From positions 186,001 through 250,000 of the forward strand of contig JAKSGN010000022.1 in assembly GCA_024180945.1 (NCBI GenBank): DNA of 64,000 bases. Reading direction: 5' to 3'. Position 1 is the stretch's first letter; every line of letters starts with the position of its first letter. The notes beneath the pieces are model-generated. The model was not told the origin of the DNA. It ran no database searches and saw nothing but the letters and a program-made list of their open reading frames with translations. The position numbers and the translations under genes were made by a program. Origin of the DNA: Macrophomina tecta. Its lineage: Eukaryota; Ascomycota; Dothideomycetes; Botryosphaeriales; Botryosphaeriaceae. Positions 1 to 64,000 of this stretch are shown piece by piece.

Positions 1-778
1 TACGAGGAAGTACCAAGCAGTAGTATGTATTTGGAGATCATGCGTTGCTTGGGTATGCACTTACGAAGAAGCAGATTTCGACAGCCACTTCCGCACTTCA
101 TTCCCCGAAAGCAACACTCAGACAACTTCAATCGAGATCAATCCGTCCGCCGACTGTGAGCTCCGCACCATTATTGTGCCTATCAAATGTTTTCCAACGT
201 TCTGGACGGGTTACAAATCGAGGACAGTTAGGATCGGAGATGGGCAGCATGAGTTCTTCAGAGATCAACTCCCTCGCGCAGCAGAGTATCTCCAGATGCT
301 CCTAGAGCTTCGCGACCTGGCCGACCGGCACTACGCAGGCTGTAACTACGAGCTGCATGCCAAATTCCCGGAACAGCTTGTGGTCACCTTTTTGCTCGAT
401 CCCAACGGGTACTGGGCAGAAACAGAGGCTGACACGGATGTGGAAGAGCTTCGTGCTGACCCAAACCGTTCCATGGGATCCCTGAGCCCATACCAGCCTA
501 AGCGAGTCACGGAAGGTGTTTTACCTGGGGGACCTATCTCCTCCGATTCTTTGGTACAGGGTCAGCGGCAAGGGACGCCATACCCTGGGTGCGAAAATAG
601 CGACAGTAATCAAGAAAATCGGAGTGGTCTCGCACGATCAAGGAAGCGATGGCCAGAGACATCGGGCTCTGATCAGGACAGGAAGAGAAGGAAAATGCAG
701 ATGGGCGCATCTCTGGAAGACCCTGTAGACCTCACTGGAGATGGTGGATCTGATTCGAATGGAAATGATGCAGTCTGA
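1..778 (+). CDS. Hypothetical protein, 3' part, paralogue of the gene at 13746-15086
   Basis: The window opens inside this gene. Exon 1-22, intron 23-74 (GTATGT...GCAG, 52 nt) and last exon 75-778 read as one frame to a TGA. The protein aligns along its length with the C-terminal half of the gene at 13746-15086: both have a VPIK/LPIK segment, an EF-rich helical middle, a shared VTEGVL stretch, an ENRSG segment followed by basic clusters (possible nuclear localisation), and a C-terminal VDLTGD / IDLTGD. The intron is at the same codon phase in both copies, which supports the model. [VI]DLT with following acidic residues looks like a SUMO-interacting motif; that is inference. Function unknown. 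The 5' exons lie outside the window. Confidence 0.6.
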   Translation, partial: TRKYQAVVCIWRSCVAWVCTYEEADFDSHFRTSFPESNTQTTSIEINPSADCELRTIIVPIKCFPTFWTGYKSRTVRIGDGQHEFFRDQLPRAAEYLQMLLELRDLADRHYAGCNYELHAKFPEQLVVTFLLDPNGYWAETEADTDVEELRADPNRSMGSLSPYQPKRVTEGVLPGGPISSDSLVQGQRQGTPYPGCENSDSNQENRSGLARSRKRWPETSGSDQDRKRRKMQMGASLEDPVDLTGDGGSDSNGNDAV

Positions 779-899
779 AAATATAAGCAGTCTCACAATT
801 GATACAAGATTTTTGCTCGGAATACCTGTTCGATCCATGGCGGTACCTTCGCCAGCGTGTCAGTGATGATGATGATGATGATCAGTGGTGTATTCGGTA

Positions 900-1005
900 T
901 TGAAAAACCCCTGTCAATATCCTCAATACATATTGAGGATATTGATTTTTTCAATATTGACTCTTCAATATACGATTCTTCAATATTGAGAATATTGAAT
1001 TCAAG
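900..1005. repeat. AT-rich subterminal array of TCAATATTGA-like motifs, left end of hAT1
   Basis: Irregularly spaced, partly palindromic copies of CAATATTG in both orientations. The same motif family fills the right terminal region of the hAT (3600-3672 and 5508-5570). In hAT elements such subterminal repeats often bind transposase; that role here is inference. Confidence 0.6.
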
Positions 1006-1265
1006 CACTCGCTACCCAGGAGAACTCCGTGTTAAGTGGCAATGTTGCCACTCGAAGTCTCTAGAAGCAGCTGGAACATAATAAAAGGTGGTAAAGAATT
1101 GTTCAGAGAAAGGTATAAAATGATGGGTTGAGTCCGTAAACAAAAGAACAAGTCTTACCCTGCGTTTTACAACACTCCGGAGTCACAGACTTTTCGTTGT
1201 CAGAGTTTTCGCACACTGTGCATACAACTAAGGAGTAATGCAATTACTCCACTACCACGTCCAAT

Positions 1266-3528
1266 ATGGCAAGCAGCGACACCGAAATGGATGACGATAG
1301 CTCCTCTCAATTCTCAAGCCTCGATTCTTCTCAATTTGTCGAGCTGTCGCGTGCCGATAGCCCCGATTCTGCAGTCACTACTAAGAGCAGAGCTTCTTCC
1401 GGCCGCGGGGGCTAAGAAGCGTACCCAAACCGCTATAGAGACTTGGTGCCATGCGAAGAAGCTAAAGCCAGATAAACAAGTCCGACGTGATCGCGCTGGC
1501 AACAGGATATGGGTGTGCAGTAGATGCTCATGGGAATCAGCTTCTCTGACCTCTGCACGAAACCATCTTGATCAAATGCATGGTATCAAGATTAAAGCGC
1601 AGCAGCCACAGGTTGTAACAAAGGGACAGGCGAAGTTTAAGCAGGTTCTTCGACGGCAGGGCGAGAAACAGCAAGCTCAGGCTGATGAACGCGAGCGAAA
1701 AATGCTCAGGAATGCCGTCAATCAAAAGGCCTTCGACGAATCTCTACTGCAGCTTATCGTGAACAACAACCTCCCACGTAAGTCAATAGAGTACCCGGAG
1801 CTGTACTCCCTAATTATGAGCGTCAATTATATGGCAGCAGAGGTTTACCCGAGGTCCCGAGCCGCAATACCAAAGAATATTAACCGCTCCTTTATGCGGA
1901 CCAAAGCCGAGGTAAAACAACAGCTCCGCTCCGCACTCTCCGAGATACACCTCGCCTGTGATGTTTGGACAACTGAGTATAAGAAGAAGGCTTTCCTGGC
2001 TATTATCGCACGCTTCGTCGATGCCGATGGGAACAGTCGCAAGGCTCTTCTAGGCCTACCGCAATTACGAGGGAGCCATGGTGGTCAACACCAAGCGGAG
2101 TATGTGAACGGCATAATTGACTAGTACGAGATTGCTCATAAGCTTGGGTACTATATTGGTGATAATCACGGTTTTAATGACAAGTGCTATCGCTTTATCT
2201 CAAGGCATCTTAGGGAGCAATATCAAGTCAATTGGGAGCCAAGACTCGTCGAGTTCGCTACTACGGACACATCATCAACCTTGCCAGTCAGGCCTTTATT
2301 TTCGCATCCGACAGAGAGACGATTAATGCGGTAGTAAAGGAGGTCAGACAGGAAGCTAGGTCTAACGAGGACGATAATCTGAATAGCGGTCTTAATAAGG
2401 GTGTTGAGTATGATGAAGGGGTAAGGCTTTCGGCGTTGTCAGGAAAGAAGAGACTTGGTTAGAAGGACATTAGGCCGCTAGGAAAGCTTCATGCGATCGT
2501 CGCTTATATGAGAGCTTCAGAGCTCCTCTACAACGAATTCCTCGCCGCCGCAGGTCGTATAATACCTATGGATAACGATACTCGGTGGGATAGCGGGCAT
2601 TCTATGAATACGGTCGCTTGTGAGCTTGAAGGCCATGTCGATACTTTTGTGAAGAACCATCGTAAAGCGATTGGGAAGTACGCACTTACCCCTGACGACT
2701 GGGAAATACTACGCGAGATCAACGTTTTCCTTAAAACCTTTGAGAAGGTCACCAAGGGAACTCAAGGCGACCTCGATTCTATTAAGAAAACGCTGGTAAC
2801 AATAGACGTCCTCGTCAAGCACCTCGAGAAGCAGAAGAATAAGCACGCAAATAATACTGAGTTTCAGAACGCAGTTCTAATGGCTTGGTACACCTTTGAC
2901 AAGTACTACAGCCTTACCGATCAGGCGCCAGCGTATGCGGCAGCTTTACTCCTCCATCCTTCAAGGCGAAAGCGCTACATTGATGCGAACTGGAAGAAGT
3001 CTTGGGTTAGAGCAGTATTACCAAAGCTCCAGAGCCTTTGGGAAAAGAAGTATTCTGCTATCGAAGAAGCTACCGTTCCAACCCTACCGCAACCAACCAA
3101 CGAGCCTGACGAATATGATCTTCTTGAGCGAGATATTAACGTGGTTCAATCATTCGCTGATGACTGGGGATCTTTTATCGAAGCCGACCCTACCGAAATC
3201 TCTACTAAGACTGCACTAGAGTGGTGGTGTCAAGAGCAACAGCGAATACGGTACCCACGTCTCTCCCGCATGGCAATTGACATCCTTTCGGTACCAGCGA
3301 TGTCAGCAGAGGCAGAGCGAGTCTTCTCAGGCGCGCGGCGTCAAATACCATGTAGCAGGGCAAGCTTGGGAGCGAAGATGATTGAGCGGATGGAGTCCTA
3401 ATACACTGGCTAAGGAAAGGCTGGCTTGACCAACTCAACGTTGACCTACCACCAGAAGAAGGCAAAGGCGGCGAAGCAGAAGCAGAAGGCGAAGTAGAGG
3501 TCGAATGCAATGGTAGTACGGTGAGATG
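1266..3528 (+). pseudogene. hAT transposase with BED-type zinc finger, decayed
   Basis: Reading starts at ATG 1266 (MASSDTEMDDDSS). A BED-like finger with C..C and H..H follows (CSRCSW...HLDQMH), then the hAT core with DVWTTEYKKKAFLAI, and the C-terminal dimerisation block containing EWWCQEQQRIRYPRLSRM and SAEAERVFSGARR. The frame is broken at least five times: frameshifts near 1412, 2240 and 3397, and in-frame TAG codons at 2122 and 2461. The final segment after the last shift (LIHWLRKGWLDQL) matches the expected hAT tail and ends at TGA 3526. The element cannot make an intact transposase. Confidence 0.85.
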
Positions 3529-3599
3529 AATTCAAAGTTAAAGGGTCGCCAGAAGAGGATGGATTCAACTTATAAAGCCTTACAGTGCCTAGCTAGATT

Positions 3600-3672
3600 T
3601 CGCAATATACTCAATATTCTCAATATTTTCTCAATATCTTCAATACTCAATTCTCAATATTCAATATTCAAT
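3600..3672. repeat. AT-rich subterminal array, right end of hAT1 (first part)
   Basis: Dense CAATATT/AATATTG motifs like those at 900-1005. The array is interrupted by insertion of E1 at the TA 3672-3673 and resumes at 5508. Confidence 0.6.
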
Positions 3673-3673
3673 A

Positions 3674-5505
3674 ACGTATCCCACAAGCGAGCGGTGCACC
3701 TCATTAACAAAACGCGTCTCCTTAGCTTTTACCACCATGCAACAACCACAACATGTTCAATCTTCTTTATATGAAGCTCACCTACTCCTAGCATCACAAG
3801 CCATCGATCAAACCCACATTCAAAGTACTCGGGGTGCTGCAAGGGCGTATCGCGTCGCCGCAACAACGCTTACGCGACGACGCGACGGGATCCTCTCGCG
3901 ACGTGATTGCACGCCTAATTCTCGAAAACTCACGCCTACCGAGGAATCTGTGATTGTTCAACGCATTCTTGACCTAGATTCGCGAGGATTTCCGCCGCGA
4001 TTGAGTGCTGTTAAAGATATGGCAAATAAGCTACTCGCCGACCGCGCCGGACGTACCGTTGGCAAGAACTGGCCCTCCAACTTCGTGAAACGGACCCCCG
4101 GGCTTAAAACGCGTCTGAATCGCAAGTACGACTACCAGCGAGCGAAATGCGAGGACCCAGAGCTCATCGCGCAATGGTTCGAGCTCGTCCGGAACACTAT
4201 CGCGAAGTACGGGATCGTGGACGGAGACATGTACAACTTCGACGAAGCCGGCTTCCTTATGGGCATGATCGCAGCTGGAATGGTTGTCGCGGCATCGGAG
4301 CGACGCGCTAGACCCAAATCAGTCCAGCCAGGCAATCGCGAGTGGGTTACGGTGGTCCAGGGAGTCAACGCCGAGGGCTGGGCGATTCCGCCGTTCGTGA
4401 TTTTCAAGGGACAACACCACCTTTCTGCTTGGTACAGCGACGACGAACCACGCGATTGGGTCATCGCACTGAGCGAAAACGGCTGGACGACAAATGAGCT
4501 TGGTCTGCAATGGCTGCAGCACTTCGAAAAGCACACAAAGAATCGCACAACTGGAGCATGGCGACTTCTGATTCTTGACGGCCACGCGAGCCACAATTCG
4601 GCCGAATTCGACGCGTTCTGCCAGGAACGCAAGATCATCACGCTCTGCATGCCTGCGCATTCATCGCATCTCCTCCAGCCGCTCGATGTAGGCTGTTTTG
4701 CGCCTCTCAAGAAGGCGTACGGAAAGCAGGTTGAAGAGCTGATGCGATCCCACATCAACCACATCACGAAGCTCGAGTTTCTGCCTGCGTTCAAAACGGC
4801 GTTCGAAGCCGCATTTACGCAGCAGAATATCGTAGGCGGGTTCCGAGGCGCAGGACTGGTCCCGCTCGATCCAGAGGCCGTGATTTCCAAGCTCGATGTC
4901 AAGCTTCGGACGCCGACACGCCCGCAGGCAGAGGCCATAACTTGGGACGCTCAAACACCGCACAACCCAGCTGAATTAGCCTCTCAGACTGAGCTTATTA
5001 GGAACCGGATTGCAAAGCATCAGAACAGCTCACCAACGCCAATCAACCATGCGCTGAACCAGCTTGCTAAGGGGGCTCAAATGATGGCGCATTCGGCTGT
5101 TCTTCTGCAGGCGGAAGTCGCGAATCTTCAAAAGGCAAACGAGGCCGCAACGCGACGTAAAAAGCGGCAGAAAAAGCGGATTCAGAAGCGAGGGACTCTT
5201 ACGGTTCAGGAGGGGCAGTATTTAATCGATGGAGCTGCTGTTAACCAGCAGATTTCGCAGGAAACGCGCCAAAGTGGTGCGCGATCGTATGGGGCTGCGA
5301 CGAAGAAACGGCGATGTGGGCAATGCGGCGAGGCTGGACACAATTCTCGCACATGTCAAAAAGATGCGGAAAACGCTGTAGAGTAGAATGTATATTATAG
5401 GTAGTCGACTTTATAAGGCGTTGGAGAGTTATTCGTCCTTTAAGCGATTAAGGTTTAATGGGGTGCACCGCTCGCTTGTGTGCACCGCTCGCTTGTGGGA
5501 TACGT
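3674..5505 (+). mobile_element. Fot1/pogo-type DNA transposon E1, complete
   Basis: The element is 1832 bp and begins ACGTATCCCACAAGCGAG, ending in the inverted form. It is flanked by TA on both sides (3672-3673 and 5506-5507), the target duplication of Tc1/mariner-pogo elements. The right end has two tandem copies of a 17-bp subterminal motif (TGCACCGCTCGCTTGTG); the left end keeps only one, unlike most relatives in this window. It sits in the right terminal array of hAT1, so it is younger than that insertion. The transposase frame inside is open. Confidence 0.93.
3737..5386 (+). CDS. Pogo/Fot1-type transposase (DDE_1), intact, 549 aa
   Basis: Cut-and-paste transposase of E1. An N-terminal helix-turn-helix DNA-binding region (about residues 15-130, with SRRDC and GKNWPSNFVKR) precedes the DDE domain. 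The catalytic triad is visible as D169 (YNFDEAGF), D281 (LILDGHASH) and D317 (LLQPLDV), with 35 residues between the last two, the DD35D spacing of pogo/Fot1. A basic coiled-coil stretch (about 455-490) and a C-terminal CCHC zinc knuckle (CGQCGEAGHNSRTC) follow. There are no stops or shifts. The start ATG lies 63 bp inside the left end. It should act in the nucleus on its own terminal repeats. Close relatives in this window are at 30863, 36656 and 61081. Confidence 0.95.
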   Translation: MQQPQHVQSSLYEAHLLLASQAIDQTHIQSTRGAARAYRVAATTLTRRRDGILSRRDCTPNSRKLTPTEESVIVQRILDLDSRGFPPRLSAVKDMANKLLADRAGRTVGKNWPSNFVKRTPGLKTRLNRKYDYQRAKCEDPELIAQWFELVRNTIAKYGIVDGDMYNFDEAGFLMGMIAAGMVVAASERRARPKSVQPGNREWVTVVQGVNAEGWAIPPFVIFKGQHHLSAWYSDDEPRDWVIALSENGWTTNELGLQWLQHFEKHTKNRTTGAWRLLILDGHASHNSAEFDAFCQERKIITLCMPAHSSHLLQPLDVGCFAPLKKAYGKQVEELMRSHINHITKLEFLPAFKTAFEAAFTQQNIVGGFRGAGLVPLDPEAVISKLDVKLRTPTRPQAEAITWDAQTPHNPAELASQTELIRNRIAKHQNSSPTPINHALNQLAKGAQMMAHSAVLLQAEVANLQKANEAATRRKKRQKKRIQKRGTLTVQEGQYLIDGAAVNQQISQETRQSGARSYGAATKKRRCGQCGEAGHNSRTCQKDAENAVE

Positions 5506-5577
5506 TATAGACTTCTTCAATATTGAATTTTTTCAATATGGGGTCATATTGAGTATTGAATATTGAATGCAGCACTG

Positions 5578-6066
5578 CTTAGAGTATTGGTGCTCTCCAC
5601 AACCGTCAAGGACTGCAGGGTCGCTCCGGTGCCAGTCTCCGTGCTTGCAACCAAGGTGCCAAGGCCATCTGAGAGCGGAGCAGAGTGGGTCATCAACACA
5701 TCTTTTTCCAATATTAGCTCTCATGTTTCGAGCCAGCCTCGGCTGATTGAATAATGCGGCTTCGGCTTCGGCTTCCTCATCCTGTATGTCGGAAGAGGCT
5801 CCACCACACCATCCAGTGATAGAGTTAGTGCAAGCCGGCAGTACCGAGAACATGCGTGAGGGCATTATCTGACGGCGTCATAAGTTCAGTCAGAGCTGCG
5901 AGGGGTATTCATCCCCGAATATGCGCCCATACGTGGCACGTGTAACGGCGGGCTTCTTTTGTTTGAGGACCCAAACACCAAAGAGGGCGGAAAGCCGTGG
6001 GCACAAGAAGAGGGTGGTAATACGCAATAAGAGGTACGTGGCTGAGCGGAGGTCGTCTTACCAGCA
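5578..6066. other. No gene recognised
   Basis: Host-like sequence directly right of the hAT1 end. Open frames are short and have no recognisable motif. A short run of CTTCGG repeats is seen near 5758-5775. Nothing else is supported. Confidence 0.5.
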
Positions 6067-6480
6067 ATGGTATGGACTGCTACTTTTAGGTTGACCACGA
6101 AGGTCCGGTCCGCCACCGTCAGCCACCAGCGTCACGCGCGCCGGCAGCGCCCACGACCGATGCCACGAAGCACGGGAGAAGCCAGCCCAGCGAGGCATGC
6201 ACAGGCTCTCTCTCTCACCGCACTAACCCCCGTCTGTTCAGCAGCCGAAGACCCCTCGCGCTCTGTGTCAGGAACCCCCACTCTGGATGATTTCCAGGAT
6301 TATCCGGCCGTCGTTGCAGGCCGCATGCGGGACAGCAGCTCTGAGGGCGCCCCGACGCCACGGGTGCAACAATACCGGCGTCTCCGGATGGCCATTGAGG
6401 CGAAGGAGCGATTCATGCGCCTGCGGGTCCACGCCCCTGAACTCTCGCATGCAGTGATTGAAGCTGCTCTCGTCGGTTAG
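6067..6480 (+). CDS. Coding-like exon of an unresolved hypothetical gene
   Basis: An open stretch whose second half, from about 6270, reads like real protein: TPTLDDFQDYPAVVAGRM, then an amphipathic helical region (MAIEAKERFMRLRVHAPEL). A CAG near 6270 could be an intron acceptor. The frame ends at a TAG at a possible donor (GTTAGC near 6477), and another frame is open from about 6510 to 6678, so more exons may follow. I could not find a splice pattern that joins them cleanly, so this may be a decayed gene. I do not recognise the family. Confidence 0.3.
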   Translation: MVWTATFRLTTKVRSATVSHQRHARRQRPRPMPRSTGEASPARHAQALSLTALTPVCSAAEDPSRSVSGTPTLDDFQDYPAVVAGRMRDSSSEGAPTPRVQQYRRLRMAIEAKERFMRLRVHAPELSHAVIEAALVG

Positions 6481-7019
6481 CTCGACCAGTTGAGTTTGGG
6501 GAAATGGAGATAATGGTTCCAGTCCGCGAGATCTGTGCGCAATATTAGACTTGCCGACATCACCGACCTGGGCGACAAGCGGTGGCAGCATCGCTCTGGC
6601 TGATCATTCGCCACGGCTGAGCGGGCCCACCACACCTCAGTTGCCCATCGCATTTCGGCTGCCCCATCATGTCTAGGCGTCCCGTATATTTGAGCCGCCC
6701 GGAATCCCGGTTCTCATCTCCTCGTTTGCCCAAAACTTCTCCCTCAACACCACAACCTCCGCCTTGCTCCCCATCCGCGGCTCTATTCTTCTGCTCAGTG
6801 ACTTTGAAAATGCTTCTCCCACTTACCTCTCACCAAGCCCCTTTCTCTCGCACCTCCAGCAGCCCTAAGCGCATTCGAGTAAACTACATCTCCAGGCCGT
6901 CTTGGAGGCTTCGCCGCAGGGCTTCTGATTCTTCCGTCGCGCAGGTGTGTATTATCCTCACCTGCAAGGGCGTTCGCACACCGCTGATACAGAACACAGA
7001 GACACGGGCTGCAGCGATC

Positions 7020-7269
7020 TCGCTGTTCAAGCACAGAAACGATATCGACATCTGAGGGGCCAGAAGGTGGAACGAAATCCAGGGTATCCAGTCCGGAAGG
7101 CCTTGCTCTTTTGGACAGGCGGATCGATCAACTGGAGAAGAGGATGCGTGTGGCAGACCTTAGGACCATGAAGCTTTTGAGAAAGGCTGAAAACTGCGAG
7201 ATCGACCTGGAGAGGAAGATGGCGATGCTGGAAAGGCCTATCAATCATGCCGCACCAGGACCCGAATGA
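7020..7269 (+). CDS. Coding-like last exon with coiled coil, unresolved gene
   Basis: One frame from about 7020 to TGA 7267 is open and ends in a heptad-rich region containing LALLDRRIDQLEKRMRVADL and NCEIDLERKMAMLE, a likely coiled coil. Possible intron acceptors (GATACAG near 6992, GCTGCAG near 7013) precede it, and a GTGTGT donor-like site lies near 6945. It may be the 3' exon of the gene fragment at 6067, but the link is inference. No family recognised. Confidence 0.3.
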
Positions 7270-7857
7270 CCCAAGTCGGCTAGTAAGCCAATATATGAGA
7301 TTATAAACGCAATTTGCATCACAAACATGATTTTGCCTGCCATGATTTCGTCGGACGTCTCTGTACGCCTTACCACGTGTTGTCGTCGCTCTGTGTTGGC
7401 CAACCGAACCTCATCGTCTCCTGCGCCGCATTGGTGCTAATTATAACACGCCGCTGGAAAGACCGGATTCACCCCGAGATACAGCCAGCACTGTAGAGGC
7501 CACTCGACTGCAGCGGGAGAAGAACATACGGCCAAGAGGTGTCAGCACTAACGCTTATCCCTGGGCACAGATGACCGGTTCAATGGCACGATGACCCACC
7601 TGCCCCATCCTCCATAACTCCCCTGCCTCCCGTATGATGGGTCTTGTACCGTGTCAGGCAGTTCAATCCCGTACCTACTTCTTCCAAGCGTGCCGGCGTT
7701 GGGGATGCCTCAATTTTGCAGGTCTACCGGTGTGGCGCGTTGGGGGAAGAGGCACATGCCTTGGCTGCGTGCAGCAGTACCACATGTCGAAGTGACGGAA
7801 CGGACTTGCGCCATGTCACAAGGCCTTTCCCACAAGATTTTGTCTATCTTTTAATCC
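7270..7857. other. No gene recognised
   Basis: Mixed-composition sequence with only short open frames on both strands. No motif, repeat or splice pattern that I can support. Confidence 0.5.
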
Positions 7858-8430
7858 TCACTTGGTACCGTGATGGCAGTCCGTCAACTCCCAAATCCAC
7901 ATCATGGCTTCCTCTGCTAGCTCTTTCAGTGGCGTTAGTGACACCATCGCGGACGCTCTAATGTATAGTGTCCTTGTGCCCCCTCGACGACTCTGCTGAC
8001 TCGAAGTAGGAATGATTTTTTGTTGGACCAGAAGCACCCACGCAACGATCCTCGGGTTCTCTGGGACGTATATTGCAGCTGGTGCATGGATAGAATCATA
8101 CACTGGATGGGCGGAAAAGAGAACCTAGTATCTCCCCGCGTTGAGCGGGACCTCCTACTCGAGTCTTACTTCTACGGAGTCGGAGAAGGCGACACCAACT
8201 TTTAAGATACCGTCGTCAATGCGATTTTTTAGCAATCCACCAAGCATCCTTAACTCCTTCTGGGGGAGAATCACGTCGACCGAGTTTACAACCACACGAG
8301 GAAAGGAGACAGATTGCGCGACGTTTTCATCACGATCAACATATTTCGCCTGCCCCTGGGCTCTCTGGAGAAGCTGTTGGCAAGTGCCCAGCCAGAATAG
8401 TTCCGCGACGAACTCAGGGCGCCATGTCAA
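7858..8430 (-). pseudogene. Possible decayed hypothetical gene, two in-frame TAG
   Basis: On the minus strand one frame runs from 8430 to a TGA near 7858 with only two interruptions, both TAG, about 12 codons apart near 8150 and 8115. Sequence on both sides reads like protein (for example VVVNSVDVILPQKELRMLG before and YVPENPRIVAWVLLVQQK after). TAG in place of TGG or CAG is what RIP-type C-to-T change gives. No start codon is clear upstream of 8430 and no family is recognised, so this could be a chance open frame. Confidence 0.28.
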
Positions 8431-8862
8431 TTAAGTGACACGGAGAGGGAAGAGATACATTAGACAGATCCTGATCTCTTGCTGGAAGTAAAGCCCGGGC
8501 TGGCTAGTATTGATAGTGTTCGTCTGAAGAGAGGATGGCAGAAGCAGTACCCGTGGGTGGTTAATCCGTGCCAGTTTCACCAGCATGGACAGGGGCCCTG
8601 TCCAGTGGGTTTATCACGCCGACCAAGGAGCACCTGACAGTTCTACGAGCAGCACAGCTTCAATTTCTTTTTTAGGTAGTTCGCACAATCAATTGGATAA
8701 TTATCATGGCAATTAGTTGCAAGATACCGGCTAGCGCAAGTGCCCTGGGACGCAATGACACGTTGTTCGATCAAGCGAGTGATCAACGAGTCACCGCATT
8801 TGCCGCCCGCATGCAGAGTCAGGGATACGTCCAGAGATTTCCGAAGGAGGCGGCGAAGCATC
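8431..8862. other. No gene recognised
   Basis: Only short open frames; this lies just downstream of the minus-strand gene at 8863-9379 and may hold its 3' untranslated region. Confidence 0.45.
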
Positions 8863-9379
8863 TCAAGCATGGGGTGTGCTCGATGGACCCGCAGAGTCCC
8901 GGACCGGGTCGTAGTACGTTGAGGCTTGCGAGTCAGGCGCCGGCGCATTAGCAGTTGCGTTTACGTCCCCACGTTCTACAGGGTATTAGTGAGTCTTGCC
9001 AATGCGCATTATCTGAAACGTACTTTGCAGTCTGTAGTATAACGCCTTCTTCATCCGCCAGTCAAAGACGTTGTCGGTGACCTTTGCGAGCTCGTTCTCT
9101 ACGAGCTGATCATTTACGTTCCTGTGCGCACTTTTCCAAACGGGTTGTGGCACGTCTTTCCACGACTTTAACTCGCGCTTCCGTACGCCTGCCCATAGGT
9201 TCTCGTCAAACGAAGCGATCTTTTCGGCTTCTTTATTCGTGAAATCCTACGCGCAATTAAGTAATGATACTTCTCGTAGATTGTATTCAGCTTACCAAAA
9301 ACCTGCCCCATTCTCGATTGCCCCAATCCATTGTTTGTTTGACATATTGCTGTGGAGTTTTAGAAGTTACGGGTTCCAT
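8863..9379 (-). CDS. Small three-exon hypothetical protein, 139 aa
   Basis: Read from the minus strand: exon 9379-9296 from ATG, intron 9295-9247 (GTAAGC...TAG, 49 nt), exon 9246-9024, intron 9023-8976 (GTACGT...CTGTAG, 48 nt, with CACTAAT as branch site), exon 8975-8863 to TGA. The exon sum is 420 nt, exactly 140 codons. The protein starts MEPVTSKTPQQYVKQTMDWG, has a lysine/tryptophan-rich helical middle (LWAGVRKRELKSWKDV, FDWRMKKALYYRLQ) and a Ser/Pro-rich tail. The exons are too short to be seen without splicing. No signal peptide or membrane segment is evident. I do not recognise the family. Consistent splice sites and phase make it a likely real gene. Confidence 0.6.
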
Positions 9380-9634
9380 GACCGATAACGTCTTGGAAGC
9401 TTGAGCGACGGGTGAGGAAGTCAGAAGAAAGAAACGAGTTTTCTATCTTAATGCAGCGCTAGTGGAGCATTCGGATGCACCCGCAGCGAGCCAAGCACCT
9501 ACGGCTAGGCCCACAGGAGGCCTTATCCGCTGTGCCAAGAATGCGGGCCCGCTCAAAATGCCGGGACAAACCGGAAAAAATGGTCAAAATCGGAAAAAGA
9601 GGCTTGAAATTCCAGTGAACGCCGCAGCACCATG

Positions 9635-10231
9635 CTATTCCAGGCGGCTTCTCCGTACACGCCCTCTTCGGCAAGCATCTGGCTGGGTCCGTTCATTCCC
9701 CACTTCTGTTAGTACGTGTTGGTCGGGACTGCATGGCCGCAGCTTTGTACCAGCTGTTACTTTGTCAACATGCATACGAGCTGATCTTCCCGGCAGCAAC
9801 AATCCGGGGGCCCACCTTACATCCGAGTCTAGCCTCTGGACGACAACCCGCACGCGCTCGTCTCGTGTCGCCAATGCCTTCCTCTCTTCCTTTAACCTCC
9901 CCTCCCGTTTCAGCTCTACATCGCGCTCAGACCTCAAAGCTCACGAAAATGCTCCATGTTGCAAGACCTTCGAGATGTGCCGCACGTCCAACTTGCTTTT
10001 GGCAAAGTTTTCCTTTGATTTACACCGAGATTCTATACCGCCTTTTGAAGTTCGTACCCAGTCGCCGAGGCCTGACTTGTTGGCCTCGTGCTGGTCCGCC
10101 GTGCTTTCGTCCTCAGGCTCTGCGGCCGCAGTGGATCTCTTTTGAGCATCGACGCGGGTGGTCACACCAATTTGATTGCAGCTCCGTGCCCTGCGCGAAC
10201 CGTCGGAATTGACGCTCCCCTGAGCTAACAA
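9635..10231 (-). pseudogene. Possible hypothetical gene with one internal TGA
   Basis: A minus-strand frame runs about 200 codons from 10231 to 9635 with one in-frame TGA near 9940. The sequence before it (a Lys-rich region with KSKENFAKSKLDVRHISKVL) and after it (ERDVELKREGRLKEERKAL) reads as one charged, helical protein. The TGA may come from CGA by a C-to-T change. The start is not a clear ATG. No family recognised; the overlapping plus-strand frame is an alternative but looks less protein-like. Confidence 0.3.
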
Positions 10232-11941
10232 TGTGCCCTACGATCAGGTCAGTGCATGGTTTTCACCACCAAGCACACTGGATACCGGCACAACGACGGG
10301 CTAATGAGTTCTCTCGTCAGAAGCAGATCCTCCATTCACGATGTGTATTACAAGAGCTTGAAGAGGGGAAGGAGAGATGGAGCGGCGTCTGCGATTCATG
10401 TTAGCAGCTAGTAGGTCTTCTGCCGTCTGTACAACGCCGCTCTTTTTATGCACGCCACGGCCTGACGCTATGAACAGCTCCCCGGAACCCACATGCTGAT
10501 GGTGCGCGCTGAAGCAGCTCGCGTGACTGCACGAAAATGATAGGTGATCAGACCTGCGTCGTAAACGAGGCTTTCGAATGAAGCCGCTTTTGTCAAGGCA
10601 CCCGAAGAGGCAGACGTGCGTCATGCGGGCAATTTGCTCCGTGGCTGGATGTTGGCCAGCATCCAACCGCGGACGAGGCCCCGTTTCTACTCTACTCAGC
10701 CGGTGCTTTCACCGCCCACAGGAGAGATTTGCGGCGTGCCGCTTTTTGCCAGCTGTCATGGGTGACGGAGATGCTGATGGTCTGGCCACTCTTACTTCGC
10801 CATTCACTTGCTATAGTTCTGTATGGCAACAATATTTCAAGGATAAGGCTTTGGATTTCTATAGACCGTAGAATATCAGGCTCCTGTATCACTGCCTCCA
10901 GCCGAGTCCATCACCGCCGAAGAGGTCTGAAATGAGTACCCGCTCAACAAACGAGCACAACTGTGGTCACCCGATAGGGCGCTTCGTGTTAGCCATGACT
11001 CGGAATATCCACTTGATGTTGCCGCTCTTTACCGTCGATGATCTTGCTTCGCAACGACCGCCTGTTCCTCGGTGGCTTTGGCGTGCCCGTCGTATCATAG
11101 CCGCCGCGGCCTTGATCAGACTCCTGTGGGTCGAGCTAGTATCAAGTCAGTATTTCATCAATGGAAGATCCGTCTGAGAGTACCAACTAGTTGTGCCATG
11201 TTCAAATCAGTAGATAAGTCCAACTATAGATCGGGTTCCGAGATAGTAAGCTGCTCGTCGGACTGTGGTACCATTAATACGTGGCACGTATTTATACTAA
11301 AGACACATTTGCTGCAGAGAGTCGTAGGATACTAAGGTGGAGCTCTTATACACTTAGATAGCGCTCCGGAGTACACGCCGAGAATCGCCAGCGCCAAGCG
11401 GCTTTGCCGCAGCACTTTCTTCACCATCCATATTATGGGACAAGCTAGGATCTCTAGCTCACAGGACTACGCGTTGCCTATAAGACGCTGCGGTACGCAA
11501 ATGTATGCCGGGAGTCCACGCCATGCATGTCGTCCGACGGACAGGGGAGCTACGTTAGCTATATGTGAGCCAGCGCCACGTTAAGACCGTACTCTTTCTA
11601 GAGCTTAGTACTCTATGTGGGCCCTTGTTAAGCGCTTCCTACGGGATTGTTGGTGGGCCCCCTTACGATGCTACCTGTCAATCTACAACACTCCAGAGTT
11701 ATTTCAGGAGACGAGCAGTGTGCCATCGCCGTACCGCGTGCAGCTGCTCCGTTCTAGAACGCCGAAATTAAGCTGTCTAGGTCTCGTCATGCGATAGCAA
11801 GTCACACGGATGTGATATCTACCTCGGAAGCGCGCGCCCTCGTGCCCGGGACGACGTATAAGCCCTCAAAACCTGTGCCGGTACTTCACGTCAAGCTCCT
11901 ATGTTACCAACCCAGCCAAGTCTGAACTACAGCTAGACAAG
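10232..11941. other. 1.7 kb without a recognisable gene
   Basis: Many short frames are present on both strands; none has a family motif, and I found no splice set that joins them. A plus-strand stretch near 11000-11180 with alternating frames might be an old gene remnant. Nothing firm. Confidence 0.45.
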
Positions 11942-12767
11942 ATGTTGCTGCCTACCTCTCGAACCGGCGAAGCCCAAAAGCCAGGCAATTATCTGTACAG
12001 TAAGTCCCAACTCAGGACTTACAGTCTGCAGTGACTCAAGTTTTCCTACCGCAGACCCTGATTACCCCCTGAAGGAAAACTTCTCCTGGCTTCGGCTCGA
12101 AGACGATGCGACTAGCATCCATTCCTCCTCGAATTACGACTACCCATGCGATGATTCGGATTCCGCCGTATCAAATGATAACATAGCGGTCCAACATGAG
12201 GTCGGAGTCCACCATGACCCCGATAGGATGCCACCGGCATGGTGCGATGAAGCCGAGAGAGAGACCCCCGAGCCGGAGAAGCCTATGAATGGTGAGGCTA
12301 CCAAGTGGAAGTATGAATTATCTACTTACATCGTTACAGTTGGTGCACTCTCGTCTGTCCAGGCCCATGAGACTTTGCTCGGTGCAGAGCCCTTAAGTCA
12401 TGCTCAGTCAGCAATCTATCAAGATGTGCAGTAGGACCTGTGCCACATCTCTGATACTTTATCGGGATTTGTTTGTGGTCTCGAATTCAGCCGCGGCATG
12501 GTCAAGGGAGAGCCGTTATACCGTAAGAAAGTTCTCGAATACCAGGAAGTCGATCAAGAGAATCTCTGCAACTTGATCGACGAAAGGCGTGTCCAGGCGA
12601 TATTTGTTACGGGATAGGCACTACCTGATTGGATGATGCGGTCCATTTACAATGACGAGATGTTGTACTTTAAGAAATTTCAGGTGATAGTTGCGGCTGT
12701 AGAGTGGTCCGACTGGAAGTCCTGGGAGAGCTATAAGGCCGATGAGGCCTCCTATAAGAACTATTAG
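11942..12767 (+). pseudogene. Hidden three-exon hypothetical gene broken by two TAG codons
   Basis: Exon 11942-11999 from ATG (MLLPTSRTGEAQKPGNYLY), intron 12000-12054 (GTAAGT...CGCAG), exon 12055-12291, intron 12292-12339 (GTGAGG...TTACAG, 48 nt), exon 12340-12767 to TAG. The exon sum is 723 nt, 241 codons. Two in-frame TAGs at 12432 and 12615 interrupt the last exon, while the flanking sequence stays protein-like with Trp-rich segments such as EWSDWKSWESYK near the end. TAG can arise from CAG or TGG by the CpA changes typical of RIP. The middle is acidic and Ser-rich. No family recognised. Confidence 0.5.
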
Positions 12768-13745
12768 GCGGTGATGACGAAGGGATCATCTTTTTGGTGA
12801 ATAGTAGGGTATTTAGAGCTTAGATAATGTGTGAGAGGGGATTTTAAATTCGAGTGTTCAGCCTTATGTGTAGAACCTGCTTTGTGCTTTTGTGAGGTGC
12901 GAGCTGGCTTGCTAGAAGGTGGCTCCGTGCCATCCTCTTGGAAAAAAGACAATTGAAGCAAACCGACGCTCAACAGTTGGCTAACCTAATCTTGGATGGT
13001 AAAGGTAATTGACATAAACCTCTCGAAAACGTATCTCAGCTGCTGGCGTCCTCTAGGTGTTGCCATTTCTTTTAAGTGCTCGAGCTCACCGGCTTATCCG
13101 CTAAATCGCACGTGCCAAATCACCGCTTGAGTGTACGACGGGGACTGCAGATTAGATAGTTCACCGCCTATGTAAAACTAAGATATTAGTGTAGCATCTC
13201 GGCGTTGTCCGTGGTTTCCCACCTCCAATCTTCGAGTGTGGAGCTCCTGCATGAGACGGGACTTCGGGTGTAAGGCGGCACTGTGAACAGTAGGGGCTAT
13301 TGTGGAGTGACAGGGGGGAAACGGAGGTGCGCGTGTGGTGCCATGTATGCGCTCAAGCCTGGGGATCCTGGGTGGGATGCACTTTGGCGGTCTTGGAAGC
13401 GTCAAGTCCCGGCGCTGATCTGGACCAACACTGCGTCAACACAAACACGAGAACGTCGCCACGTCTTCTTCCCTCGCCTCGCCATCGTGTCGTTACGCGC
13501 AGCGAGCCGTGAGGCGGAGATGCGGTGAGACTACTGCGTCGGGACAAAACCAGCCAGCTGAGGGAATACGAGGCTCCGAAACCTGCATATGACTTATCGG
13601 GTTGAGGGTATAAGGAGCTCGTGGAAGCGTCGCTACAGTATCCATTCACAAGGCTCTTTCCTTCCAGTCTCCTACTATATCCACTCACAGCGTCTTTTCC
13701 TCCAGCCTCCTACTATATCTCCTCGAAGCTCTATCAAACATCTCA
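12768..13745. other. No gene recognised; likely includes the promoter of the next gene
   Basis: Short frames only. The last 130 bp before 13746 hold pyrimidine-rich sequence and two near-copies of a segment ending CTCCTACTATAT (around 13670 and 13708), plausible leader or promoter sequence for the gene that follows. Confidence 0.4.
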
Positions 13746-15086
13746 ATGGAAGCCTATGCCACTGATGCGGATGCTCGCTGTTCCGCTGGGTCCAGAAGCA
13801 TCGATGCTGCTGCCATTTCCGAGAACACTCAGGCTTGCCCGCACACGGGTGCAAAGAGTTGGCCCGATGAAGTCTTCTCGCCTGCCGGTTCGTTACTTAC
13901 TATGCACTGGGCTTAACATGTTGCAGAACTTAATTCTTTTTCTTGGACAGGTTCAACGGAGGCTGGGGAGCATACTGCCGACCACTGCAACAGCCAAAAT
14001 GGTGGTGGTGGCCACTTTGCCACCCCTCGAGCCAACATCGATGCGGTAGCAGATACGCTTGCCTCATCTGCGGAAATACAAGACATTGCGTCGGGACATC
14101 TTATTAAGGGTATACCGAAGTTGGAGTTAATCCCTAGAGAGGGGCCGGAAGCTTTAGCTCAAGCGGGTATGTACATACATGCCAGCGTCAGCGGGAACAG
14201 TACTAATTTCTTTACGATCAGGCAAGCCGATGCTGGATCACACTCACGACGGTGATGAGAGGGGCCAGCATTGCTCTCCAGCTCCTCACAGCATCAATGC
14301 CGAGTCACTTCCAGACACTGAAACTGTCCGTAAAGATGAGAACAAGGAGACGGCTGAAGCTGTGGTGGGTACGAGGGAGTATCGAGCACGAAGTACGTAT
14401 TTGGAGACTGAGCGTTGCTTGGGGTACGGACTTACGAAGAAGCAGGTTTGGGAAGCCCCTTCGGTGCTGCGTCACCCGCCAGAACTGCTCAGACAGGCTC
14501 GACTGAGATCGGCCCGGAGCTCCGCATGGTCGTTCTGCCTATCAAAAAATTTAAAGGCTTCTGGGATGATTACGGACCGCTCATAGCCAAAATCGTCGAT
14601 GAGCGGCATGAATTCACTGGGAAGGCAATTCTCCGCGTGGCAAAGTACATCCTGATGATCTCAGTGCTTAGCAACCTGGTCGACCTGCATTTCGCGAGCT
14701 CTCAATACGAGCTGAAGACCGAAATCCTGAAAGAGATCAAGGTGTTCTACTGGTATGATCCGGACATAACTACGGCGGAAGAAGAGGCTGAAACGGGTGT
14801 CAAAGAGCCTTGTACTGACCTTTACCAACGCCAGCATGACCAAGTCACGGAAGGCGTTCTCATTGAAGGAGACACCTCCTCCTCCGATCCTTTAGAGCAG
14901 GGTCAGCGGCGAGGGACGCCTTTTCCGGGGTACAAAACGGGCGACAGTGATAAGGAAAATCGGAGTGGTCCTGTACGGTCAAAGAAGCGACGGTGGGAGG
15001 CACTAGGTTCTAGTCACAACGGGGAAAGAAAGAAAAGACAAAATGGCGCATCTCTAGAGTGCCCTATAGACCTCACTGGAGATTGA
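13746..15086 (+). CDS. Hypothetical four-exon protein, 389 aa, with C-terminal SIM-like motif
   Basis: Exons 13746-13887, 13951-14166, 14222-14392 and 14446-15086; introns of 63, 55 and 53 nt (GTTCGT, GTATGT and GTACGT donors; ACTAAT branch in the second). The sum is 1170 nt, exactly 390 codons with TGA. The start ATG gives MEAYATDADARCSAGSRS. The first half is low-complexity and probably disordered. The second half has a conserved helical block (LPIKKFKGFWDDYGPLIAKI), a KEN tripeptide (DSDKENRSG), basic clusters (KKRRW, RKKRQ) and the end CPIDLTGD. The last intron is at the same place and phase as in the copy at 1-778. The short 39-nt alternative for intron 1 also stays open. A nuclear role with SUMO binding is inference. 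I do not recognise a family. Confidence 0.72.
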
Positions 15087-15119
15087 TTGATGTGGTTCGG
15101 ATGGAGACGAAGCATTGCG

Positions 15120-15452
15120 ACAATATAGGTAGTCAAGTCCAGCGTTGGGGAGTCGTAACTTGTTCTCCGGCTGGTGCAGCTTGATGGCGTTGTCCATATT
15201 TGAAGGGTCTATTGATTTGGTATGTATGCCATGCACGATGACGCTGTACGTCTGCGTTACGGTTAGCGCTGTGCCTCCCAACGTCTCCACCCAGCTGTGC
15301 GCGCTTTCCAGCAGTATTTCTTTCTCCTGTTGGTTCCTTGTGGATGCCGCAATATCTCCGCTTCGAAGCTGTTTCGCCGTGACTACCTGCATCTTGCTCG
15401 CGCCGGGGTCCGTCTGCGACTTCACGGCACGGTTAATGCGTTCTTGATGATG
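15120..15452 (-). pseudogene. LINE ORF1 (Tad-type gag-like) relic
   Basis: On the minus strand a frame reads INRAVKSQTDPGASKMQ, then AKQLRSGDIAAST, AHSWVETLGGTALT and YSVIVHGIHTKSID. This order (nucleic-acid binding helix, K-SGD, W...LG, V-HGI/V) is what I know from ORF1 proteins of fungal Tad-like LINEs. Only this central part remains; neither the zinc knuckles nor ORF2 is next to it. The piece starts directly after the gene at 13746-15086, so it is an old truncated insertion. Confidence 0.55.
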
Positions 15453-15635
15453 ATGATGATTCATATACCCCGTTGGCCTCAGCAGACCATAGGGACAAAG
15501 AACACTATCCTACGCTAAGCTACATTGGGGATCCCGGTTCATTCGAGGCCCAGCACACTGTATGCAAAGAACCCATACCTCCCTGCAGTTCAACGATCTG
15601 AAAATAGACACGGACAAATCGACTAATAGATAAGG

Positions 15636-15832
15636 TGATGAAATATAATGGGTGAATCAATCATTATGAGTGAATGAATGACTGAATTCTCGAGTAACTA
15701 GAGACTATTTGCAACTAAATAGAAGTAGTTGACAAATCATCAGACTAATGACAAATATCAAAAACAGTATTGATACTATGATAGTCGAACTTGTGTATGA
15801 AACCTGATATATGAGTATTGCAGATCAGGTTA
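15636..15832 (+). repeat. Short interspersed repeat, copy A (about 197 bp)
   Basis: This unit, from TGATGAAAT to GATCAGGTTA, recurs in inverted orientation at 30765-33872 (copy B, split by two pogo elements) and 58631-58778 (copy C, partial). It is AT-rich, non-coding and has many GAATGA/ATTCA words. It could be a solo LTR (it starts TG), a MITE or a SINE; no target duplication or clear inverted terminal repeat decides this. Confidence 0.75.
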
Positions 15833-15841
15833 CAGCTGATC

Positions 15842-16069
15842 TCAATTTCCATCAGCCTGTACTGCCTCTAACCTGCTCTGCTCTTCACATGCGGCTTTTA
15901 TGGCCTCCGCCATATCGTGCTTCGCTTTTTCAATCTCCCTCTGAATCTTTGCACGTATTTCGTCCTTCCGTATCCGCCTCTCTGCAGCCGAAGCCGTGAC
16001 GGTTGCGGGTCGGGCCACCGTGAGCTTCTTTGTCGACTGGGTCATATCTAACCCCCGAAGACGCGTCAT
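15842..16069 (-). CDS. Short coiled-coil frame, uncertain
   Basis: A minus-strand frame of 75 codons begins at an ATG at 16069 (MTRLRGLDMTQSTKK) and is rich in Lys, Glu and Ala with heptad character (RKDEIRAKIQREIEKAKHDM). The composition looks real, but it is short, has no known domain and may be one exon or a relic. Confidence 0.3.
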   Translation of the reverse strand: MTRLRGLDMTQSTKKLTVARPATVTASAAERRIRKDEIRAKIQREIEKAKHDMAEAIKAACEEQSRLEAVQADGN

Positions 16070-17125
16070 CGCTGTTATAACTTCTGCAGGTGCTTCAGTC
16101 GATGAAGTATGGTTGCTAAATGCCCTGGGTTACGTACTTGATGTAGGCGATGCTGCTACTACTATTTCCTGAACGAGTCGGCGCTGGCGGCGTTTGTATC
16201 GATACGGACTACGACGGAAGGGCATACTCTTCCAGCGGCGGATGAAGAGTATGTGCGTGTCATCGTACAAAGGGAGTTGGAGGGGGTAGGTGCGCGTTCA
16301 GCGGCCAACAGCGCTTATCGCTTTGCGGCACAGCAGGTCGGTTCAGTCAGACGCAGGCCGGCGCCAAGAAACGACTCGGTGGCCACGCCTGCCGTCGGGT
16401 AACTATCTGGGGTATCGGCCGGTGGTTCTCACAAGAGACTTGTATATAGAGGCATGCAGGACACATATAGAACAGGCCGGATCCTACTGCCTCACTTAGA
16501 CTCGAATATGTCTCGCAGATGCGCAGAGGCCAGCTGCATGCCGCATAGCTGCTTTCGGCGGCCGCGGCGGTCTATGAATTCTTCATTATCATCATCAGCA
16601 TCATCATCATCCCGCTTACGTCCTCATTCTACTCATCCCCAATCCTGTGGAGGCTGTGCCGTAACAGTACGGTTCCGTATGCTATAGCAGGTGAAACACT
16701 ATAATGACGGGGGTCTTTCTTAAGAGATCCGAACATCTAGCAGGGCGGTAAAATCCGTGTTGGGTTTCAGTCGGTGCTGTAAGACCATTCGGCCAACCTA
16801 GTTAACTGCGCGTCGCTAGCAAGTCGACAAAAGGTACATCAATGATCAGGCTGCGGCTGATCGTGCCCCAACAACTCTATATACGGAGGTATATTTATAA
16901 CTTATATTCATCTAGAGAGCGTGGTTATAAACACAAGAAAGCTCTATATAGTCTAGCTAGATTAGTGTATTAAAGAGAGGATCGCGAGTGACTTACTGAT
17001 CTAAGCATAGCATGGTGCGAATGGCCGAGGTACTCGGTGATGGCAATGCAGTGGAGCCGCTAAAATGCTAGAAAATCCTTTGTCTACATCACCTCGCCCT
17101 TGTTCGTTTTTTCAGCATCTCTATC
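16070..17125. other. Mostly unassigned; one coding-like stretch at 16171-16401
   Basis: Between 16171 and 16401 one plus-strand frame is open for 77 codons and protein-like (LNESALAAFVSIRTTTEG, then EEYVRVIVQRELEGVGA), ending TAA. No start or exon partner was found. A CAT/ATC-rich microsatellite lies near 16580-16610. From 16850 to 17000 the sequence is AT-rich with repeated TATA and CTATATA words. Nothing else is supported. Confidence 0.35.
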
Positions 17126-18109
17126 CTAACTAAAGATTAGGTTCCGAATGTCGTCGTCTTGCGTTATCGCTTCCGCCGCCTCTCCCTCCGCTACCTTCTC
17201 GTTTTCCTCTCTCCACCTCCACTTCTTCCCTATCACCTCTTTGAACCACTTCACGACCACTTCCCCGCGCATCACCTTCGGTGAGAACCTTCTCGCCGGT
17301 AAAAGCCCCTCCGCCGGCCTTAAAACTACATCCAGATCTGGCGCCACGAACAGCACCGCACTGAGCCTCTGCACCCCCGGTATGCGTCGCACCCGATGCT
17401 TCAGCGCTCTGACCTTGCCTCTACTAAGTATTAGTGCGCACCAACCCGTTAGAATAACTGTCGCATCTCTAGGCACGGACGTCCACTCGCCCGGCTTCTC
17501 CGGATTCTTAAGCTCTAGGCCGGCGACCCCATCCTGGAAGATGATGCTGAAAGTGCCGTTAGTGTGCTCCCCGCAGCCGTTAGAGTCCTGTGGTGCTACC
17601 GTTGCCGGGTCGTAATCGCAGAGGCGCCAATTGAGGTTACGGCCGCGGTGATATGGACTAAGGTCTGCGCCGGCAACGGCGCTGAGACAGGCGAGGATAG
17701 GTGCTATATAGGCGGTGCTAGCTGCGTAAAAGAAGAAGAGAATAGTATTAAGGCCGTGAGGAGCCAGGGACGCACGAAGGTTATTAGAGATGAGAGAGAT
17801 ACGGCTAGGGGAGAGGTCGACGGTGAACTTCTGATCGTAGGTGGCGTTGTGAGTTGCGGCAGTTTTGAAGATGCCACGCTTGGGGTAGGTGGCGTTTAGA
17901 GCGGTAGCGACATCTGGGTTGGCGCGGAGGTGGTGGAAGAGCTGACGGATGGCTTCGAAGGGCGCCTGAATAGATGGGTCGGTGAGGAGCGGTGTATTCG
18001 ACGAGAGCCCGATGAAGGGAGCAGGCGAGGAAGAAGGCTTATGTTTAATCGGAAAAGCAGCCGCAGCCAGAAGATTTGCGGGATTGCTAATAGCAACGGC
18101 GGCAGCCAT
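17126..18109 (-). CDS. 2-oxoglutarate/Fe(II) oxygenase-like protein (isopenicillin N synthase fold), iron site altered
   Basis: An intronless 327-residue frame from ATG 18109. The C-terminal half has the double-stranded beta-helix signature of isopenicillin-N-synthase-like oxygenases: LCDYDP, GEHTNGTFSIIFQDG, GLEL, then KHRVRRIPGVQRLSAVLF. The family binds iron with H-x-D...H and 2-oxoglutarate with R-x-S. Here H182, H238 and R248/S250 are present, but the expected Asp is Asn184 and the loop looks one residue short. An Asp-to-Asn change (GAC to AAC) equals a CpA-to-TpA change on the other strand, the RIP pattern. The protein may be inactive or have drifted in function. Substrate unknown. Confidence 0.7.
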   Translation of the reverse strand: MAAAVAISNPANLLAAAAFPIKHKPSSSPAPFIGLSSNTPLLTDPSIQAPFEAIRQLFHHLRANPDVATALNATYPKRGIFKTAATHNATYDQKFTVDLSPSRISLISNNLRASLAPHGLNTILFFFYAASTAYIAPILACLSAVAGADLSPYHRGRNLNWRLCDYDPATVAPQDSNGCGEHTNGTFSIIFQDGVAGLELKNPEKPGEWTSVPRDATVILTGWCALILSRGKVRALKHRVRRIPGVQRLSAVLFVAPDLDVVLRPAEGLLPARRFSPKVMRGEVVVKWFKEVIGKKWRWREENEKVAEGEAAEAITQDDDIRNLIFS

Positions 18110-19299
18110 GTCGTCGGTCTTTGCTTAGGAAAGCTGTGTGTATGTTGACTGTAGGAGGGACCTAAGTGCAAAGGAGCCGCCATAAGTAATCCAGATGCTC
18201 TGAGCCATTGGGGGTTTTAGGTCATGTGGTAGTTGGGCCCAATTGTCGACTAGGGAACAAACGCTTAGCCGAGTGGGACGATAGCTTTATTAATACCCTC
18301 CTATAGGGTCGGCGTCCTTAAGAGTGCAAACCGTTCCACGTAGCAGCCTACGGTGCTATGAATAGCTACATCGTCTTATATAGTAGCCCGCCGCCCCACG
18401 CAGCAGCCCACCGCCCCACATAGACATATAGCGGATAGGTCTGTCGCACGCATGATGCTTCCCTAAATATAGAAGTACGCAAGTGAAAAGGTGTCGCGAT
18501 AGCCAGGATTAGGAGTGCTAGTGCTTCCCAGTGCGTTGGCCGCCCGAACTGGTTTTCACGCTAAATTATGCATACACCAGCAAGCTCTGCACGTGGGGTC
18601 GCATCGAGAGGTCCCATGACGGAACGTATGATTGCGAGGGGTGACGCACGGGAGAATCCTTTCCCATTCACTAGCTTTCGTAGGCAAACACTCGCATTCT
18701 AGAGCGCGGGGTTGCAGATAGTTATTACACACACACACATAATTTATTGATCCCAGCGCTCGCGGCTCGGTCCGCACGTGTCGTTCCTCAAAGCCCATCC
18801 GCGCGTTAACATTCATCTTATGATGGCGAAGTCCCTCATGATTCCCAGGTTTGTGATTCGCTATCCCGGCCTGCGTTCGAGCAACAACGGATGCTAACGG
18901 CAACTCCGGCAGCTTCAATATTCTAGTTCACCCCCCTTGAGCAGGATGACTTTGTTGACTCATTCTGCCAATGATGCTCAGTCGTGTCACCACGCAGTTG
19001 GGTCGACGTTGCTCGAAAAGTTCGACCAACTTTCATCGCTTAAAAGTGGGCGGATAGACCGGCTAGCCTAACTTAACGCCTGCGCTCGTGTGATATGCTA
19101 CGAAAAGGCGGAAGCTCGGTCGAACGGAGGCATTTCCGCCTATGAGCGAGCTGGACTTATCCTAGTCCTCAACGACGTCCGGAGCTTCCGACGCCATGGG
19201 GTAGCGAACGTCCGAGCGTCTACGTCAAGAGCTGCGCTCTGCGTTTCCAGCGAAGAGCCTCTTTTCTCTCCGCTCTTTTTCACCCGCCCGCCGACTATG
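18110..19299. other. No gene recognised; short GC-rich tandem repeat near 18385-18425
   Basis: About 1.2 kb upstream of the oxygenase gene. Two to three copies of a unit like GCAGCCCACCGCCCCAC occur near 18385-18425, and a short (AC)n run occurs near 18730. No supported gene. Confidence 0.45.
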
Positions 19300-20219
19300 G
19301 GTCGGCCAAAGCCGCCGTGGCTTGAGGAGGAACCCGAGCATGTTTCGCAGCCCCTCTTAACCAAAAGACCCGTCGAACAGAAAAAGCCTGGCGGTCGGTT
19401 GCAGTCCTCCAGAACGCCCTGGAGCAACCTGCGAGACGTGAACTGACCATTTCGCCCGACAGCATTACCACGACCATCGCCAAGGCGAAGTGATCGCATT
19501 CAGGCAGTGAAGCGCCAAGCAGAAGGGACGTTTCCCCAGCAGCAAGTTCGTGCGCGACAGGTCAGTACGCTACCAGCTCTTTGGTAATATGGCCCAATCT
19601 CTAGACTAGCGTGCTCACGAGCTGAAGGCAGCAACAAAAGCCTGCCAAGCAGAAGCGCAGGGGTCCTACCTCTGCCAGAGCTTCGAAGCGAGTGCCAAAG
19701 TAGAAGCCTGCGCCCATTAAACGAAGAGCGCCTCCGAATCATCCCCTCGAACGTACAAGCGGGCCCGCATCTGTCGGGCAGCCCCAGCACAAGTGTTCAC
19801 GTCCGAGAAGTACTGTCAAACAGCCTGCCAGAAGACCTCAGCAAGGTATTTCTGCCGGGATAGGTGCCAGCACTGCAGCAATGCCCACGTTGTCCAGGAG
19901 TTGGGCCGAAGACTGGGTGCTGTCGAATGCGAATCCCTTGTCCCAGGAGGTCGTGCAGTCTGAAGGAGCCATGGCACGCTCACCTACCCAGCCCGCGCAG
20001 AAAGCGAAGCCCAAGGGTAGCGGACTACGACATAAGGTCCTCCAGAATGCTGTGGAGAGAGATCTCAGAACGGAGCTCCAGAGGACGAAGGAACCGCTCG
20101 GGAAACCGCGGTCTCCGATAGGACCAGCACGACTAGGAAGATTTACAAATTGAAGGCTTGCCGGCGAGGCTCGGAAGGGGAAATGGAAGCGTATGTCTTT
20201 TCATGTCTGAGAGCGGTCT
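19300..20219. other. Unresolved; may hold upstream remains of the split DUF7924 gene
   Basis: Short plus-strand frames are present, among them one from ATG 19298 (MGRPKPPWLEEEPEH) and one at 19881-20153 with a basic helical region. After undoing the inversion described at 20220 this stretch would lie upstream of the DUF7924 domain, so it could contain N-terminal exons. I could not join them by splice sites. Confidence 0.3.
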
Positions 20220-20624
20220 TTTGATCTCGCAAGTGAAGAAGGGGAAGTACATGAGGGATGTGAGCATGAGAACCGTTTTCTCACTGGAGAGCATATCGAG
20301 CTTTTTCCGCTGTTCCTCTGTGAATGCGGAGAGGGGAAACCCTACACAGTAATTGGGCCTTGGTGTACCAAATCCAGGAAGCACCTGCAGCTGTTTGGCC
20401 CATGGCTCGTCCCAGAAGTCCGGCAACAGGTCGTACTTCTCTGCTAAATCATCCTGATGCAGTTCCGCTAGATCCTCCGCCACCGGACAGACGAGGTCCT
20501 GCAGGGCTTGTGTGACGGCGATTCCGTTCTTGTTCTACAATCGTGAGAGCTTCACTTTGAGTACCTTAGGCTGGAATCGAGCATCGCCCGGGCTATCCCG
20601 TTCCTTCTCCTTCAGCTTCCCCAT
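20220..20624 (-). pseudogene. DUF7924-type protein, N-terminal part of domain, inverted
   Basis: From ATG 20624 on the minus strand the frame reads MGKLKEKERDSPGDARFQPK, meets one in-frame TAG near 20538, then continues GIAVTQALQDLVCPVAEDLA, PNYCVGFPLSAF and FFTCEIK. This is the order of the first half of DUF7924, a fungal domain I recall as PD-(D/E)XK-nuclease-like. The TAG stands where the family has a polar residue and can come from CAG. The match stops just after CEIK at about 20220; the second half of the same domain lies on the opposite strand from 20677. Confidence 0.6.
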
Positions 20625-20676
20625 CTAATCTTGCCGTCTTCGTTTAATCCGTGTGTAGGACCCCTTCTGGCAGTCA

Positions 20677-21239
20677 AATCATGGCAGCAAAGCCTTGACT
20701 TTACCGATAATCAAAACGCCCACATCTTCGTTGCCGTTCAGGCTATGATCGAGCTTTTCCGGGTGGTGAGGAAGGAGGGCGACATAAACAGCCAAATACT
20801 GGTGTTCTCGGTCTCTTACAACCATAGTCTAGCATCCTGGCATGCTTACTATCCCGTTATCAACGGCGACAAGACAGACATTTGCCGGCGGCCGCTTTTG
20901 AAACTTCTCTCCCCCGATGATGATCCAAATTCATGGAAGTCCTGGAATCTGGCTCGGAATATGTACGAGCTATGGGCCCCAGACCTTTGTGATCGCCTTC
21001 GTAAGGCGATCGACGTGGTGGAGCTTGATGCCCAACCTTCAGGACCTGCAGCAGTTGTGGAAGCGGGCACACCAGCGCCTTCAGCCTCAGTGGATCAGAT
21101 GGAGGTACAGTCTGAAGCGACGGCGAGGCCGGATGCCATGAGCATGGATGGGGATGGTGGTGACTGTGATGGCGGTGGTCGAGGTGCGACGGACCAGTCT
21201 GAAGCACAGCGTCCCCCAAAGAGACCCAAAATAAGGTAG
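20677..21239 (+). pseudogene. DUF7924-type protein, C-terminal part
   Basis: The frame continues the DUF7924 domain: SWQQSLDFTDNQNAHIFVAV, VELF-like FRVVRKEGDINSQILVFSVS, HAYYPVINGDKT and MYELWAPDLCDRLRKAID, all in family order. A Ser/Gly-rich tail with basic end (PPKRPKIR) follows, ending TAG. Family members have CEVK or CEIK directly before this point, but here the upstream sequence is unrelated; that half is found inverted at 20220-20624. Both breakpoints share TCAAA. The gene is therefore disrupted unless a new start has been adopted. Confidence 0.62.
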
Positions 21240-21563
21240 CCTTTTCTTGCCCTCCTCTAACATAGGAAAGTATCCACTAGACGACGAAGATGGAATCACG
21301 GCTGTATGTCTTTACATGCACGTCTCTTAGCGCTGCGGTCTTCCCATAGCGCTTGCCTCCTCCACGAACTACTCTGCCTTCGGCGGCTGGGACGGTCTAC
21401 CAATCATCAACTTCGCCCGTGATCCGTCTGCTGCTTCTTTTCCGAGCAACTCTTACCCTGTGCCGGCTGCGCAGTAATACACAGTAGTATGATCATCGAA
21501 CATCTTTTCAATAGCGTACATATTTGCAAGAGCAGGTTGATCGGATTCTATGGCTGACTACTT

Positions 21564-22076
21564 CTACCTAATACGCCCCCCCTCCTGAAACTCCTCGTCT
21601 AGCTCTGTCTGAAAGTGATGATGAAACCGCCCTTCTGGAGTTCTTTGGAGGCCCATCAGTATCCACCAGAGATCGCCTGCGTGGCGGTGCACCAGGAACC
21701 AGTAGAGGTCCCAATCACAGGGATCTTTGCCAGCTGCGAGTGGAGGCGTCCAATAGCCAAAGCTATCCCATGCCTCGTCATCGTCCACTGTTTTCAGCAA
21801 CGTCGTCCAAAAGCCGCTGGAGAGATGGAGAAACAGGCCATCCCACTCCTCTTCATCTAGAACCGTCTCGTGTATATGCCTCTTAGTATAGTGGACGACG
21901 CCGTCAATCATCCAATCCTTCAATCCGTAGATGATGTGGCCGGGTGACTGTGCCATCTTCCTGTACTCAGGCCAATATCCAGATGGCGAGTAAGTTTCGC
22001 GTCTCAGAACCATCAGTTCGAGGCAATCTTCTCCATCAGAGTCGATAGAGCCGGGGGACAGCCGTTCGATGCACAT
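21564..22076 (-). CDS. Hypothetical protein, 170 aa, Trp-rich
   Basis: A single-exon frame from ATG 22076 to a stop at 21564. The protein begins MCIERLSPGSIDSDGEDCLE and is rich in Trp, Asp and His (WDLYWFLVHRHAGDLWWILM). There are no membrane segments of normal length and no domain I recognise. Upstream sequence has no clear splice acceptor that would extend it. The composition looks like a real, soluble protein. It lies between two other accessory-type genes on 20-24 kb. Confidence 0.5.
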   Translation of the reverse strand: MCIERLSPGSIDSDGEDCLELMVLRRETYSPSGYWPEYRKMAQSPGHIIYGLKDWMIDGVVHYTKRHIHETVLDEEEWDGLFLHLSSGFWTTLLKTVDDDEAWDSFGYWTPPLAAGKDPCDWDLYWFLVHRHAGDLWWILMGLQRTPEGRFHHHFQTELDEEFQEGGRIR

Positions 22077-22549
22077 GGGCTCTGTAGAAAAGTGTCAATT
22101 GCGATACTGCGTGACGCCCCGCTGCCCTTCGCAGACTTCGACGACATGCTAGTCGGGATAGACGTGGGCGAACGGCTGGGCCCGCAGTCTGCAGAGCAAG
22201 TGAGGGAGAGAGCAGTTCTTAACGGTACTGCTGACGGCAGCGCGTATGCAGAAGGCGATGGTTGGCTTTCCAAAGCCGCGACATGGCTGCCGAAGACCTC
22301 GAATGTAGGATACAGCTTCTAATTCCGTCATGGCGCCGTGCTGTCCGTGTTTCTAGGCAGTATCTCGGCTGCGAGACGCGGACGGAAGCTACGGGGCGCT
22401 GTTGCCAGATCTCATGCAGCTTTTATTACAAATCTTGTGGGAGAGTCAACGAGAAGGCGCGGCGCAAAGAATAATCAGGAGGAGAAATGTACCTCACCGC
22501 GGCAGTCCGCGAAGACAAATTGGGAAGGTAGGTCGTCATGTTCAGCTTC
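22077..22549. other. Intergenic, no gene recognised
   Basis: Spacer between two minus-strand genes; only short frames. It probably carries the 3' end of the gene at 22550-23812 and the promoter of the gene at 21564-22076. Confidence 0.45.
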
Positions 22550-23812
22550 TCAGACAATGCCTTCTTCGAAGACGTCATCCTGGCCTATCAACGAGGTTCT
22601 CGCCCCTCCGCCCAGTCGATGGATACGGTGCTTGATATCGTCCTCGCAGGAGGGGCCGTGCACCGTCAAGCCCCAGCGATGAACCTCGTTGATCCAGTCG
22701 ATAAAGTGCCGAATGTTCTCTCGCTCTTCGCAGTCGCTTTCGAAGAGTGGGAACATACGGCACCCGGCCCACGATTGGTTGGCATCAAGCACCGGCTCAG
22801 TGCACCAGAATTGGTAAGCCCGACCGGCGATGATAAGACCGTAGTGGCGCAGAGGGGCGATGTGCTCGGGCGTCCATGATGATGTCGTGTCTTTTATGCG
22901 CCCCGCTTTCAGCTTGTATCTGTTGTATAGAGCAATGGCTGACGATGCAGCGACCTGTGAAACAGCCTCGGACAATGTCTTTTCACTCTTTTTGAATTCG
23001 ATGGTCAAGTACGGGCAAAGGATACGGTTCTGCCTGACTGAAGCAAACGTTTTGACGAGAGTGCGGTAGCCGGGATTAAAAGCCTGTAGGGAGATCCAGT
23101 AGGAACAGTCTGGCCGGAGATTGAACTGGAATTCTTTAGTCGACTTGCGAGAATCGACCACTGGCGGTGCTTGCCACAGCTTCTCGTCGGGCTTCGTTGC
23201 AAATTCGATCTTCCGCACGCACCACCACGGCCGGGAATCAGCCAGACAAGGGCCCCTAGGCTCACGCCTGAGAAGAGCTTCCATAGCGTAAGCGGCGTAC
23301 TCGGCTTCATTTTCCTCTAGCTCACGCATAGCTCGGTACTCCCGTAGCACCTTGTCTATGAAAGCCTCGTCACCTTCCAGCCAGACAGTTGTGTCTTTTA
23401 GTCCAGGCAGGCTGCGGTAGAAATGCGACAAGCCTTGCGAGGGCGGAGCAGGCGTGCGAAAGTGGAACCAGGGCTTTAGAACCGGAGAAGAGTCGGGATC
23501 GATGGTGATGCCGCGTGGATGGAGAACTCGAGTTCTGAAGTCAGGATCGGACGTCTTGGCTCGGGAGCCTCTGGAACGGGAGACGGACCCGGTGACGGAA
23601 GAACTCGTTGGAGTGTGCGTGCCACTGCTGCCGAGGCCGCTATCGGCCACTCGCACAGGGAGCTTTGAGGATGGAGTGCGCGTCGCAGCCATAACTTCGC
23701 ACCAAAGCCGGCTGGTTTCTGCCGGGTCGGTGTCTGGAAGGCGGCTTGTCGACTTCGCGGGTCGGGGAATGCGGCTCTGTAAGAAGAAAGGGTGGCCGTG
23801 CTGTGGAAGCAT
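22550..23812 (-). CDS. Fungal PD-(D/E)XK nuclease-like hypothetical protein, 420 aa
   Basis: From ATG 23812 (MLPQHGHPFFLQSRIPRP) the frame is open to 22550. The first 110 residues are Ser/Thr/Pro-rich and probably disordered. The folded part has RPWWCVRKIEFATKPDEK, PDCSYWISLQAF and, about 40 residues later, LCPYLTIEFKK; the D...ExK pattern in this order resembles PD-(D/E)XK nuclease-like domains of fungal accessory proteins. Helical sequence with SEAVSQVAASSAIALYNRY follows. The open frame extends 58 codons further upstream without an ATG. Catalytic activity is not shown by the sequence. Neighbouring accessory genes (20.2-22.1 kb) suggest a gene-poor, fast-changing region. Confidence 0.55.
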   Translation of the reverse strand: MLPQHGHPFFLQSRIPRPAKSTSRLPDTDPAETSRLWCEVMAATRTPSSKLPVRVADSGLGSSGTHTPTSSSVTGSVSRSRGSRAKTSDPDFRTRVLHPRGITIDPDSSPVLKPWFHFRTPAPPSQGLSHFYRSLPGLKDTTVWLEGDEAFIDKVLREYRAMRELEENEAEYAAYAMEALLRREPRGPCLADSRPWWCVRKIEFATKPDEKLWQAPPVVDSRKSTKEFQFNLRPDCSYWISLQAFNPGYRTLVKTFASVRQNRILCPYLTIEFKKSEKTLSEAVSQVAASSAIALYNRYKLKAGRIKDTTSSWTPEHIAPLRHYGLIIAGRAYQFWCTEPVLDANQSWAGCRMFPLFESDCEERENIRHFIDWINEVHRWGLTVHGPSCEDDIKHRIHRLGGGARTSLIGQDDVFEEGIV

Positions 23813-24301
23813 AGAGGCGTTAGATGGGAGTGGTGTTCGGAACGCTGCGATGGAAGGAGGCAATGCAGATGGCGATGTTAATGGAGCTGAAGTTGTTGCG
23901 TCGAAGCAAGCCGCGTCCAGACGACGCTGTTCGGACTTGCGCCGTTGGCCCCGCAACGTGCGGCCTACTCCGTCCGCACCGACCACTTAATTCCCGACGA
24001 CGTCGCATTAGCCCCACGCCCTATTAACGTCGACGCCCACCTGTCCGCTCGCACGCCTCCGCCGCTCCAACACATCCACTTTCGCTAACCGCGCTATACC
24101 GACGGCGCCAACCTGCTTATCGTGCTACTGACAGTAGGCGGTATCCACCACGAAACGGCACGTAGGTCGTCGAGTGTGCCTCGTGTTGCCTATAAACGTA
24201 CTCACATATCTGCTCTTAGAGAGGCAGACGAAATCTACATTTTTCCCTTTCGTCTCCGGGAGAAGCACCCGTCATTTTGTTTCACAATATCCTACACCAC
24301 A

Positions 24302-26685
24302 ATGTCATCCGATATCTCTTCTCGGACCGCTTCTATCCTTCCTACAGCCTCAACACCATCCACACCATTACATTTTGACGTCGTTATACGTACCGAATAC
24401 ATTGAGATCACCGAAGAAACCCATTCCGGTCGTAAGCGCCAGAAGAGAAGCAAAATACAATATACCTGTACAATCTGTTCGTCCTGGAGTTCGCACCATC
24501 GAACGAACGCCATTAAACGCGTCAATTCACGCACCCTGTACCTATATCCTCCGCTCAGTCCTCTCGATCAACGCCGGCCCCTACGCGCGATATTTCAACG
24601 ATTTTCACACCCATTTCATCACCAAACGGCCTTCGGAATAGCTTCAATCAACAAGCATACAAAGTAGCGATTATAGGGCTTCTCACGCGCCGCAGAATGC
24701 CCTTTTCAGCCGTGGAATGGAGCGAAATGAAAGATCTGGCCCTAGCCTGCAATCCAGCTATTGAGGACTTATTAATCACATCTCGACGAAGCGCGGTCCG
24801 ATATATTGCTTCAAACTATATGTGAGGGCTTGCACCCGGTGCGTTCACGGGTATGCAGTGGCATTGCTACCTACAAGAAGACTAAGCTGGAGAGAAAAGG
24901 AATAGATAAAAGACGAGGGCAGTGCGAGTAATATACACCCTGTGCACTGACTACTTTCCAGATTTGGCATGTTCTCGAACTTTCTCGCTCCCTCCACTGG
25001 CTACCTGCCGCAGGAATCATCCAAGGCATACTACGGGTCCAACCCGTGACAGCAGAACCCTCTAGAAGCGAATTCCCAGTCTGAACTTATTAAGACTCGC
25101 ATTTCTAGCCACCAGAATAGCTCCCCGACCTCGTTACTAGCGGCTGTTGACCAAATAGCTAAAGGAACGAAGGCAGTAATGCATCGGGTGGCCCTTTTAG
25201 AAGCAGAGAACTCTTCGCTACGTAAGGCCAACGGGGCATTAAGCAAGCGACGGAGGGCTAAAAAAACACGTGTCCGGCAAGGAGGGTCACTTACTATACA
25301 AGATGCACAAGGCCTACTGGATCAGAGGCTGTGGATGAGCAGGTGCAGCAGGAAATGCGTCAACATAGGGGTCAGTCGGAAGGGGCTCGTACAAAGTCGC
25401 GGCACTGCGGCAATTGTGGCAAGACCGGCCATAATACACGTACCTGCCAGTAGGCTGCAGAATCATCTGATTCATCTATTTCCGACGAAATTGTAGTAAA
25501 TTTGTAGTGTTGTGGTGGTAGAATTGAAGGTAATTGTGGTATAGTGGCGGATAGTGTTTCATCTCGCTTGTGTGTTCATCTCGCTTGTGGAGTACGTTAC
25601 CTTTAAGTCCCCTAGGAGATCCATATGTAAATTTAGCTCTACATCTCCGCTATTCGTTAGTACTAGTTTAACTAACTTTCGTAGCATGTGACAAGCTTCG
25701 TATACCGATCGATACCTACTGCCGGGAGGTCAGCAAGGCTCCTCGTAACGCCAGCGAGTATAATGTTGCCGACGATATGCTTTCTGAGGAGGAGTGGGAC
25801 GAGATTACGCAACTGAAGGAGCTTCTAAAGCCCTTCAAGCAGACCACAATGCGCCTGGAAGGCTCTGGCAGTAATGGAGCGTTTGGCTCGCTATGTGAGT
25901 CGCTTGTATGCATGGAGGCGATGCTATCAGCTTTGGAGGATAAGAAAGAGCAGCTGAGTCTTCAACCCAATACTCATTTGAAGGCGTGCGTCAATTTGGC
26001 ATGGAAGAAGATTAACACCTACTATAAGAGGAGCGACAAGACACCAGCCTACAGAGTAGCCGTGGCTCTTCATCCTTGCCTACGCTTCGCGTGGTTCAGG
26101 AAACATTGGAAGAACTTTCAGCAATGGCAAAAAGATGCGGAGGAGGCAACAAAGGCAATGTATTTGAACTACAAACGTTGCTCCGCTGATAGTACTCCAG
26201 TACAGCCAACCGGCCGCAACTACTCGCCCAGCGGCGATATCAACGCTTTCGACGAAATATGCCTTAACCTTGTGCCTGATGAGGACTCTGACCTCTCCAA
26301 CGACGAATATGACCGCTTCTTTAACGCCCCGCCTGAAAAGGACCATCGTAAATACTTACATAACCCATTAGAGTGGTGGAAGGAGCGTGCGGATGCGTAT
26401 CCAACGCTTAGCCGGATGGCGTTTGATCTTCTCTCATGCCCACCTACGTCATGCGACGCTGAACGGGTCTTTAGTGCTGCAGGCGACTACTTTAGCGGCA
26501 TACGAAACCGTCTACGCGACGATATAGGTGAGGAGCAGATGATTATGAAGTCTTGGCTACGCGAAGAACTCATCAGTCTCTATGGTTTGGGGGGAGCGAG
26601 AGGGAGGCCGCATGAGCCTCATGGATGCGTGTACATACTTCAACACCGTGGCATTACCCAATTAGGATGTATGATAGGCAATTGA
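24302..26685 (+). pseudogene. Restless-like hAT transposase, mosaic and broken
   Basis: N-terminal part about 24302-24835: ATG 24302 (MSSDISSRTASILP), a BED-like YTCTICSSW...H region, a frameshift near 24510, then AYKVAIIGLLTRRRMPFSAV and LLITSRRSAVRYIASNYM, a conserved Restless-type block, ending in TGA. The C-termin part resumes at about 25745 with LSEEEWDEITQLKELLKPF, LHPCLRFAWF, NPLEWWKERADAYPTLSRMA and SCDAERVFSAAGD, the hAT dimerisation block, to TGA 26683. The catalytic middle is missing. The gap contains unrelated sequence and a pogo 3' remnant (25050-25597). Confidence 0.8.
25050..25597 (+). mobile_element. 3' remnant of a pogo element
   Basis: The sequence matches only the C-terminal end of the pogo transposases here: SQSELIKTRISSHQNSSPTS, a basic coiled coil, then after a frameshift near 25320 a zinc knuckle CGNCGKTGHNTRTC. 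The right end keeps two copies of a subterminal motif (TTCATCTCGCTTGTG) and finishes GGAGTACGT followed by TA. The 5' three quarters are gone. It lies within the disrupted hAT at 24302-26685. Confidence 0.8.
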
Positions 26686-28825
26686 GCTTCCTCGCATCGC
26701 TGCAACGTCCCCCGGCGTCCTCCAGCGTCCCTGAGGGAAGGGCGGGATCCTCTGCGTAAACTGTATGGGGCTCTCCGGCGTTCTCCGCCGCTTTTCTCAA
26801 CACCAGTACAATTACCCTTTTGGGAAGCAAGTTTATCAAGTTTACTTGTATGTTTGCAAGGTCTTACAAACAAGGCAAGGCCAGGGCTGCCCAGCAGGCA
26901 AATAAGGCAAGTTGAGACCCCCAAACTTGCCTTACTTAATTGACCACCCTGACTTCAACGACGCTGCCAATCGTACACTAAACTGTCATTGCACGTTATG
27001 CTGGCGCTCGTCGGCTTTCCTGCGGAGAGGGCTCCCAACAGCTTGTCTTGTGAAACCTTTACATGCATTGCATGCAATGCATGAGGCAATCCTGCATGAC
27101 GATAAGTTCCGGGCTTTCACATGCTGAAAACACGGTACGGCCTGTGTAATAGTTTGTCCCATTCGGCGATGACTGCGTAGCTCAAGGGTCGTTGAATTGC
27201 CCCACGGTCAGCTCCTACCTGACTCGACTAACCCGAAAACCGATACGTTAACATGCCAAGAAGACCCTTTGCCGATACGAAGCCTTCGCCGATGCGAGCA
27301 CCCTGGTGCAAGCTGCTGGGCAAAGGGCTCAACAGACAGTATCGCGGTCGGCCAGAGCGGCAGACTGGAATGCTGAAGTAGTTTCGAACGTAATTTGTGC
27401 GCGCCGACAAAGTGTAGTGCCGATGGACGTCGAGCGCAGATGAGTAATTTACGCAGGTCGGGAGGCCCAAGATACGGCAATTTGGTACTCGGAAGTTCTT
27501 CTGGCCATTTCAATATGTAATCCTTGAGGGAATATACGCCTAGGTGCGGGGTTACGCTATCCCTTGAGGCGATTGTTACAAGCCAGCGAAGGCTCGCTTG
27601 AGTCGATAGCAGCGACATGCAGCTGAAACGCGGGAACGGGAATTCAGCCGAGAAGCGTTATCACAGGTCCATTCCGTGCATAACGGGGCCTAGTTCTGCA
27701 ACCTAGAAACTTATCAACTCCATACGCTACACTTTTAGGGTAAGGATGGGCCAAAACATATTACATTTAACTATTAACTACCAAATCTGTTTTTCATTGA
27801 AGAAATCCAGCTAGTTATGCGCAATCGAGCGATCTAATATCTGCACCCATAAAACGGCATGCCATCGGGAAGAAGCTAGGTGGTAACATGATATTGATCT
27901 GGATAGGCGGCTGGATGTGGGACAAGCTTAAAGCCAAGGCGGTTGTACGACCGTATAGCCCCAGCTGTACGTAGATTTAAGGAGCCGTTGAATCCGCGAC
28001 GCCGCAGAGCCGGGTGTCGATTCTGTTAATAATAGCCACATGCAAGCTATCTAGGTACCCAACTGATGGAATTTGCGCTTGATCGGTCGGAATCGATGAA
28101 TGAATGACTTGATTGCTTCGTTGTTGAGGCGCTCGTGGTATTGATCCCCAAGACGTCTCAGAATAAATGACTAAGCTAATATGCTATCCAATAACAGATA
28201 ACGGAGGTGATTGAGCTCATTTTCCATTACCAACGCATGGCAAGCGGAAGGCGCCGCTTGCTTCCTACCGGTCGCGGCTTGGCTAAGGTATGCCGTTAGG
28301 GTGCCGGAACTGCAGTACTGGAGTTGCCGTTTAGATCTCAGATGTGCTCGGAGCAGCGCGGGGAGAGAGAATTTTTCATGAACGAGACGATTCGTTGCCG
28401 GTTCTATCGAAGAGTGCTGATTAAACGTGGAGCAGTGTGTCCTTTGCCCCATGCCAACAGGATCGAGCTAGCTGCCACAAGGATCACCTAACTGCACAAC
28501 TGAGGAGCGATGTCCTGGATCTGCATGTCTAGAGTCAGAACATGGGTATGCTACCACAACAGCAGAGCGAGCGGGACACTGCGGATCCTAAGCATCTGCA
28601 TCTGCTGCTTCAGGGATGGAGCATTCCTTATCGCTAAATCATGCACTTACCACACTGCATGGCGGACGCAAGGCATAGCAGGCCTATCATAGAGTAGGTC
28701 CCACCGAGGACCTTCTCACCTATTTCGGCATCAGACGTCCCTTAAACCCGAAAGCTAGCGGCCCGCTGCTAAGCCGAAATATCTCGACGTCTATTTCCCC
28801 GATATGATCCCCTCATTTTACTTTT
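26686..28825. other. 2.1 kb without a recognised gene
   Basis: Downstream of the Restless-like element. The first 300 bp are probably that element's 3' end, with CAAACTTGCC and related inverted words near 26900-26940. A 22-bp perfect palindrome lies at 27062-27083. Several AT-rich tracts occur near 27750-27850. Open frames are short and without motifs. Confidence 0.45.
27062..27083. repeat. 22-bp perfect palindrome
   Basis: The centre is GCATTGCATGCAATGC, extended on both sides by CAT/ATG to 22 bp with complete symmetry. No flanking element explains it. It could be a chance palindrome or a protein-binding site. Confidence 0.8.
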
Positions 28826-30608
28826 GTGCTACCCCACTACCGTGAAAGAAATTTCCCTCCCAGTTTTTGGTATTGCGATCTTTTAGTCCACCTCGAGTCT
28901 GGGAGACTAATAGCAGCGGCAAAAGAGGTAAAGGAGGAGGATTTGGACGCTCCGGTCAAAGCGAGAGCCAAGCAGGTCCACTATACAGAGTACTTTTCGG
29001 CCCCAGACGAAATTATGGCGGAAGTGCTTCCCCTCCAAGTTCCTAACGGGCAGTCACGCATTTCTCCATGGCCAATTCAATCACACGAAACATTCCAAGA
29101 TGAACACTTTAGACAACCGCCTTTCCGACCCGCTTACGACCACCAGGATGCCTATGATAGCATAAAGGCGAAAACATCATTCACCATGCTTTCGCACAGC
29201 AGCGACTCAAACCTTTGCACAATCGGTCCTCCTACGCCCGAACCATTACCTGCGGCCAAAGACGATACTACAATCAAACCGAAACCATCGCAGTGCATTG
29301 ACTATCTTTCGGATGACTGGAGAGAGGAGGACATATGGTCCTCATGGCGTTACATCACCGCAAACCGCAAAACATACGGTCAACTATCGAGACTAGAGAA
29401 TGCATCCTGGCGGAGGTGGGCCAAAGCCAAATATCGGTTACGGACAATTTCTCCGGAGACTCTCAATTGGTAAGGACGTCCTAATCGCTGGTTTATAATC
29501 CTATCCATTCAGGTTTAACGGGTGTTAAAAATTGCATATCTGATAATTAGTCAGGTCCAAGGACTGTGATATGACGTGGCTGTACGGCCCATTGCAAACA
29601 TTTTCCAATACTCCCTTTCCCCACCATGGCCCGGAGGCATCTAGCAACATATCCACAGACAATTCCTTCTTCGGCAAAAAGCCGATCCTCAAAAAGCGGA
29701 CCATGTCGGAGATCATGCTCCAATCACCAGTACCCAACTCATTACTTGTCAAGCAGGCTGCCACTGCAACCCGGGCACAGCGGAGCAGCACTTCTCCACT
29801 ACAGACCCGAGAGCGCCTAACGAATACTCATGTAACTTCTGATTCTGTTATTTTGGCAATACCATCGACGAGCTCTGACAAGGAAGCCATGGACAGCGTC
29901 ATATCTCAGTCCCCATCGTGTCTTCATACCCCTGGCGACGGCGGGAAGAAACACATCCGATTCGACAACAAGGTCGCACAATACATTGTTGTGGGTTTCG
30001 AATATGGTGATGATTATGAAGACGACAATTGGTCTAATTATGAGGACGACACTGAGGACGACTCTGAGGATGACGGCCTTGAACTAAGAACCAAACCAAG
30101 ACAGTTTTCTCATTGGACCTCCAAGAACAGCTTTGATCCAGAGCGTAAGACGATCGAAAAGCTTCCTGACACCACGCTCATGTGCCGGTCCGATTCACCT
30201 GACGTACCCTATCAGGTACGAGCTCATTCATTGGGATTTGGGCGGTCCAGCCGACTATCGCCGCCGCCGTCGCCGTCGCAAGAGACGCTCAGACCCTCTC
30301 GTCCCTCAAGGAACTTGCTACTCGGCAATGAGGATAATATTGACGGAGATATCCCTGTAGAGATATTAGGCGCATTCCTCGGACAGTGTAGCAGCACTAC
30401 TGTGGGCCGGCGCAGACTCAATAATGAAGATGATGGGGAAAGCTTTCAGTCAGACGGACTTCAGCGAATAACATCGGGAATTTTCACACCATACGAGGAG
30501 GATGAAGACGAAATTATGGCAGTATGGTTCTTTAGCAAGGTCGTAGACATAGTAAACGCGGTGAAGGACATCGCTTATATCTTCTGGAACATTGGATGGC
30601 GTAGTTGA
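28826..30608 (+). CDS. REG1: REG1-like protein phosphatase 1 regulatory subunit (DUF1752), 5' end unresolved
   Basis: Exon to 29469, intron 29470-29554 (GTAAGG...GTCAG, 85 nt), exon 29555-30608 to TGA. Across the splice runs the DUF1752 block: CIDYLSDDWREEDIWSSW, RLENASWRRWAKAKY, then SPETLNW joined to SKDCDMTWLYGPLQ. Further on is KKHIRFDNKVAQY, an RVxF-like type 1 phosphatase docking site, acidic repeats, and a conserved C-terminal helix region (FFSKVVDIVNAVKDIAYIFW). In yeast Reg1 directs Glc7 phosphatase in glucose repression; the same role here is inference. The frame is open from 28826, but the first in-frame ATG is near 29014, so a 5' exon is probably missing from this model. It looks like an intact core gene among transposons. 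Confidence 0.8.
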
Positions 30609-30781
30609 CCGAGATCGGCCACCTATTACAACGCAGCCTGGAGGAGGTGGGGAAAGAGAAAAAGGCGACCAGCTTGTGATAAATCGGTTGAATTGGGTTT
30701 TCATTGTCTTCCCCTGAGCTATCTAGGGAATGAGGGAACGATGGTTTCAGCAAGCTACGCTAACTAACCTGATCTGCAATA

Positions 30782-32630
30782 ACGTATCCCACAAGCGAGT
30801 GAGCCACCCAAGCGAGTGAGCCACCCCATCAACAAAACGCGACATCCTCGCGTTAGTCAACAATGCATCAACCAAACCACGTTCAATCTACCCCTTATGA
30901 AGCTCGAGTGTTCTTAGCGAAACAAGCTATCGATCAAGACCAAATTAAAAGCAATCGACTCGCTGCGAGCACGTATAACATCGACCGATCAACCCTTAAG
31001 CGTCGACGCGACGGGATCCCTTCACGACGCGATTGCACGCCTAATTCTCGAAAACTCACGCCCTTCGAAGAATCGGTTATTATTCAGCGTACCCTCGACA
31101 CGGATTCGCGAGGATATCCGCCCCGACTACGCGCTGTTGAAGATATGGCGAATAAGCTACTCGCCGACCGCGCCGGAGGTACCGTTGGCAAGAACTGGCC
31201 CTCCAACTTCGTGAAGCGGACTCCCGAGCTGAAAACATATCTGAATCGCAAGTATAACTACCAGAGAGCTAAATGCGAAGATCCCGAGCTTATTACGCGA
31301 TAGTTCACGCTTGTGCGAAACACTATCGCGAAGTATGGGATCGTGGATGGAGATATCTACAACTTCGATGAAGCCGGCTTCCTCATGGGCATGATTGCAG
31401 CCGGAATAGTTGTTACGGCCTCTGAACGACGCGCTCGACCGAAAATAGTCCAGCCAGGCGATCGCGAGTGGGTTACGGTGATCCAGGGAGTCAACGCTAA
31501 GGGCTGGGCGATTCCGCCGTTCGTCATTTTCAAGGGACAACACCACCTTTCCGCTTAGTATAGCGACGACGTACCGCGCGATTGGGCCATCGCATTAAGC
31601 GATAACGGTTGGACGACGAACGAGCTTAGTCTACAGTAGCTGCAGCACTTCGAAAAGCACACAAAGGATCGCACAACCGGAGCATGGCGACTTCTAATTC
31701 TTAACGGCCACGCGAGCCACAATTCGGCTAACTTCGACGTGTTCTACCAGGAACACAAGATCATCACGCTTTGCATGCCTGCGCATGCATCCCACCTCCT
31801 GCAGCCGCTCGATGTAGGCTATTTTGCGCCTCTCAAGAAGGCGTACGGAAGGCAAGTTAAAGAGCTGATGCGATCGCACATCAACCACATCACGAAGCTC
31901 GAGTTTCTACCTGCGTTCAAAGCTGCGTTCGAAGCCGCATTTACGGAGCAGAATATCGTAGGCGGATTCCGAGGCGCGGGAGTGGTTCCACTCGATCCAG
32001 AGGCCGTGATTTCCAAGCTCGATGTCAAGCTTCGGACAGCGACAGCCCCGCAGGCAGAGGCCGCAACCTGGGACGCTCAAACACCGCACAACCCAGCTAA
32101 ATTAGCCTCTCAAACTGAGCTTATTAGGAACCGGATTGCAAAGCATCAGAACAGCTCACCAACCCCAATTAACGATGCGCTGAACCAGCTTGCTAAGGGG
32201 GCTCAAATAATAGCGCATTCGGCTGTCCTTCTGCAGGCGGAAGTCGCGGATCTTCAAAGGGCAAACGAGGCCGCAACGCGACGTAAAAAGCGGCAGAAAA
32301 AGCGAATTCAGAAGCGAGGGACCCTTACGGTCCAGGAAGGCCAGGACTTAGTCGATAAAACTGCTATTAATCAGCAGATTTCGCAGGAAACGCGCCAAAG
32401 TGGTGCGCAATCGGAGGGGCCAGCGATAAAACGGCGGCGATGCAGGCAGTGCGGCGAGTCTGGACATAATTCTCGCACGTGTCAAAAAGATGCGGAAACA
32501 CTATAGAATAGGATGTATATTATAGATTGTCGATTTTATAAGGTGTTGTGGAGTTATTTACAATTCAAGTGGTTTAAGTCTGTTGGGATGGCTCACTCGC
32601 TTGGGTGTCTCACTCGCTTGTGGGATACGT
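30782..32630 (+). mobile_element. Pogo element E2, full length, RIP-damaged
   Basis: 1849 bp with ends ACGTATCCCACAAGCGAG and inverted GGGATACGT, TA on both sides. Left subterminal motif CAAGCGAGTGAGCCACC occurs twice; the right end has one exact and one altered copy. The transposase inside carries three stops and a lost catalytic Asp. Inserted into repeat copy B. Confidence 0.92.
30863..32506 (+). pseudogene. Pogo transposase of E2 with three TGG-to-TAG stops
   Basis: Collinear with the 549-residue transposase of E1 from ATG 30863 to TAG 32504. In-frame TAG at 31301, 31556 and 31637 each stand where E1 has Trp (TGG). The second catalytic Asp is Asn (LILNGHASH, codon at 31703). All four changes are G-to-A on this strand in a context that is CpA to TpA on the other strand, the RIP signature. 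The zinc knuckle (CRQCGESGHNSRTC) is kept. The copy is dead but otherwise full length, so it is a recent casualty. Confidence 0.93.
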
Positions 32631-32666
32631 TACTCATGTATCAGGTTTCATACACAAGTTCGACTA

Positions 32667-33800
32667 ACGTATCCCACAAGCGAGCGGACCACCCAAGCGA
32701 GCGGACCACCCCATCAAATCTCAATCGCTTTAAGTACGAATAACTCCACAACGCCTTGGATAATTAACTATCTATAATAGAGAGCCTATTCTATAGTAGT
32801 TTGCGCATCTTTTTGACATGTGCGAGAGTTGTGACCAGGCTCACCGCATTGCCCACATCGCCGTCGCTTCGTCGCAGGCCCATCCGATTGCGCACCACCT
32901 TCGCGCGTTTCCGTCGAAATCTGCTGGTTAACAGCATTTTTATCGACCAAATCCTGCCCAGCTTGAATCGTTAGCGTCCCGCGCTTCTGAATCCGCTTTT
33001 TTTTTTTTTTTTGGCCGCTTCTTGCGTCTCGTTGCGGCCTCGTTTGCCCTTTGAAGATTCGCGGCTTCCGCCTGCAAAAAGACAGCCGAATGCGCCATCA
33101 TTACCGTAACCCATTCGCGATTGCCTGACTGAACAGTCTTTGATCGAGTATGTTGCTCCGATGCTGTAACAACCATTCCAGCTGCGATCATGCCCATAAG
33201 GAAGCCGGCTTCATCGAAGTTGTACATGTCTCCGTCCACGATCCCATACTTCGCGATAGTGTTCCGGACGAGCTCGAACCATTGCGCGATGAGCTCTAGG
33301 TCCTCGCATTTCGCTCGCTGGTAGCCGTACTTGCGATTCAGATGAGTTTTAAGCCCGGGAGTCCGTTTCACGAAGTTGGAGGGCCAGTTCTTGCCAACGG
33401 TACGTCTGGCGCGGTCGGCGAGTAGCTTATTTGCCATATCTTCAACAGTACTCAACCGCGGCGGAAATTCTCGCGGATCTAGGTCGAGAATGCGTTGAGC
33501 AATCACAAATTCCTCGGGATCGGTAAGCTTTCGCGAATTGGGCGTGCAATCGCGTCGTGAATGGGTCCCGTCGCGTCGTCGCTTAAGAGTCATTCGATTG
33601 ACGTGTTACGTTTCCGCAGCGCCCCGATTACTCCGAATTCTGCCTTGATCGATAGCCTGCTTTGCTAAGAATAGACAAGATTCATATAAGGGAGATCGCG
33701 CATGGTTTGGTTGTTGCATGGTTGATAGAAGCTAAGGTGACGCGTTTTGCTGATGGGGTGGTCCGCTCGCTTGAGTGATCCGCTCGCTTATCCGATACGT
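32667..33800 (-). mobile_element. Pogo element E3, internally deleted derivative
   Basis: 1134 bp on the minus strand with pogo ends ACGTATCCC...CGATACGT, TA on both sides, and subterminal motif CAAGCGAGCGGACCACC in two copies at the left; the right end has two variant copies. Compared with E1 about 700 bp are missing from the middle. It keeps both ends and so could be moved in trans by a related transposase. It lies 36 bp from E2 in the same repeat copy. Confidence 0.9.
32940..33719 (-). pseudogene. Pogo transposase of E3 lacking the catalytic core
   Basis: Starts at ATG 33719 (MQQPNHARSPLYES), has a TAA at the Tyr codon of the first helix region, then reads well through the helix-turn-helix and the first catalytic Asp (YNFDEAGF). 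It then joins NREWVTV directly to MMAHSAVFLQ, which in E1 lie about 240 residues apart, so the second and third catalytic Asp are gone. A run of about 16 T (A on the coding strand) near 33000 shifts the tail. Confidence 0.88.
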
Positions 33801-34041
33801 TAGTCTCTAGTTACTCAAGAATTCAGTCATTCATTCACTCATTATGATTGATTCACCCATTATATTTCATCAATTCTTAACCTAAAAAACTATAGAACCT
33901 AAAATCCATGGAATCAGAACGCCCTAAGCCTCTTCATCCGCCTCCAGGGCATTCTTGACCTACAGATCTATGAAGCTGATAAGCTACGATCAACTACAAC
34001 CATTGCTACCCGGTTCACAGCCACAGCGTAACCTCTATAAC

Positions 34042-35671
34042 TTATATTCTACTACAATAGCCCTTCAGAATGCTGATCAGTCTTGCCCTGTTGGCCCGCT
34101 TATCAAATACTTGAGCATGATCCAGGGCCTCAAACCATAAAAGGTTAATACCTTTGCCAGTCCATGGTTGCTCCTTCCATGATTTATTGGCGTCGGAGAG
34201 ATCCTCGCCCACAAGATATGCTCCAACAGTCTGAGCGTCAATGATCAAGTCTTGTCCAGACAGGGAGACTGTGACATCTCGGTCAGCAAGGTCTTCCTTC
34301 CACATAATGTTTTCGCTCCAGAGAAAGCAGCGACAAATTGTATGGGCGACACCCATATCCTTTGACGCAAAATATGAGAGCTGATGTTCGTTAGCGCGTG
34401 TGGGGTTGCGGGCAATCTGTCTTGCATAAGTTTTTACTTAGACACAGGTAACAGGAGACTTACGAAGTTGTATGCCACATCAGGAAGATGAAGGAGAAAC
34501 GAGACTGGGTCTATAAGGAGGATAGACCGGATCTTTGGAGCGATTTCAGGAGCATGCAGCATGTGGGTACTAATCACGCTTCCATATCTGTCGAGCATTA
34601 TTAGCAGCCCTTATAGGGCATTATGACAGGAAAGGAGACGCACGAGTGTGATACCAAAACAAATTTGTCCCACCCATGGGTTTCCAGGATGCGATTAATC
34701 TCTGCACACATTTCGTCCTTCTGTAGGGCTGCTGACGTAATCCTAAAGCTTATCGGCATGATCTCAATCGCTATGATTCCGACGTCTTCTATTCCCTTGC
34801 TGCTACTGGCAGCGTTGATTTCGGATAAGAAGTTCACGTATGGATAGAGCCCAATGCCAATGCCGTGGATGAATAGGATGGGAAGTTTCGTCTTCGCTGT
34901 ATGTGGCCGGTGCCAGTAAGTAATCTTACTGGATGGAGAACGAGTATTAGCGAACAAATTGTGTGGGCGAATCGGGAATACTGAAAAGTAGTGACGACGA
35001 GGAGTGCGGTGATAGTCGAAGCTGTAATACAGAAGACGGGCGGACGCTATCGAGTCAACCACGAAGACACACTGCAGGCCTTGTATAAATATCGCATTTG
35101 TAGAGCCCGGGATTATACTTACCAGATACCAGAATAGGCTGCGGTGCGACATTTCAATCTTGTCAAGCGACAACCTCAGGCATCTTGCGTTTCCTCTGCC
35201 ACTTTCAATCTCTCTTCCGAGCCGCTTTTCCACGTCTCTAATGTACTCTTCAAACTCTTCTTCGTCCATTTCGTTGACGTTTCCGGAGTTTAGGAAGGCC
35301 CATGTCAGGAATTCTTTAAGGTTGTCCCGCCTGATCTCCGACAACGGCGCACCTACGAACCATCCTCTTAGATAGCGCTCATAGTCCGGAATGCTGGCAC
35401 TGCATCGGTTAAACAGCAACGAGCGTTGTTGGCGTGAGGGAGTTGAAAGGTACGTTGTTGTTTTCTGCAGATGGCGTTCGCGTGGAATGTAGAAGAAAAG
35501 ATAGAAAATAACCTCAGCGGCAGTCCATATCTCAAGAATCGTGGGCGCATGAAATCCGGTAGGTCGCAAGAAACGCGTAAGGCAGTAAAGGACAGAAAGT
35601 GGGGTAATGGAACGGAGAAAAAAGACACATGCACGTATAAAGACGTACTCGCTAAAAGAAGTCCCAATCAT
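34042..35671 (-). CDS. Alpha/beta hydrolase family protein, four exons, 491 aa
   Basis: Exons 35671-35123, 35071-34644, 34587-34464 and 34416-34042; introns 51, 56 and 47 nt (GTAAGT, GTGCGT and GTAAGT donors; CAG acceptors; GCTGCTAAT branch in the second). The sum is 1476 nt, 492 codons. The N-terminus has two hydrophobic segments (about residues 7-35 and 48-60), probably membrane anchors. The hydrolase part has LPILFIHGIGIG (oxyanion-hole HG) and, across intron 2, VSHSYGSVIST, the nucleophile elbow with Ser326; the usual GxSxG has Ser for the first Gly. LIDPVSFLLHLPDV and a late GALDHAQ-like LWFEALDHAQVF region probably hold the remaining active-site residues. The 51-nt intron is in frame and could be misread as coding. 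Substrate unknown. The gene looks intact. Confidence 0.8.
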
Positions 35672-35845
35672 CCCTACGGTGATGTCGGCAGCCGTTGTTG
35701 CGGTTCAATGCATTATAACGTCTCTATACGCCTTGCACGTTGGCCTAAACTCTCTGCGAAGCATGTGAGAAGAACCGCTCTAAACAACCTCGGCCCAACA
35801 AATAGATCTCCCAACAAACAACCCTAAGGGGAACCAGGATCAGCA

Positions 35846-36285
35846 GTGCACAGCGACCACAACACTTCGATCGATTCGAGTTCCTTGGCCCTGCGATATC
35901 AGCGGACGAAGACGGTGGGGGTGGATACGCAATCGTTGACGCGTCGTAACGCGCTGCGCGCCTCCAGGCCCAACAACCCGGCTATCGTCCCCTTCACACC
36001 AGCAAACAAACTAGACAACGCAAGGCTCGCGCGTCCACCGTGCCCGACCTACCTAGCGATCCGACAATTGACGATGTAATTGGCTTGCTCAACGTCATTG
36101 TCACACATAATGAACCGCTTGCTAAGCGGAACGAAGCGCTTACGGAACAGGTGGCCAGACACGAAGATGAGATCAAGCGGATATGTAGCGCGCTTGAGAT
36201 GTCCGATGAAACGCAGGCCAAGGTGGAAGAACGCATGGTAAAAGATGGAGAAGCAGATGGCAGCGCTCGTGGAAAAGTAAATTAG
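35846..36285 (+). pseudogene. Broken hypothetical frame with coiled coil
   Basis: One frame (35846 onward, ending in a block with RNALRASRPNNPAIVPFTPA) gives way near 36025 to another with TVPDLPSDPTIDDVIGLLNV and then a heptad-rich helix (KRNEALTEQVARHEDEIKRI). The two read as one protein with a one-base shift. It resembles the N-terminal coiled-coil part of fungal retroelement gag-like proteins only loosely, so no family is claimed. It ends shortly before E5. Confidence 0.4.
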
Positions 36286-36574
36286 CTTCCGAATAGAGGT
36301 AACGGCTTCTCCTGCTGCGCAGGAACCGAGTTCATCACGTCAAACCATTAGGGGAATACTCGCGAATACACATAAAAAGCGAGTGGTGGAGATGTGCAGA
36401 AGCATCAGCTTGTTGCGAAATTCTAAAGCATATATTTCAGCCAAAGTAAGACCCAAATAATGCTATAGTAGTGCTACGTCAGGGCCTCGGAAAAACCTGA
36501 CCCAAAGGTCGATGTTCGGTTCATAGTTCTCCATTCTCGATGGCTTTGTGGTTTTCCCTGCACTTCATAACTAA

Positions 36575-38407
36575 ACGTGGTTCACAAGCGAGTGACACAC
36601 ACAAGCCAGTGACACACTCCACCAAGTTCACGCGACGCGTTAACAACTAACCGCGATGCAGCAACCACCCAGCATTGAATCTATTTACTACGAAGGCAGG
36701 ATAACCCTAGCTATTGAAGCTATCAACCGAGATCAAATCCAGAGCGAACGACGCGCTGCTTCAACCTTCAAGTGCGCCCACAAGACGCTGAGCCGACGAC
36801 GCGCCGGAACGACCGCGAGACGCGATTGCGAGCCCAACTGCAAGAAGCTTACTAAGTTTGAAGAACTTGCGATTGTCGAACATATACTTAACCTAGATTC
36901 AACAGGGTTCCCGCCCACAAAGGAGGCAGTGCGAAATATGGCCAATAAACTGCTGGACGAGCGTGGTGGAAAGCCAGTAGGCAAGAACTGGCCAGCCAAC
37001 TTCATCAAGCGTACGCTTGAGCTCAAGACTCAACAGAGTCGATCGTATGATCACCAGCGAGCCTTGAACGAGGATTCGCGAGTAATCAGCGACTGGTTCA
37101 AGCTTGTACAGTCCATAAAAGCGAAGTACGGCATCCTGGACAAAGACAGCTACAACTTTGATGAAACTGGCTTTATGATGGGCGTTATCTCGTCGCAGCT
37201 TGTTGTTACAGGCTCAGAGAGGCGTGGCAAGCGGAAAGTTGTCCAGCCAGGCAATCGTGAGTGGACCACGGTGATCCAGGGTATCAACGCTGCTGAGTGG
37301 GCGATTCCACCCTTCATCATCTTCGCTGGCAGGAACCACATCTCCAGCTGGTACGAGGACAACGCCATACCTGGCGACTGGGTTATTGGGGTCAGCGAGA
37401 ACGGCTGGACAACAGATGAGCTTGGAGTCGCGTGGTTGAAGCACTTCGACGCGCACACGAAGACGTACCGTGGGCACGCATCGGCTGCTAACTATCGACG
37501 GCCACAGCAGCCACGACTCGCTCGATTTCCAGGAAATCTGCAAGGAGAGTAATATTATTACTCTGTGCATGCCTGCGCACTCGTCGCACCTGCTGCAGCC
37601 GCTTGATGTGGGCTGCTTCTCGCCCTTGAAGCGCGCGTATGGGGACCAGATCTGTGGCTTGGCGCGCAACCGCATCAATCACATCACCAAGCTGGAGTTC
37701 CTCCCTGCTTTTAAGGCGGCTTTTGAGAAAGTTTTTACAAAGAATAGCATCTGCTCAAGCTTCCGAGGCGCTGGGTTAGTTCCATTCGACCCAGAGGCGG
37801 TGTTATCCAAGCTTGGTGTGCAGCTTCGCACGCCGTCGGCCCCCGCCGCTGACACCACGCTATGGGAGTCCAAAACACCAAGCAACGCCCGTGAGCTAGG
37901 CTCTCAATCAACTCTGATTCGCGATCGGATTCGAAGGCATCAAGATTCTTCACCTACTTCGATTGTTGATTCGTTTGATCGACTTACTAAAGGCGCTGAG
38001 ATAATGATGCACTCAGCAGCGTTACTGCGCGATGAAATTGCAGACCTTCGAAAGGCAAATGGGGCAGCAACAAAGCGTAGGAGTCGCAAGAGGAAGTATA
38101 TACAGAATCAGGGGACATTAATAAGGGAGGAGGATTCTAAATTAATTGCTGCTAAGGACGGTGGTGAGCATGAGGAGGGTAAGAAGGCTGCAAAGAGGTT
38201 GCGCGTAGGTGGGGGAACGACGCAGCAAAGGCGCTGTGGGCGCTGCGGCAAGACAGGACACAATTCCCGTACGTGCGAGGAAGAAGTAATGATAGTCAAT
38301 AGTCCAAGATAATCCTGTATATCACAGTAACTTGTTGTGGTGTTAAGCTATTTACCTGCAGAGGTGTGTAAACTTGGTGGGGTGTGTCACTCGCTTGTGA
38401 ACCACGT
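36575..38407 (+). mobile_element. Pogo element E5, full length
   Basis: 1833 bp; left end ACGTGGTTCACAAGCGAG, right end inverted (GAACCACGT) followed by TA. The left neighbour is AA instead of TA, so the target duplication has mutated. The left subterminal motif CAAGCGAGTGACACAC is present twice with one base change, the right has one copy. Its transposase carries a single frameshift. Confidence 0.9.
36656..38312 (+). pseudogene. Pogo transposase of E5 with one frameshift
   Basis: ATG 36656 (MQQPPSIESIYYEGRIT). The helix-turn-helix region, YNFDETGF and WTTDELGVAW are in the first frame; after a one-base shift near 37465 the frame continues THRLLTIDGHSSHDS, HLLQPLDVGCF and the zinc knuckle CGRCGKTGHNSRTC to TAA. 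The DDD triad is kept on both sides of the shift and no stops occur otherwise. Sequence is clearly diverged from E1, E2 and E6. Confidence 0.9.
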
Positions 38408-38541
38408 TATGGATAATCGAAGCGGAGCGGAGGAAGCGAGGGGCCGAAGGTCCCGAGTAACCGTAGCGGAGCTTCTCTATAATCGAGACCCTCAGTTGGC
38501 AGAAACATTCTGATTGGCTGTAACAGGGGGAAGCGCTCTAA

Positions 38542-40020
38542 TTGGTTGGCATGAACACAAATCACATGATTTGTCTTACAAGCCTGCCAATCACAGATCG
38601 CGCTCGCGACGCGCTGGTCATTCATCGCGTCGTCCAAACAAACGCGCTCTTGCCCTCTCCACAACCACCTCTACAACACCTCCTGCGACAGCTCCACCTA
38701 GCAATATCTGCAGCCGCTGCTTCAGCCGGTGCTAGTGGTCCGCCTCCTGGGCCCTCGCGCCTGCCGCCTGCGAACGATTTCGATCCAATCAACCCTAACC
38801 CGTGTACGAATTGCCGCAGGAACCTCCCAATGAGTATGTTCTGGAGCGATGCAAGGAAGCGCCATGTTGCTACGTGCTGGGACTGTCGCAACAGTGGCAA
38901 ACAGTCGATGAGGAAGCGTAAACGTCAAGTATTGCTGCCCGCTCAGGAGCCTTCGGTGAAGACACGCTCCATCGGCCTGGGCGCTTCAGTTACTCTTGGC
39001 TCGCCTGTAACCCCTTCGCCTGCTACCTCTTCATCAGCTCCGCGACGTCCCCTCCAAGCTTCGACTGCAGTGCGCACTCCAGCCGCGCAGTACTTCCCGC
39101 GAGGCGCCCACAGTCAGGACACGCCTGAGACTGCAGAAGCTCGCCGCGAGCAGGCCAGAATCTCTAGAGATCACCGCACTCAAGCTCGCGAGCCTGATCA
39201 ACCTGATCCGTCCCCGACACCTTCGCTTGACGACCTAATCGCACGCAACCGAGGCGACAATGAAAGAGACATTCAGACGGGTGGTATGCAGTGTCGGCGA
39301 AGCAACTAGGAATGCTTCTGCTGATGCCATGGGGCCTCCAACGCAGATGCCTTCTCCCCGTGGTCGAACCTCAAGGCGCGGGAGCACCACCTCACAGCGC
39401 ATCCGTATTACGCCGACCTACTCTCCTCCTCGCGATCCCTCCCAGATACCTTGATTCAGGTGTCAGGAATGTAATCATCGCCGTGCGCGTGTGCGTCACT
39501 CTGGGGATCCTAAGGCGGACATCTGCAACTATTGCGCCGACGGTATTGGAGACGATGAGCTCGACATTCAGCGCAAGTGGTGTCTTCAAGGCCATGAGGT
39601 CTGGTGTAGCGCGTTCCTCGATCTCGACGGCGACTCTCGTATTGAATTTGAAACCTGTCGAGCCTGTCGTCGATCCGGTTTTGGCACGCTTCCCCACGAG
39701 CACGAATATTCCCCAACGAGCGCTCACTCACGCTCACAGTCTGGGCCTCCAACTTCCGATCCTGCGCAGCTTCGTCGTCATGATCCTCCAATGAAACTCG
39801 GGGCAGGATTCGATAGTGATGCTCCCGCCCTTTCTACCGAGGATTGGCAGTACATTGAAGACTTTTACGCCGAGCTTGAGGGGGACAGTATGGAGACTTG
39901 CCGACGTTGCGACGAATGTTGGTTCAACATGAGGATGGAAAAGGGCATCTGCTTGCAGTGTTCCCGACGCGATAAGTCCAAGCTTCCTGATCAGCCTTTC
40001 CTTATGTCGGATGAGAATAG
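38542..40020 (+). pseudogene. Helitron N-terminal region with zinc-binding motifs, frameshifted
   Basis: The first frame has a Cys-rich motif (NPCTNCRRNLPMSMFW...CWDCRNSGK) and a Ser/Pro-rich linker. Further along, after shifts near 39300 and 39470, a second Cys-rich region (CQECNHRR, ICNYCADG, CRACRRSG) and a third (CRRCDECWFNM...CLQC) follow. Such repeated CxxC modules before the Rep part are known from fungal Helitron proteins. At 40020 a one-base shift leads into the MDPG block of the next part. Confidence 0.6.
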
Positions 40021-41680
40021 ATGGACCCTGGCTCTTCGGCTAATCACCTCCCTTCGCTTACGCAAGTGAAAGAGATGGTTATTGCCCGGATTCATGTCCA
40101 TGTGCAGGTCTTTACCGCTCGCGGAGCTCAGTACAAGTATACTGGACACGTTGTAAACTTCCTCCGCGACACAGTGAAAGCATTCGACAAGCTCCCTCTA
40201 CTGCCTCAGGATCTCGAGATTGTCATTCTTCGTTCTCACGGTTGGGATACCAACCCAGCAATGCGTCGTCAGTTCCGTCAAGACTTCCGTATCCGCCGAA
40301 GCAGAGTCCAGGCCTGGCTTGATCACTTAAAACAGCACCATCCCGGTTATCGCGACATTATCATCGACCAGGACATCCTCCGCCAAATCCCTGACGATGT
40401 GACCGCCCTGGATATGCTCTCTATAGAGATCGCTCCCGAACAAGCTGAAGAAAACGACGACCGTGTGTCTCGTGGTCCTCATGCTCAACCTGAGAATGAA
40501 CCTGAAGCTGACGAGGAAGTTCCACCGGAGGTCGCAGCTGTACCTTATATGGTTGCCCGGCATGATGAGATTGAACAGCTTCGTCGTGCCGTTGTAGGTC
40601 CGCACTCTCAACCGCCTTCGCAGGGCACTCCGCATCTCACCATGCCTCCCATTCAACGCCTCTTTCGGAATTCGACCGTAGCCTGAAGCTCCTATCTCCC
40701 GCATTCTCTACTCTCTACCCTTACGGTAGAGCCGACTTCGCTGAACCGAGAGATCGCAACGTCGACTACGCGGGCTATCTTGAGCACCTGATGAAATACA
40801 AGGACGGACGCTTTGCTCGCCATCCGCGTTGGCGCTATGTGGTTTTCAACACCCTGATGCGTAAGCAGATCCAAGGCAAGAGTCTCTTCTTCGCCAAGCG
40901 TAAAGGGGAGGAGAGTTTCGATATTGAATCCCTGCGCGCAGCTTTCGCCAGTGACGAGCCCGAGGCCCAACAGTTTCTCAATAGCATTATCCACTACTTC
41001 GCTACTATTCGAGGCACTCGTCCATATTGGAATGGTCGCAAGCGTCTGCTAGAGTCATACGTTCGCCCTCAGCTGCCCCAGTCTCTTCCTCACGCTTAGT
41101 GCTGCCGACTACCATTGGGATTCTTTGCATAACCATATGCCTCACTATGACCAGTGGAGTCAGGCTGATGCTCAGCGGAAGGCTCGAATGTCCCGTGAGA
41201 ACACCAAAGAGAACCCCCATATTGCCGCTTGGCACTTCCATCGTCGCTACACTGCCTTCGACAAAGTCCCCAAACCGAAGTATAACGTTGATGACTATTG
41301 GGGAAGGTATGAGTGGCAAGGTCAGGGCAGTACGCATCATCATGGTCTTCTTTGGTCCCAAGGCGCTATAAATCCTGATGATGGTGGTATAGAGGATGAG
41401 GAGTTTAGAAAAGTCTTCGCTAACTTCTGGGGCATCCACATATCTGCTACGAACCCGCAGCGTGGGAGAGTTCCTCCAGTTTATGAGCGGAGTCGTCTTA
41501 CGCTCCCGCCTAATTAGCAATAGAATACCTTCGATAGCCTAGTATCTATTCTTAACCGAGTTTAGCGGCACTTCTATCGTCACGAGTATTGCCTCCGTAC
41601 GCATAAGCGGGACAAGTAGTTTAAATGCCGCTTTTACTATCCACGCGGTGAGCACGGCTACCCTATCCTTACGAAAGATC
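40021..41680 (+). pseudogene. Helitron Rep protein, N-terminal (Helitron_like_N) and HUH part, broken
   Basis: MDPG...LPSLTQVKEMVIARIHVH and the QYKYTGHVVNFLRD block mark the Helitron N-terminal domain; YPYGRADF, YLEHLMKYKDGRFARHP and VVFNTLMRKQ continue it. After a shift near 41080 comes SAADYHWDSLHNHMP and the HUH region GRYEWQGQGSTHHHGLLW; the usual H-I-H is H-H-H here. Beyond 41518 several stops interrupt NTFDSLVSILNRV, then HEYCLRTHK and CRFYYPRGEHG, the Cys-rich part of Rep. There is no catalytic Tyr pair or helicase. The copy is dead. Confidence 0.75.
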
Positions 41681-42163
41681 TTATTTATTTATTTATTTGG
41701 TTTAACGTCCTTCTTGAGTCAGAGACTATCAAAGACGAGCTTTAAAAGCCGTTTCTGGTTATATATTTCCTCGAGGCTCCTTGTAAAAGAAGCATTCTAG
41801 GAGAGCACAAGGAATAGTAGACTTAAAAGCCAAACGAGAGGCAGGCCTCTAAGGAGATAGTATGAGAGAATAGTAATAGAAAACAAAGGAGTGTAAGCGT
41901 CGGACGTATTTAAACCCCGTCGGGCGTGTTGTTAAGAATCCACCGGCGCGTAGATATCTTGGTTTTTCTAAGAAACTCAGCTGTTCCTTGAGTGCCTTTA
42001 TTTGTAGTGAATAGGTCCGTAAGATTAAGAATAGGTTTCTCCAGAGCGTCTTTTATAGAGAGCCTTTCAGCTCTATATAAATAACAGTCTAAGAGGAGAT
42101 GTCTCGGTGTTTGTTTTGCCGTACCAGAGCAGTAGCATCCAGTGTGGTTTTCAATCTCGATCT
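41681..42163 (-). mobile_element. 3' fragment of a Tad-type LINE
   Basis: On the minus strand a C-terminal ORF2 piece reads CYCSGTAKQTPRHLLLDC (zinc-knuckle like C.C...H...C), then LTDLFTTNKGTQGTAEFLRK and TRRWILNNTPDGV with TAA at 41912. A 3' untranslated region follows and ends in (TAAA)n, seen on the plus strand as TTTA repeats at 41681-41698. 5' truncation plus a simple-repeat tail is normal for LINE insertions by target-primed reverse transcription. It interrupts the Helitron. Confidence 0.7.
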
Positions 42164-42362
42164 TATCAATCTTATCAATCGATCCCTATCAATCGATATC
42201 AAGTCCATCATGGAATTGAATTGACGATTGATAAGGATCGACAGCCTCCTGGTTGCCCTGCCAAACGTCACCAAACAAACGCCATAAAACACGCCCGCAG
42301 GGAGCCGTAGGATCCGAAATGCATTAAACAGTCCTCTTCTATTGCCTTATTAATTATCGGGC

Positions 42363-44408
42363 ATGGATGACGAGCTCAATTCGTCTTTTACAAACCTTTC
42401 CGTTGACTCTCTTACTACCGAGATAACATTACGATCCAGAAATATAAGAGGAACTGTAGTATCTGCAACGAGGGCACACTGTCTTCAGCCAGGACTAAAT
42501 GAACCGGAAAAGGAAGGGAAAAACCGACTTTTCTATTGCAAATACTGTACGAATGGCTATCGAAGCCAGGTAAGTAACACATTTCGAAACCATCTCGTAA
42601 GTGTCCATGGAATTACTATCGTGGAAGAGCCTGGAGCGATTTGTAAATTAACCGCCGACCAGCTCGAACGCCTTTACTTAAAGGCGGCATCAGCAGGGCA
42701 AACGTCGCAAAAGATAGACGCTTAAGTCTTTCGAAAGGTTCTTAACAAGGAGGTCATCACGGAGGCGCTGGCTACGTTAATTATTGCGCGGAATCTGTTA
42801 TTTCGTATTGTGGAGTGGCCCGAATTTTACGCCTTTTGCCAGCTTCTCAACTCGGAGGTCGAAGGCTGTATTACAACCGCACACTCGGAGGTTAGAAAGA
42901 AGATTAAGATGCTCTACGAATGCCGGAAAGATTCTATACGAAAGAGGCTTCAGTCGTCGATCTTAAAGGTTAATCTTGCAGTCGATGTATGGTTATCTCC
43001 TAATAGGCTCCTTCTGCTTGGAATCTGCGCCCATTATATTGCAGAAGGCGAAACCGAGGTGTCTAGGCCTCTTATTGGTCTTCGCACGATTCCTAATCAT
43101 GCTGGAGAGGAGCAATTTAAGGCTCTTAAACCAATTCTCGAAGACTTCGGCATCGTTTAAAAGATTAGATCCATTATTAGCGACAACGCAAGCTTAAACG
43201 ATACTCTTTTTTCTGCGATTGGTGACTATCTTGAAGAACAAGATGTCCCTTGGGATATACTTACTCATCGTATACGTTGCATTGGCTATATAATTAATTT
43301 GGCCGTTTAGGCATTCCTCTTCCACAATTTTATGTAGGTGGAGGAGCTGGACTCATTCGAAGAGCAGGAGATTATCGCGAGAGATGGCCTAGTTGGAGCT
43401 ATCGAAGCCTTACGGCAGTCATTTCGAGTTATGGGTCCCATAGGCAAGCTTTATAATATTATTGTCTTCGTGCGAGCATTAAGCGGCCGCACTCAGGCCT
43501 TTATCGACCTGGTGGGAAGGTTGATTCCGCTGGATAACCGTACAAGTTGGAATAGCTGGACCAGCATGTGCGATATTGCACTTAAGTATGAAAGCAAGAT
43601 TGACGAGTTCTGCAAAGCCTATTGGGCGGACCTGAAGGATAACTTCCTGCCTCCCCTAGACTGGCAAAAGATTCGTACTATCCAGACGTTTCTGGGGCCG
43701 TTTCAGGAGGCAACTCTGTACTGCCAAGGACATAAGGCGACAATCGACTTTGTGCTCTTTACTATGGATGTGCTGATTAGGCACCTGGAATCGGCGCTCG
43801 ATGAGTTTAAAGACGATAAGGAGCTCTGTTCTTGGATTACTAGTAGCTGGGAGACTCTTGACAAGTATTATAGCAAGATAGATGACTCACCTCTCTATGC
43901 CGCTGGTATTATACTTCATCTAAACCGCCGTACGAAGTATATCCAAAGCAACTGGAAAGTATTCTGGCAAAAAACGGCCATCAATAGCGTCAGAAAGCTT
44001 TGGCGGGGCTACCGGGAGAGTACATACCTTCCTGTAATACTATTATACGAAGTCGAAGCGAGTTAAGAGACTTAAAAGCTAGTCTCCGCATTCCGTAAGA
44101 TTGCACGAGACCTGGAGGGTTACTCTCGGCTACGCAGCCTGGATGAGTTTGACGACTATTGCGATCAAGAGCCTTACGACCTCGGGAATATGAGTGCTAT
44201 TGAGTGGTGGCTATAAGAGCCACAAAGAAGACGCTTTCCAAGGCTTTTAAGAATGGCACTTGATATCCTCTCAATCCTAGCAATGAGTGACGAGGCGGAG
44301 CGAGTCTTTTCAGGAGCTCGTCGTACAATCTCATGGGATAGAGCGCAGTTATCCGCTCAAACAATTGAAATGCTCGAATGTATGAAGAGCTGGCATCGAA
44401 ATGCTTGA
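42363..44408 (+). pseudogene. hAT transposase (hAT2), one frame with seven internal stops
   Basis: The reading frame stays the same from ATG 42363 to TGA 44406. It holds a BED-like finger (FYCKYCTNGYRSQ...HLVSVHG), the hAT core (LAVDVWLSPNRLLLLGI, RCIGYIINLAV), PLDNRTSWNSW and the C-terminal block (RRRFPRLLRMALDILS, SDEAERVFSGARRTISWDRA). In-frame TAA or TAG occur at 42723, 43158, 43308, 43335, 44064, 44073 and 44214; no frameshift was seen. CAA/CAG/TGG-to-stop changes without indels point to RIP rather than slow decay. Upstream, TATCAATC words repeat directly and inverted near 42166-42235. Confidence 0.88.
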
Positions 44409-44435
44409 TTAGACTTTGAAATTGAATTCTTTTTC

Positions 44436-44665
44436 TGTTGAATTTGGGTGAGTGAAGAGTAGTGAGGTCAGAAAGAGAGTAGATTCTGCCTGTCTCCTGA
44501 GAGGGAGGTAGGTATGCTTTGCTTATATACATAAATGAGTGCTTGAATAACCGAGGAGAATAGAAGCCGATATTGCTATCCGAAGCTTGTGAAGATGAGG
44601 AGTAGTGAGGAGGTGGCAAAGAGTAGATGCTGATCTGTAGCAATAAGGCAAAATAGTCTGACACA
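44436..44665 (-). repeat. Copia 3' LTR, about 230 bp
   Basis: On the minus strand the segment begins TGTGTCAGAC directly after the purine tract and ends TTCAACA, the TG...CA borders of an LTR. TATATAAGC inside is a possible TATA box. With no 5' LTR in the window the borders rest on structure only. Confidence 0.6.
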
Positions 44666-46434
44666 CCCCCTTCACGACGTGTACGCTTGGGAGGGTCGTG
44701 ATAGTAGAAGCAGCGTCGAGTGTACAATAAAAGCAGTAGAGAATAGTGGTTAGTTATCTTGCAATTTAGTAGTGATGTCTTCGAGTCCAATTTGTTGAAG
44801 AAAGTATTGATGTTTCTGTTTGTTGAGAGGTTTAGTGAGTCCATCTGCAATTGTCTCTGCAGTGGGAGTCCAAGAGATTGAAATGTTGCCTTCTTGTACT
44901 TCCTGGCGTAGCCAGTGGCTGTGGATTTGAACATGACGAAGTTTTGTGATGAGCTTATAAGTTTCCTCGTCAAGTAGGCGAATTGTCTGAGTGTTGTCAC
45001 ACTGAATCTTTGTCTGATGTCCAGTAGAGAAATCGATTGCTTTGAAGAGGTTTTCCCACCAAATAGTTTCCTTGGCGGTGGCTGAGAGTGCGAGTAATTC
45101 GGCTTCAGTGCTGCTCGTAGTGACAGTGCGTTGCTTAGCTGCTTTCCAGTCGATAGGTCCTCCAAAGAGTCGAAAGAGAAAACCTTGAATGCTCTTTCTG
45201 GTGTCAATATCTGAAGCAAATGAGGCATCGCTGGAGGCAATAAAGAGATCTTTGGTAGACTGAGTAAAGCCTGAGAAAGTAAGAGCGTAGTTTCGAGTAC
45301 TTGCCAGATACTCGAGAACTCGTTGAGCCAGATGAAGGTGCTGAGCTGATGGGTTCTGCAAGTGTTCAGAGAGTCGTGATGCTGCGTGAGCGATATCAGG
45401 TCTAGTGTGGACTGCAGCGTAGTTGATTGATCCGACTTTCTGTTGGTAGACGTAGATATCTTGCTCTGTAGCTTGTTCAGGATTCTGAGTGATAGGTTCG
45501 TCAGGTGGGAGAGGAACTGAGCGCTTCGAGTCTTCTTTGACATTGAATTTGGCAGTAAGTTTCGAGATGTATGAGTCTTGGCAAAGCCAGAGTTTGCGTT
45601 CGTTCCGGTTGCGGATAATCCTAATGGCTAGAAACCACTGAATTTCCCCGAGATATCTCATCTCGTAGATTTCGAAGAGCTTGCGCTGAAAGTCGTCGAC
45701 ATAGGCGGTGTGATCCTTATGATAGATGATGACGATATCGTCTACAAAGAAGAATAGGATCATATGTTCGTTCGTGAAGAGGCAGGGAGCTTCTGGCACT
45801 TCAGTAAGGCCGAGATTTTGAAGTGTCGTTGACAAGTGCTTTTGCCAGAGAGCTGGCGACTGCTTAAGTCCATAGAGTGCTCGTAAGAGTAAGAGAACGA
45901 GTCCGTCCTTAATTTTCATGCCGGGTGGTGGTTTACAGTAGGTTTCTTCATCGATTGGCACGTGTGGATACGCATTGATGACATCGTATTGCCTTGATTC
46001 AAGATCGAAAGCGGCCATGATTGCCATAAGTCCTCTGAAGATACGTGCAGCGAGTGTGGCAGCGTAGGTATCCTGAGCAGTCGATTGAAGGTCTCCTCGT
46101 ACGCAGAGTCGCGCTTTGAACTTGATAAGATAGCCTTCTTCGTCGAACTTGTATTTGAATACCCAGGTGAGTGGAAGAATCTGTTTCTTCGCTGCGTGTG
46201 CCTGAGTAGCTAGAGCTTGTTTCCAGGTTCGGATTTGCTCAAGTTTCTTGATTTCTTCGAGAAGTGCGTCCATAAATCTGTCTCCGAATGGGTGATTGAG
46301 GAGTTCCTCAAAATTCTTTGGTTCTGGTGGCAGATTATCTCGATGGAGTGTAGTTGTCGGCCTTGGAGTGTGAATTGCAGCTGAAAAGGCGTTGTAGAAG
46401 GTTGACTTTGGATATACTTGAGTTTGAGCAAGAG
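44436..46434 (-). mobile_element. Ty1/copia retrotransposon, 3' half
   Basis: On the minus strand: reverse transcriptase and RNase H region, polypurine tract (GAAGGGGG) and a 3' LTR at 44665-44436. Gag, protease, integrase and the 5' LTR are absent; the element stops at 46434 where the terminal repeat of hAT3 begins. It abuts hAT2 on its 3' side. Confidence 0.8.
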
Positions 46435-46462
46435 CAGACATCCCAATAATAAATAAATACAT
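44750..46462 (-). pseudogene. Copia pol, reverse transcriptase and RNase H only
   Basis: The frame is open for 570 codons: HPFGDRFMDALLEEIKKL, WVFKYKFDEEGYLIKFKARL, YGLKQSPALW and the catalytic FFFVDDIVIIY of copia reverse transcriptase; RNase H follows with SSDASFASDIDTRKSIQGF and TTSSTEAELLALS, ending in the typical C-terminal region. The first dozen residues come from the hAT3 end, so the start ATG is not native. There is no gag, protease or integrase. The remaining domain is undamaged. Confidence 0.88.
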
Positions 46463-49159
46463 AATATTGACATATTCTTATGTATTCATTGGCAGATCCT
46501 AATATTATTATCGATTGCTAAGCTTATCAATAATTATTAATATAAAACTGAAGCGCCATGCATGTCGTCGTTGCCGCCAGCAATATCCATGACCTTACCA
46601 TCTACTGCCACGTAGACTTTGCGGACCAAGTCATTCTTCACCCAGTTGCTCAGGCATTGAAGCTTCTCGATAGTATCAGGCGAGAGCCGTGCCCTGTCCC
46701 AAGAAATTGTCCGCCTTGCGCAAGAGAATACCCGTTCCGGATCGTCGGACATCGCCGGCACACTTAGTATGTCAATGGCCAATTGGTGTAAACGTGGATA
46801 CTCAATCCTCTGTTCTTCTCGACACCACCATTCAAGCGGTGTTTTGGTCGTCATAGGTCTTGGCGGAGAATTGACGAATTTTTCGAATTCATCCTCATCT
46901 CCGGGTTCATCCAAGACACTCATTGACTGCTTGATACGCTCGTACGGTGTTACTTCCCGTCGTTCGTCGTTCAGCCGAGCCGCGGACTCCGACGGGAGTG
47001 GCCGGTCCTTGTACTTCGCCCAATGCTGCCGTGCACCAGCAATAGCGGTCTGCCTCCATTCCTCTGCCCAGTGGCGGTCAAGGTACCTCCGGCGCTTTTC
47101 TGGATGGAGCAATAATGCCGTGGCATATATTGGGTTTCTGTCACTCTCTTCATAATACTTCGAGAGAACCCACCAACCCATGTGAATGGAATGAACCATA
47201 CGCGCGTTGCTGGCGTATTTGCCCTGCTTTAACATCAGTCCAGGTCTGGTAATCGATCGAGCCGTCCATGGCTTACCTTGGCATTCTCAAACTGCATGAA
47301 AAGAATATCCATATTCTCTAGCACCTGATCTATTGATGCCCACTCCATTTGCTGCTCCAAGGTCGCTTGGTAAAACGGCTGCAAGAACTCGTGAGTCATT
47401 TTGAGTACTTGCCAATCATCATGTGTGAGGATGTCGTCTTCCAGCTCGTTGTGGTATTGGTTGAGGAATATTGACAATGGACCCTCTTGGCTGATAGCCG
47501 CATCAAGCAACTTGAACCATGAGTTCCAACGGGTGATATTGTCAATTCCAAGCGCCTTTTCTGCAATGTCATCCCATGCATCGTTGCGCACTGTGGAATT
47601 ACGGATGAACACCGCAATGTTGTGGAGTTTACCCATTGGGCCGATGCTCCGCCAGCCGGCAGTGTCATGGCGTTTCTTGCGCCTGTCGTGACTCTTGTGA
47701 CAAGTGTTCGACTGAATTTGGTCGTGTAACGCGTCCGCAACTGTTACATCATTTACCTCGTGTTGCGCCTGCGCAATTGCGGCCTGCAGAGCGTCCTCAC
47801 TAGTTGCAAAGAGAAAGGCTTGAAGGGACAAGTTAATGATGTGGCCGGCACACCGCGTTCGAGAGGACACTGGGTCAAGTGTAAGGCCGTACTCTTGCGA
47901 CAGCTCAACAGCAAGTTGGCGGAGACAGGTGTCATTCTTTGCGTCATTGTCCCCAGTGAAGTAGCCGATTCGGGGCGCTAAGTGGTACTGTCGGATAATC
48001 GTCATCAAGTGAGGTGCCACAGCCGTGCCGGCGTGAGAGCGGCGGAGGTTTGGTAGCCCTAGCAATGCTTTCCGAGGTTTGTAGGCCTCGTCAACCCATT
48101 GGGCGTGAACAGCGATATAGGCCTTCCGCTGAGGAGAAGACCATACGTCCATAGCAATGTGTACGAGGCTCCGGGCACGTTCTAGCCATTCCTTTACGGA
48201 TTGTTGATGCGCATCGTAGGCCCTATCCAAGTCCGCCGCAACTGTGCTACCGGAATCAGTTAGGAACTCTTCAACGGCAGGGTTTATCGCGGCCAGAAGT
48301 GCCTGGTATTCCGGCCAGGTTACGAAGTTGAGCGGTAAATGTTTATGTGCGGATAGCAACATCTGTGCCTCTCGAAAGGCATCGACATTGATTACACTCC
48401 GTAGAGTGTTCATCTCATTCTCCCTGACTTGCTGCAGCCGCTTGCCGGTTGTTCTTGCGAAGGCATTTTCGATGGCTAGTTGGCGCCTGTTTTGAGATTT
48501 TGAATCCTCTCGAACAAGTATGTGATGAGCCTTCTCGGGATGATAGCGGGCGTTGCCAGATATGTGGGTTGACCAGGATGGATTGCGACAACGCGTGCAG
48601 TAGTGAAGTAATTTCCCGCTCATAGTACGTGGCTCGTCGCCTTGAGCTTCTCGAAAGTGATCCCATGTTGATGTGGCTCTCAGTTTCCGTCTCTTGACCG
48701 TATGCTGAGCTGACGATGCTTCGGGTTCTGACAGTGTGCTGGCAACTTGTGAGGCACTGTCAGAGGGTACCACGGAGGAAGAACTTGACGGGGCATTGGA
48801 TTGGGGCAGTGAGGATATGTTGACGTCCATTGTCGTGTGTAGAGATATGTCGCTGATGTATTACGAACTGCGTACTTGCAACGTGACGGGTATGGCGAGG
48901 CAGCAGTTTCGGTTGCTAGGAGTTACAAACATTGGAGTTCACCTCCTATCTAGAGGCCTGATAAGCAGTAATATGCGTACAAGACTGCAATTTAATCTGA
49001 AACACTCTGGGGGAATTGGCGCTGGAAAATAGTGGGCCTATATTATTAATAGTTAACAATATATATTTATTGGCAGCGTCTATATTATTATCCTTATGGA
49101 AAAGCTTAACAATAAATATGCCCTTAATAATAAATATATATTTATTACTGGGATGTCTG
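46435..49159 (-). mobile_element. hAT transposon (hAT3) with long AT-rich inverted ends
   Basis: Both borders show CAGACATCCCARTAATAAA in inverted orientation (46435 and 49159), and both are followed inwards by about 100 bp of AT-rich sequence sharing TTGGCAG, TATTATTATC and AAGCTTA words, then GGCGC. The 2725-bp unit contains one hAT transposase. The left neighbour is copia and the right neighbour is a LINE; the 8 bp outside the ends do not match, so the element was rearranged after insertion or the true ends are elsewhere. Confidence 0.6.
46537..48830 (-). pseudogene. hAT transposase of hAT3, one frameshift
   Basis: ATG 48830 starts MDVNISSLPQSNAPSSSSS. A BED-like zinc finger (YCTRCRNPSW...H...H), the hAT core (IAMDVWSSPQRKAYIAVHAQ, TRCAGHIINLSLQAFLF), DNITRWNSW and the C-terminal dimerisation block (LEWWCREEQRIEYPRLHQLA, PERVFSCARRTISWDRA) are all present. 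The only lesion is a one-base shift near 47237, where TGA overlaps ATG. Total about 763 codons. This is the best preserved hAT in the window. Confidence 0.9.
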
Positions 49160-49329
49160 CCCACCAGACCCGTGAATGTAACAACAGGGACAATCCAAAG
49201 TGCCCGGCGTGCGGCGATGCTCATACGATCTTCGACCGGAGCTGCCCTCTCCACCCAAAGAATAATAGAAGGTCCATCCAGCAAAGGAGGGACGTAGTGA
49301 TGGAAGACGCCCCCGCAACTACATGCTAG
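49160..49329 (+). pseudogene. LINE ORF1, C-terminal zinc-knuckle end
   Basis: The frame reads HQTRECNNRDNPKCPACGDA, then HTIFDRSCP and stops at TAG 49327. The CPACGDAH...C pattern is a CCHC knuckle of a Tad ORF1 gag-like protein. The stop overlaps the ORF2 start in ATGCTAG, as in many two-ORF LINEs. All upstream ORF1 sequence is missing. Confidence 0.75.
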
Positions 49330-52300
49330 AGGAGCCGCTGCGGATCCTCCAGCTGAACGTCGGAAAACAGAAAGAGGTTCAGTGGAGCCTGCTTAACGAC
49401 ACCGACACGGCACGGTTCGACGTTCTGGTAGTTGCAGAGCCGTATATCTTTGCGCTTACGGGCGAGGATAAAGCGAGGGTCACTTCTCACCGCCAGTGGG
49501 AAGCAGTGACCCCAACAATACAAAGAACGGGCAGTCATGTCAGACACAGCTTTCGAGCGATGCTCTGGCTAAATCACAACGTCCAGGGGCAGCCTGTACC
49601 GACTCAATCATCAGACATCGCGGCAGTCCTTGTCCGCAGCCACGGTGTTCCAGTCCTGATCTTTTCCGTCTACATCCCTCAGGGTGGGAAGACGATATAC
49701 GACCACGAAGATCAACTAAAGGAGCGCCTGAAGATTCTTGACGCGACGATTGAACAAGGAGACGGAGGGAGAGGCTCTACAGGTAGTGGTAGCCGGCGAC
49801 ATTAACCGCCGCGACCAACTTTGGGGAGGAGATCATGTAGCTACGGATCTGAGACAGGGGGAGGCCAAGGAGCTACTCAACTTCATGCAACGTCGAGAGC
49901 TGCAATCTCTCCTTAAACCGGGGACGGTTACCTGGGAACACCAAGACGGCAACTCGAGATCCACTATCGACGTGATACTGGTAACTGAGCTGCTCGCTAG
50001 CAGGAAGGTCAAGTGCCAAGTCTACCCAACGGATCACGGGTCCGACCACCGGGCCATAGAGACGGAAATCGACCTCGAGGCGTGCAGGAACTCCTCACGA
50101 GCTGGACGATTACTTTTCGAGAAGGCGGACTGGGGAGCCATAAGAAAAGAGCTAGAAGAGACGCTACCACCACCAGCTCCGTGCCCGGACGTCATTGCGC
50201 TAGAGCAGGAGGCCGAGGCATTCCTACAGCATACCCAAAGAGCCGTCCAGTTTCGGGTACCATTAGCTCGATCGTCTCCATATGCGAAGAGGTGGTGGAC
50301 TGAGCGACTATCAATCTTGCGGAGGACAGTCTCGTCGTTGACGAATCACTGCACGACGCTACGAAGACAGGGACATCGAGTAGATGACGCGCACGAGCAG
50401 CTGCGAGCGGCTAGACGTCAATATTTCCAAGAGATCCGTGCGCAGAAAACGGCCCACTGGCGGGAATTCATCTCCGACCCAGCAAACGCGTGGAGGGCGA
50501 ACGCATTCACGAAAATGGAACAGTCATTTGCCAAGGTCCCACCCCTTGCAAAAGATGACAAGGTCGCCAGAACAGACGAAGAGAAAGCCGAGATGTTAAT
50601 GGAGACCTTTTTCCCACCACAAGCAACGCCGCAACTCCAGGCAGCCACATCAACCACACAATTAGAGCCGCTAATTATGGGGCCTCTAACAGAGGATGAA
50701 GTTAAAAAGGCAATCTTCACGGCGAACCCGCGAAAGGCGCCAGGCGCGGACGGCCTTACGTTCAGAGTGTGGAGAGAGCTCTGGCCGGTAGTAGGGCGGC
50801 ACATCAGCTGCCTATACCAAGGATCACTACGGCTGGGTCACCTACCAAGGGCATGGCGAGTGGCCAAGATCGTTACGCTAAGGAAGCCGGGAAAGTCCGA
50901 CTACACGATCCCAAAGGCCTATAGACCGATTTCACTACTACCAACTATTAGCAAGGGCCTTGAAGCAGTGGTGGCAAACAGGATATCGTATCTAGCTGAC
51001 ACAAACGGACTGCTCCCAGCTAATCACTTCGGGGCACGCCGGCAAAGATCCTGTGAGCAGGCGCTGAACGTCCTAATCGAGAAGGTCTTCTGGGCATGGA
51101 GAAGGCAGCAGGTATTGTCTCTCGTTACTTTCGACGTACAGGGAGCGTACAACGGAGTCCACAAAGAGGTTTTGTGCCGGAGACTTCAGGCAAGAAGAAT
51201 GCCTGCTGCTATCGTGCGGTGGGTAGAGAGCTTCTGCAGCGAGAGGAAGGCATGTATAACAGTAGGTGGTTTCTGCTCGCCAGTGGCAGACGTTAAGCAC
51301 GCAGGCTTGCCTCAAGGCTCGCCTCTATCACCCATCCTCTACATCATCTACAACGCAGACCTCGTCGAGGCACCGATCAACCAGAAGGGCGGAGCTCTAG
51401 GCTTCGTTGACGACTACACTGTTTGGGTCACTGGCCCAACCGCCAGCCACAACGTCCAGAGGCTGCAGCAGGAGGTGATTCCGAAAGCCGAAAAATGGGC
51501 CGCAGAGAGCGGAGCAACGTTCGAGGCGGATAAGACGAGGCTGATTCACTTCACCCGCGTCAACAGACGAAGAGATTCGCCCGAAACACCGTTGGTCTTT
51601 CAAGGGACTAGAATCTCAGACAGCGAGCAGGTGAAGGTTCTCGGGGTCCTGCTCGACAACCAGCTCACTATGGTGCCCCACGTCACCAACGGTGGCGAGT
51701 AAGGCAATCACGCAGTGCTTGGCGATTAAGAGACTCAGAGGCGTAAGCCCAAGAGGAATGAGACAGCTATACCAGGCGACGGTCACTCCAATTACCGACT
51801 ACGCCGCGTCGACGTGGTACGCTCCGGGAAGACTAGGCGTAGGAAAGCTCGTACGGCACCTAGAAACAGTCCAGCGATTGGGAGCACAAGCCGTGACAGG
51901 CGCGTTTCGCACAGTCGCCCTACCAGTCGCCGAAGGAGAGGCGTGCCTAACGCCGGTCGACTTCCGATTGCGCGCTAAAGTGTCGAAAAACCTGGTAAGG
52001 CTGTACACGCTACCACCAGACAATCCAGCGGTAGACTGCATCAAGCGTTTCCCTAAGCAAGGGGAGGTATATCCCTCCCCGCTGAGAAAGACTTGGGACC
52101 ATTACGGAAGCCTCATCGCTCCGGAAAAGGCAGCTCCCATAGAAACAATCGTACCATGGGCTCTTCCACCGTGGGAGCGCGATATACAGTCGGACATCGT
52201 CATTATCGATCGAGACAGCGCTATCGCAAAGGCGCAGGCCCTGCCATCCGCCGATACCGTCTTTACCGATGGGTCATGCAGATACGGGCTCTGCGGCGCC

Positions 52301-53280
52301 GCGGCAGTCCGCTCGACTAAGACGAAAGGGTTCATGACTATCAGACAAGAGACAGTGGAACGGAGCAAAAACGCACCAGTAGTGATGGCAGAGCTACATG
52401 CCATAGTATTCGCATTGGAATGGCTAGTCCAGCGCCCGCGCCAGACGGATGCGCCAATACCAGGTCGCATAGTGCACACCTTCTGGGTGGTCACGGACAG
52501 TATAAAGGCACTCCAGCGCCTTGGCAAGTCGCAAGCAAATTTCTCGGGGCAGTACCTAGTTAAGAGAGCACGAGACCTTATCGTCAGGATCGAAGTCAAA
52601 GGGGCAACAGTTAAGTTCTTATGGGTGCCAGCCCACAGCGGTGTTGCTGGGAACGAGGCTGCACACCGCGCCGCCCAGGAGACGACAACGCCAGGGCTGC
52701 AGCCAACAGTCGACAGGCGTTGCAGGCGACGGGCAAGGGAGATAGTCGAGTTAGTGGTAAAGCAGAAGGTGCAGCATGAACGGGAGGAGGCGGCGGCGAA
52801 GCCGAGCCCTTGGGGAAAATACACACGTAAGCTGGACGGAGCCTTCCCAGGGCAGCACACACTGCGGCTGTATAACAGCCTCGATGCGGAGAGCGCAGCA
52901 ATCCTCATCCAGTGCCGAACTAACCACAGCTTCCTCCGAGAGTTCCTCTTCCAGCTACGGAAAGAGGAGTCAGGACAGTGCGAATGCGGCAAGGGATGGA
53001 GACTGTGCGACACGTCCTCTTGGTCTGTCCGCGGTGGCAGCAGACTCGCAGCGAGCTGGCGAATATCGTAGGTAAGAGGTGGGGAGACGTTTCTTACATG
53101 CTTGGAGGATGGAGCAGGAGGCAGGACTGGCGGACTGGGCAACCGGTCGATGGGCCAAAGGAGCGATGGAGGCCGGACGTGCGGGTGGTCAAGGCGGTGG
53201 TGCAGTTCCTGAAGTCGACCGCTCGGCTGTCCGGCCGGGATAGAACGGGTGGGGCGGTACAGCCGCTGCACGACCATTAA
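49323..53280 (+). pseudogene. LINE ORF2: endonuclease, reverse transcriptase, RNase H
   Basis: Starts MLEEPLRILQLNVGKQKEV, an apurinic-type endonuclease start; VVAGDINRRDQLWGG and STIDVILV are further endonuclease motifs. The reverse transcriptase has PGADGLTFRVW, YRPISLLPTISKGLE, FDVQGAYNGVH, GLPQGSPLSPILY and GFVDDYTVW (FADD in most relatives). RNase H shows VFTDGSCRYGLC, MAELHAIVFALEW and FLWVPAHSGVAGNEAAHRAA. The C-terminus has CECG...H...C. Frameshifts lie near 49745, 51690 and 52995. Without them the protein would be about 1315 residues, normal for the family. It acts by target-primed reverse transcription when intact. Confidence 0.9.
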
Positions 53281-53487
53281 ACGGAGTTGGGCTGAGAAGT
53301 GAGTCAAGGCAGTAACGGATGAAAGGCGTGGTAACGTGTATAGGACGGCTCTTATGTCTCCACAGAAGACATCGTAGCCTGATTAGACCAATCCAATCCA
53401 ATCCAATCCATATATCTTATGATCTCTCAGTTCTTTTCTCCACCTGTGAAGGCTGCGCCATAACAGGACAGACTGGCTCTTCCTGTC

Positions 53488-55788
53488 CTACGATTCAGAA
53501 CGCATAAGATCGCGCGTCTGCGTGTCTGGTTCCGTTGACGAAAGGCGGCCTTCACCGTAGTCCGTTTCTAGAACGGGCTGCGGCACCGCCATTGCTCGCC
53601 GTAACGTGGAAAAGGGCTGTGCTTGATGATGTGATGAGGCCCCGGAGTATTCATCACTCAATTCTGTATCCGCTTCTGTTGAGACGTAACAGTATTCGGG
53701 ATGCTCTTCACCACGCGGGGCGCCCGACTCGGCCTCGGATTCTGCCGATGGGGAGCGGTTTGGGGGTAGTTCCGGATCAGGCGTCGCTCGTGTACTGAGG
53801 GGCTGCGCGTTAGAGTGTGACGCGCCCGACTTCGTCTCCGGCTCTGATGGTAAGCGGCAAAAAGGGGGAAATGGTGTCCAGCGATTTAGAGGCAGTTCCG
53901 GGCTAGATGTGGTTCCCGCACTCGGGGCTTGCGCTCCACAAGGCGACGCGCCCGAACTCGTCTCTGGCTCTACTGATGCCATGCGGTTTGGGGTCCAGCG
54001 ATTCGGGGGGGATTGCGGACCAGGCGTGGTTCGTGTACTCGAGGGCTGTGCTTCATGACGCGGTGCGCCCGACACTGCGTCCGGCTCCGTCGACAAGTTG
54101 CGGTTCTGAATGTCGGAATTCGTCAGAGCTACCTTTGGCGTCGCTGCCGCTGGTTGAAAAGTGGCCATGGGCTCTTCCAGACGACGCGGCTCTGTGTCTG
54201 CGGCGGCCTCACTCGTCTCGATTTCGGGTTTAGGCTCTGTGGATGAGTCGCGGGCTTGAGGACAATTCGTCATGGGTGCAGCCGGAGGACGAGGTAGGTG
54301 GCCTGTTGGAGTACTTGGCCGCGAGGCGGGATTGGGCGCTTTCCTTCGTCGAAACCTCAGCTCATCGCCGCTCGTTGATGGACTCTTCTTTGGCATTGAT
54401 GTATTTAGGCGCACGGCCTGCGTGTCCCGGACATCCTGCTTTTCTGCCTCCTGCTGCTTTTGCAGCTTTTCTGCCACTTTCTCCTTTCCCAGCCTTTGAA
54501 CCTCTTCGTCCTCCTGCTCGTAACGATAGTAGTCTTCCTTCAGCCGGTCCGACGCATCTCTCTCGGCATTTGAAATCTCAGCGATGGCTTCATCCCTGAC
54601 CATCTGCAGCTCAAGAATTCCCTCGTCGATCTTTTCCGCAATGTGGTGTTCTGCGTTTTGGTACGCTTCATCGACTGGGTTATTCTCAGCAATATAATCC
54701 TCAAACAAGTCAGTGACGTCAAAGTCTTTCTCCAATACGTCTTTGACGACGGCCGGCAGGCGTTCTTGCACGAGCTGCTCGAGTGTGTTCTCAAAGACCT
54801 GTTGGAGGATGCCTGGCAACACCGCTTGCAAGCTTTTGGGCAGGGCGTTTTGGAGCGCTTGCTCTAGTAAGCTTTGCGGAACCAAGTGCGAGGGGTCTTG
54901 GGCTAACGAGGATTGCACTTCCGGCAGTGGTGCAGAGCTCTTGATATCACCATCAGTGTTGGCGACAAAGCCCTGGTGTGCATCACTGCGGACAAGTGGC
55001 CGCTTGGAAGTAGTTGGTGAGCTCGGTGAAGAGTCTAGATGGCAGAATTAGTATGGCCAAGGCTGTCAGCCTTCACGTTATCACTAAGACATACCCTCTC
55101 TTTGGCGTTTTCCAGTGGTCTTGTGAGGGTTCGACTGGTATGGGGGTGGATCGTCTTGGATGTTGAAAATGTCGGCGTTGCTTTGACGCGCGCCGCAGCC
55201 AGCGTACATGCGAGCGCGTTCGAGAGGCAATGACGACAGCTCTCCTCGCGTGGCCAAGTCTGTGAAAACCTGGAGTACAGCTTCACGAGAGGCCTGGAGG
55301 CCGTGTTTTGGAATGTATAGCAAGATGTTGGTCGCTTTGCAGAGTCGCTGAAAGGCCCGGATTTGATCACGGTGCTCATGCTGGGGCGTGAGGCGAGCAA
55401 CTTCGGTCTCGGGAATGAGAACAATGCCAGGAGCGCGGAGGCATAGCGAAAGGACGAAAATTTCGCGGTCACATTTGGGCTTGTTGTTAGTGAGATGATG
55501 CCTGATTAAGGTGGGAGTTTGGGCGTCGTCCAAAATGTCTATGGCAAGGTGCTCCACCGGCAAGCGAAGATGCACGACCGTTTCTATGTTGTATTCACTG
55601 AAACCAGCTTTCAAGCTGATGGTGATGATTCCTCGCTTTGCTTCTTGTTGGAAGGGAATGGAGAGGGTGGGCGCACACCAAAGACAATCAACGCTATCAT
55701 TTTCCTGGGCGACAATGGAGCGGTTCTCAAAGATGGAGCGATTGTTAAAGACGGAGCGCACTGGAGAGATGGAGCGGTGGGAAGTCAT
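53488..55788 (-). CDS. Two-exon hypothetical protein, 746 aa, coiled coil and C-terminal repeats
   Basis: Exon 55788-55095, intron 55094-55035 (GTATGT...TCTAG, 60 nt), exon 55034-53488; 2241 nt, 747 codons. The N-terminal 230 residues look folded (GIITISLKAGFSEYNIETVV, REIFVLSLCLRAPGIVLIPE, LCKATNILLYIPKHGLQ). The middle is a long charged helical region (EQALQNALPKSLQAVLPGIL to about KVAEKLQKQQEAEK), likely coiled coil. The C-terminal 250 residues are Pro/Ser/Thr-rich with about four imperfect units built on EPxTxSGAxxxxAQPxST and LPPNRWTP. No family recognised. Frame and splice sites are clean, so it is probably expressed. It lies tail to tail with the LINE. Confidence 0.68.
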
Positions 55789-55944
55789 GGTGTGGAACAG
55801 CCGGCACAGCAACAACGGCTACCCGGAGAAGTGTCAGCGACAAGATCAAATTCATTTCCATCAAAACAAGAAACCCGCAAATTTTGCGATCCCTCCCACC
55901 CGGGCTTCTGGCGTATCGAGCAGCCCTGGCTCGAGCACGGCAAA

Positions 55945-56380
55945 CATCAGCACACTCGACCATTGCCAGTCGCATCCACCCAGACGGCATCTCACTTCGA
56001 CGCCCACCGACTTGCAAAGGTCCTTGCCCCTCTTGTTACGGAGGCCCTATGACGCCATAGGGATGGCAGGATCATTGCCCGAGCGATAGGCCGGCGGGAC
56101 CCTGAGATGAGGGAGGCGACAGGCGATGGCCGAGCGTGTGGCTGGATAAAGAGAACTGGGATGCGGTGGAAATGCCAGCACTCGACCTTCAGGAGTCGCA
56201 GCCACCCAGGACGTCATCCCACTCCGACGCCCATCGACTCACAAAGGTCCTTGCTCCGCTTTGTAAAGACGCCCTTTGACGCCACAGGTTGTAGGATCAT
56301 TGCGAGAGAGACGGACCGGCGGGACTCGGAGGTGGGAGGGGCGAGCGGCGATGGCAGAGCGTGTGGCTATACGGAAAAGA
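55945..56380. repeat. Tandem duplication, two diverged units of about 225 bp
   Basis: Landmarks recur at a fixed distance: CACTCGACC near 55953 and 56179, CAAAGGTCCTTGC near 56010 and 56236, and GATGGC.GAGCGTGTGGCT near 56125 and 56350. The units differ at many bases, so the duplication is not recent. It lies 160 bp upstream of the start of the minus-strand gene at 53488-55788, in its promoter region. Confidence 0.75.
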
Positions 56381-56797
56381 AATAGCGCGTCTGTAAGAGT
56401 TGAGCAAATTGTACGTACAGGCTTCGGGCGCGCAAGCGGAGAAGAGGAAATCCGTTATACGTACGCAGCGCAGTAGCGAGGGTACAGGCAAAAAGCTAGT
56501 GCAAAGGTGCCGAAAAGGTGGTAGCCACACGAGATATGGGGATGATGATGATGGAGAGGTATAAATGAAGCCGAGATGGAAACGGTGGGAAGAGTTGTTG
56601 AGAGGGAAACGCGGAGGCGGGAGCGTCAGAAGAAGCGGGAGCGTCGGAAGAAGCAGGAGCTCGTATGTTAGTAAGCTCGCCCCCGCTGGGGCGTAGCCAT
56701 CTTGGGACTAGCCGCCCGCCGACGCGAGCCGATTTTTCCCGACTCGACCACTTACCGCGCCCGTATTAAAGCGAGAGTAAAAAGCCCTAATACTATA
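56381..56797. other. No gene recognised
   Basis: Purine-rich sequence on the plus strand, including a GGGAGCGTCRGAAGAAGC-type direct repeat near 56620-56655. No supported gene. Confidence 0.5.
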
Positions 56798-58630
56798 ACG
56801 TGTTTCACCACTCAGTGGGCCACACCAGTCAGTGGGCCACCCCACCAACACCAAAACGCTTATTAGTACAGTTATTTCACCATAACGCCTTTAATTTAAT
56901 CAAAATCCCTATCTGACCACTCTCTAGTTATTAGGACATCGGCGAATCGTGTGGCCTTGTAAATGACAATTGCTGCACGTCGGTGGCGCGCGTTGCCGTA
57001 CAGCCGTCGCCTCCCGTTGATCAGCCTCTTGTTCCCCATTTCCTATCCCGTGAACTAAGAACTGCCCCTGCTGAGCCTGCAGAGCGCCTCCCTGTGCAAT
57101 ATATCTTCGCCGGTATTGCTGCTTCTGTTTTCGCCGTTGGTTAGTCGCGCGAAGCTCCGAATTCTCCTTTGCAAGTATCACAGCTGAATTCATCGCCATC
57201 TGACATCCCTTCACAAGTTGACTAAATGCCTGGCTTGTCGGGCTCTGCGATTGGCGTTGAATAAGATCCCGTATAAGCCGAGCCTGTTGCTCTAGCTGGG
57301 TTAGAGTATGAGGTGTTTCCGACGTCCACTGAGGTGCGTGTCCATTAGCTGTAGCTGGTGGAGAGGGTGTTTTGGTGACGGTAAGCGACGATAAGACGCG
57401 TTGTGGGTTGCACGGTATAAGCCCCGTGGCTTGAAATCCACTTCTAATGTTTTGACTCGTAAATACTGATGGGCGCACCCTCGAGTATATTGCGAGAAAG
57501 TCATCTTTGTCGATATGGTGGATTCCTTGGCGGACGCTTTCTTGAACCTCCTGACCGTACAAGCGCTTAAGAGGGGAGAAGCAGCTTACATCAAGCGGCT
57601 GGAGAAGGTGCGATGTATGCGCAGGCATGCAGAGCGCGATAATGTTGTTTGAAATGCAGTATTGGTCAAATTCAGGTGTTGCATGGCTGCTGTGGCCGTC
57701 GAGGAAGAGTAGACGGTAGGCTCCCTTTGTACAGGACTCTGTGTGCGTATTGAAGTGCTTGATCCATTCAAATCCGAGCTGGTCAGTCGTCCAGCCATTG
57801 CTGCTTACAGCAATTACCCAGTCAGCCGGCAGTCCTCGATACCAGTTTGACTGGTGGACCTTTCCGGCGAGGATGATGAACGGCGGAATCGCCCAGCCGG
57901 ACGCGTTGATGCCCTCGATCGCCGTTGTCCACTCACGGTTTCCTGGCTGTACGACAACTGCTCGGCCGATCGTATCGGAGCTTGTAACAACCTTAGATGT
58001 CGCAACTACACCCATCATAAATCCTGTCTCGTCAAAATTGTAGACGTCGTCATCGAGAATGCCGTACAACTGACGCGTCTCTTGAACACGCGTAAACCAC
58101 GCGTTAATTGTGTCTGGATCCTCGCATTTGGCGCGTTGTGAATGGAACTTTCGATTCCATTTCGTTTTAAGCTTAGGCTGGTTGTTGATAAACCGAGATG
58201 TCCAATTCTTGCCGACTGGCTGAGGTGGAGGATTATGGCCGCGCGCTGCCAGTAAACAGTCCGCCATCCTTCGTACATCGATAATCTGGGGAGGGAATCC
58301 TCGCCGATCGAGGCTTAGGATCCACTCAACCAAAGCCTTTTCCTCGGACGGCTGTAGCTTTCGTTTTTGCGAATTAGACGCGCTTTGTGAGGCCGTTCCA
58401 TCAAGACGACGTTGGAGAGTAGTTCGAGGTATATCGTACGATGTTGCAGCCTTGCGAATGCTCGAAACTCGATCGTTTTGAACAGCATGCTTAGCAAGGA
58501 GTAGTCTGCCCTCTTTCTGGGGTGATTCGAGGTTCTGTGTTGATGTCATTGTTGATTTGCACGAGGACGCGTTTTGGTGTTGGTGGGGTGGCCCACTGAC
58601 TGGTGTGGCCCACTGAGTGGTGAAACACGT
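56798..58630 (-). mobile_element. Pogo element E4, complete
   Basis: 1833 bp, ends ACGTGTTTCACCACTCAG and inverted, TA on both sides (56796-56797, 58631-58632). Each end carries two copies of a subterminal motif (CACTCAGTGGGCCAC and CAGTCAGTGGGCCAC), clearly different from the CAAGCGAG type of E1, E2, E3, E5 and E6. The right flank is repeat copy C; the left flank is unrelated. Transposase open. Confidence 0.93.
56924..58549 (-). CDS. Pogo transposase of E4, intact, 541 aa
   Basis: ATG 58549 (MTSTQNLESPQKEGRLLLA) is chosen because it matches the start of the related transposases; the frame is open 39 codons further upstream into the terminal repeat. The helix-turn-helix region reads KAATSYDIPRTTLQRRLDG, then VGKNWTSRFI. 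Catalytic residues D173 (YNFDETGF), D284 (LFLDGHSSH) and D320 (LLQPLDVSCF) show DD35D. The C-terminus has a basic coiled coil and the knuckle CSNCHLQGHTIRRC. No lesions. Probably able to act on its own ends. Confidence 0.95.
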   Translation of the reverse strand: MTSTQNLESPQKEGRLLLAKHAVQNDRVSSIRKAATSYDIPRTTLQRRLDGTASQSASNSQKRKLQPSEEKALVEWILSLDRRGFPPQIIDVRRMADCLLAARGHNPPPQPVGKNWTSRFINNQPKLKTKWNRKFHSQRAKCEDPDTINAWFTRVQETRQLYGILDDDVYNFDETGFMMGVVATSKVVTSSDTIGRAVVVQPGNREWTTAIEGINASGWAIPPFIILAGKVHQSNWYRGLPADWVIAVSSNGWTTDQLGFEWIKHFNTHTESCTKGAYRLLFLDGHSSHATPEFDQYCISNNIIALCMPAHTSHLLQPLDVSCFSPLKRLYGQEVQESVRQGIHHIDKDDFLAIYSRVRPSVFTSQNIRSGFQATGLIPCNPQRVLSSLTVTKTPSPPATANGHAPQWTSETPHTLTQLEQQARLIRDLIQRQSQSPTSQAFSQLVKGCQMAMNSAVILAKENSELRATNQRRKQKQQYRRRYIAQGGALQAQQGQFLVHGIGNGEQEADQREATAVRQRAPPTCSNCHLQGHTIRRCPNN

Positions 58631-58778
58631 TATCATAGTATCAATACTGTTTTTGATATTTGTCATTAGTCTGATGATTTGTCAACTACTTCTATTTAGT
58701 TGCAAATAGTCTCTAGTTACTCAAGAATTCAGTCATTCATTCACTCATAATGATTGATTCACCCATTTTATTTCATCA
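58631..58778 (-). repeat. Short interspersed repeat, copy C, partial
   Basis: Reverse complement of copy A from its internal TA to the TGATGAAAT end. It begins exactly at the TA next to E4 and lacks the part found left of that TA in copies A and B. Just outside its other border GAATGCAGCACTGCT (58779 on) equals the right terminal sequence of hAT1 (near 5566-5580). Confidence 0.75.
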
Positions 58779-58998
58779 GAATGCAGCACTGCTGCGCCCT
58801 GTAGGCAAGCTCCGGCGCTGCGAATGGCAAGTCCGGCAGACTATGCAGCATCTACGTAGCGCAGACAGTTAAGAAGTTGGAATGTTTAATTAACTGGGCG
58901 GCCCTTAAGGGATGTCCACAGTCCGTGCACACTCCCAGTCCGTGCACACCCCTTCAAAAATCCGCACCCAGATTTTGAACCGCTGCATCTCGCTCGAT

Positions 58999-60935
58999 AT
59001 GGACCCAATTGAGGCCGCGCTTGATGATCTGAAATCCCAAGATCCCCCAAATTACAAGGCCACTGCCAAAAAGTTCGGATGCTGCCGTACGACACTGTCA
59101 CGTCGCCATCGAGGCGTCACCGCTTCTCAAGCTTCAAGTGCGGAATCGCATCGATTGCTCAACAACAACCAAGAAAGGGAGCTTGTTGAATATATAAACA
59201 AGCTTTCTGAGCGTGGGATTCCCCCAACGCAAGCAATGGTTCGCAATTTCGCAGAAGAAATGGCGCAGCAAAAACCAAGCAAAAATTGGGTCTCCAGATT
59301 CGTCAAACGCCATCAGGATCAGCTCAAATCCGTGTATTTAAGCGGCCTCGATCTAAGCCGCAAGAATGCTGAATCTGTCCCTCGGATTCAGGGCTACTTT
59401 GAGCTGGTTTGTACTGCCCAAACGGTGCTTGTTTATTTACTAATTTAGCGCAGATTCAGGCCAAAGTCCGCGAATATGGTGTCCTCCCCAAAAACTCGTA
59501 CAACATGGATGAAAAGGGCTTCCTAATTGGCCTACTGCACAAAACGCAAAGGGTTGTATCCAAACAAGCGTTCGAAGGTGGTAGTTTGATTAGTTCTGGG
59601 CAAGACGGCAATCGCGAGTGGATTTCGCTGCTTGCTTCGATCTGCATGGACGGCACCTTTCTACCACCTGCAGTTATATACCAGGCCCGAACAGGCAATC
59701 TCCAGGACACTTGGTTGGACGACTATCACCCGGATACGCAGTGTGCATTCTTTGCAAGCAGCCCAAACGGTTGGACAAGCGTATCCCTGGGATTTCATTG
59801 GCTAACGCGCGTGTTTGACGCGTATACTAAGCCAAAAGCGCGCTACGGCCGAGATTATCGCTTGTTGTTTGTTGATGGCCACGGGAGCCATATAAACATG
59901 CGATTTCTGAATTGGTGCGAAGCCCATAGGGTGCTTGTTGCTGTGTTTCCGCCTCATTTGACCCATCGGTTGCAGGCCCTGGATGTCTCCCTTTTTAGCC
60001 CCTTGGCCAACTGTTACCAACAACAACTCGATTCGTGGATTCACGCAACAGCAGGCCTTTCAAGGATGACCAAGCGCGAGTTCTGGAGCTTGTTTTACCC
60101 TGCCTTCGAAGCTGCTTTCACGCAAGCAAACATTGAATCTGGCTTTGCCAAGACGGGCCTGCACCCGTTAAATCCGGAAGCTGTTTTGCAGCACCTGCGC
60201 AAACACGAGGCCCCGCGGCCACCGAGCAGCACCAATCCCATCCAACTGTCACCAAGCAATTTGCGTAAGCTCAAACGCACTACCAGATTAGGCGTTGAAG
60301 CGGCAATTGCTACGTCGTTGGTGCCGAAGCTGCTCGACTGCTGGGAGTCAGCGGAAACCCGGATTCAGCTTCTAGAACACGAGCTTGCAGGGATGAAGAA
60401 GACTGTTTCGCTTGAGAAGAGGCGCCGCAAGCGTGGACAGGCTTTACTTAGCAATCTGTTTGAGATGACGCAGGGCGAATCAATATTCATCTCTCCCAAG
60501 AAGATTATTAAGGCGCGCGAGCAACTCGAGCGGAAGGAACACGAGAAGGAGCAAGCAGAGCGTGCAAAAGAGGAAGCAAAGATTCGGAAGCAAGCTCTGA
60601 AAGAGGAAAAACAACAACAAGCGGAGCATCTGAAGGCAGAGCGTCAACAAGCAAAGATACAGAAGGCTGCAGAAAAGGAGGAAGCGAAGCGCCAAAAGGA
60701 GGCGAGACAGCGGCTTCAACAGGAGACCAAACAACAACAACAAGCAGCCAAATCGCCACAGAAGAAGCCTTCCCAAAAGGGCAAGAACACTGCACCGAAA
60801 CGGAAGCGCGTTGTTGTTGAGATTTCTGATGATGAAGCTACACGGTCGCAATCACTGGCCAAGCGACCACGGCGCGCGCGCAACCTCCCAAAATGGCTAC
60901 AGGGCAAAGACATTCAAATAGGACGTTTCGTGTAG
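58999..60935 (+). CDS. Pogo-like transposase of E7, two exons, 629 aa
   Basis: Exon 58999-59406, intron 59407-59453 (GTTTGT...GCAG, 47 nt, TACTAAT branch), exon 59454-60935; 630 codons with stop. The N-terminal helix-turn-helix has KKFGCCRTTLSRRHRG, then PSKNWVSRFVKR. Catalytic D155 (YNMDEKGF), D277 (LFVDGHGSH) and D313 (LQALDVSLF) again give DD35D. The C-terminal 170 residues are a long Glu/Lys/Gln coiled coil followed by basic clusters and VVVEISDDEA, another SUMO-interacting-like motif. It has no zinc knuckle, unlike the E1 group. The frame is undamaged. Confidence 0.92.
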
Positions 60936-60999
60936 ATTCGAATAAATATACTGCCAAATTTGGTAGCAATTGATGATGTTGTTGTTGAGTTATTCTATA

Positions 61000-62849
61000 A
61001 CGTGTTCCACAAGCGAGTGCATCACACAAGCGAGTGCATCATCTCCCCCACCAAAACGCGTCTCCTCTCTTTAAGACGCGATGCCTCAACCAACTCATCA
61101 TCAATCATTAAATAATGAAGGTGCAGTTATTCTAGCTGTTTCAGCGCTCCAGAAAAACCAAATCGCGACCGCCCGAGGCGCTGCAAAGGAGTACGCCGTC
61201 CACTACTCGACCGTGAATCGACGCGCTAAAGGAATCCCTTCCCGACGCGATTGCGCACCTAACTCTCGAAAGCTCACGCCTACCGAAGAATCCGTTATCG
61301 TCGAACGTATTCTCGGCCTAGATTCGCGAGGATTTCCGCCCCGACTCGAAGCCGTTAGAGATATGGCAAACAAGCTCCTCGCTGGCCGCGCTGGAGGCCA
61401 GGTTGGCAAGAACCGGCCTACCAACTTCATAAAGCGGACCCCTGAGCTCAGAACACGTCTGAATCGCAAGTACGATGACCAGAGGGCTAAATGCGAGGAT
61501 CTAGAGCTTATTACGGACTGGTTTAACCTCGTACGGAATACAATCGCGAAGTACGGGATCGTAGACGACGATATCTTCAACTTTGACGAAGCGGGCTTCC
61601 TTATGGGCGTTATTGCAGCCGCAATGGTTGTCACAGCCTCCGAACGACGTGCTCGACCAAGGACAAGGCAGCCAGGCAATCGCGAGTGGGTTTCGGTGAT
61701 CCAGGGAGTCAACGCGAAAGGGTGGGCGATCCCGCCGTTCGTGATATTCAAGGGACAATACCACCTTTCAGCTTGGTACAGCGACGATATACCAGGCGAT
61801 TGGGTTATCGCAACGAGCGATAACGGTTGGACGACAAATGAGCTTACGTTCCAGTGGCTGCAGCACTTCGAAAAGCACACGAAGGATCGCACAACTGGAG
61901 CATATCGTCTTTTGATTCTTGACGGCCACGAGAGCCATCATTCGGCTGAATTCGAGTCGTTTTGCCAGGAACATAAGATTATCACGCTCTGTATGCCTGC
62001 GCATTCATCCCACCTCCTCCAACCACTTGATGTCAGTTGTTTTGCGGCCCTTAAGAAGGCGTACGGGAAGCGGATCGAGGACCTGATGCGAAACCACATC
62101 AACCACATCACAAAGCTCGAATTTTTACCAGCGTTTAAAGCGGCGTTCGAAGCCGCCTTCATACCGCAGAATATCACTGGAGGATTCCGAGGCGCAGGAT
62201 TAGTCCCACATAATCCAGACGCCGTGATTTCAAAGCTTGATGTTCGACTTCGGACGCCAACGCCACCCCAGACCGAGGCTACGGCTTGGGACTCCCAAAC
62301 ACCACACAACCCAGCTGAATTAGTCAGTCAAACTGAGCTTATTAGGGTTAGGATTGCACGGCACCAGGATAGCTCACCAACGCCAATTAACGAGGCGTTG
62401 AGTCAGCTCGCAAAGGGGGCTCAAATGATGGCGCATTCAGCTGTTCTGTTGCAGGCCGAAGTCGCGGGCCTTCAAAAGGCAAATGAGGCCGCAACAGGCC
62501 GTAAAAAGCGCAAGAAGAAGCGAATCCAGCAGCGAGGGACGCTTACGATTCAAGAGGGCCAGGACTTAATTAATAAAGCTGGTGGTAATGGGCAGATTTC
62601 GCAGGAAATGCGACAAGGTGATGCGCAATCGGATGGGCCTGCGATAAAGCGACGGCGATGTGGGCAATGCGGCGATGTTGGGCATAATTCTCGCACATGT
62701 CAAAAAGATGCAGAAACCACTATAGAATAGAACGTATATTATAGATAGTCGATTTTATAACGCATTGTGGAGTAATTCATACTTAAAGTGGTAGAGGTTT
62801 AATGGGGTGATGCACTCGCTTGTGTGATGCACTCGCTTGTGGAACACGT
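61000..62849 (+). mobile_element. Pogo element E6, complete, nested in E7
   Basis: 1850 bp, ends ACGTGTTCCACAAGCGAG and inverted, TA on both sides (60998-60999, 62850-62851). Two copies of CAAGCGAGTGCATCA at each end. The surrounding E7 sequence continues without loss across the insertion. The transposase is intact and closely similar to that of E1. Confidence 0.95.
61081..62730 (+). CDS. Pogo/Fot1-type transposase of E6, intact, 549 aa
   Basis: Same length and layout as the E1 transposase: helix-turn-helix region (GAAKEYAVHYSTVNRRAKG, SRRDC), D169 (FNFDEAGF), D281 (LILDGHESH), D317 (LLQPLDVSCF), coiled coil and zinc knuckle CGQCGDVGHNSRTC. GKNRPTNFIKR replaces GKNWPSNFVKR. No stops or shifts. 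Its subterminal motif differs from that of E1 although the proteins are close, so the N-terminal differences are of interest for end recognition. Confidence 0.95.
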   Translation: MPQPTHHQSLNNEGAVILAVSALQKNQIATARGAAKEYAVHYSTVNRRAKGIPSRRDCAPNSRKLTPTEESVIVERILGLDSRGFPPRLEAVRDMANKLLAGRAGGQVGKNRPTNFIKRTPELRTRLNRKYDDQRAKCEDLELITDWFNLVRNTIAKYGIVDDDIFNFDEAGFLMGVIAAAMVVTASERRARPRTRQPGNREWVSVIQGVNAKGWAIPPFVIFKGQYHLSAWYSDDIPGDWVIATSDNGWTTNELTFQWLQHFEKHTKDRTTGAYRLLILDGHESHHSAEFESFCQEHKIITLCMPAHSSHLLQPLDVSCFAALKKAYGKRIEDLMRNHINHITKLEFLPAFKAAFEAAFIPQNITGGFRGAGLVPHNPDAVISKLDVRLRTPTPPQTEATAWDSQTPHNPAELVSQTELIRVRIARHQDSSPTPINEALSQLAKGAQMMAHSAVLLQAEVAGLQKANEAATGRKKRKKKRIQQRGTLTIQEGQDLINKAGGNGQISQEMRQGDAQSDGPAIKRRRCGQCGDVGHNSRTCQKDAETTIE

Positions 62850-62945
62850 TAATTAATATCGTGTGCAGATTTCTGAAAGGGTGTGCACGGACTGGGAGTG
62901 TGCACGGACTGTGGACATCCCTTATTGCTCATCTGCTCCGCAGCG

Positions 62946-63523
62946 CTAACAGCCGAGATTTTGCTCACGCGCACTAGCTCGCTCACATACGTTATCATCG
63001 GAGTCAGCATCCAAAACTGAATCAGACTCATGCAGGGATATAACGTACGATTGTAAAAATCGGTTTCCCCATTCGAGCTTCTCGTTCTCAAGTCTCAGTG
63101 ATTCGACACGGCTGACGATACTAAGGAGGCTGGCTTGAAGCGCCTTCCTTTGTCTGGCATGATAATGTCAGCAAGGTTGCGTACAGCGTTCACGCAAATC
63201 CTTTGAAACTTCTGCATCAAAGCCTGCCTCGCTTCCTGACTGATCTTCTCAACCTCCTCGCTCGTCCTCCTCGGGCTCATTGCCCTAGCATCGTTCTCGT
63301 CATATACCTCGTCCTCCTCACCCAGCTCGACTCGGGGGCTGTCGCGTGGAATGATGATAGTATCACTCGACCTGCGACGGTCTAAGTTGGGCCTGAAGAG
63401 ATGCCGGGCTTCGAGCTTGTTGATTAACAAAAAGGCGGTACTGACGTACCGATCGTCAACGGTAGAAGTGCCCGCCAGATCGTTAGCGAGAAGCATGGAT
63501 ACGTGAGCAGTGAGCGAGCACAT
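62946..63523 (-). CDS. SCOC-like short coiled-coil protein (DUF2205 type), 154 aa
   Basis: Exon 63523-63450 from ATG (MCSLTAHVSMLL), intron 63449-63393 (GTACGT...TTCAG, 57 nt), exon 63392-63210, intron 63209-63154 (GTTTCA...CCAG, 56 nt, GCTGAC branch), exon 63153-62946 to TAG; 465 nt, 155 codons. The last exon has RKALQASLLSIVSRVESLRL then ENEKLEWGNRFLQSY, a heptad coiled coil of the kind I know from fungal short coiled-coil (SCOC) proteins, which act at the Golgi and in autophagy in animals. In such proteins the coil is usually followed by IGNLM-like sequence; here the tail differs. The stop lies 22 bp from E7, so the insertion or old changes may have altered the end. The 57-nt intron is in frame. 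Confidence 0.5.
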
Positions 63524-64000
63524 GTTCTGAGTACGCGGATGGCAGCGTGTGGAGAGGACGGTTGTGCGGGTGGAAGAGACTGAATTAGTTGGGGGAAGGT
63601 AGGGGAAGTGCAGGTAGTTAGGACGGCCCTCCGCCAAGAGCGTGCAAATGAGAGCGTATAGCAGACAGGAAGCAGCGCGCGCTCAGAAGCCCGCCGGTCG
63701 AATACCCGTTGGGTCAGCGGCGCAGAGACGTCTATCACTCTTTTTTCAATATTCGCACCTCTGGCGGCTGGTGAGCTTGCTGAGCCATAAACACACTTTC
63801 AGCTGGCAGCGAGTCAGGCACTCCACGGCGCCTTCCGCACTATTCGCCCGTTTTACTCCTCGTCCCGGCTTACTCTTGTGCAACGCGATCAGCCTGTGTC
63901 TTGCCTTGTTGGCTCTGCTGCGACACTGCGCGATGCGAGGCAGATCATCCATTGATGTCGAAAGCGGTCCAGTAGGATATGGGGACGATGCCGTGGCGAC
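63524..64000. other. No gene recognised; upstream region of the SCOC-like gene
   Basis: Holds the presumed promoter and leader of the gene at 62946-63523. A minus-strand frame at 63746-63952 is basic and without known motif; it is not supported as a gene. Confidence 0.45.

Follow-up and report, generated by a model that had tools for sequence, protein, structure and literature searches.

The Drosophila pogo transposase binds a 12-bp site, of which there are two per end, through its N-terminal helix-turn-helix (HTH); repeated subterminal sites and an N-terminal HTH are also features of the elements described here, but the Drosophila system is one family and has no code. In Mariner/Tc1 elements, through end specificity, and in Stowaway elements, through cross-mobilisation, relatives are separated or cross-moved by recognition of the ends; these are different families from the present pogo elements, and we know of no residue-to-base table for them. 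The CENP-B box is 17 bp long. CENP-B (1hlv) places two HTHs on one bipartite site, as is proposed here for the transposase, but it is a host protein with a single fixed site, unlike the family-variable units reported below.

Tandem 17-bp repeats in the ends of such elements have already been published for Fot and Fot-like pogo elements (PMC7386202), TremA (PMC2836289) and DAHLIAE1 and 2 (PMC3441728); according to the extract available of PMC4188875, direct repeats were not found in its Sclerotinia families. In the available extracts of the Fot, TremA and DAHLIAE accounts the repeat sequence is not related to residues of the DNA-binding domain, in contrast to the table presented here. The idea that pairing of terminus and transposase ensures specificity has been stated (PMC3441728, PMC4188875) in the same qualitative form as here, in those extracts without a residue-level code or a cross-family test, and in the published text accessible to us no residue-to-base code for such elements was found. 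A literature search with four short tip and unit strings gave, among the matches listed, titles that looked unrelated. Here we analyze the pogo-type elements in a 64,000-nucleotide stretch of the Macrophomina tecta genome (the window), together with their relatives in the 54.1-Mb genome.

Results

Anatomy of the element ends

All seven elements in the window (Table 1) have a 10-bp tip followed by 17-bp units, mostly two, whose positions p1 to p17 can be read in one common register. Within each unit one half (p1-8) is nearly constant; the stretch that follows, p9-13 (the code), is specific to the family and matches at both ends of an element. Re-reading confirmed the positions and motifs that the original prediction gave for the seven elements and for a remnant end at 25597; its motif of 14-17 bp, mostly in two tandem copies, does lie beside the tip, with the refinement that the period is 17 bp and the tip 10 bp. 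The loss or decay of a copy that it described holds for the left end of E1 and the right end of E5, each with a single unit, whereas the right end of E2 retains two units, both substituted. Decay is also seen in the E3 unit at the 33800 end and in the left inner unit of E5, which is altered. The remnant has one additional base in its second copy, and its family-specific half, ATGAACAC, is a variant absent from the original list.

Table 1. Coordinates and codes of the pogo-type features in the window, with residues numbered by reference to E6 in every family
Feature	Coordinates	Strand	Units	Code (p9-13)	Remarks
E1 (family f04)	3674..5505	+	left 3684-3700 (single copy); right 5479-5495, 5462-5478	CGGTG	TA flanks, tips and units read
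E1 transposase ORF	3737-5386				DDE_1 and HTH_Tnp_Tc5
E1 codons 42-49, first-HTH recognition helix	3860..3883	+			residue 42 = A, 47 = R; helix bounds from E6 model
Remnant end (family f11)	25554..25597	-	25571-25587, 25554-25570	ATGAA
E2 (near family f06)	30782..32630	+	left 30792-30808, 30809-30825; right 32604-32620, 32587-32603	TGAGC	three in-frame TAG; substitutions in both right units
E3, non-autonomous, 1134 bp	32667..33800	-	32677-32693, 32694-32710, 33774-33790 (substituted), 33757-33773	CGGAC (f03 code)	mosaic of f05-, f04- and f03-like pieces
E5 (family f28)	36575..38407	+	left 36585-36601, 36602-36618; right 38381-38397	TGACA	broken transposase frame
E5 codons 42-49	36779..36802	+			residue 42 = H, 47 = R; from protein and alignment
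E4 (family f15)	56798..58630	-	56808-56824, 56825-56841, 58604-58620, 58587-58603	TGGGC	constant half CCACTCAG; ORF with HTH_psq, HTH_Tnp_Tc5, DDE_1
E4 codons 42-49	58403..58426	-			numbered from MTSTQ; residue 42 = R, 47 = R
E7, containing nested E6	58908..62922	+	58918-58934, 58935-58951, 62896-62912, 62879-62895	TGCAC	outside the fit; first-HTH helix CCRTTLSRR (42 = R, 47 = R); second HTH R115
E6 (family f01)	61000..62849	+	61010-61026, 61027-61043, 62823-62839, 62806-62822	TGCAT	intact ORF 61081-62730
E6 codons 42-49, first-HTH recognition helix	61204..61227	+			residue 42 = Y, 47 = R

The inverted repeats of the E1-E6 type start with ACGT and are built of 10 + 2 x 17 bp, with some single-unit ends, in keeping with the length of about 40-60 bp and the ACGT start expected of Fot/pogo elements; the tip of E7 begins AGGG and departs from this. 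The flanks are TA on both sides in six of the seven window elements and AA (left) and TA (right) in E5. These TA flanks differ from the TAA target duplications reported for Fot; the same account gives TA for 54 of 385 elements (PMC7386202). The pattern CAAGCGAGYGNNNCAC had 167 + 153 matches in the genome and none for the reversed control, so the motif is not a product of chance.

As expected of Fot/pogo DNA transposons, the transposases have an Asp triad (D169, D281, D317) that is invariant in 16 sequences, its last two members being 35 residues apart. HTH_psq, HTH_Tnp_Tc5 and DDE_1 all score above cut-off in E4, and among the eight ORFs given, several of which are fragments, they were matched in one, three and seven, respectively. 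In an AlphaFold model of the E6 protein, residues 42-49 and 112-119 form the third helices of two HTHs. Searching the PDB by sequence brought up no protein related to the DNA-binding domain, whose structural match to the 1hlv fold is weak, with sequence identity of 12-16%.

Agreement between the two ends

Of 71 elements parsed, three (one L033 element, E7 and L097/L098) were unreadable by pattern or coordinates, the two ends of E7 agreeing by eye. Among the other 68, which have a readable unit at each end and were chosen for family diversity rather than randomly, the outer p9-13 is the same at both ends in 60, as had been predicted, and the outer p10 differs between left and right in none. When counted as distinct end-pair types, 41 of 49 agree, compared with a mean of 2.4 and a maximum of 10 when the right ends are re-dealt (2000 shuffles); frequent disagreement between left and right motifs, the outcome contrary to the prediction, did not occur.

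Co-variation of transposase residues and unit bases

The fit set comprised 32 families with a readable N-terminus and end, with one hand-chosen representative per helix/unit combination, and left out E7, E3, the chimaeric L024, L115, same-family duplicates and RIP-like copies (such as L010, L021, L030, L050 and L056). Where the units of a family differ the outer one was used, except in f30, for which the inner full-length unit was taken; two stops in f14 were read as X, residue 115 of f07 falls in a misaligned insertion, and f32 is without that region. Residue 47, in the predicted recognition helix of the first HTH, agrees with p10 in all 32 families, R (14) and A (2) occurring with G, D (11) with C, N (2) with T, and single S, T and H with T, T and G. 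Residue 42 does the same for p13 in all 31 families scored (f29 being unscored): R (17) goes with C, E (5) and P (2) with G, H (2) with A, and the singles are A-G, K-A, I-A, N-T and Y-T. Residue 115, in the predicted recognition helix of the second HTH, pairs with p2 (N-A, R-C).

Adjusted mutual information was 0.777 for residue 47 and p10 and 0.791 for residue 42 and p13, with a runner-up of 0.30 among 121 columns in each case, and the top values across all columns in 60 shuffles were 0.256 (p10) and 0.351 (p13). In leave-one-cluster-out prediction none of the three pairs gave a wrong base (residue 47 to p10, 25 right and 7 unseen; residue 42 to p13, 26 and 5; residue 115 to p2, 29 and 3), while the best competing columns gave 19 right and 6 wrong for p10 and 18 and 10 for p13. 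On a tree built without the first 52 residues, with residue classes defined after the data were seen, all 10 parsimony changes in residue-47 class coincide with changes in p10, as do all 13 for residue 42 and p13, and for each pair none of 3000 simulations of random character evolution on that tree came up to what was observed. Near sisters differ accordingly: E4 (R47, TGGGC) and f16 (D47, CCGGC), f24 (H47, CGACG) and f25 (D47, CCGCG), and f22 (A47, CGGGC) and f23 (D47, CCGTC). Thus the predicted co-evolution of the motif with the HTH is strongly supported, for both HTHs, and random assortment of motifs and N-termini did not occur. At p9, p11 and p12 single residues give 3-7 errors and residue pairs 0-2, with few repeats, and therefore only tendencies are claimed: Q46 or K46 with a purine at p12 (9/9), R46 with a pyrimidine (14/15 scored), and T43 with G at p11 (13/13).

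Outside the fit, E7 (R47, R42, R115) has G at p10, C at p13 and C at p2, as the table predicts. A scan of external genome contigs for relatives found none, and one of viral contigs found a single locus, L115, on an external contig; it is 41% identical and, with T47 and R115, conforms in having T at p10 and C at p2. For f29, f30 and f32, in which the N-terminus was joined to the end after the rule had been noted, parts of each having been seen earlier, p10 was right in 3/3 and p13 in 2/2 scored. The diverged transposases at L061-L064, L068 and L020:4782-6473 were unusable, their ends or first HTH being unrecoverable. L063, in which the first HTH is unreadable, has inverted repeats in which a block of different sequence is repeated.

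Non-autonomous copies and recombination

The codes on non-autonomous elements are those of intact families. One family, which has five TAG stops, makes up 41 of 79 scored matches, and the five-TAG copies examined carry units of the intact family f23; in a 424-bp MITE, the terminal 44 bp are the same as the ends of f18. The partner of the GCTGGCC MITE (L114, L053) is missing; its first HTH would be expected to have R42 with S, T or N at 47. Several distinct families have p9-13 in common (f20/f31, f09/f23, f14/f25 and f18/f21), f20 and f31 also having the same constant half, and because of this sharing isolation under the code cannot be complete.

Recombination between families is seen in E3/L099, in L024 and in the core of f02 and f04. 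Identity between the latter two is 95-99% for bp 641-1640 and 87-88% for bp 241-640, but drops to 62-76% in the units of both ends and the first HTH, the left-end alignment being slightly out of register since f04 is one unit short there; dS is 0.11 beyond residue 125 and 0.44-0.70 in the DNA-binding domain. From these sequences, catalytic cores appear to have been swapped by recombination between "specificity shells" consisting of the ends and the first HTH.

Discussion

We consider it highly probable that an element end begins with a cleavage tip of 10 bp (ACGT... in elements of the E1-E6 type), behind which lie one to four tandem 17-bp putative transposase sites, which would be recognised by the bipartite DNA-binding domain. 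Reading of the conserved half would fall to the second HTH (Tc5 type), in which residue 115 would determine p2. The first HTH (psq type) would read the half that is specific to the family; here p10 would depend on residue 47 and p13 on residue 42, and a bias at p11 and p12 probably comes from residues 43 and 46. We infer that residues 42, 47 and 115 touch their bases and that the code sets mobilisation specificity. The order of events would be that specificity shifts by a helix substitution plus a matching change at both ends, and also by recombination that swaps the catalytic core between shells. The outcome would be sister families, each mobilising itself, its own defective copies and its own MITEs. 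For the original suggestion that the code would prevent cross-mobilisation between relatives the evidence is indirect, namely that non-autonomous families share their code with an intact family.

A matching of residues and bases might also arise by shared descent only, with ends and N-termini diverging together and no contact between residue and base. The left end and the first HTH are contained in about 250 bp and could travel together, and the families group in clades. History, however, is common to all columns, yet only residues 47 (p10) and 42 (p13) predict without error, the changes recur across separate clades at a level that the tree simulations never attained, and the right end, some 1.6 kb away, bears the same code; we regard this explanation as very improbable and already largely refuted. 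Slightly less improbable, and still quite unlikely, is that recombination or gene conversion equalises the ends and drags the first HTH along, a mechanical match by which recognition is perhaps unaffected. It is favoured by the exchanges between families described above and accounts for the agreement of the ends, but not for two helix columns that map base by base, nor for the same residues occurring with the same p9-13 in different clusters (R42/D47 with CCGTC in f09 and f23, E42/D47 with CCGCG in f14 and f25). The least probable reading, to which we give hardly any credence, is that the units are promoter elements or sites of a host factor (in silencing, chromatin or transcription) and not of the transposase. 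It draws on the position of the left-side units 5' of the transposase start codon, yet the units are present at both ends and on code-matched MITEs, and they track transposase residues.

The coexistence in one genome of sister transposons that do not move each other, and the joint change in specificity of a transposase and its two distant ends, are usually argued from few elements. Here a single genome supplies 32 natural variants, together with a table by which a base can be predicted from a residue; under the explanation preferred here, of tandem sites read by two HTHs, the code would explain which elements a given transposase can move. We lean towards a wider reading in which psq/Tc5-type HTHs have a portable code, about three residues fixing three bases, a code change makes a new transposon "species", and the cores form a common pool that recombines between shells, so that isolation would be a lock-and-key with interchangeable engines. 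Should binding assays confirm the code, it would become possible to link orphan MITEs and dead copies to the transposase that mobilises them and to predict the sites of pogo transposases yet to be characterised; recognition by related HTH domains, domesticated ones included, could then be approached from the table.

Ends of the Elements

Every end of the seven pogo-type elements in the window (E1–E7) starts with a 10-bp tip, which is ACGT plus six bases in E1–E6 and AGGGATGTCC in E7, followed by a 17-bp unit that is mostly present in two copies. Reading these ends confirmed the motifs and coordinates of the original prediction and replaced its period of 14–17 bp by one of 17 bp. Positions p1–8 of the unit form a near-constant half, CAAGCGAG in the majority of families with CCACTCAG, CCACCGAG, CCAGTGAG, TAACCGAG, TCAGYGAG, and others as variants, while p9–13 form the family half, termed the code, and p14–16 are mostly CAC. 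E1–E6 are of one type; E7, which hosts the nested E6, is more distant.

The genome comprises 54.1 Mb in 37 contigs (window, C20:186001-250000). It was searched with seven transposases from the window or from fetched loci, and copy counts are lower bounds because each search scored 75–85 of 526–765 candidates. The sequence sample (60 multi-kilobase loci and 46 short stretches, mainly element ends) gave a table of 71 elements, 58 whole and 13 in two pieces. Both ends could be read in 68 elements. With at most two units counted per end, 52 of them have two at each end and 16 have one at one or both ends; one end at locus L015 carries four. The predicted agreement between left and right ends held: 60 of the 68 have identical outer p9–13 on both sides, and among 49 distinct end types the two ends agree in 41 (shuffled mean 2.4). 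Three of the eight exceptions mix CCGTCC and CCG-CC, one (L024) is a chimaera with CGGAC at one end and TGAGC at the other, and the remaining four are E2, E3, L071/L072 (p12), and L094/L095 (p11); p10 differs between ends in none of the eight. Between outer and inner units of the same end (114 ends), p10–p13 differ in 2–3 cases each, p9 in 13, p4 in 24, and p16 in 36. At L039, L040, and L094/L095 the two units within one end are unlike (e.g., TCGCG/CCGCG; TGACC/CGCGC), with the same difference at both ends in L039 and L040.

Coordinates of individual elements and of other reading frames in the window
Feature	Coordinates	Remarks
E3	window 32667-33800	three-parent mosaic, in order f05-like, f04-like, f03-like
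ORF resembling copia-type polyprotein	window 44750-46462	by eye
ORF resembling hAT-type transposase	window 47235-48830	by eye
ORF resembling LINE	window 49738-53071	with reverse transcriptase and RNase H; by eye
E1-type elements, four tandem left-end units	L015:951; G000:C4:31868-31934	two places (C1, C4)
Chimaeric element	L024:1328-3178	left f03 code, right f06 code; transposase frame broken
Five-TAG copy	C7:771175-772821	L073/L074
Five-TAG copy	C7:759258-760844	L075/L076
GCTGGCC MITE	L053:3649	

A Residue-to-Base Code

The tracking of two bases by two residues of the first helix-turn-helix (HTH) was first spotted by eye in the element table and was written down before 121 protein columns were scanned against unit positions by adjusted mutual information in 32 transposase families (f01–f32). 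Residue 47 (E6 numbering) was the best column for p10 (0.777) and residue 42 for p13 (0.791), the next column reaching 0.30 in both cases. With the data shuffled 60 times, the best that any column attained was 0.256 (p10) and 0.351 (p13). At residue 47, R goes with G at p10, D with C, N/S/T with T, and A/H with G (32/32), and at residue 42, R goes with C at p13, E/A/P with G, H/K/I with A, and N/Y with T (31/31 scored), with no exception for either residue. The first half of the original idea, co-evolution of the code with the HTH, is right and sharper than could be known from the window. In the second HTH, all 20 families with N at residue 115 have A at p2 and all 9 with R have C, and R115 occurs in three separate clusters. 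Pairings of Arg with G, Asp or Glu with C, and Asn with A, on either strand, are the expected chemistry.

Relatedness was controlled for by leaving out each of nine clusters in turn (70% identity from residue 53 onward). This gave 25 right, 0 wrong, and 7 with an unseen residue for p10, 26, 0, and 5 for p13, and 29, 0, and 3 for residue 115 and p2; the best rival columns gave 19 right and 6 wrong (p10) and 18 right and 10 wrong (p13). On a tree built from residues 53 onward, changes of residue class and of base coincided in 10/10 (47/p10) and 13/13 (42/p13) cases, with residue classes that were fixed only after the data were seen, and for each pair none of 3000 simulations of characters along that tree attained the value observed.

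Two elements outside the fit agree where the table covers them. E7 combines R42, R47, and R115 with C at p13, G at p10, and C at p2 in the same register. A pogo-like gene, 41% identical, on IMG/VR contig IMGVR_UViG_3300009325_000066 (L115) has T47 and R115, and its end, the one found, reads TA-ACGTAATCTA-TCACCGAGCTGGCCGGA-TCACCGAGCTGGCC with T at p10 and C at p2; its L42 is absent from the code table. For f29, f30, and f32, p10 was correct in 3/3 and p13 in 2/2 scored, N-terminus and end being paired after the rule was written, when the f29 and f30 proteins, the f29 units, and the f32 end had already been visible.

When the DNA-binding domain of E6 was modelled with AlphaFold (mean pLDDT 80.7, pTM 0.51), helices 42–49 and 112–119 came out as the third helices of the two HTHs, so that residues 42, 47, and 115 are predicted to lie where recognition helices would be expected. 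In two structural comparisons the top match, a weak one, was CENP-B bound to its box (1hlv).

The genome is fungal, judging by its content: organism-named database relatives were few, all from ascomycetes. By eye, f08 differs from Botryosphaeria dothidea protein P0094 by few of the first 140 residues, and Verticillium dahliae protein P0010 is seemingly two pogo transposases joined head to tail.

Recombination Between Shells and Cores

Families f02 and f04 are 95–99% identical over bp 641–1640, 87–88% over bp 241–640, and 62–71% and 68–79% at the flanks (bp 11–240 and 1641–1840), with a dS of 0.11 beyond residue 125 and 0.44–0.70 inside the DNA-binding domain. The pair f03/f04 is reversed, its first HTH having the lower dS (0.18–0.29, against 0.73 past residue 125), and f18 against f15–f17 gives >1.1 in the first HTH (one value undefined) and 0.45–0.60 beyond residue 125, the first-HTH windows being short (13 and 38 codons) and single values rough. 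These patterns of identity and dS indicate recombination, in which the first HTH and both ends act as a shell and the catalytic part as an exchanged core. Although dN/dS exceeds 1 in some helix comparisons (f15/f16, 1.49; f03/f04, 1.21; f04/f05, 1.35), it does not in most, and no claim of positive selection is made.

Non-autonomous Elements

Five in-frame TAG stops are found in 41 of 79 scored copies, which match the full query length (37 with an identical score) and are scattered across many contigs. The ends of two five-TAG copies, one of them a shorter type outside the 41, were read and have exactly the units of intact f23. The five-TAG family is dead and RIP-like, its amplification in trans being apparently the work of f23. 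A 424-bp MITE shares its 44 terminal bp, without a mismatch, with both ends of the f18 element at L054; it has at least 20 matches at 83–100% identity over at least 264 bp, from a search that scored 40 of 50 candidates. Three MITEs (L111–L113) are related in body (67–68%) and have the f17 code, while the resemblance of those at L114 and L053, with code GCTGGCC, is confined to the outer ∼140 bp. E3 and a further copy of its type (L099, 93% identical) have the f03 code at both ends, with one E3 unit substituted at p13; f05- and f04-like sequence makes up ∼60% of each, and the last ∼430 bp are f03-like. Such sharing of codes by MITEs and dead copies is consistent with trans-mobilization by the family of the same code.

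Discussion

The original observation is real. Earlier papers describe a 17-bp internal direct repeat within the inverted repeats of TremA (1850 bp, 547 aa; PMC2836289) and ACGT tips with 15–17-bp direct repeats in DAHLIAE1 (PMC3441728), and state that specificity is ensured by each terminus/transposase combination (PMC3441728), an idea restated in work whose Sclerotinia families lacked direct repeats (PMC4188875); the Fot domain set has been described as well (PMC7386202). The end architecture was therefore known already and the specificity idea is in print. A residue-to-base table for pogo transposases was not found in the literature searched, the reach of which excluded most subscription papers.

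Judged from the sequences, the families are likely to be isolated from one another, as the second half of the prediction proposed, and this isolation would necessarily be incomplete because some families have the same code, such as f20 and f31, which have the whole unit p1–p16 in common. No intact family among the 32 has the code GCTGGCC; by the residue-to-base table, the transposase of the MITEs that carry it should have R42 and, at residue 47, S, T, or N.
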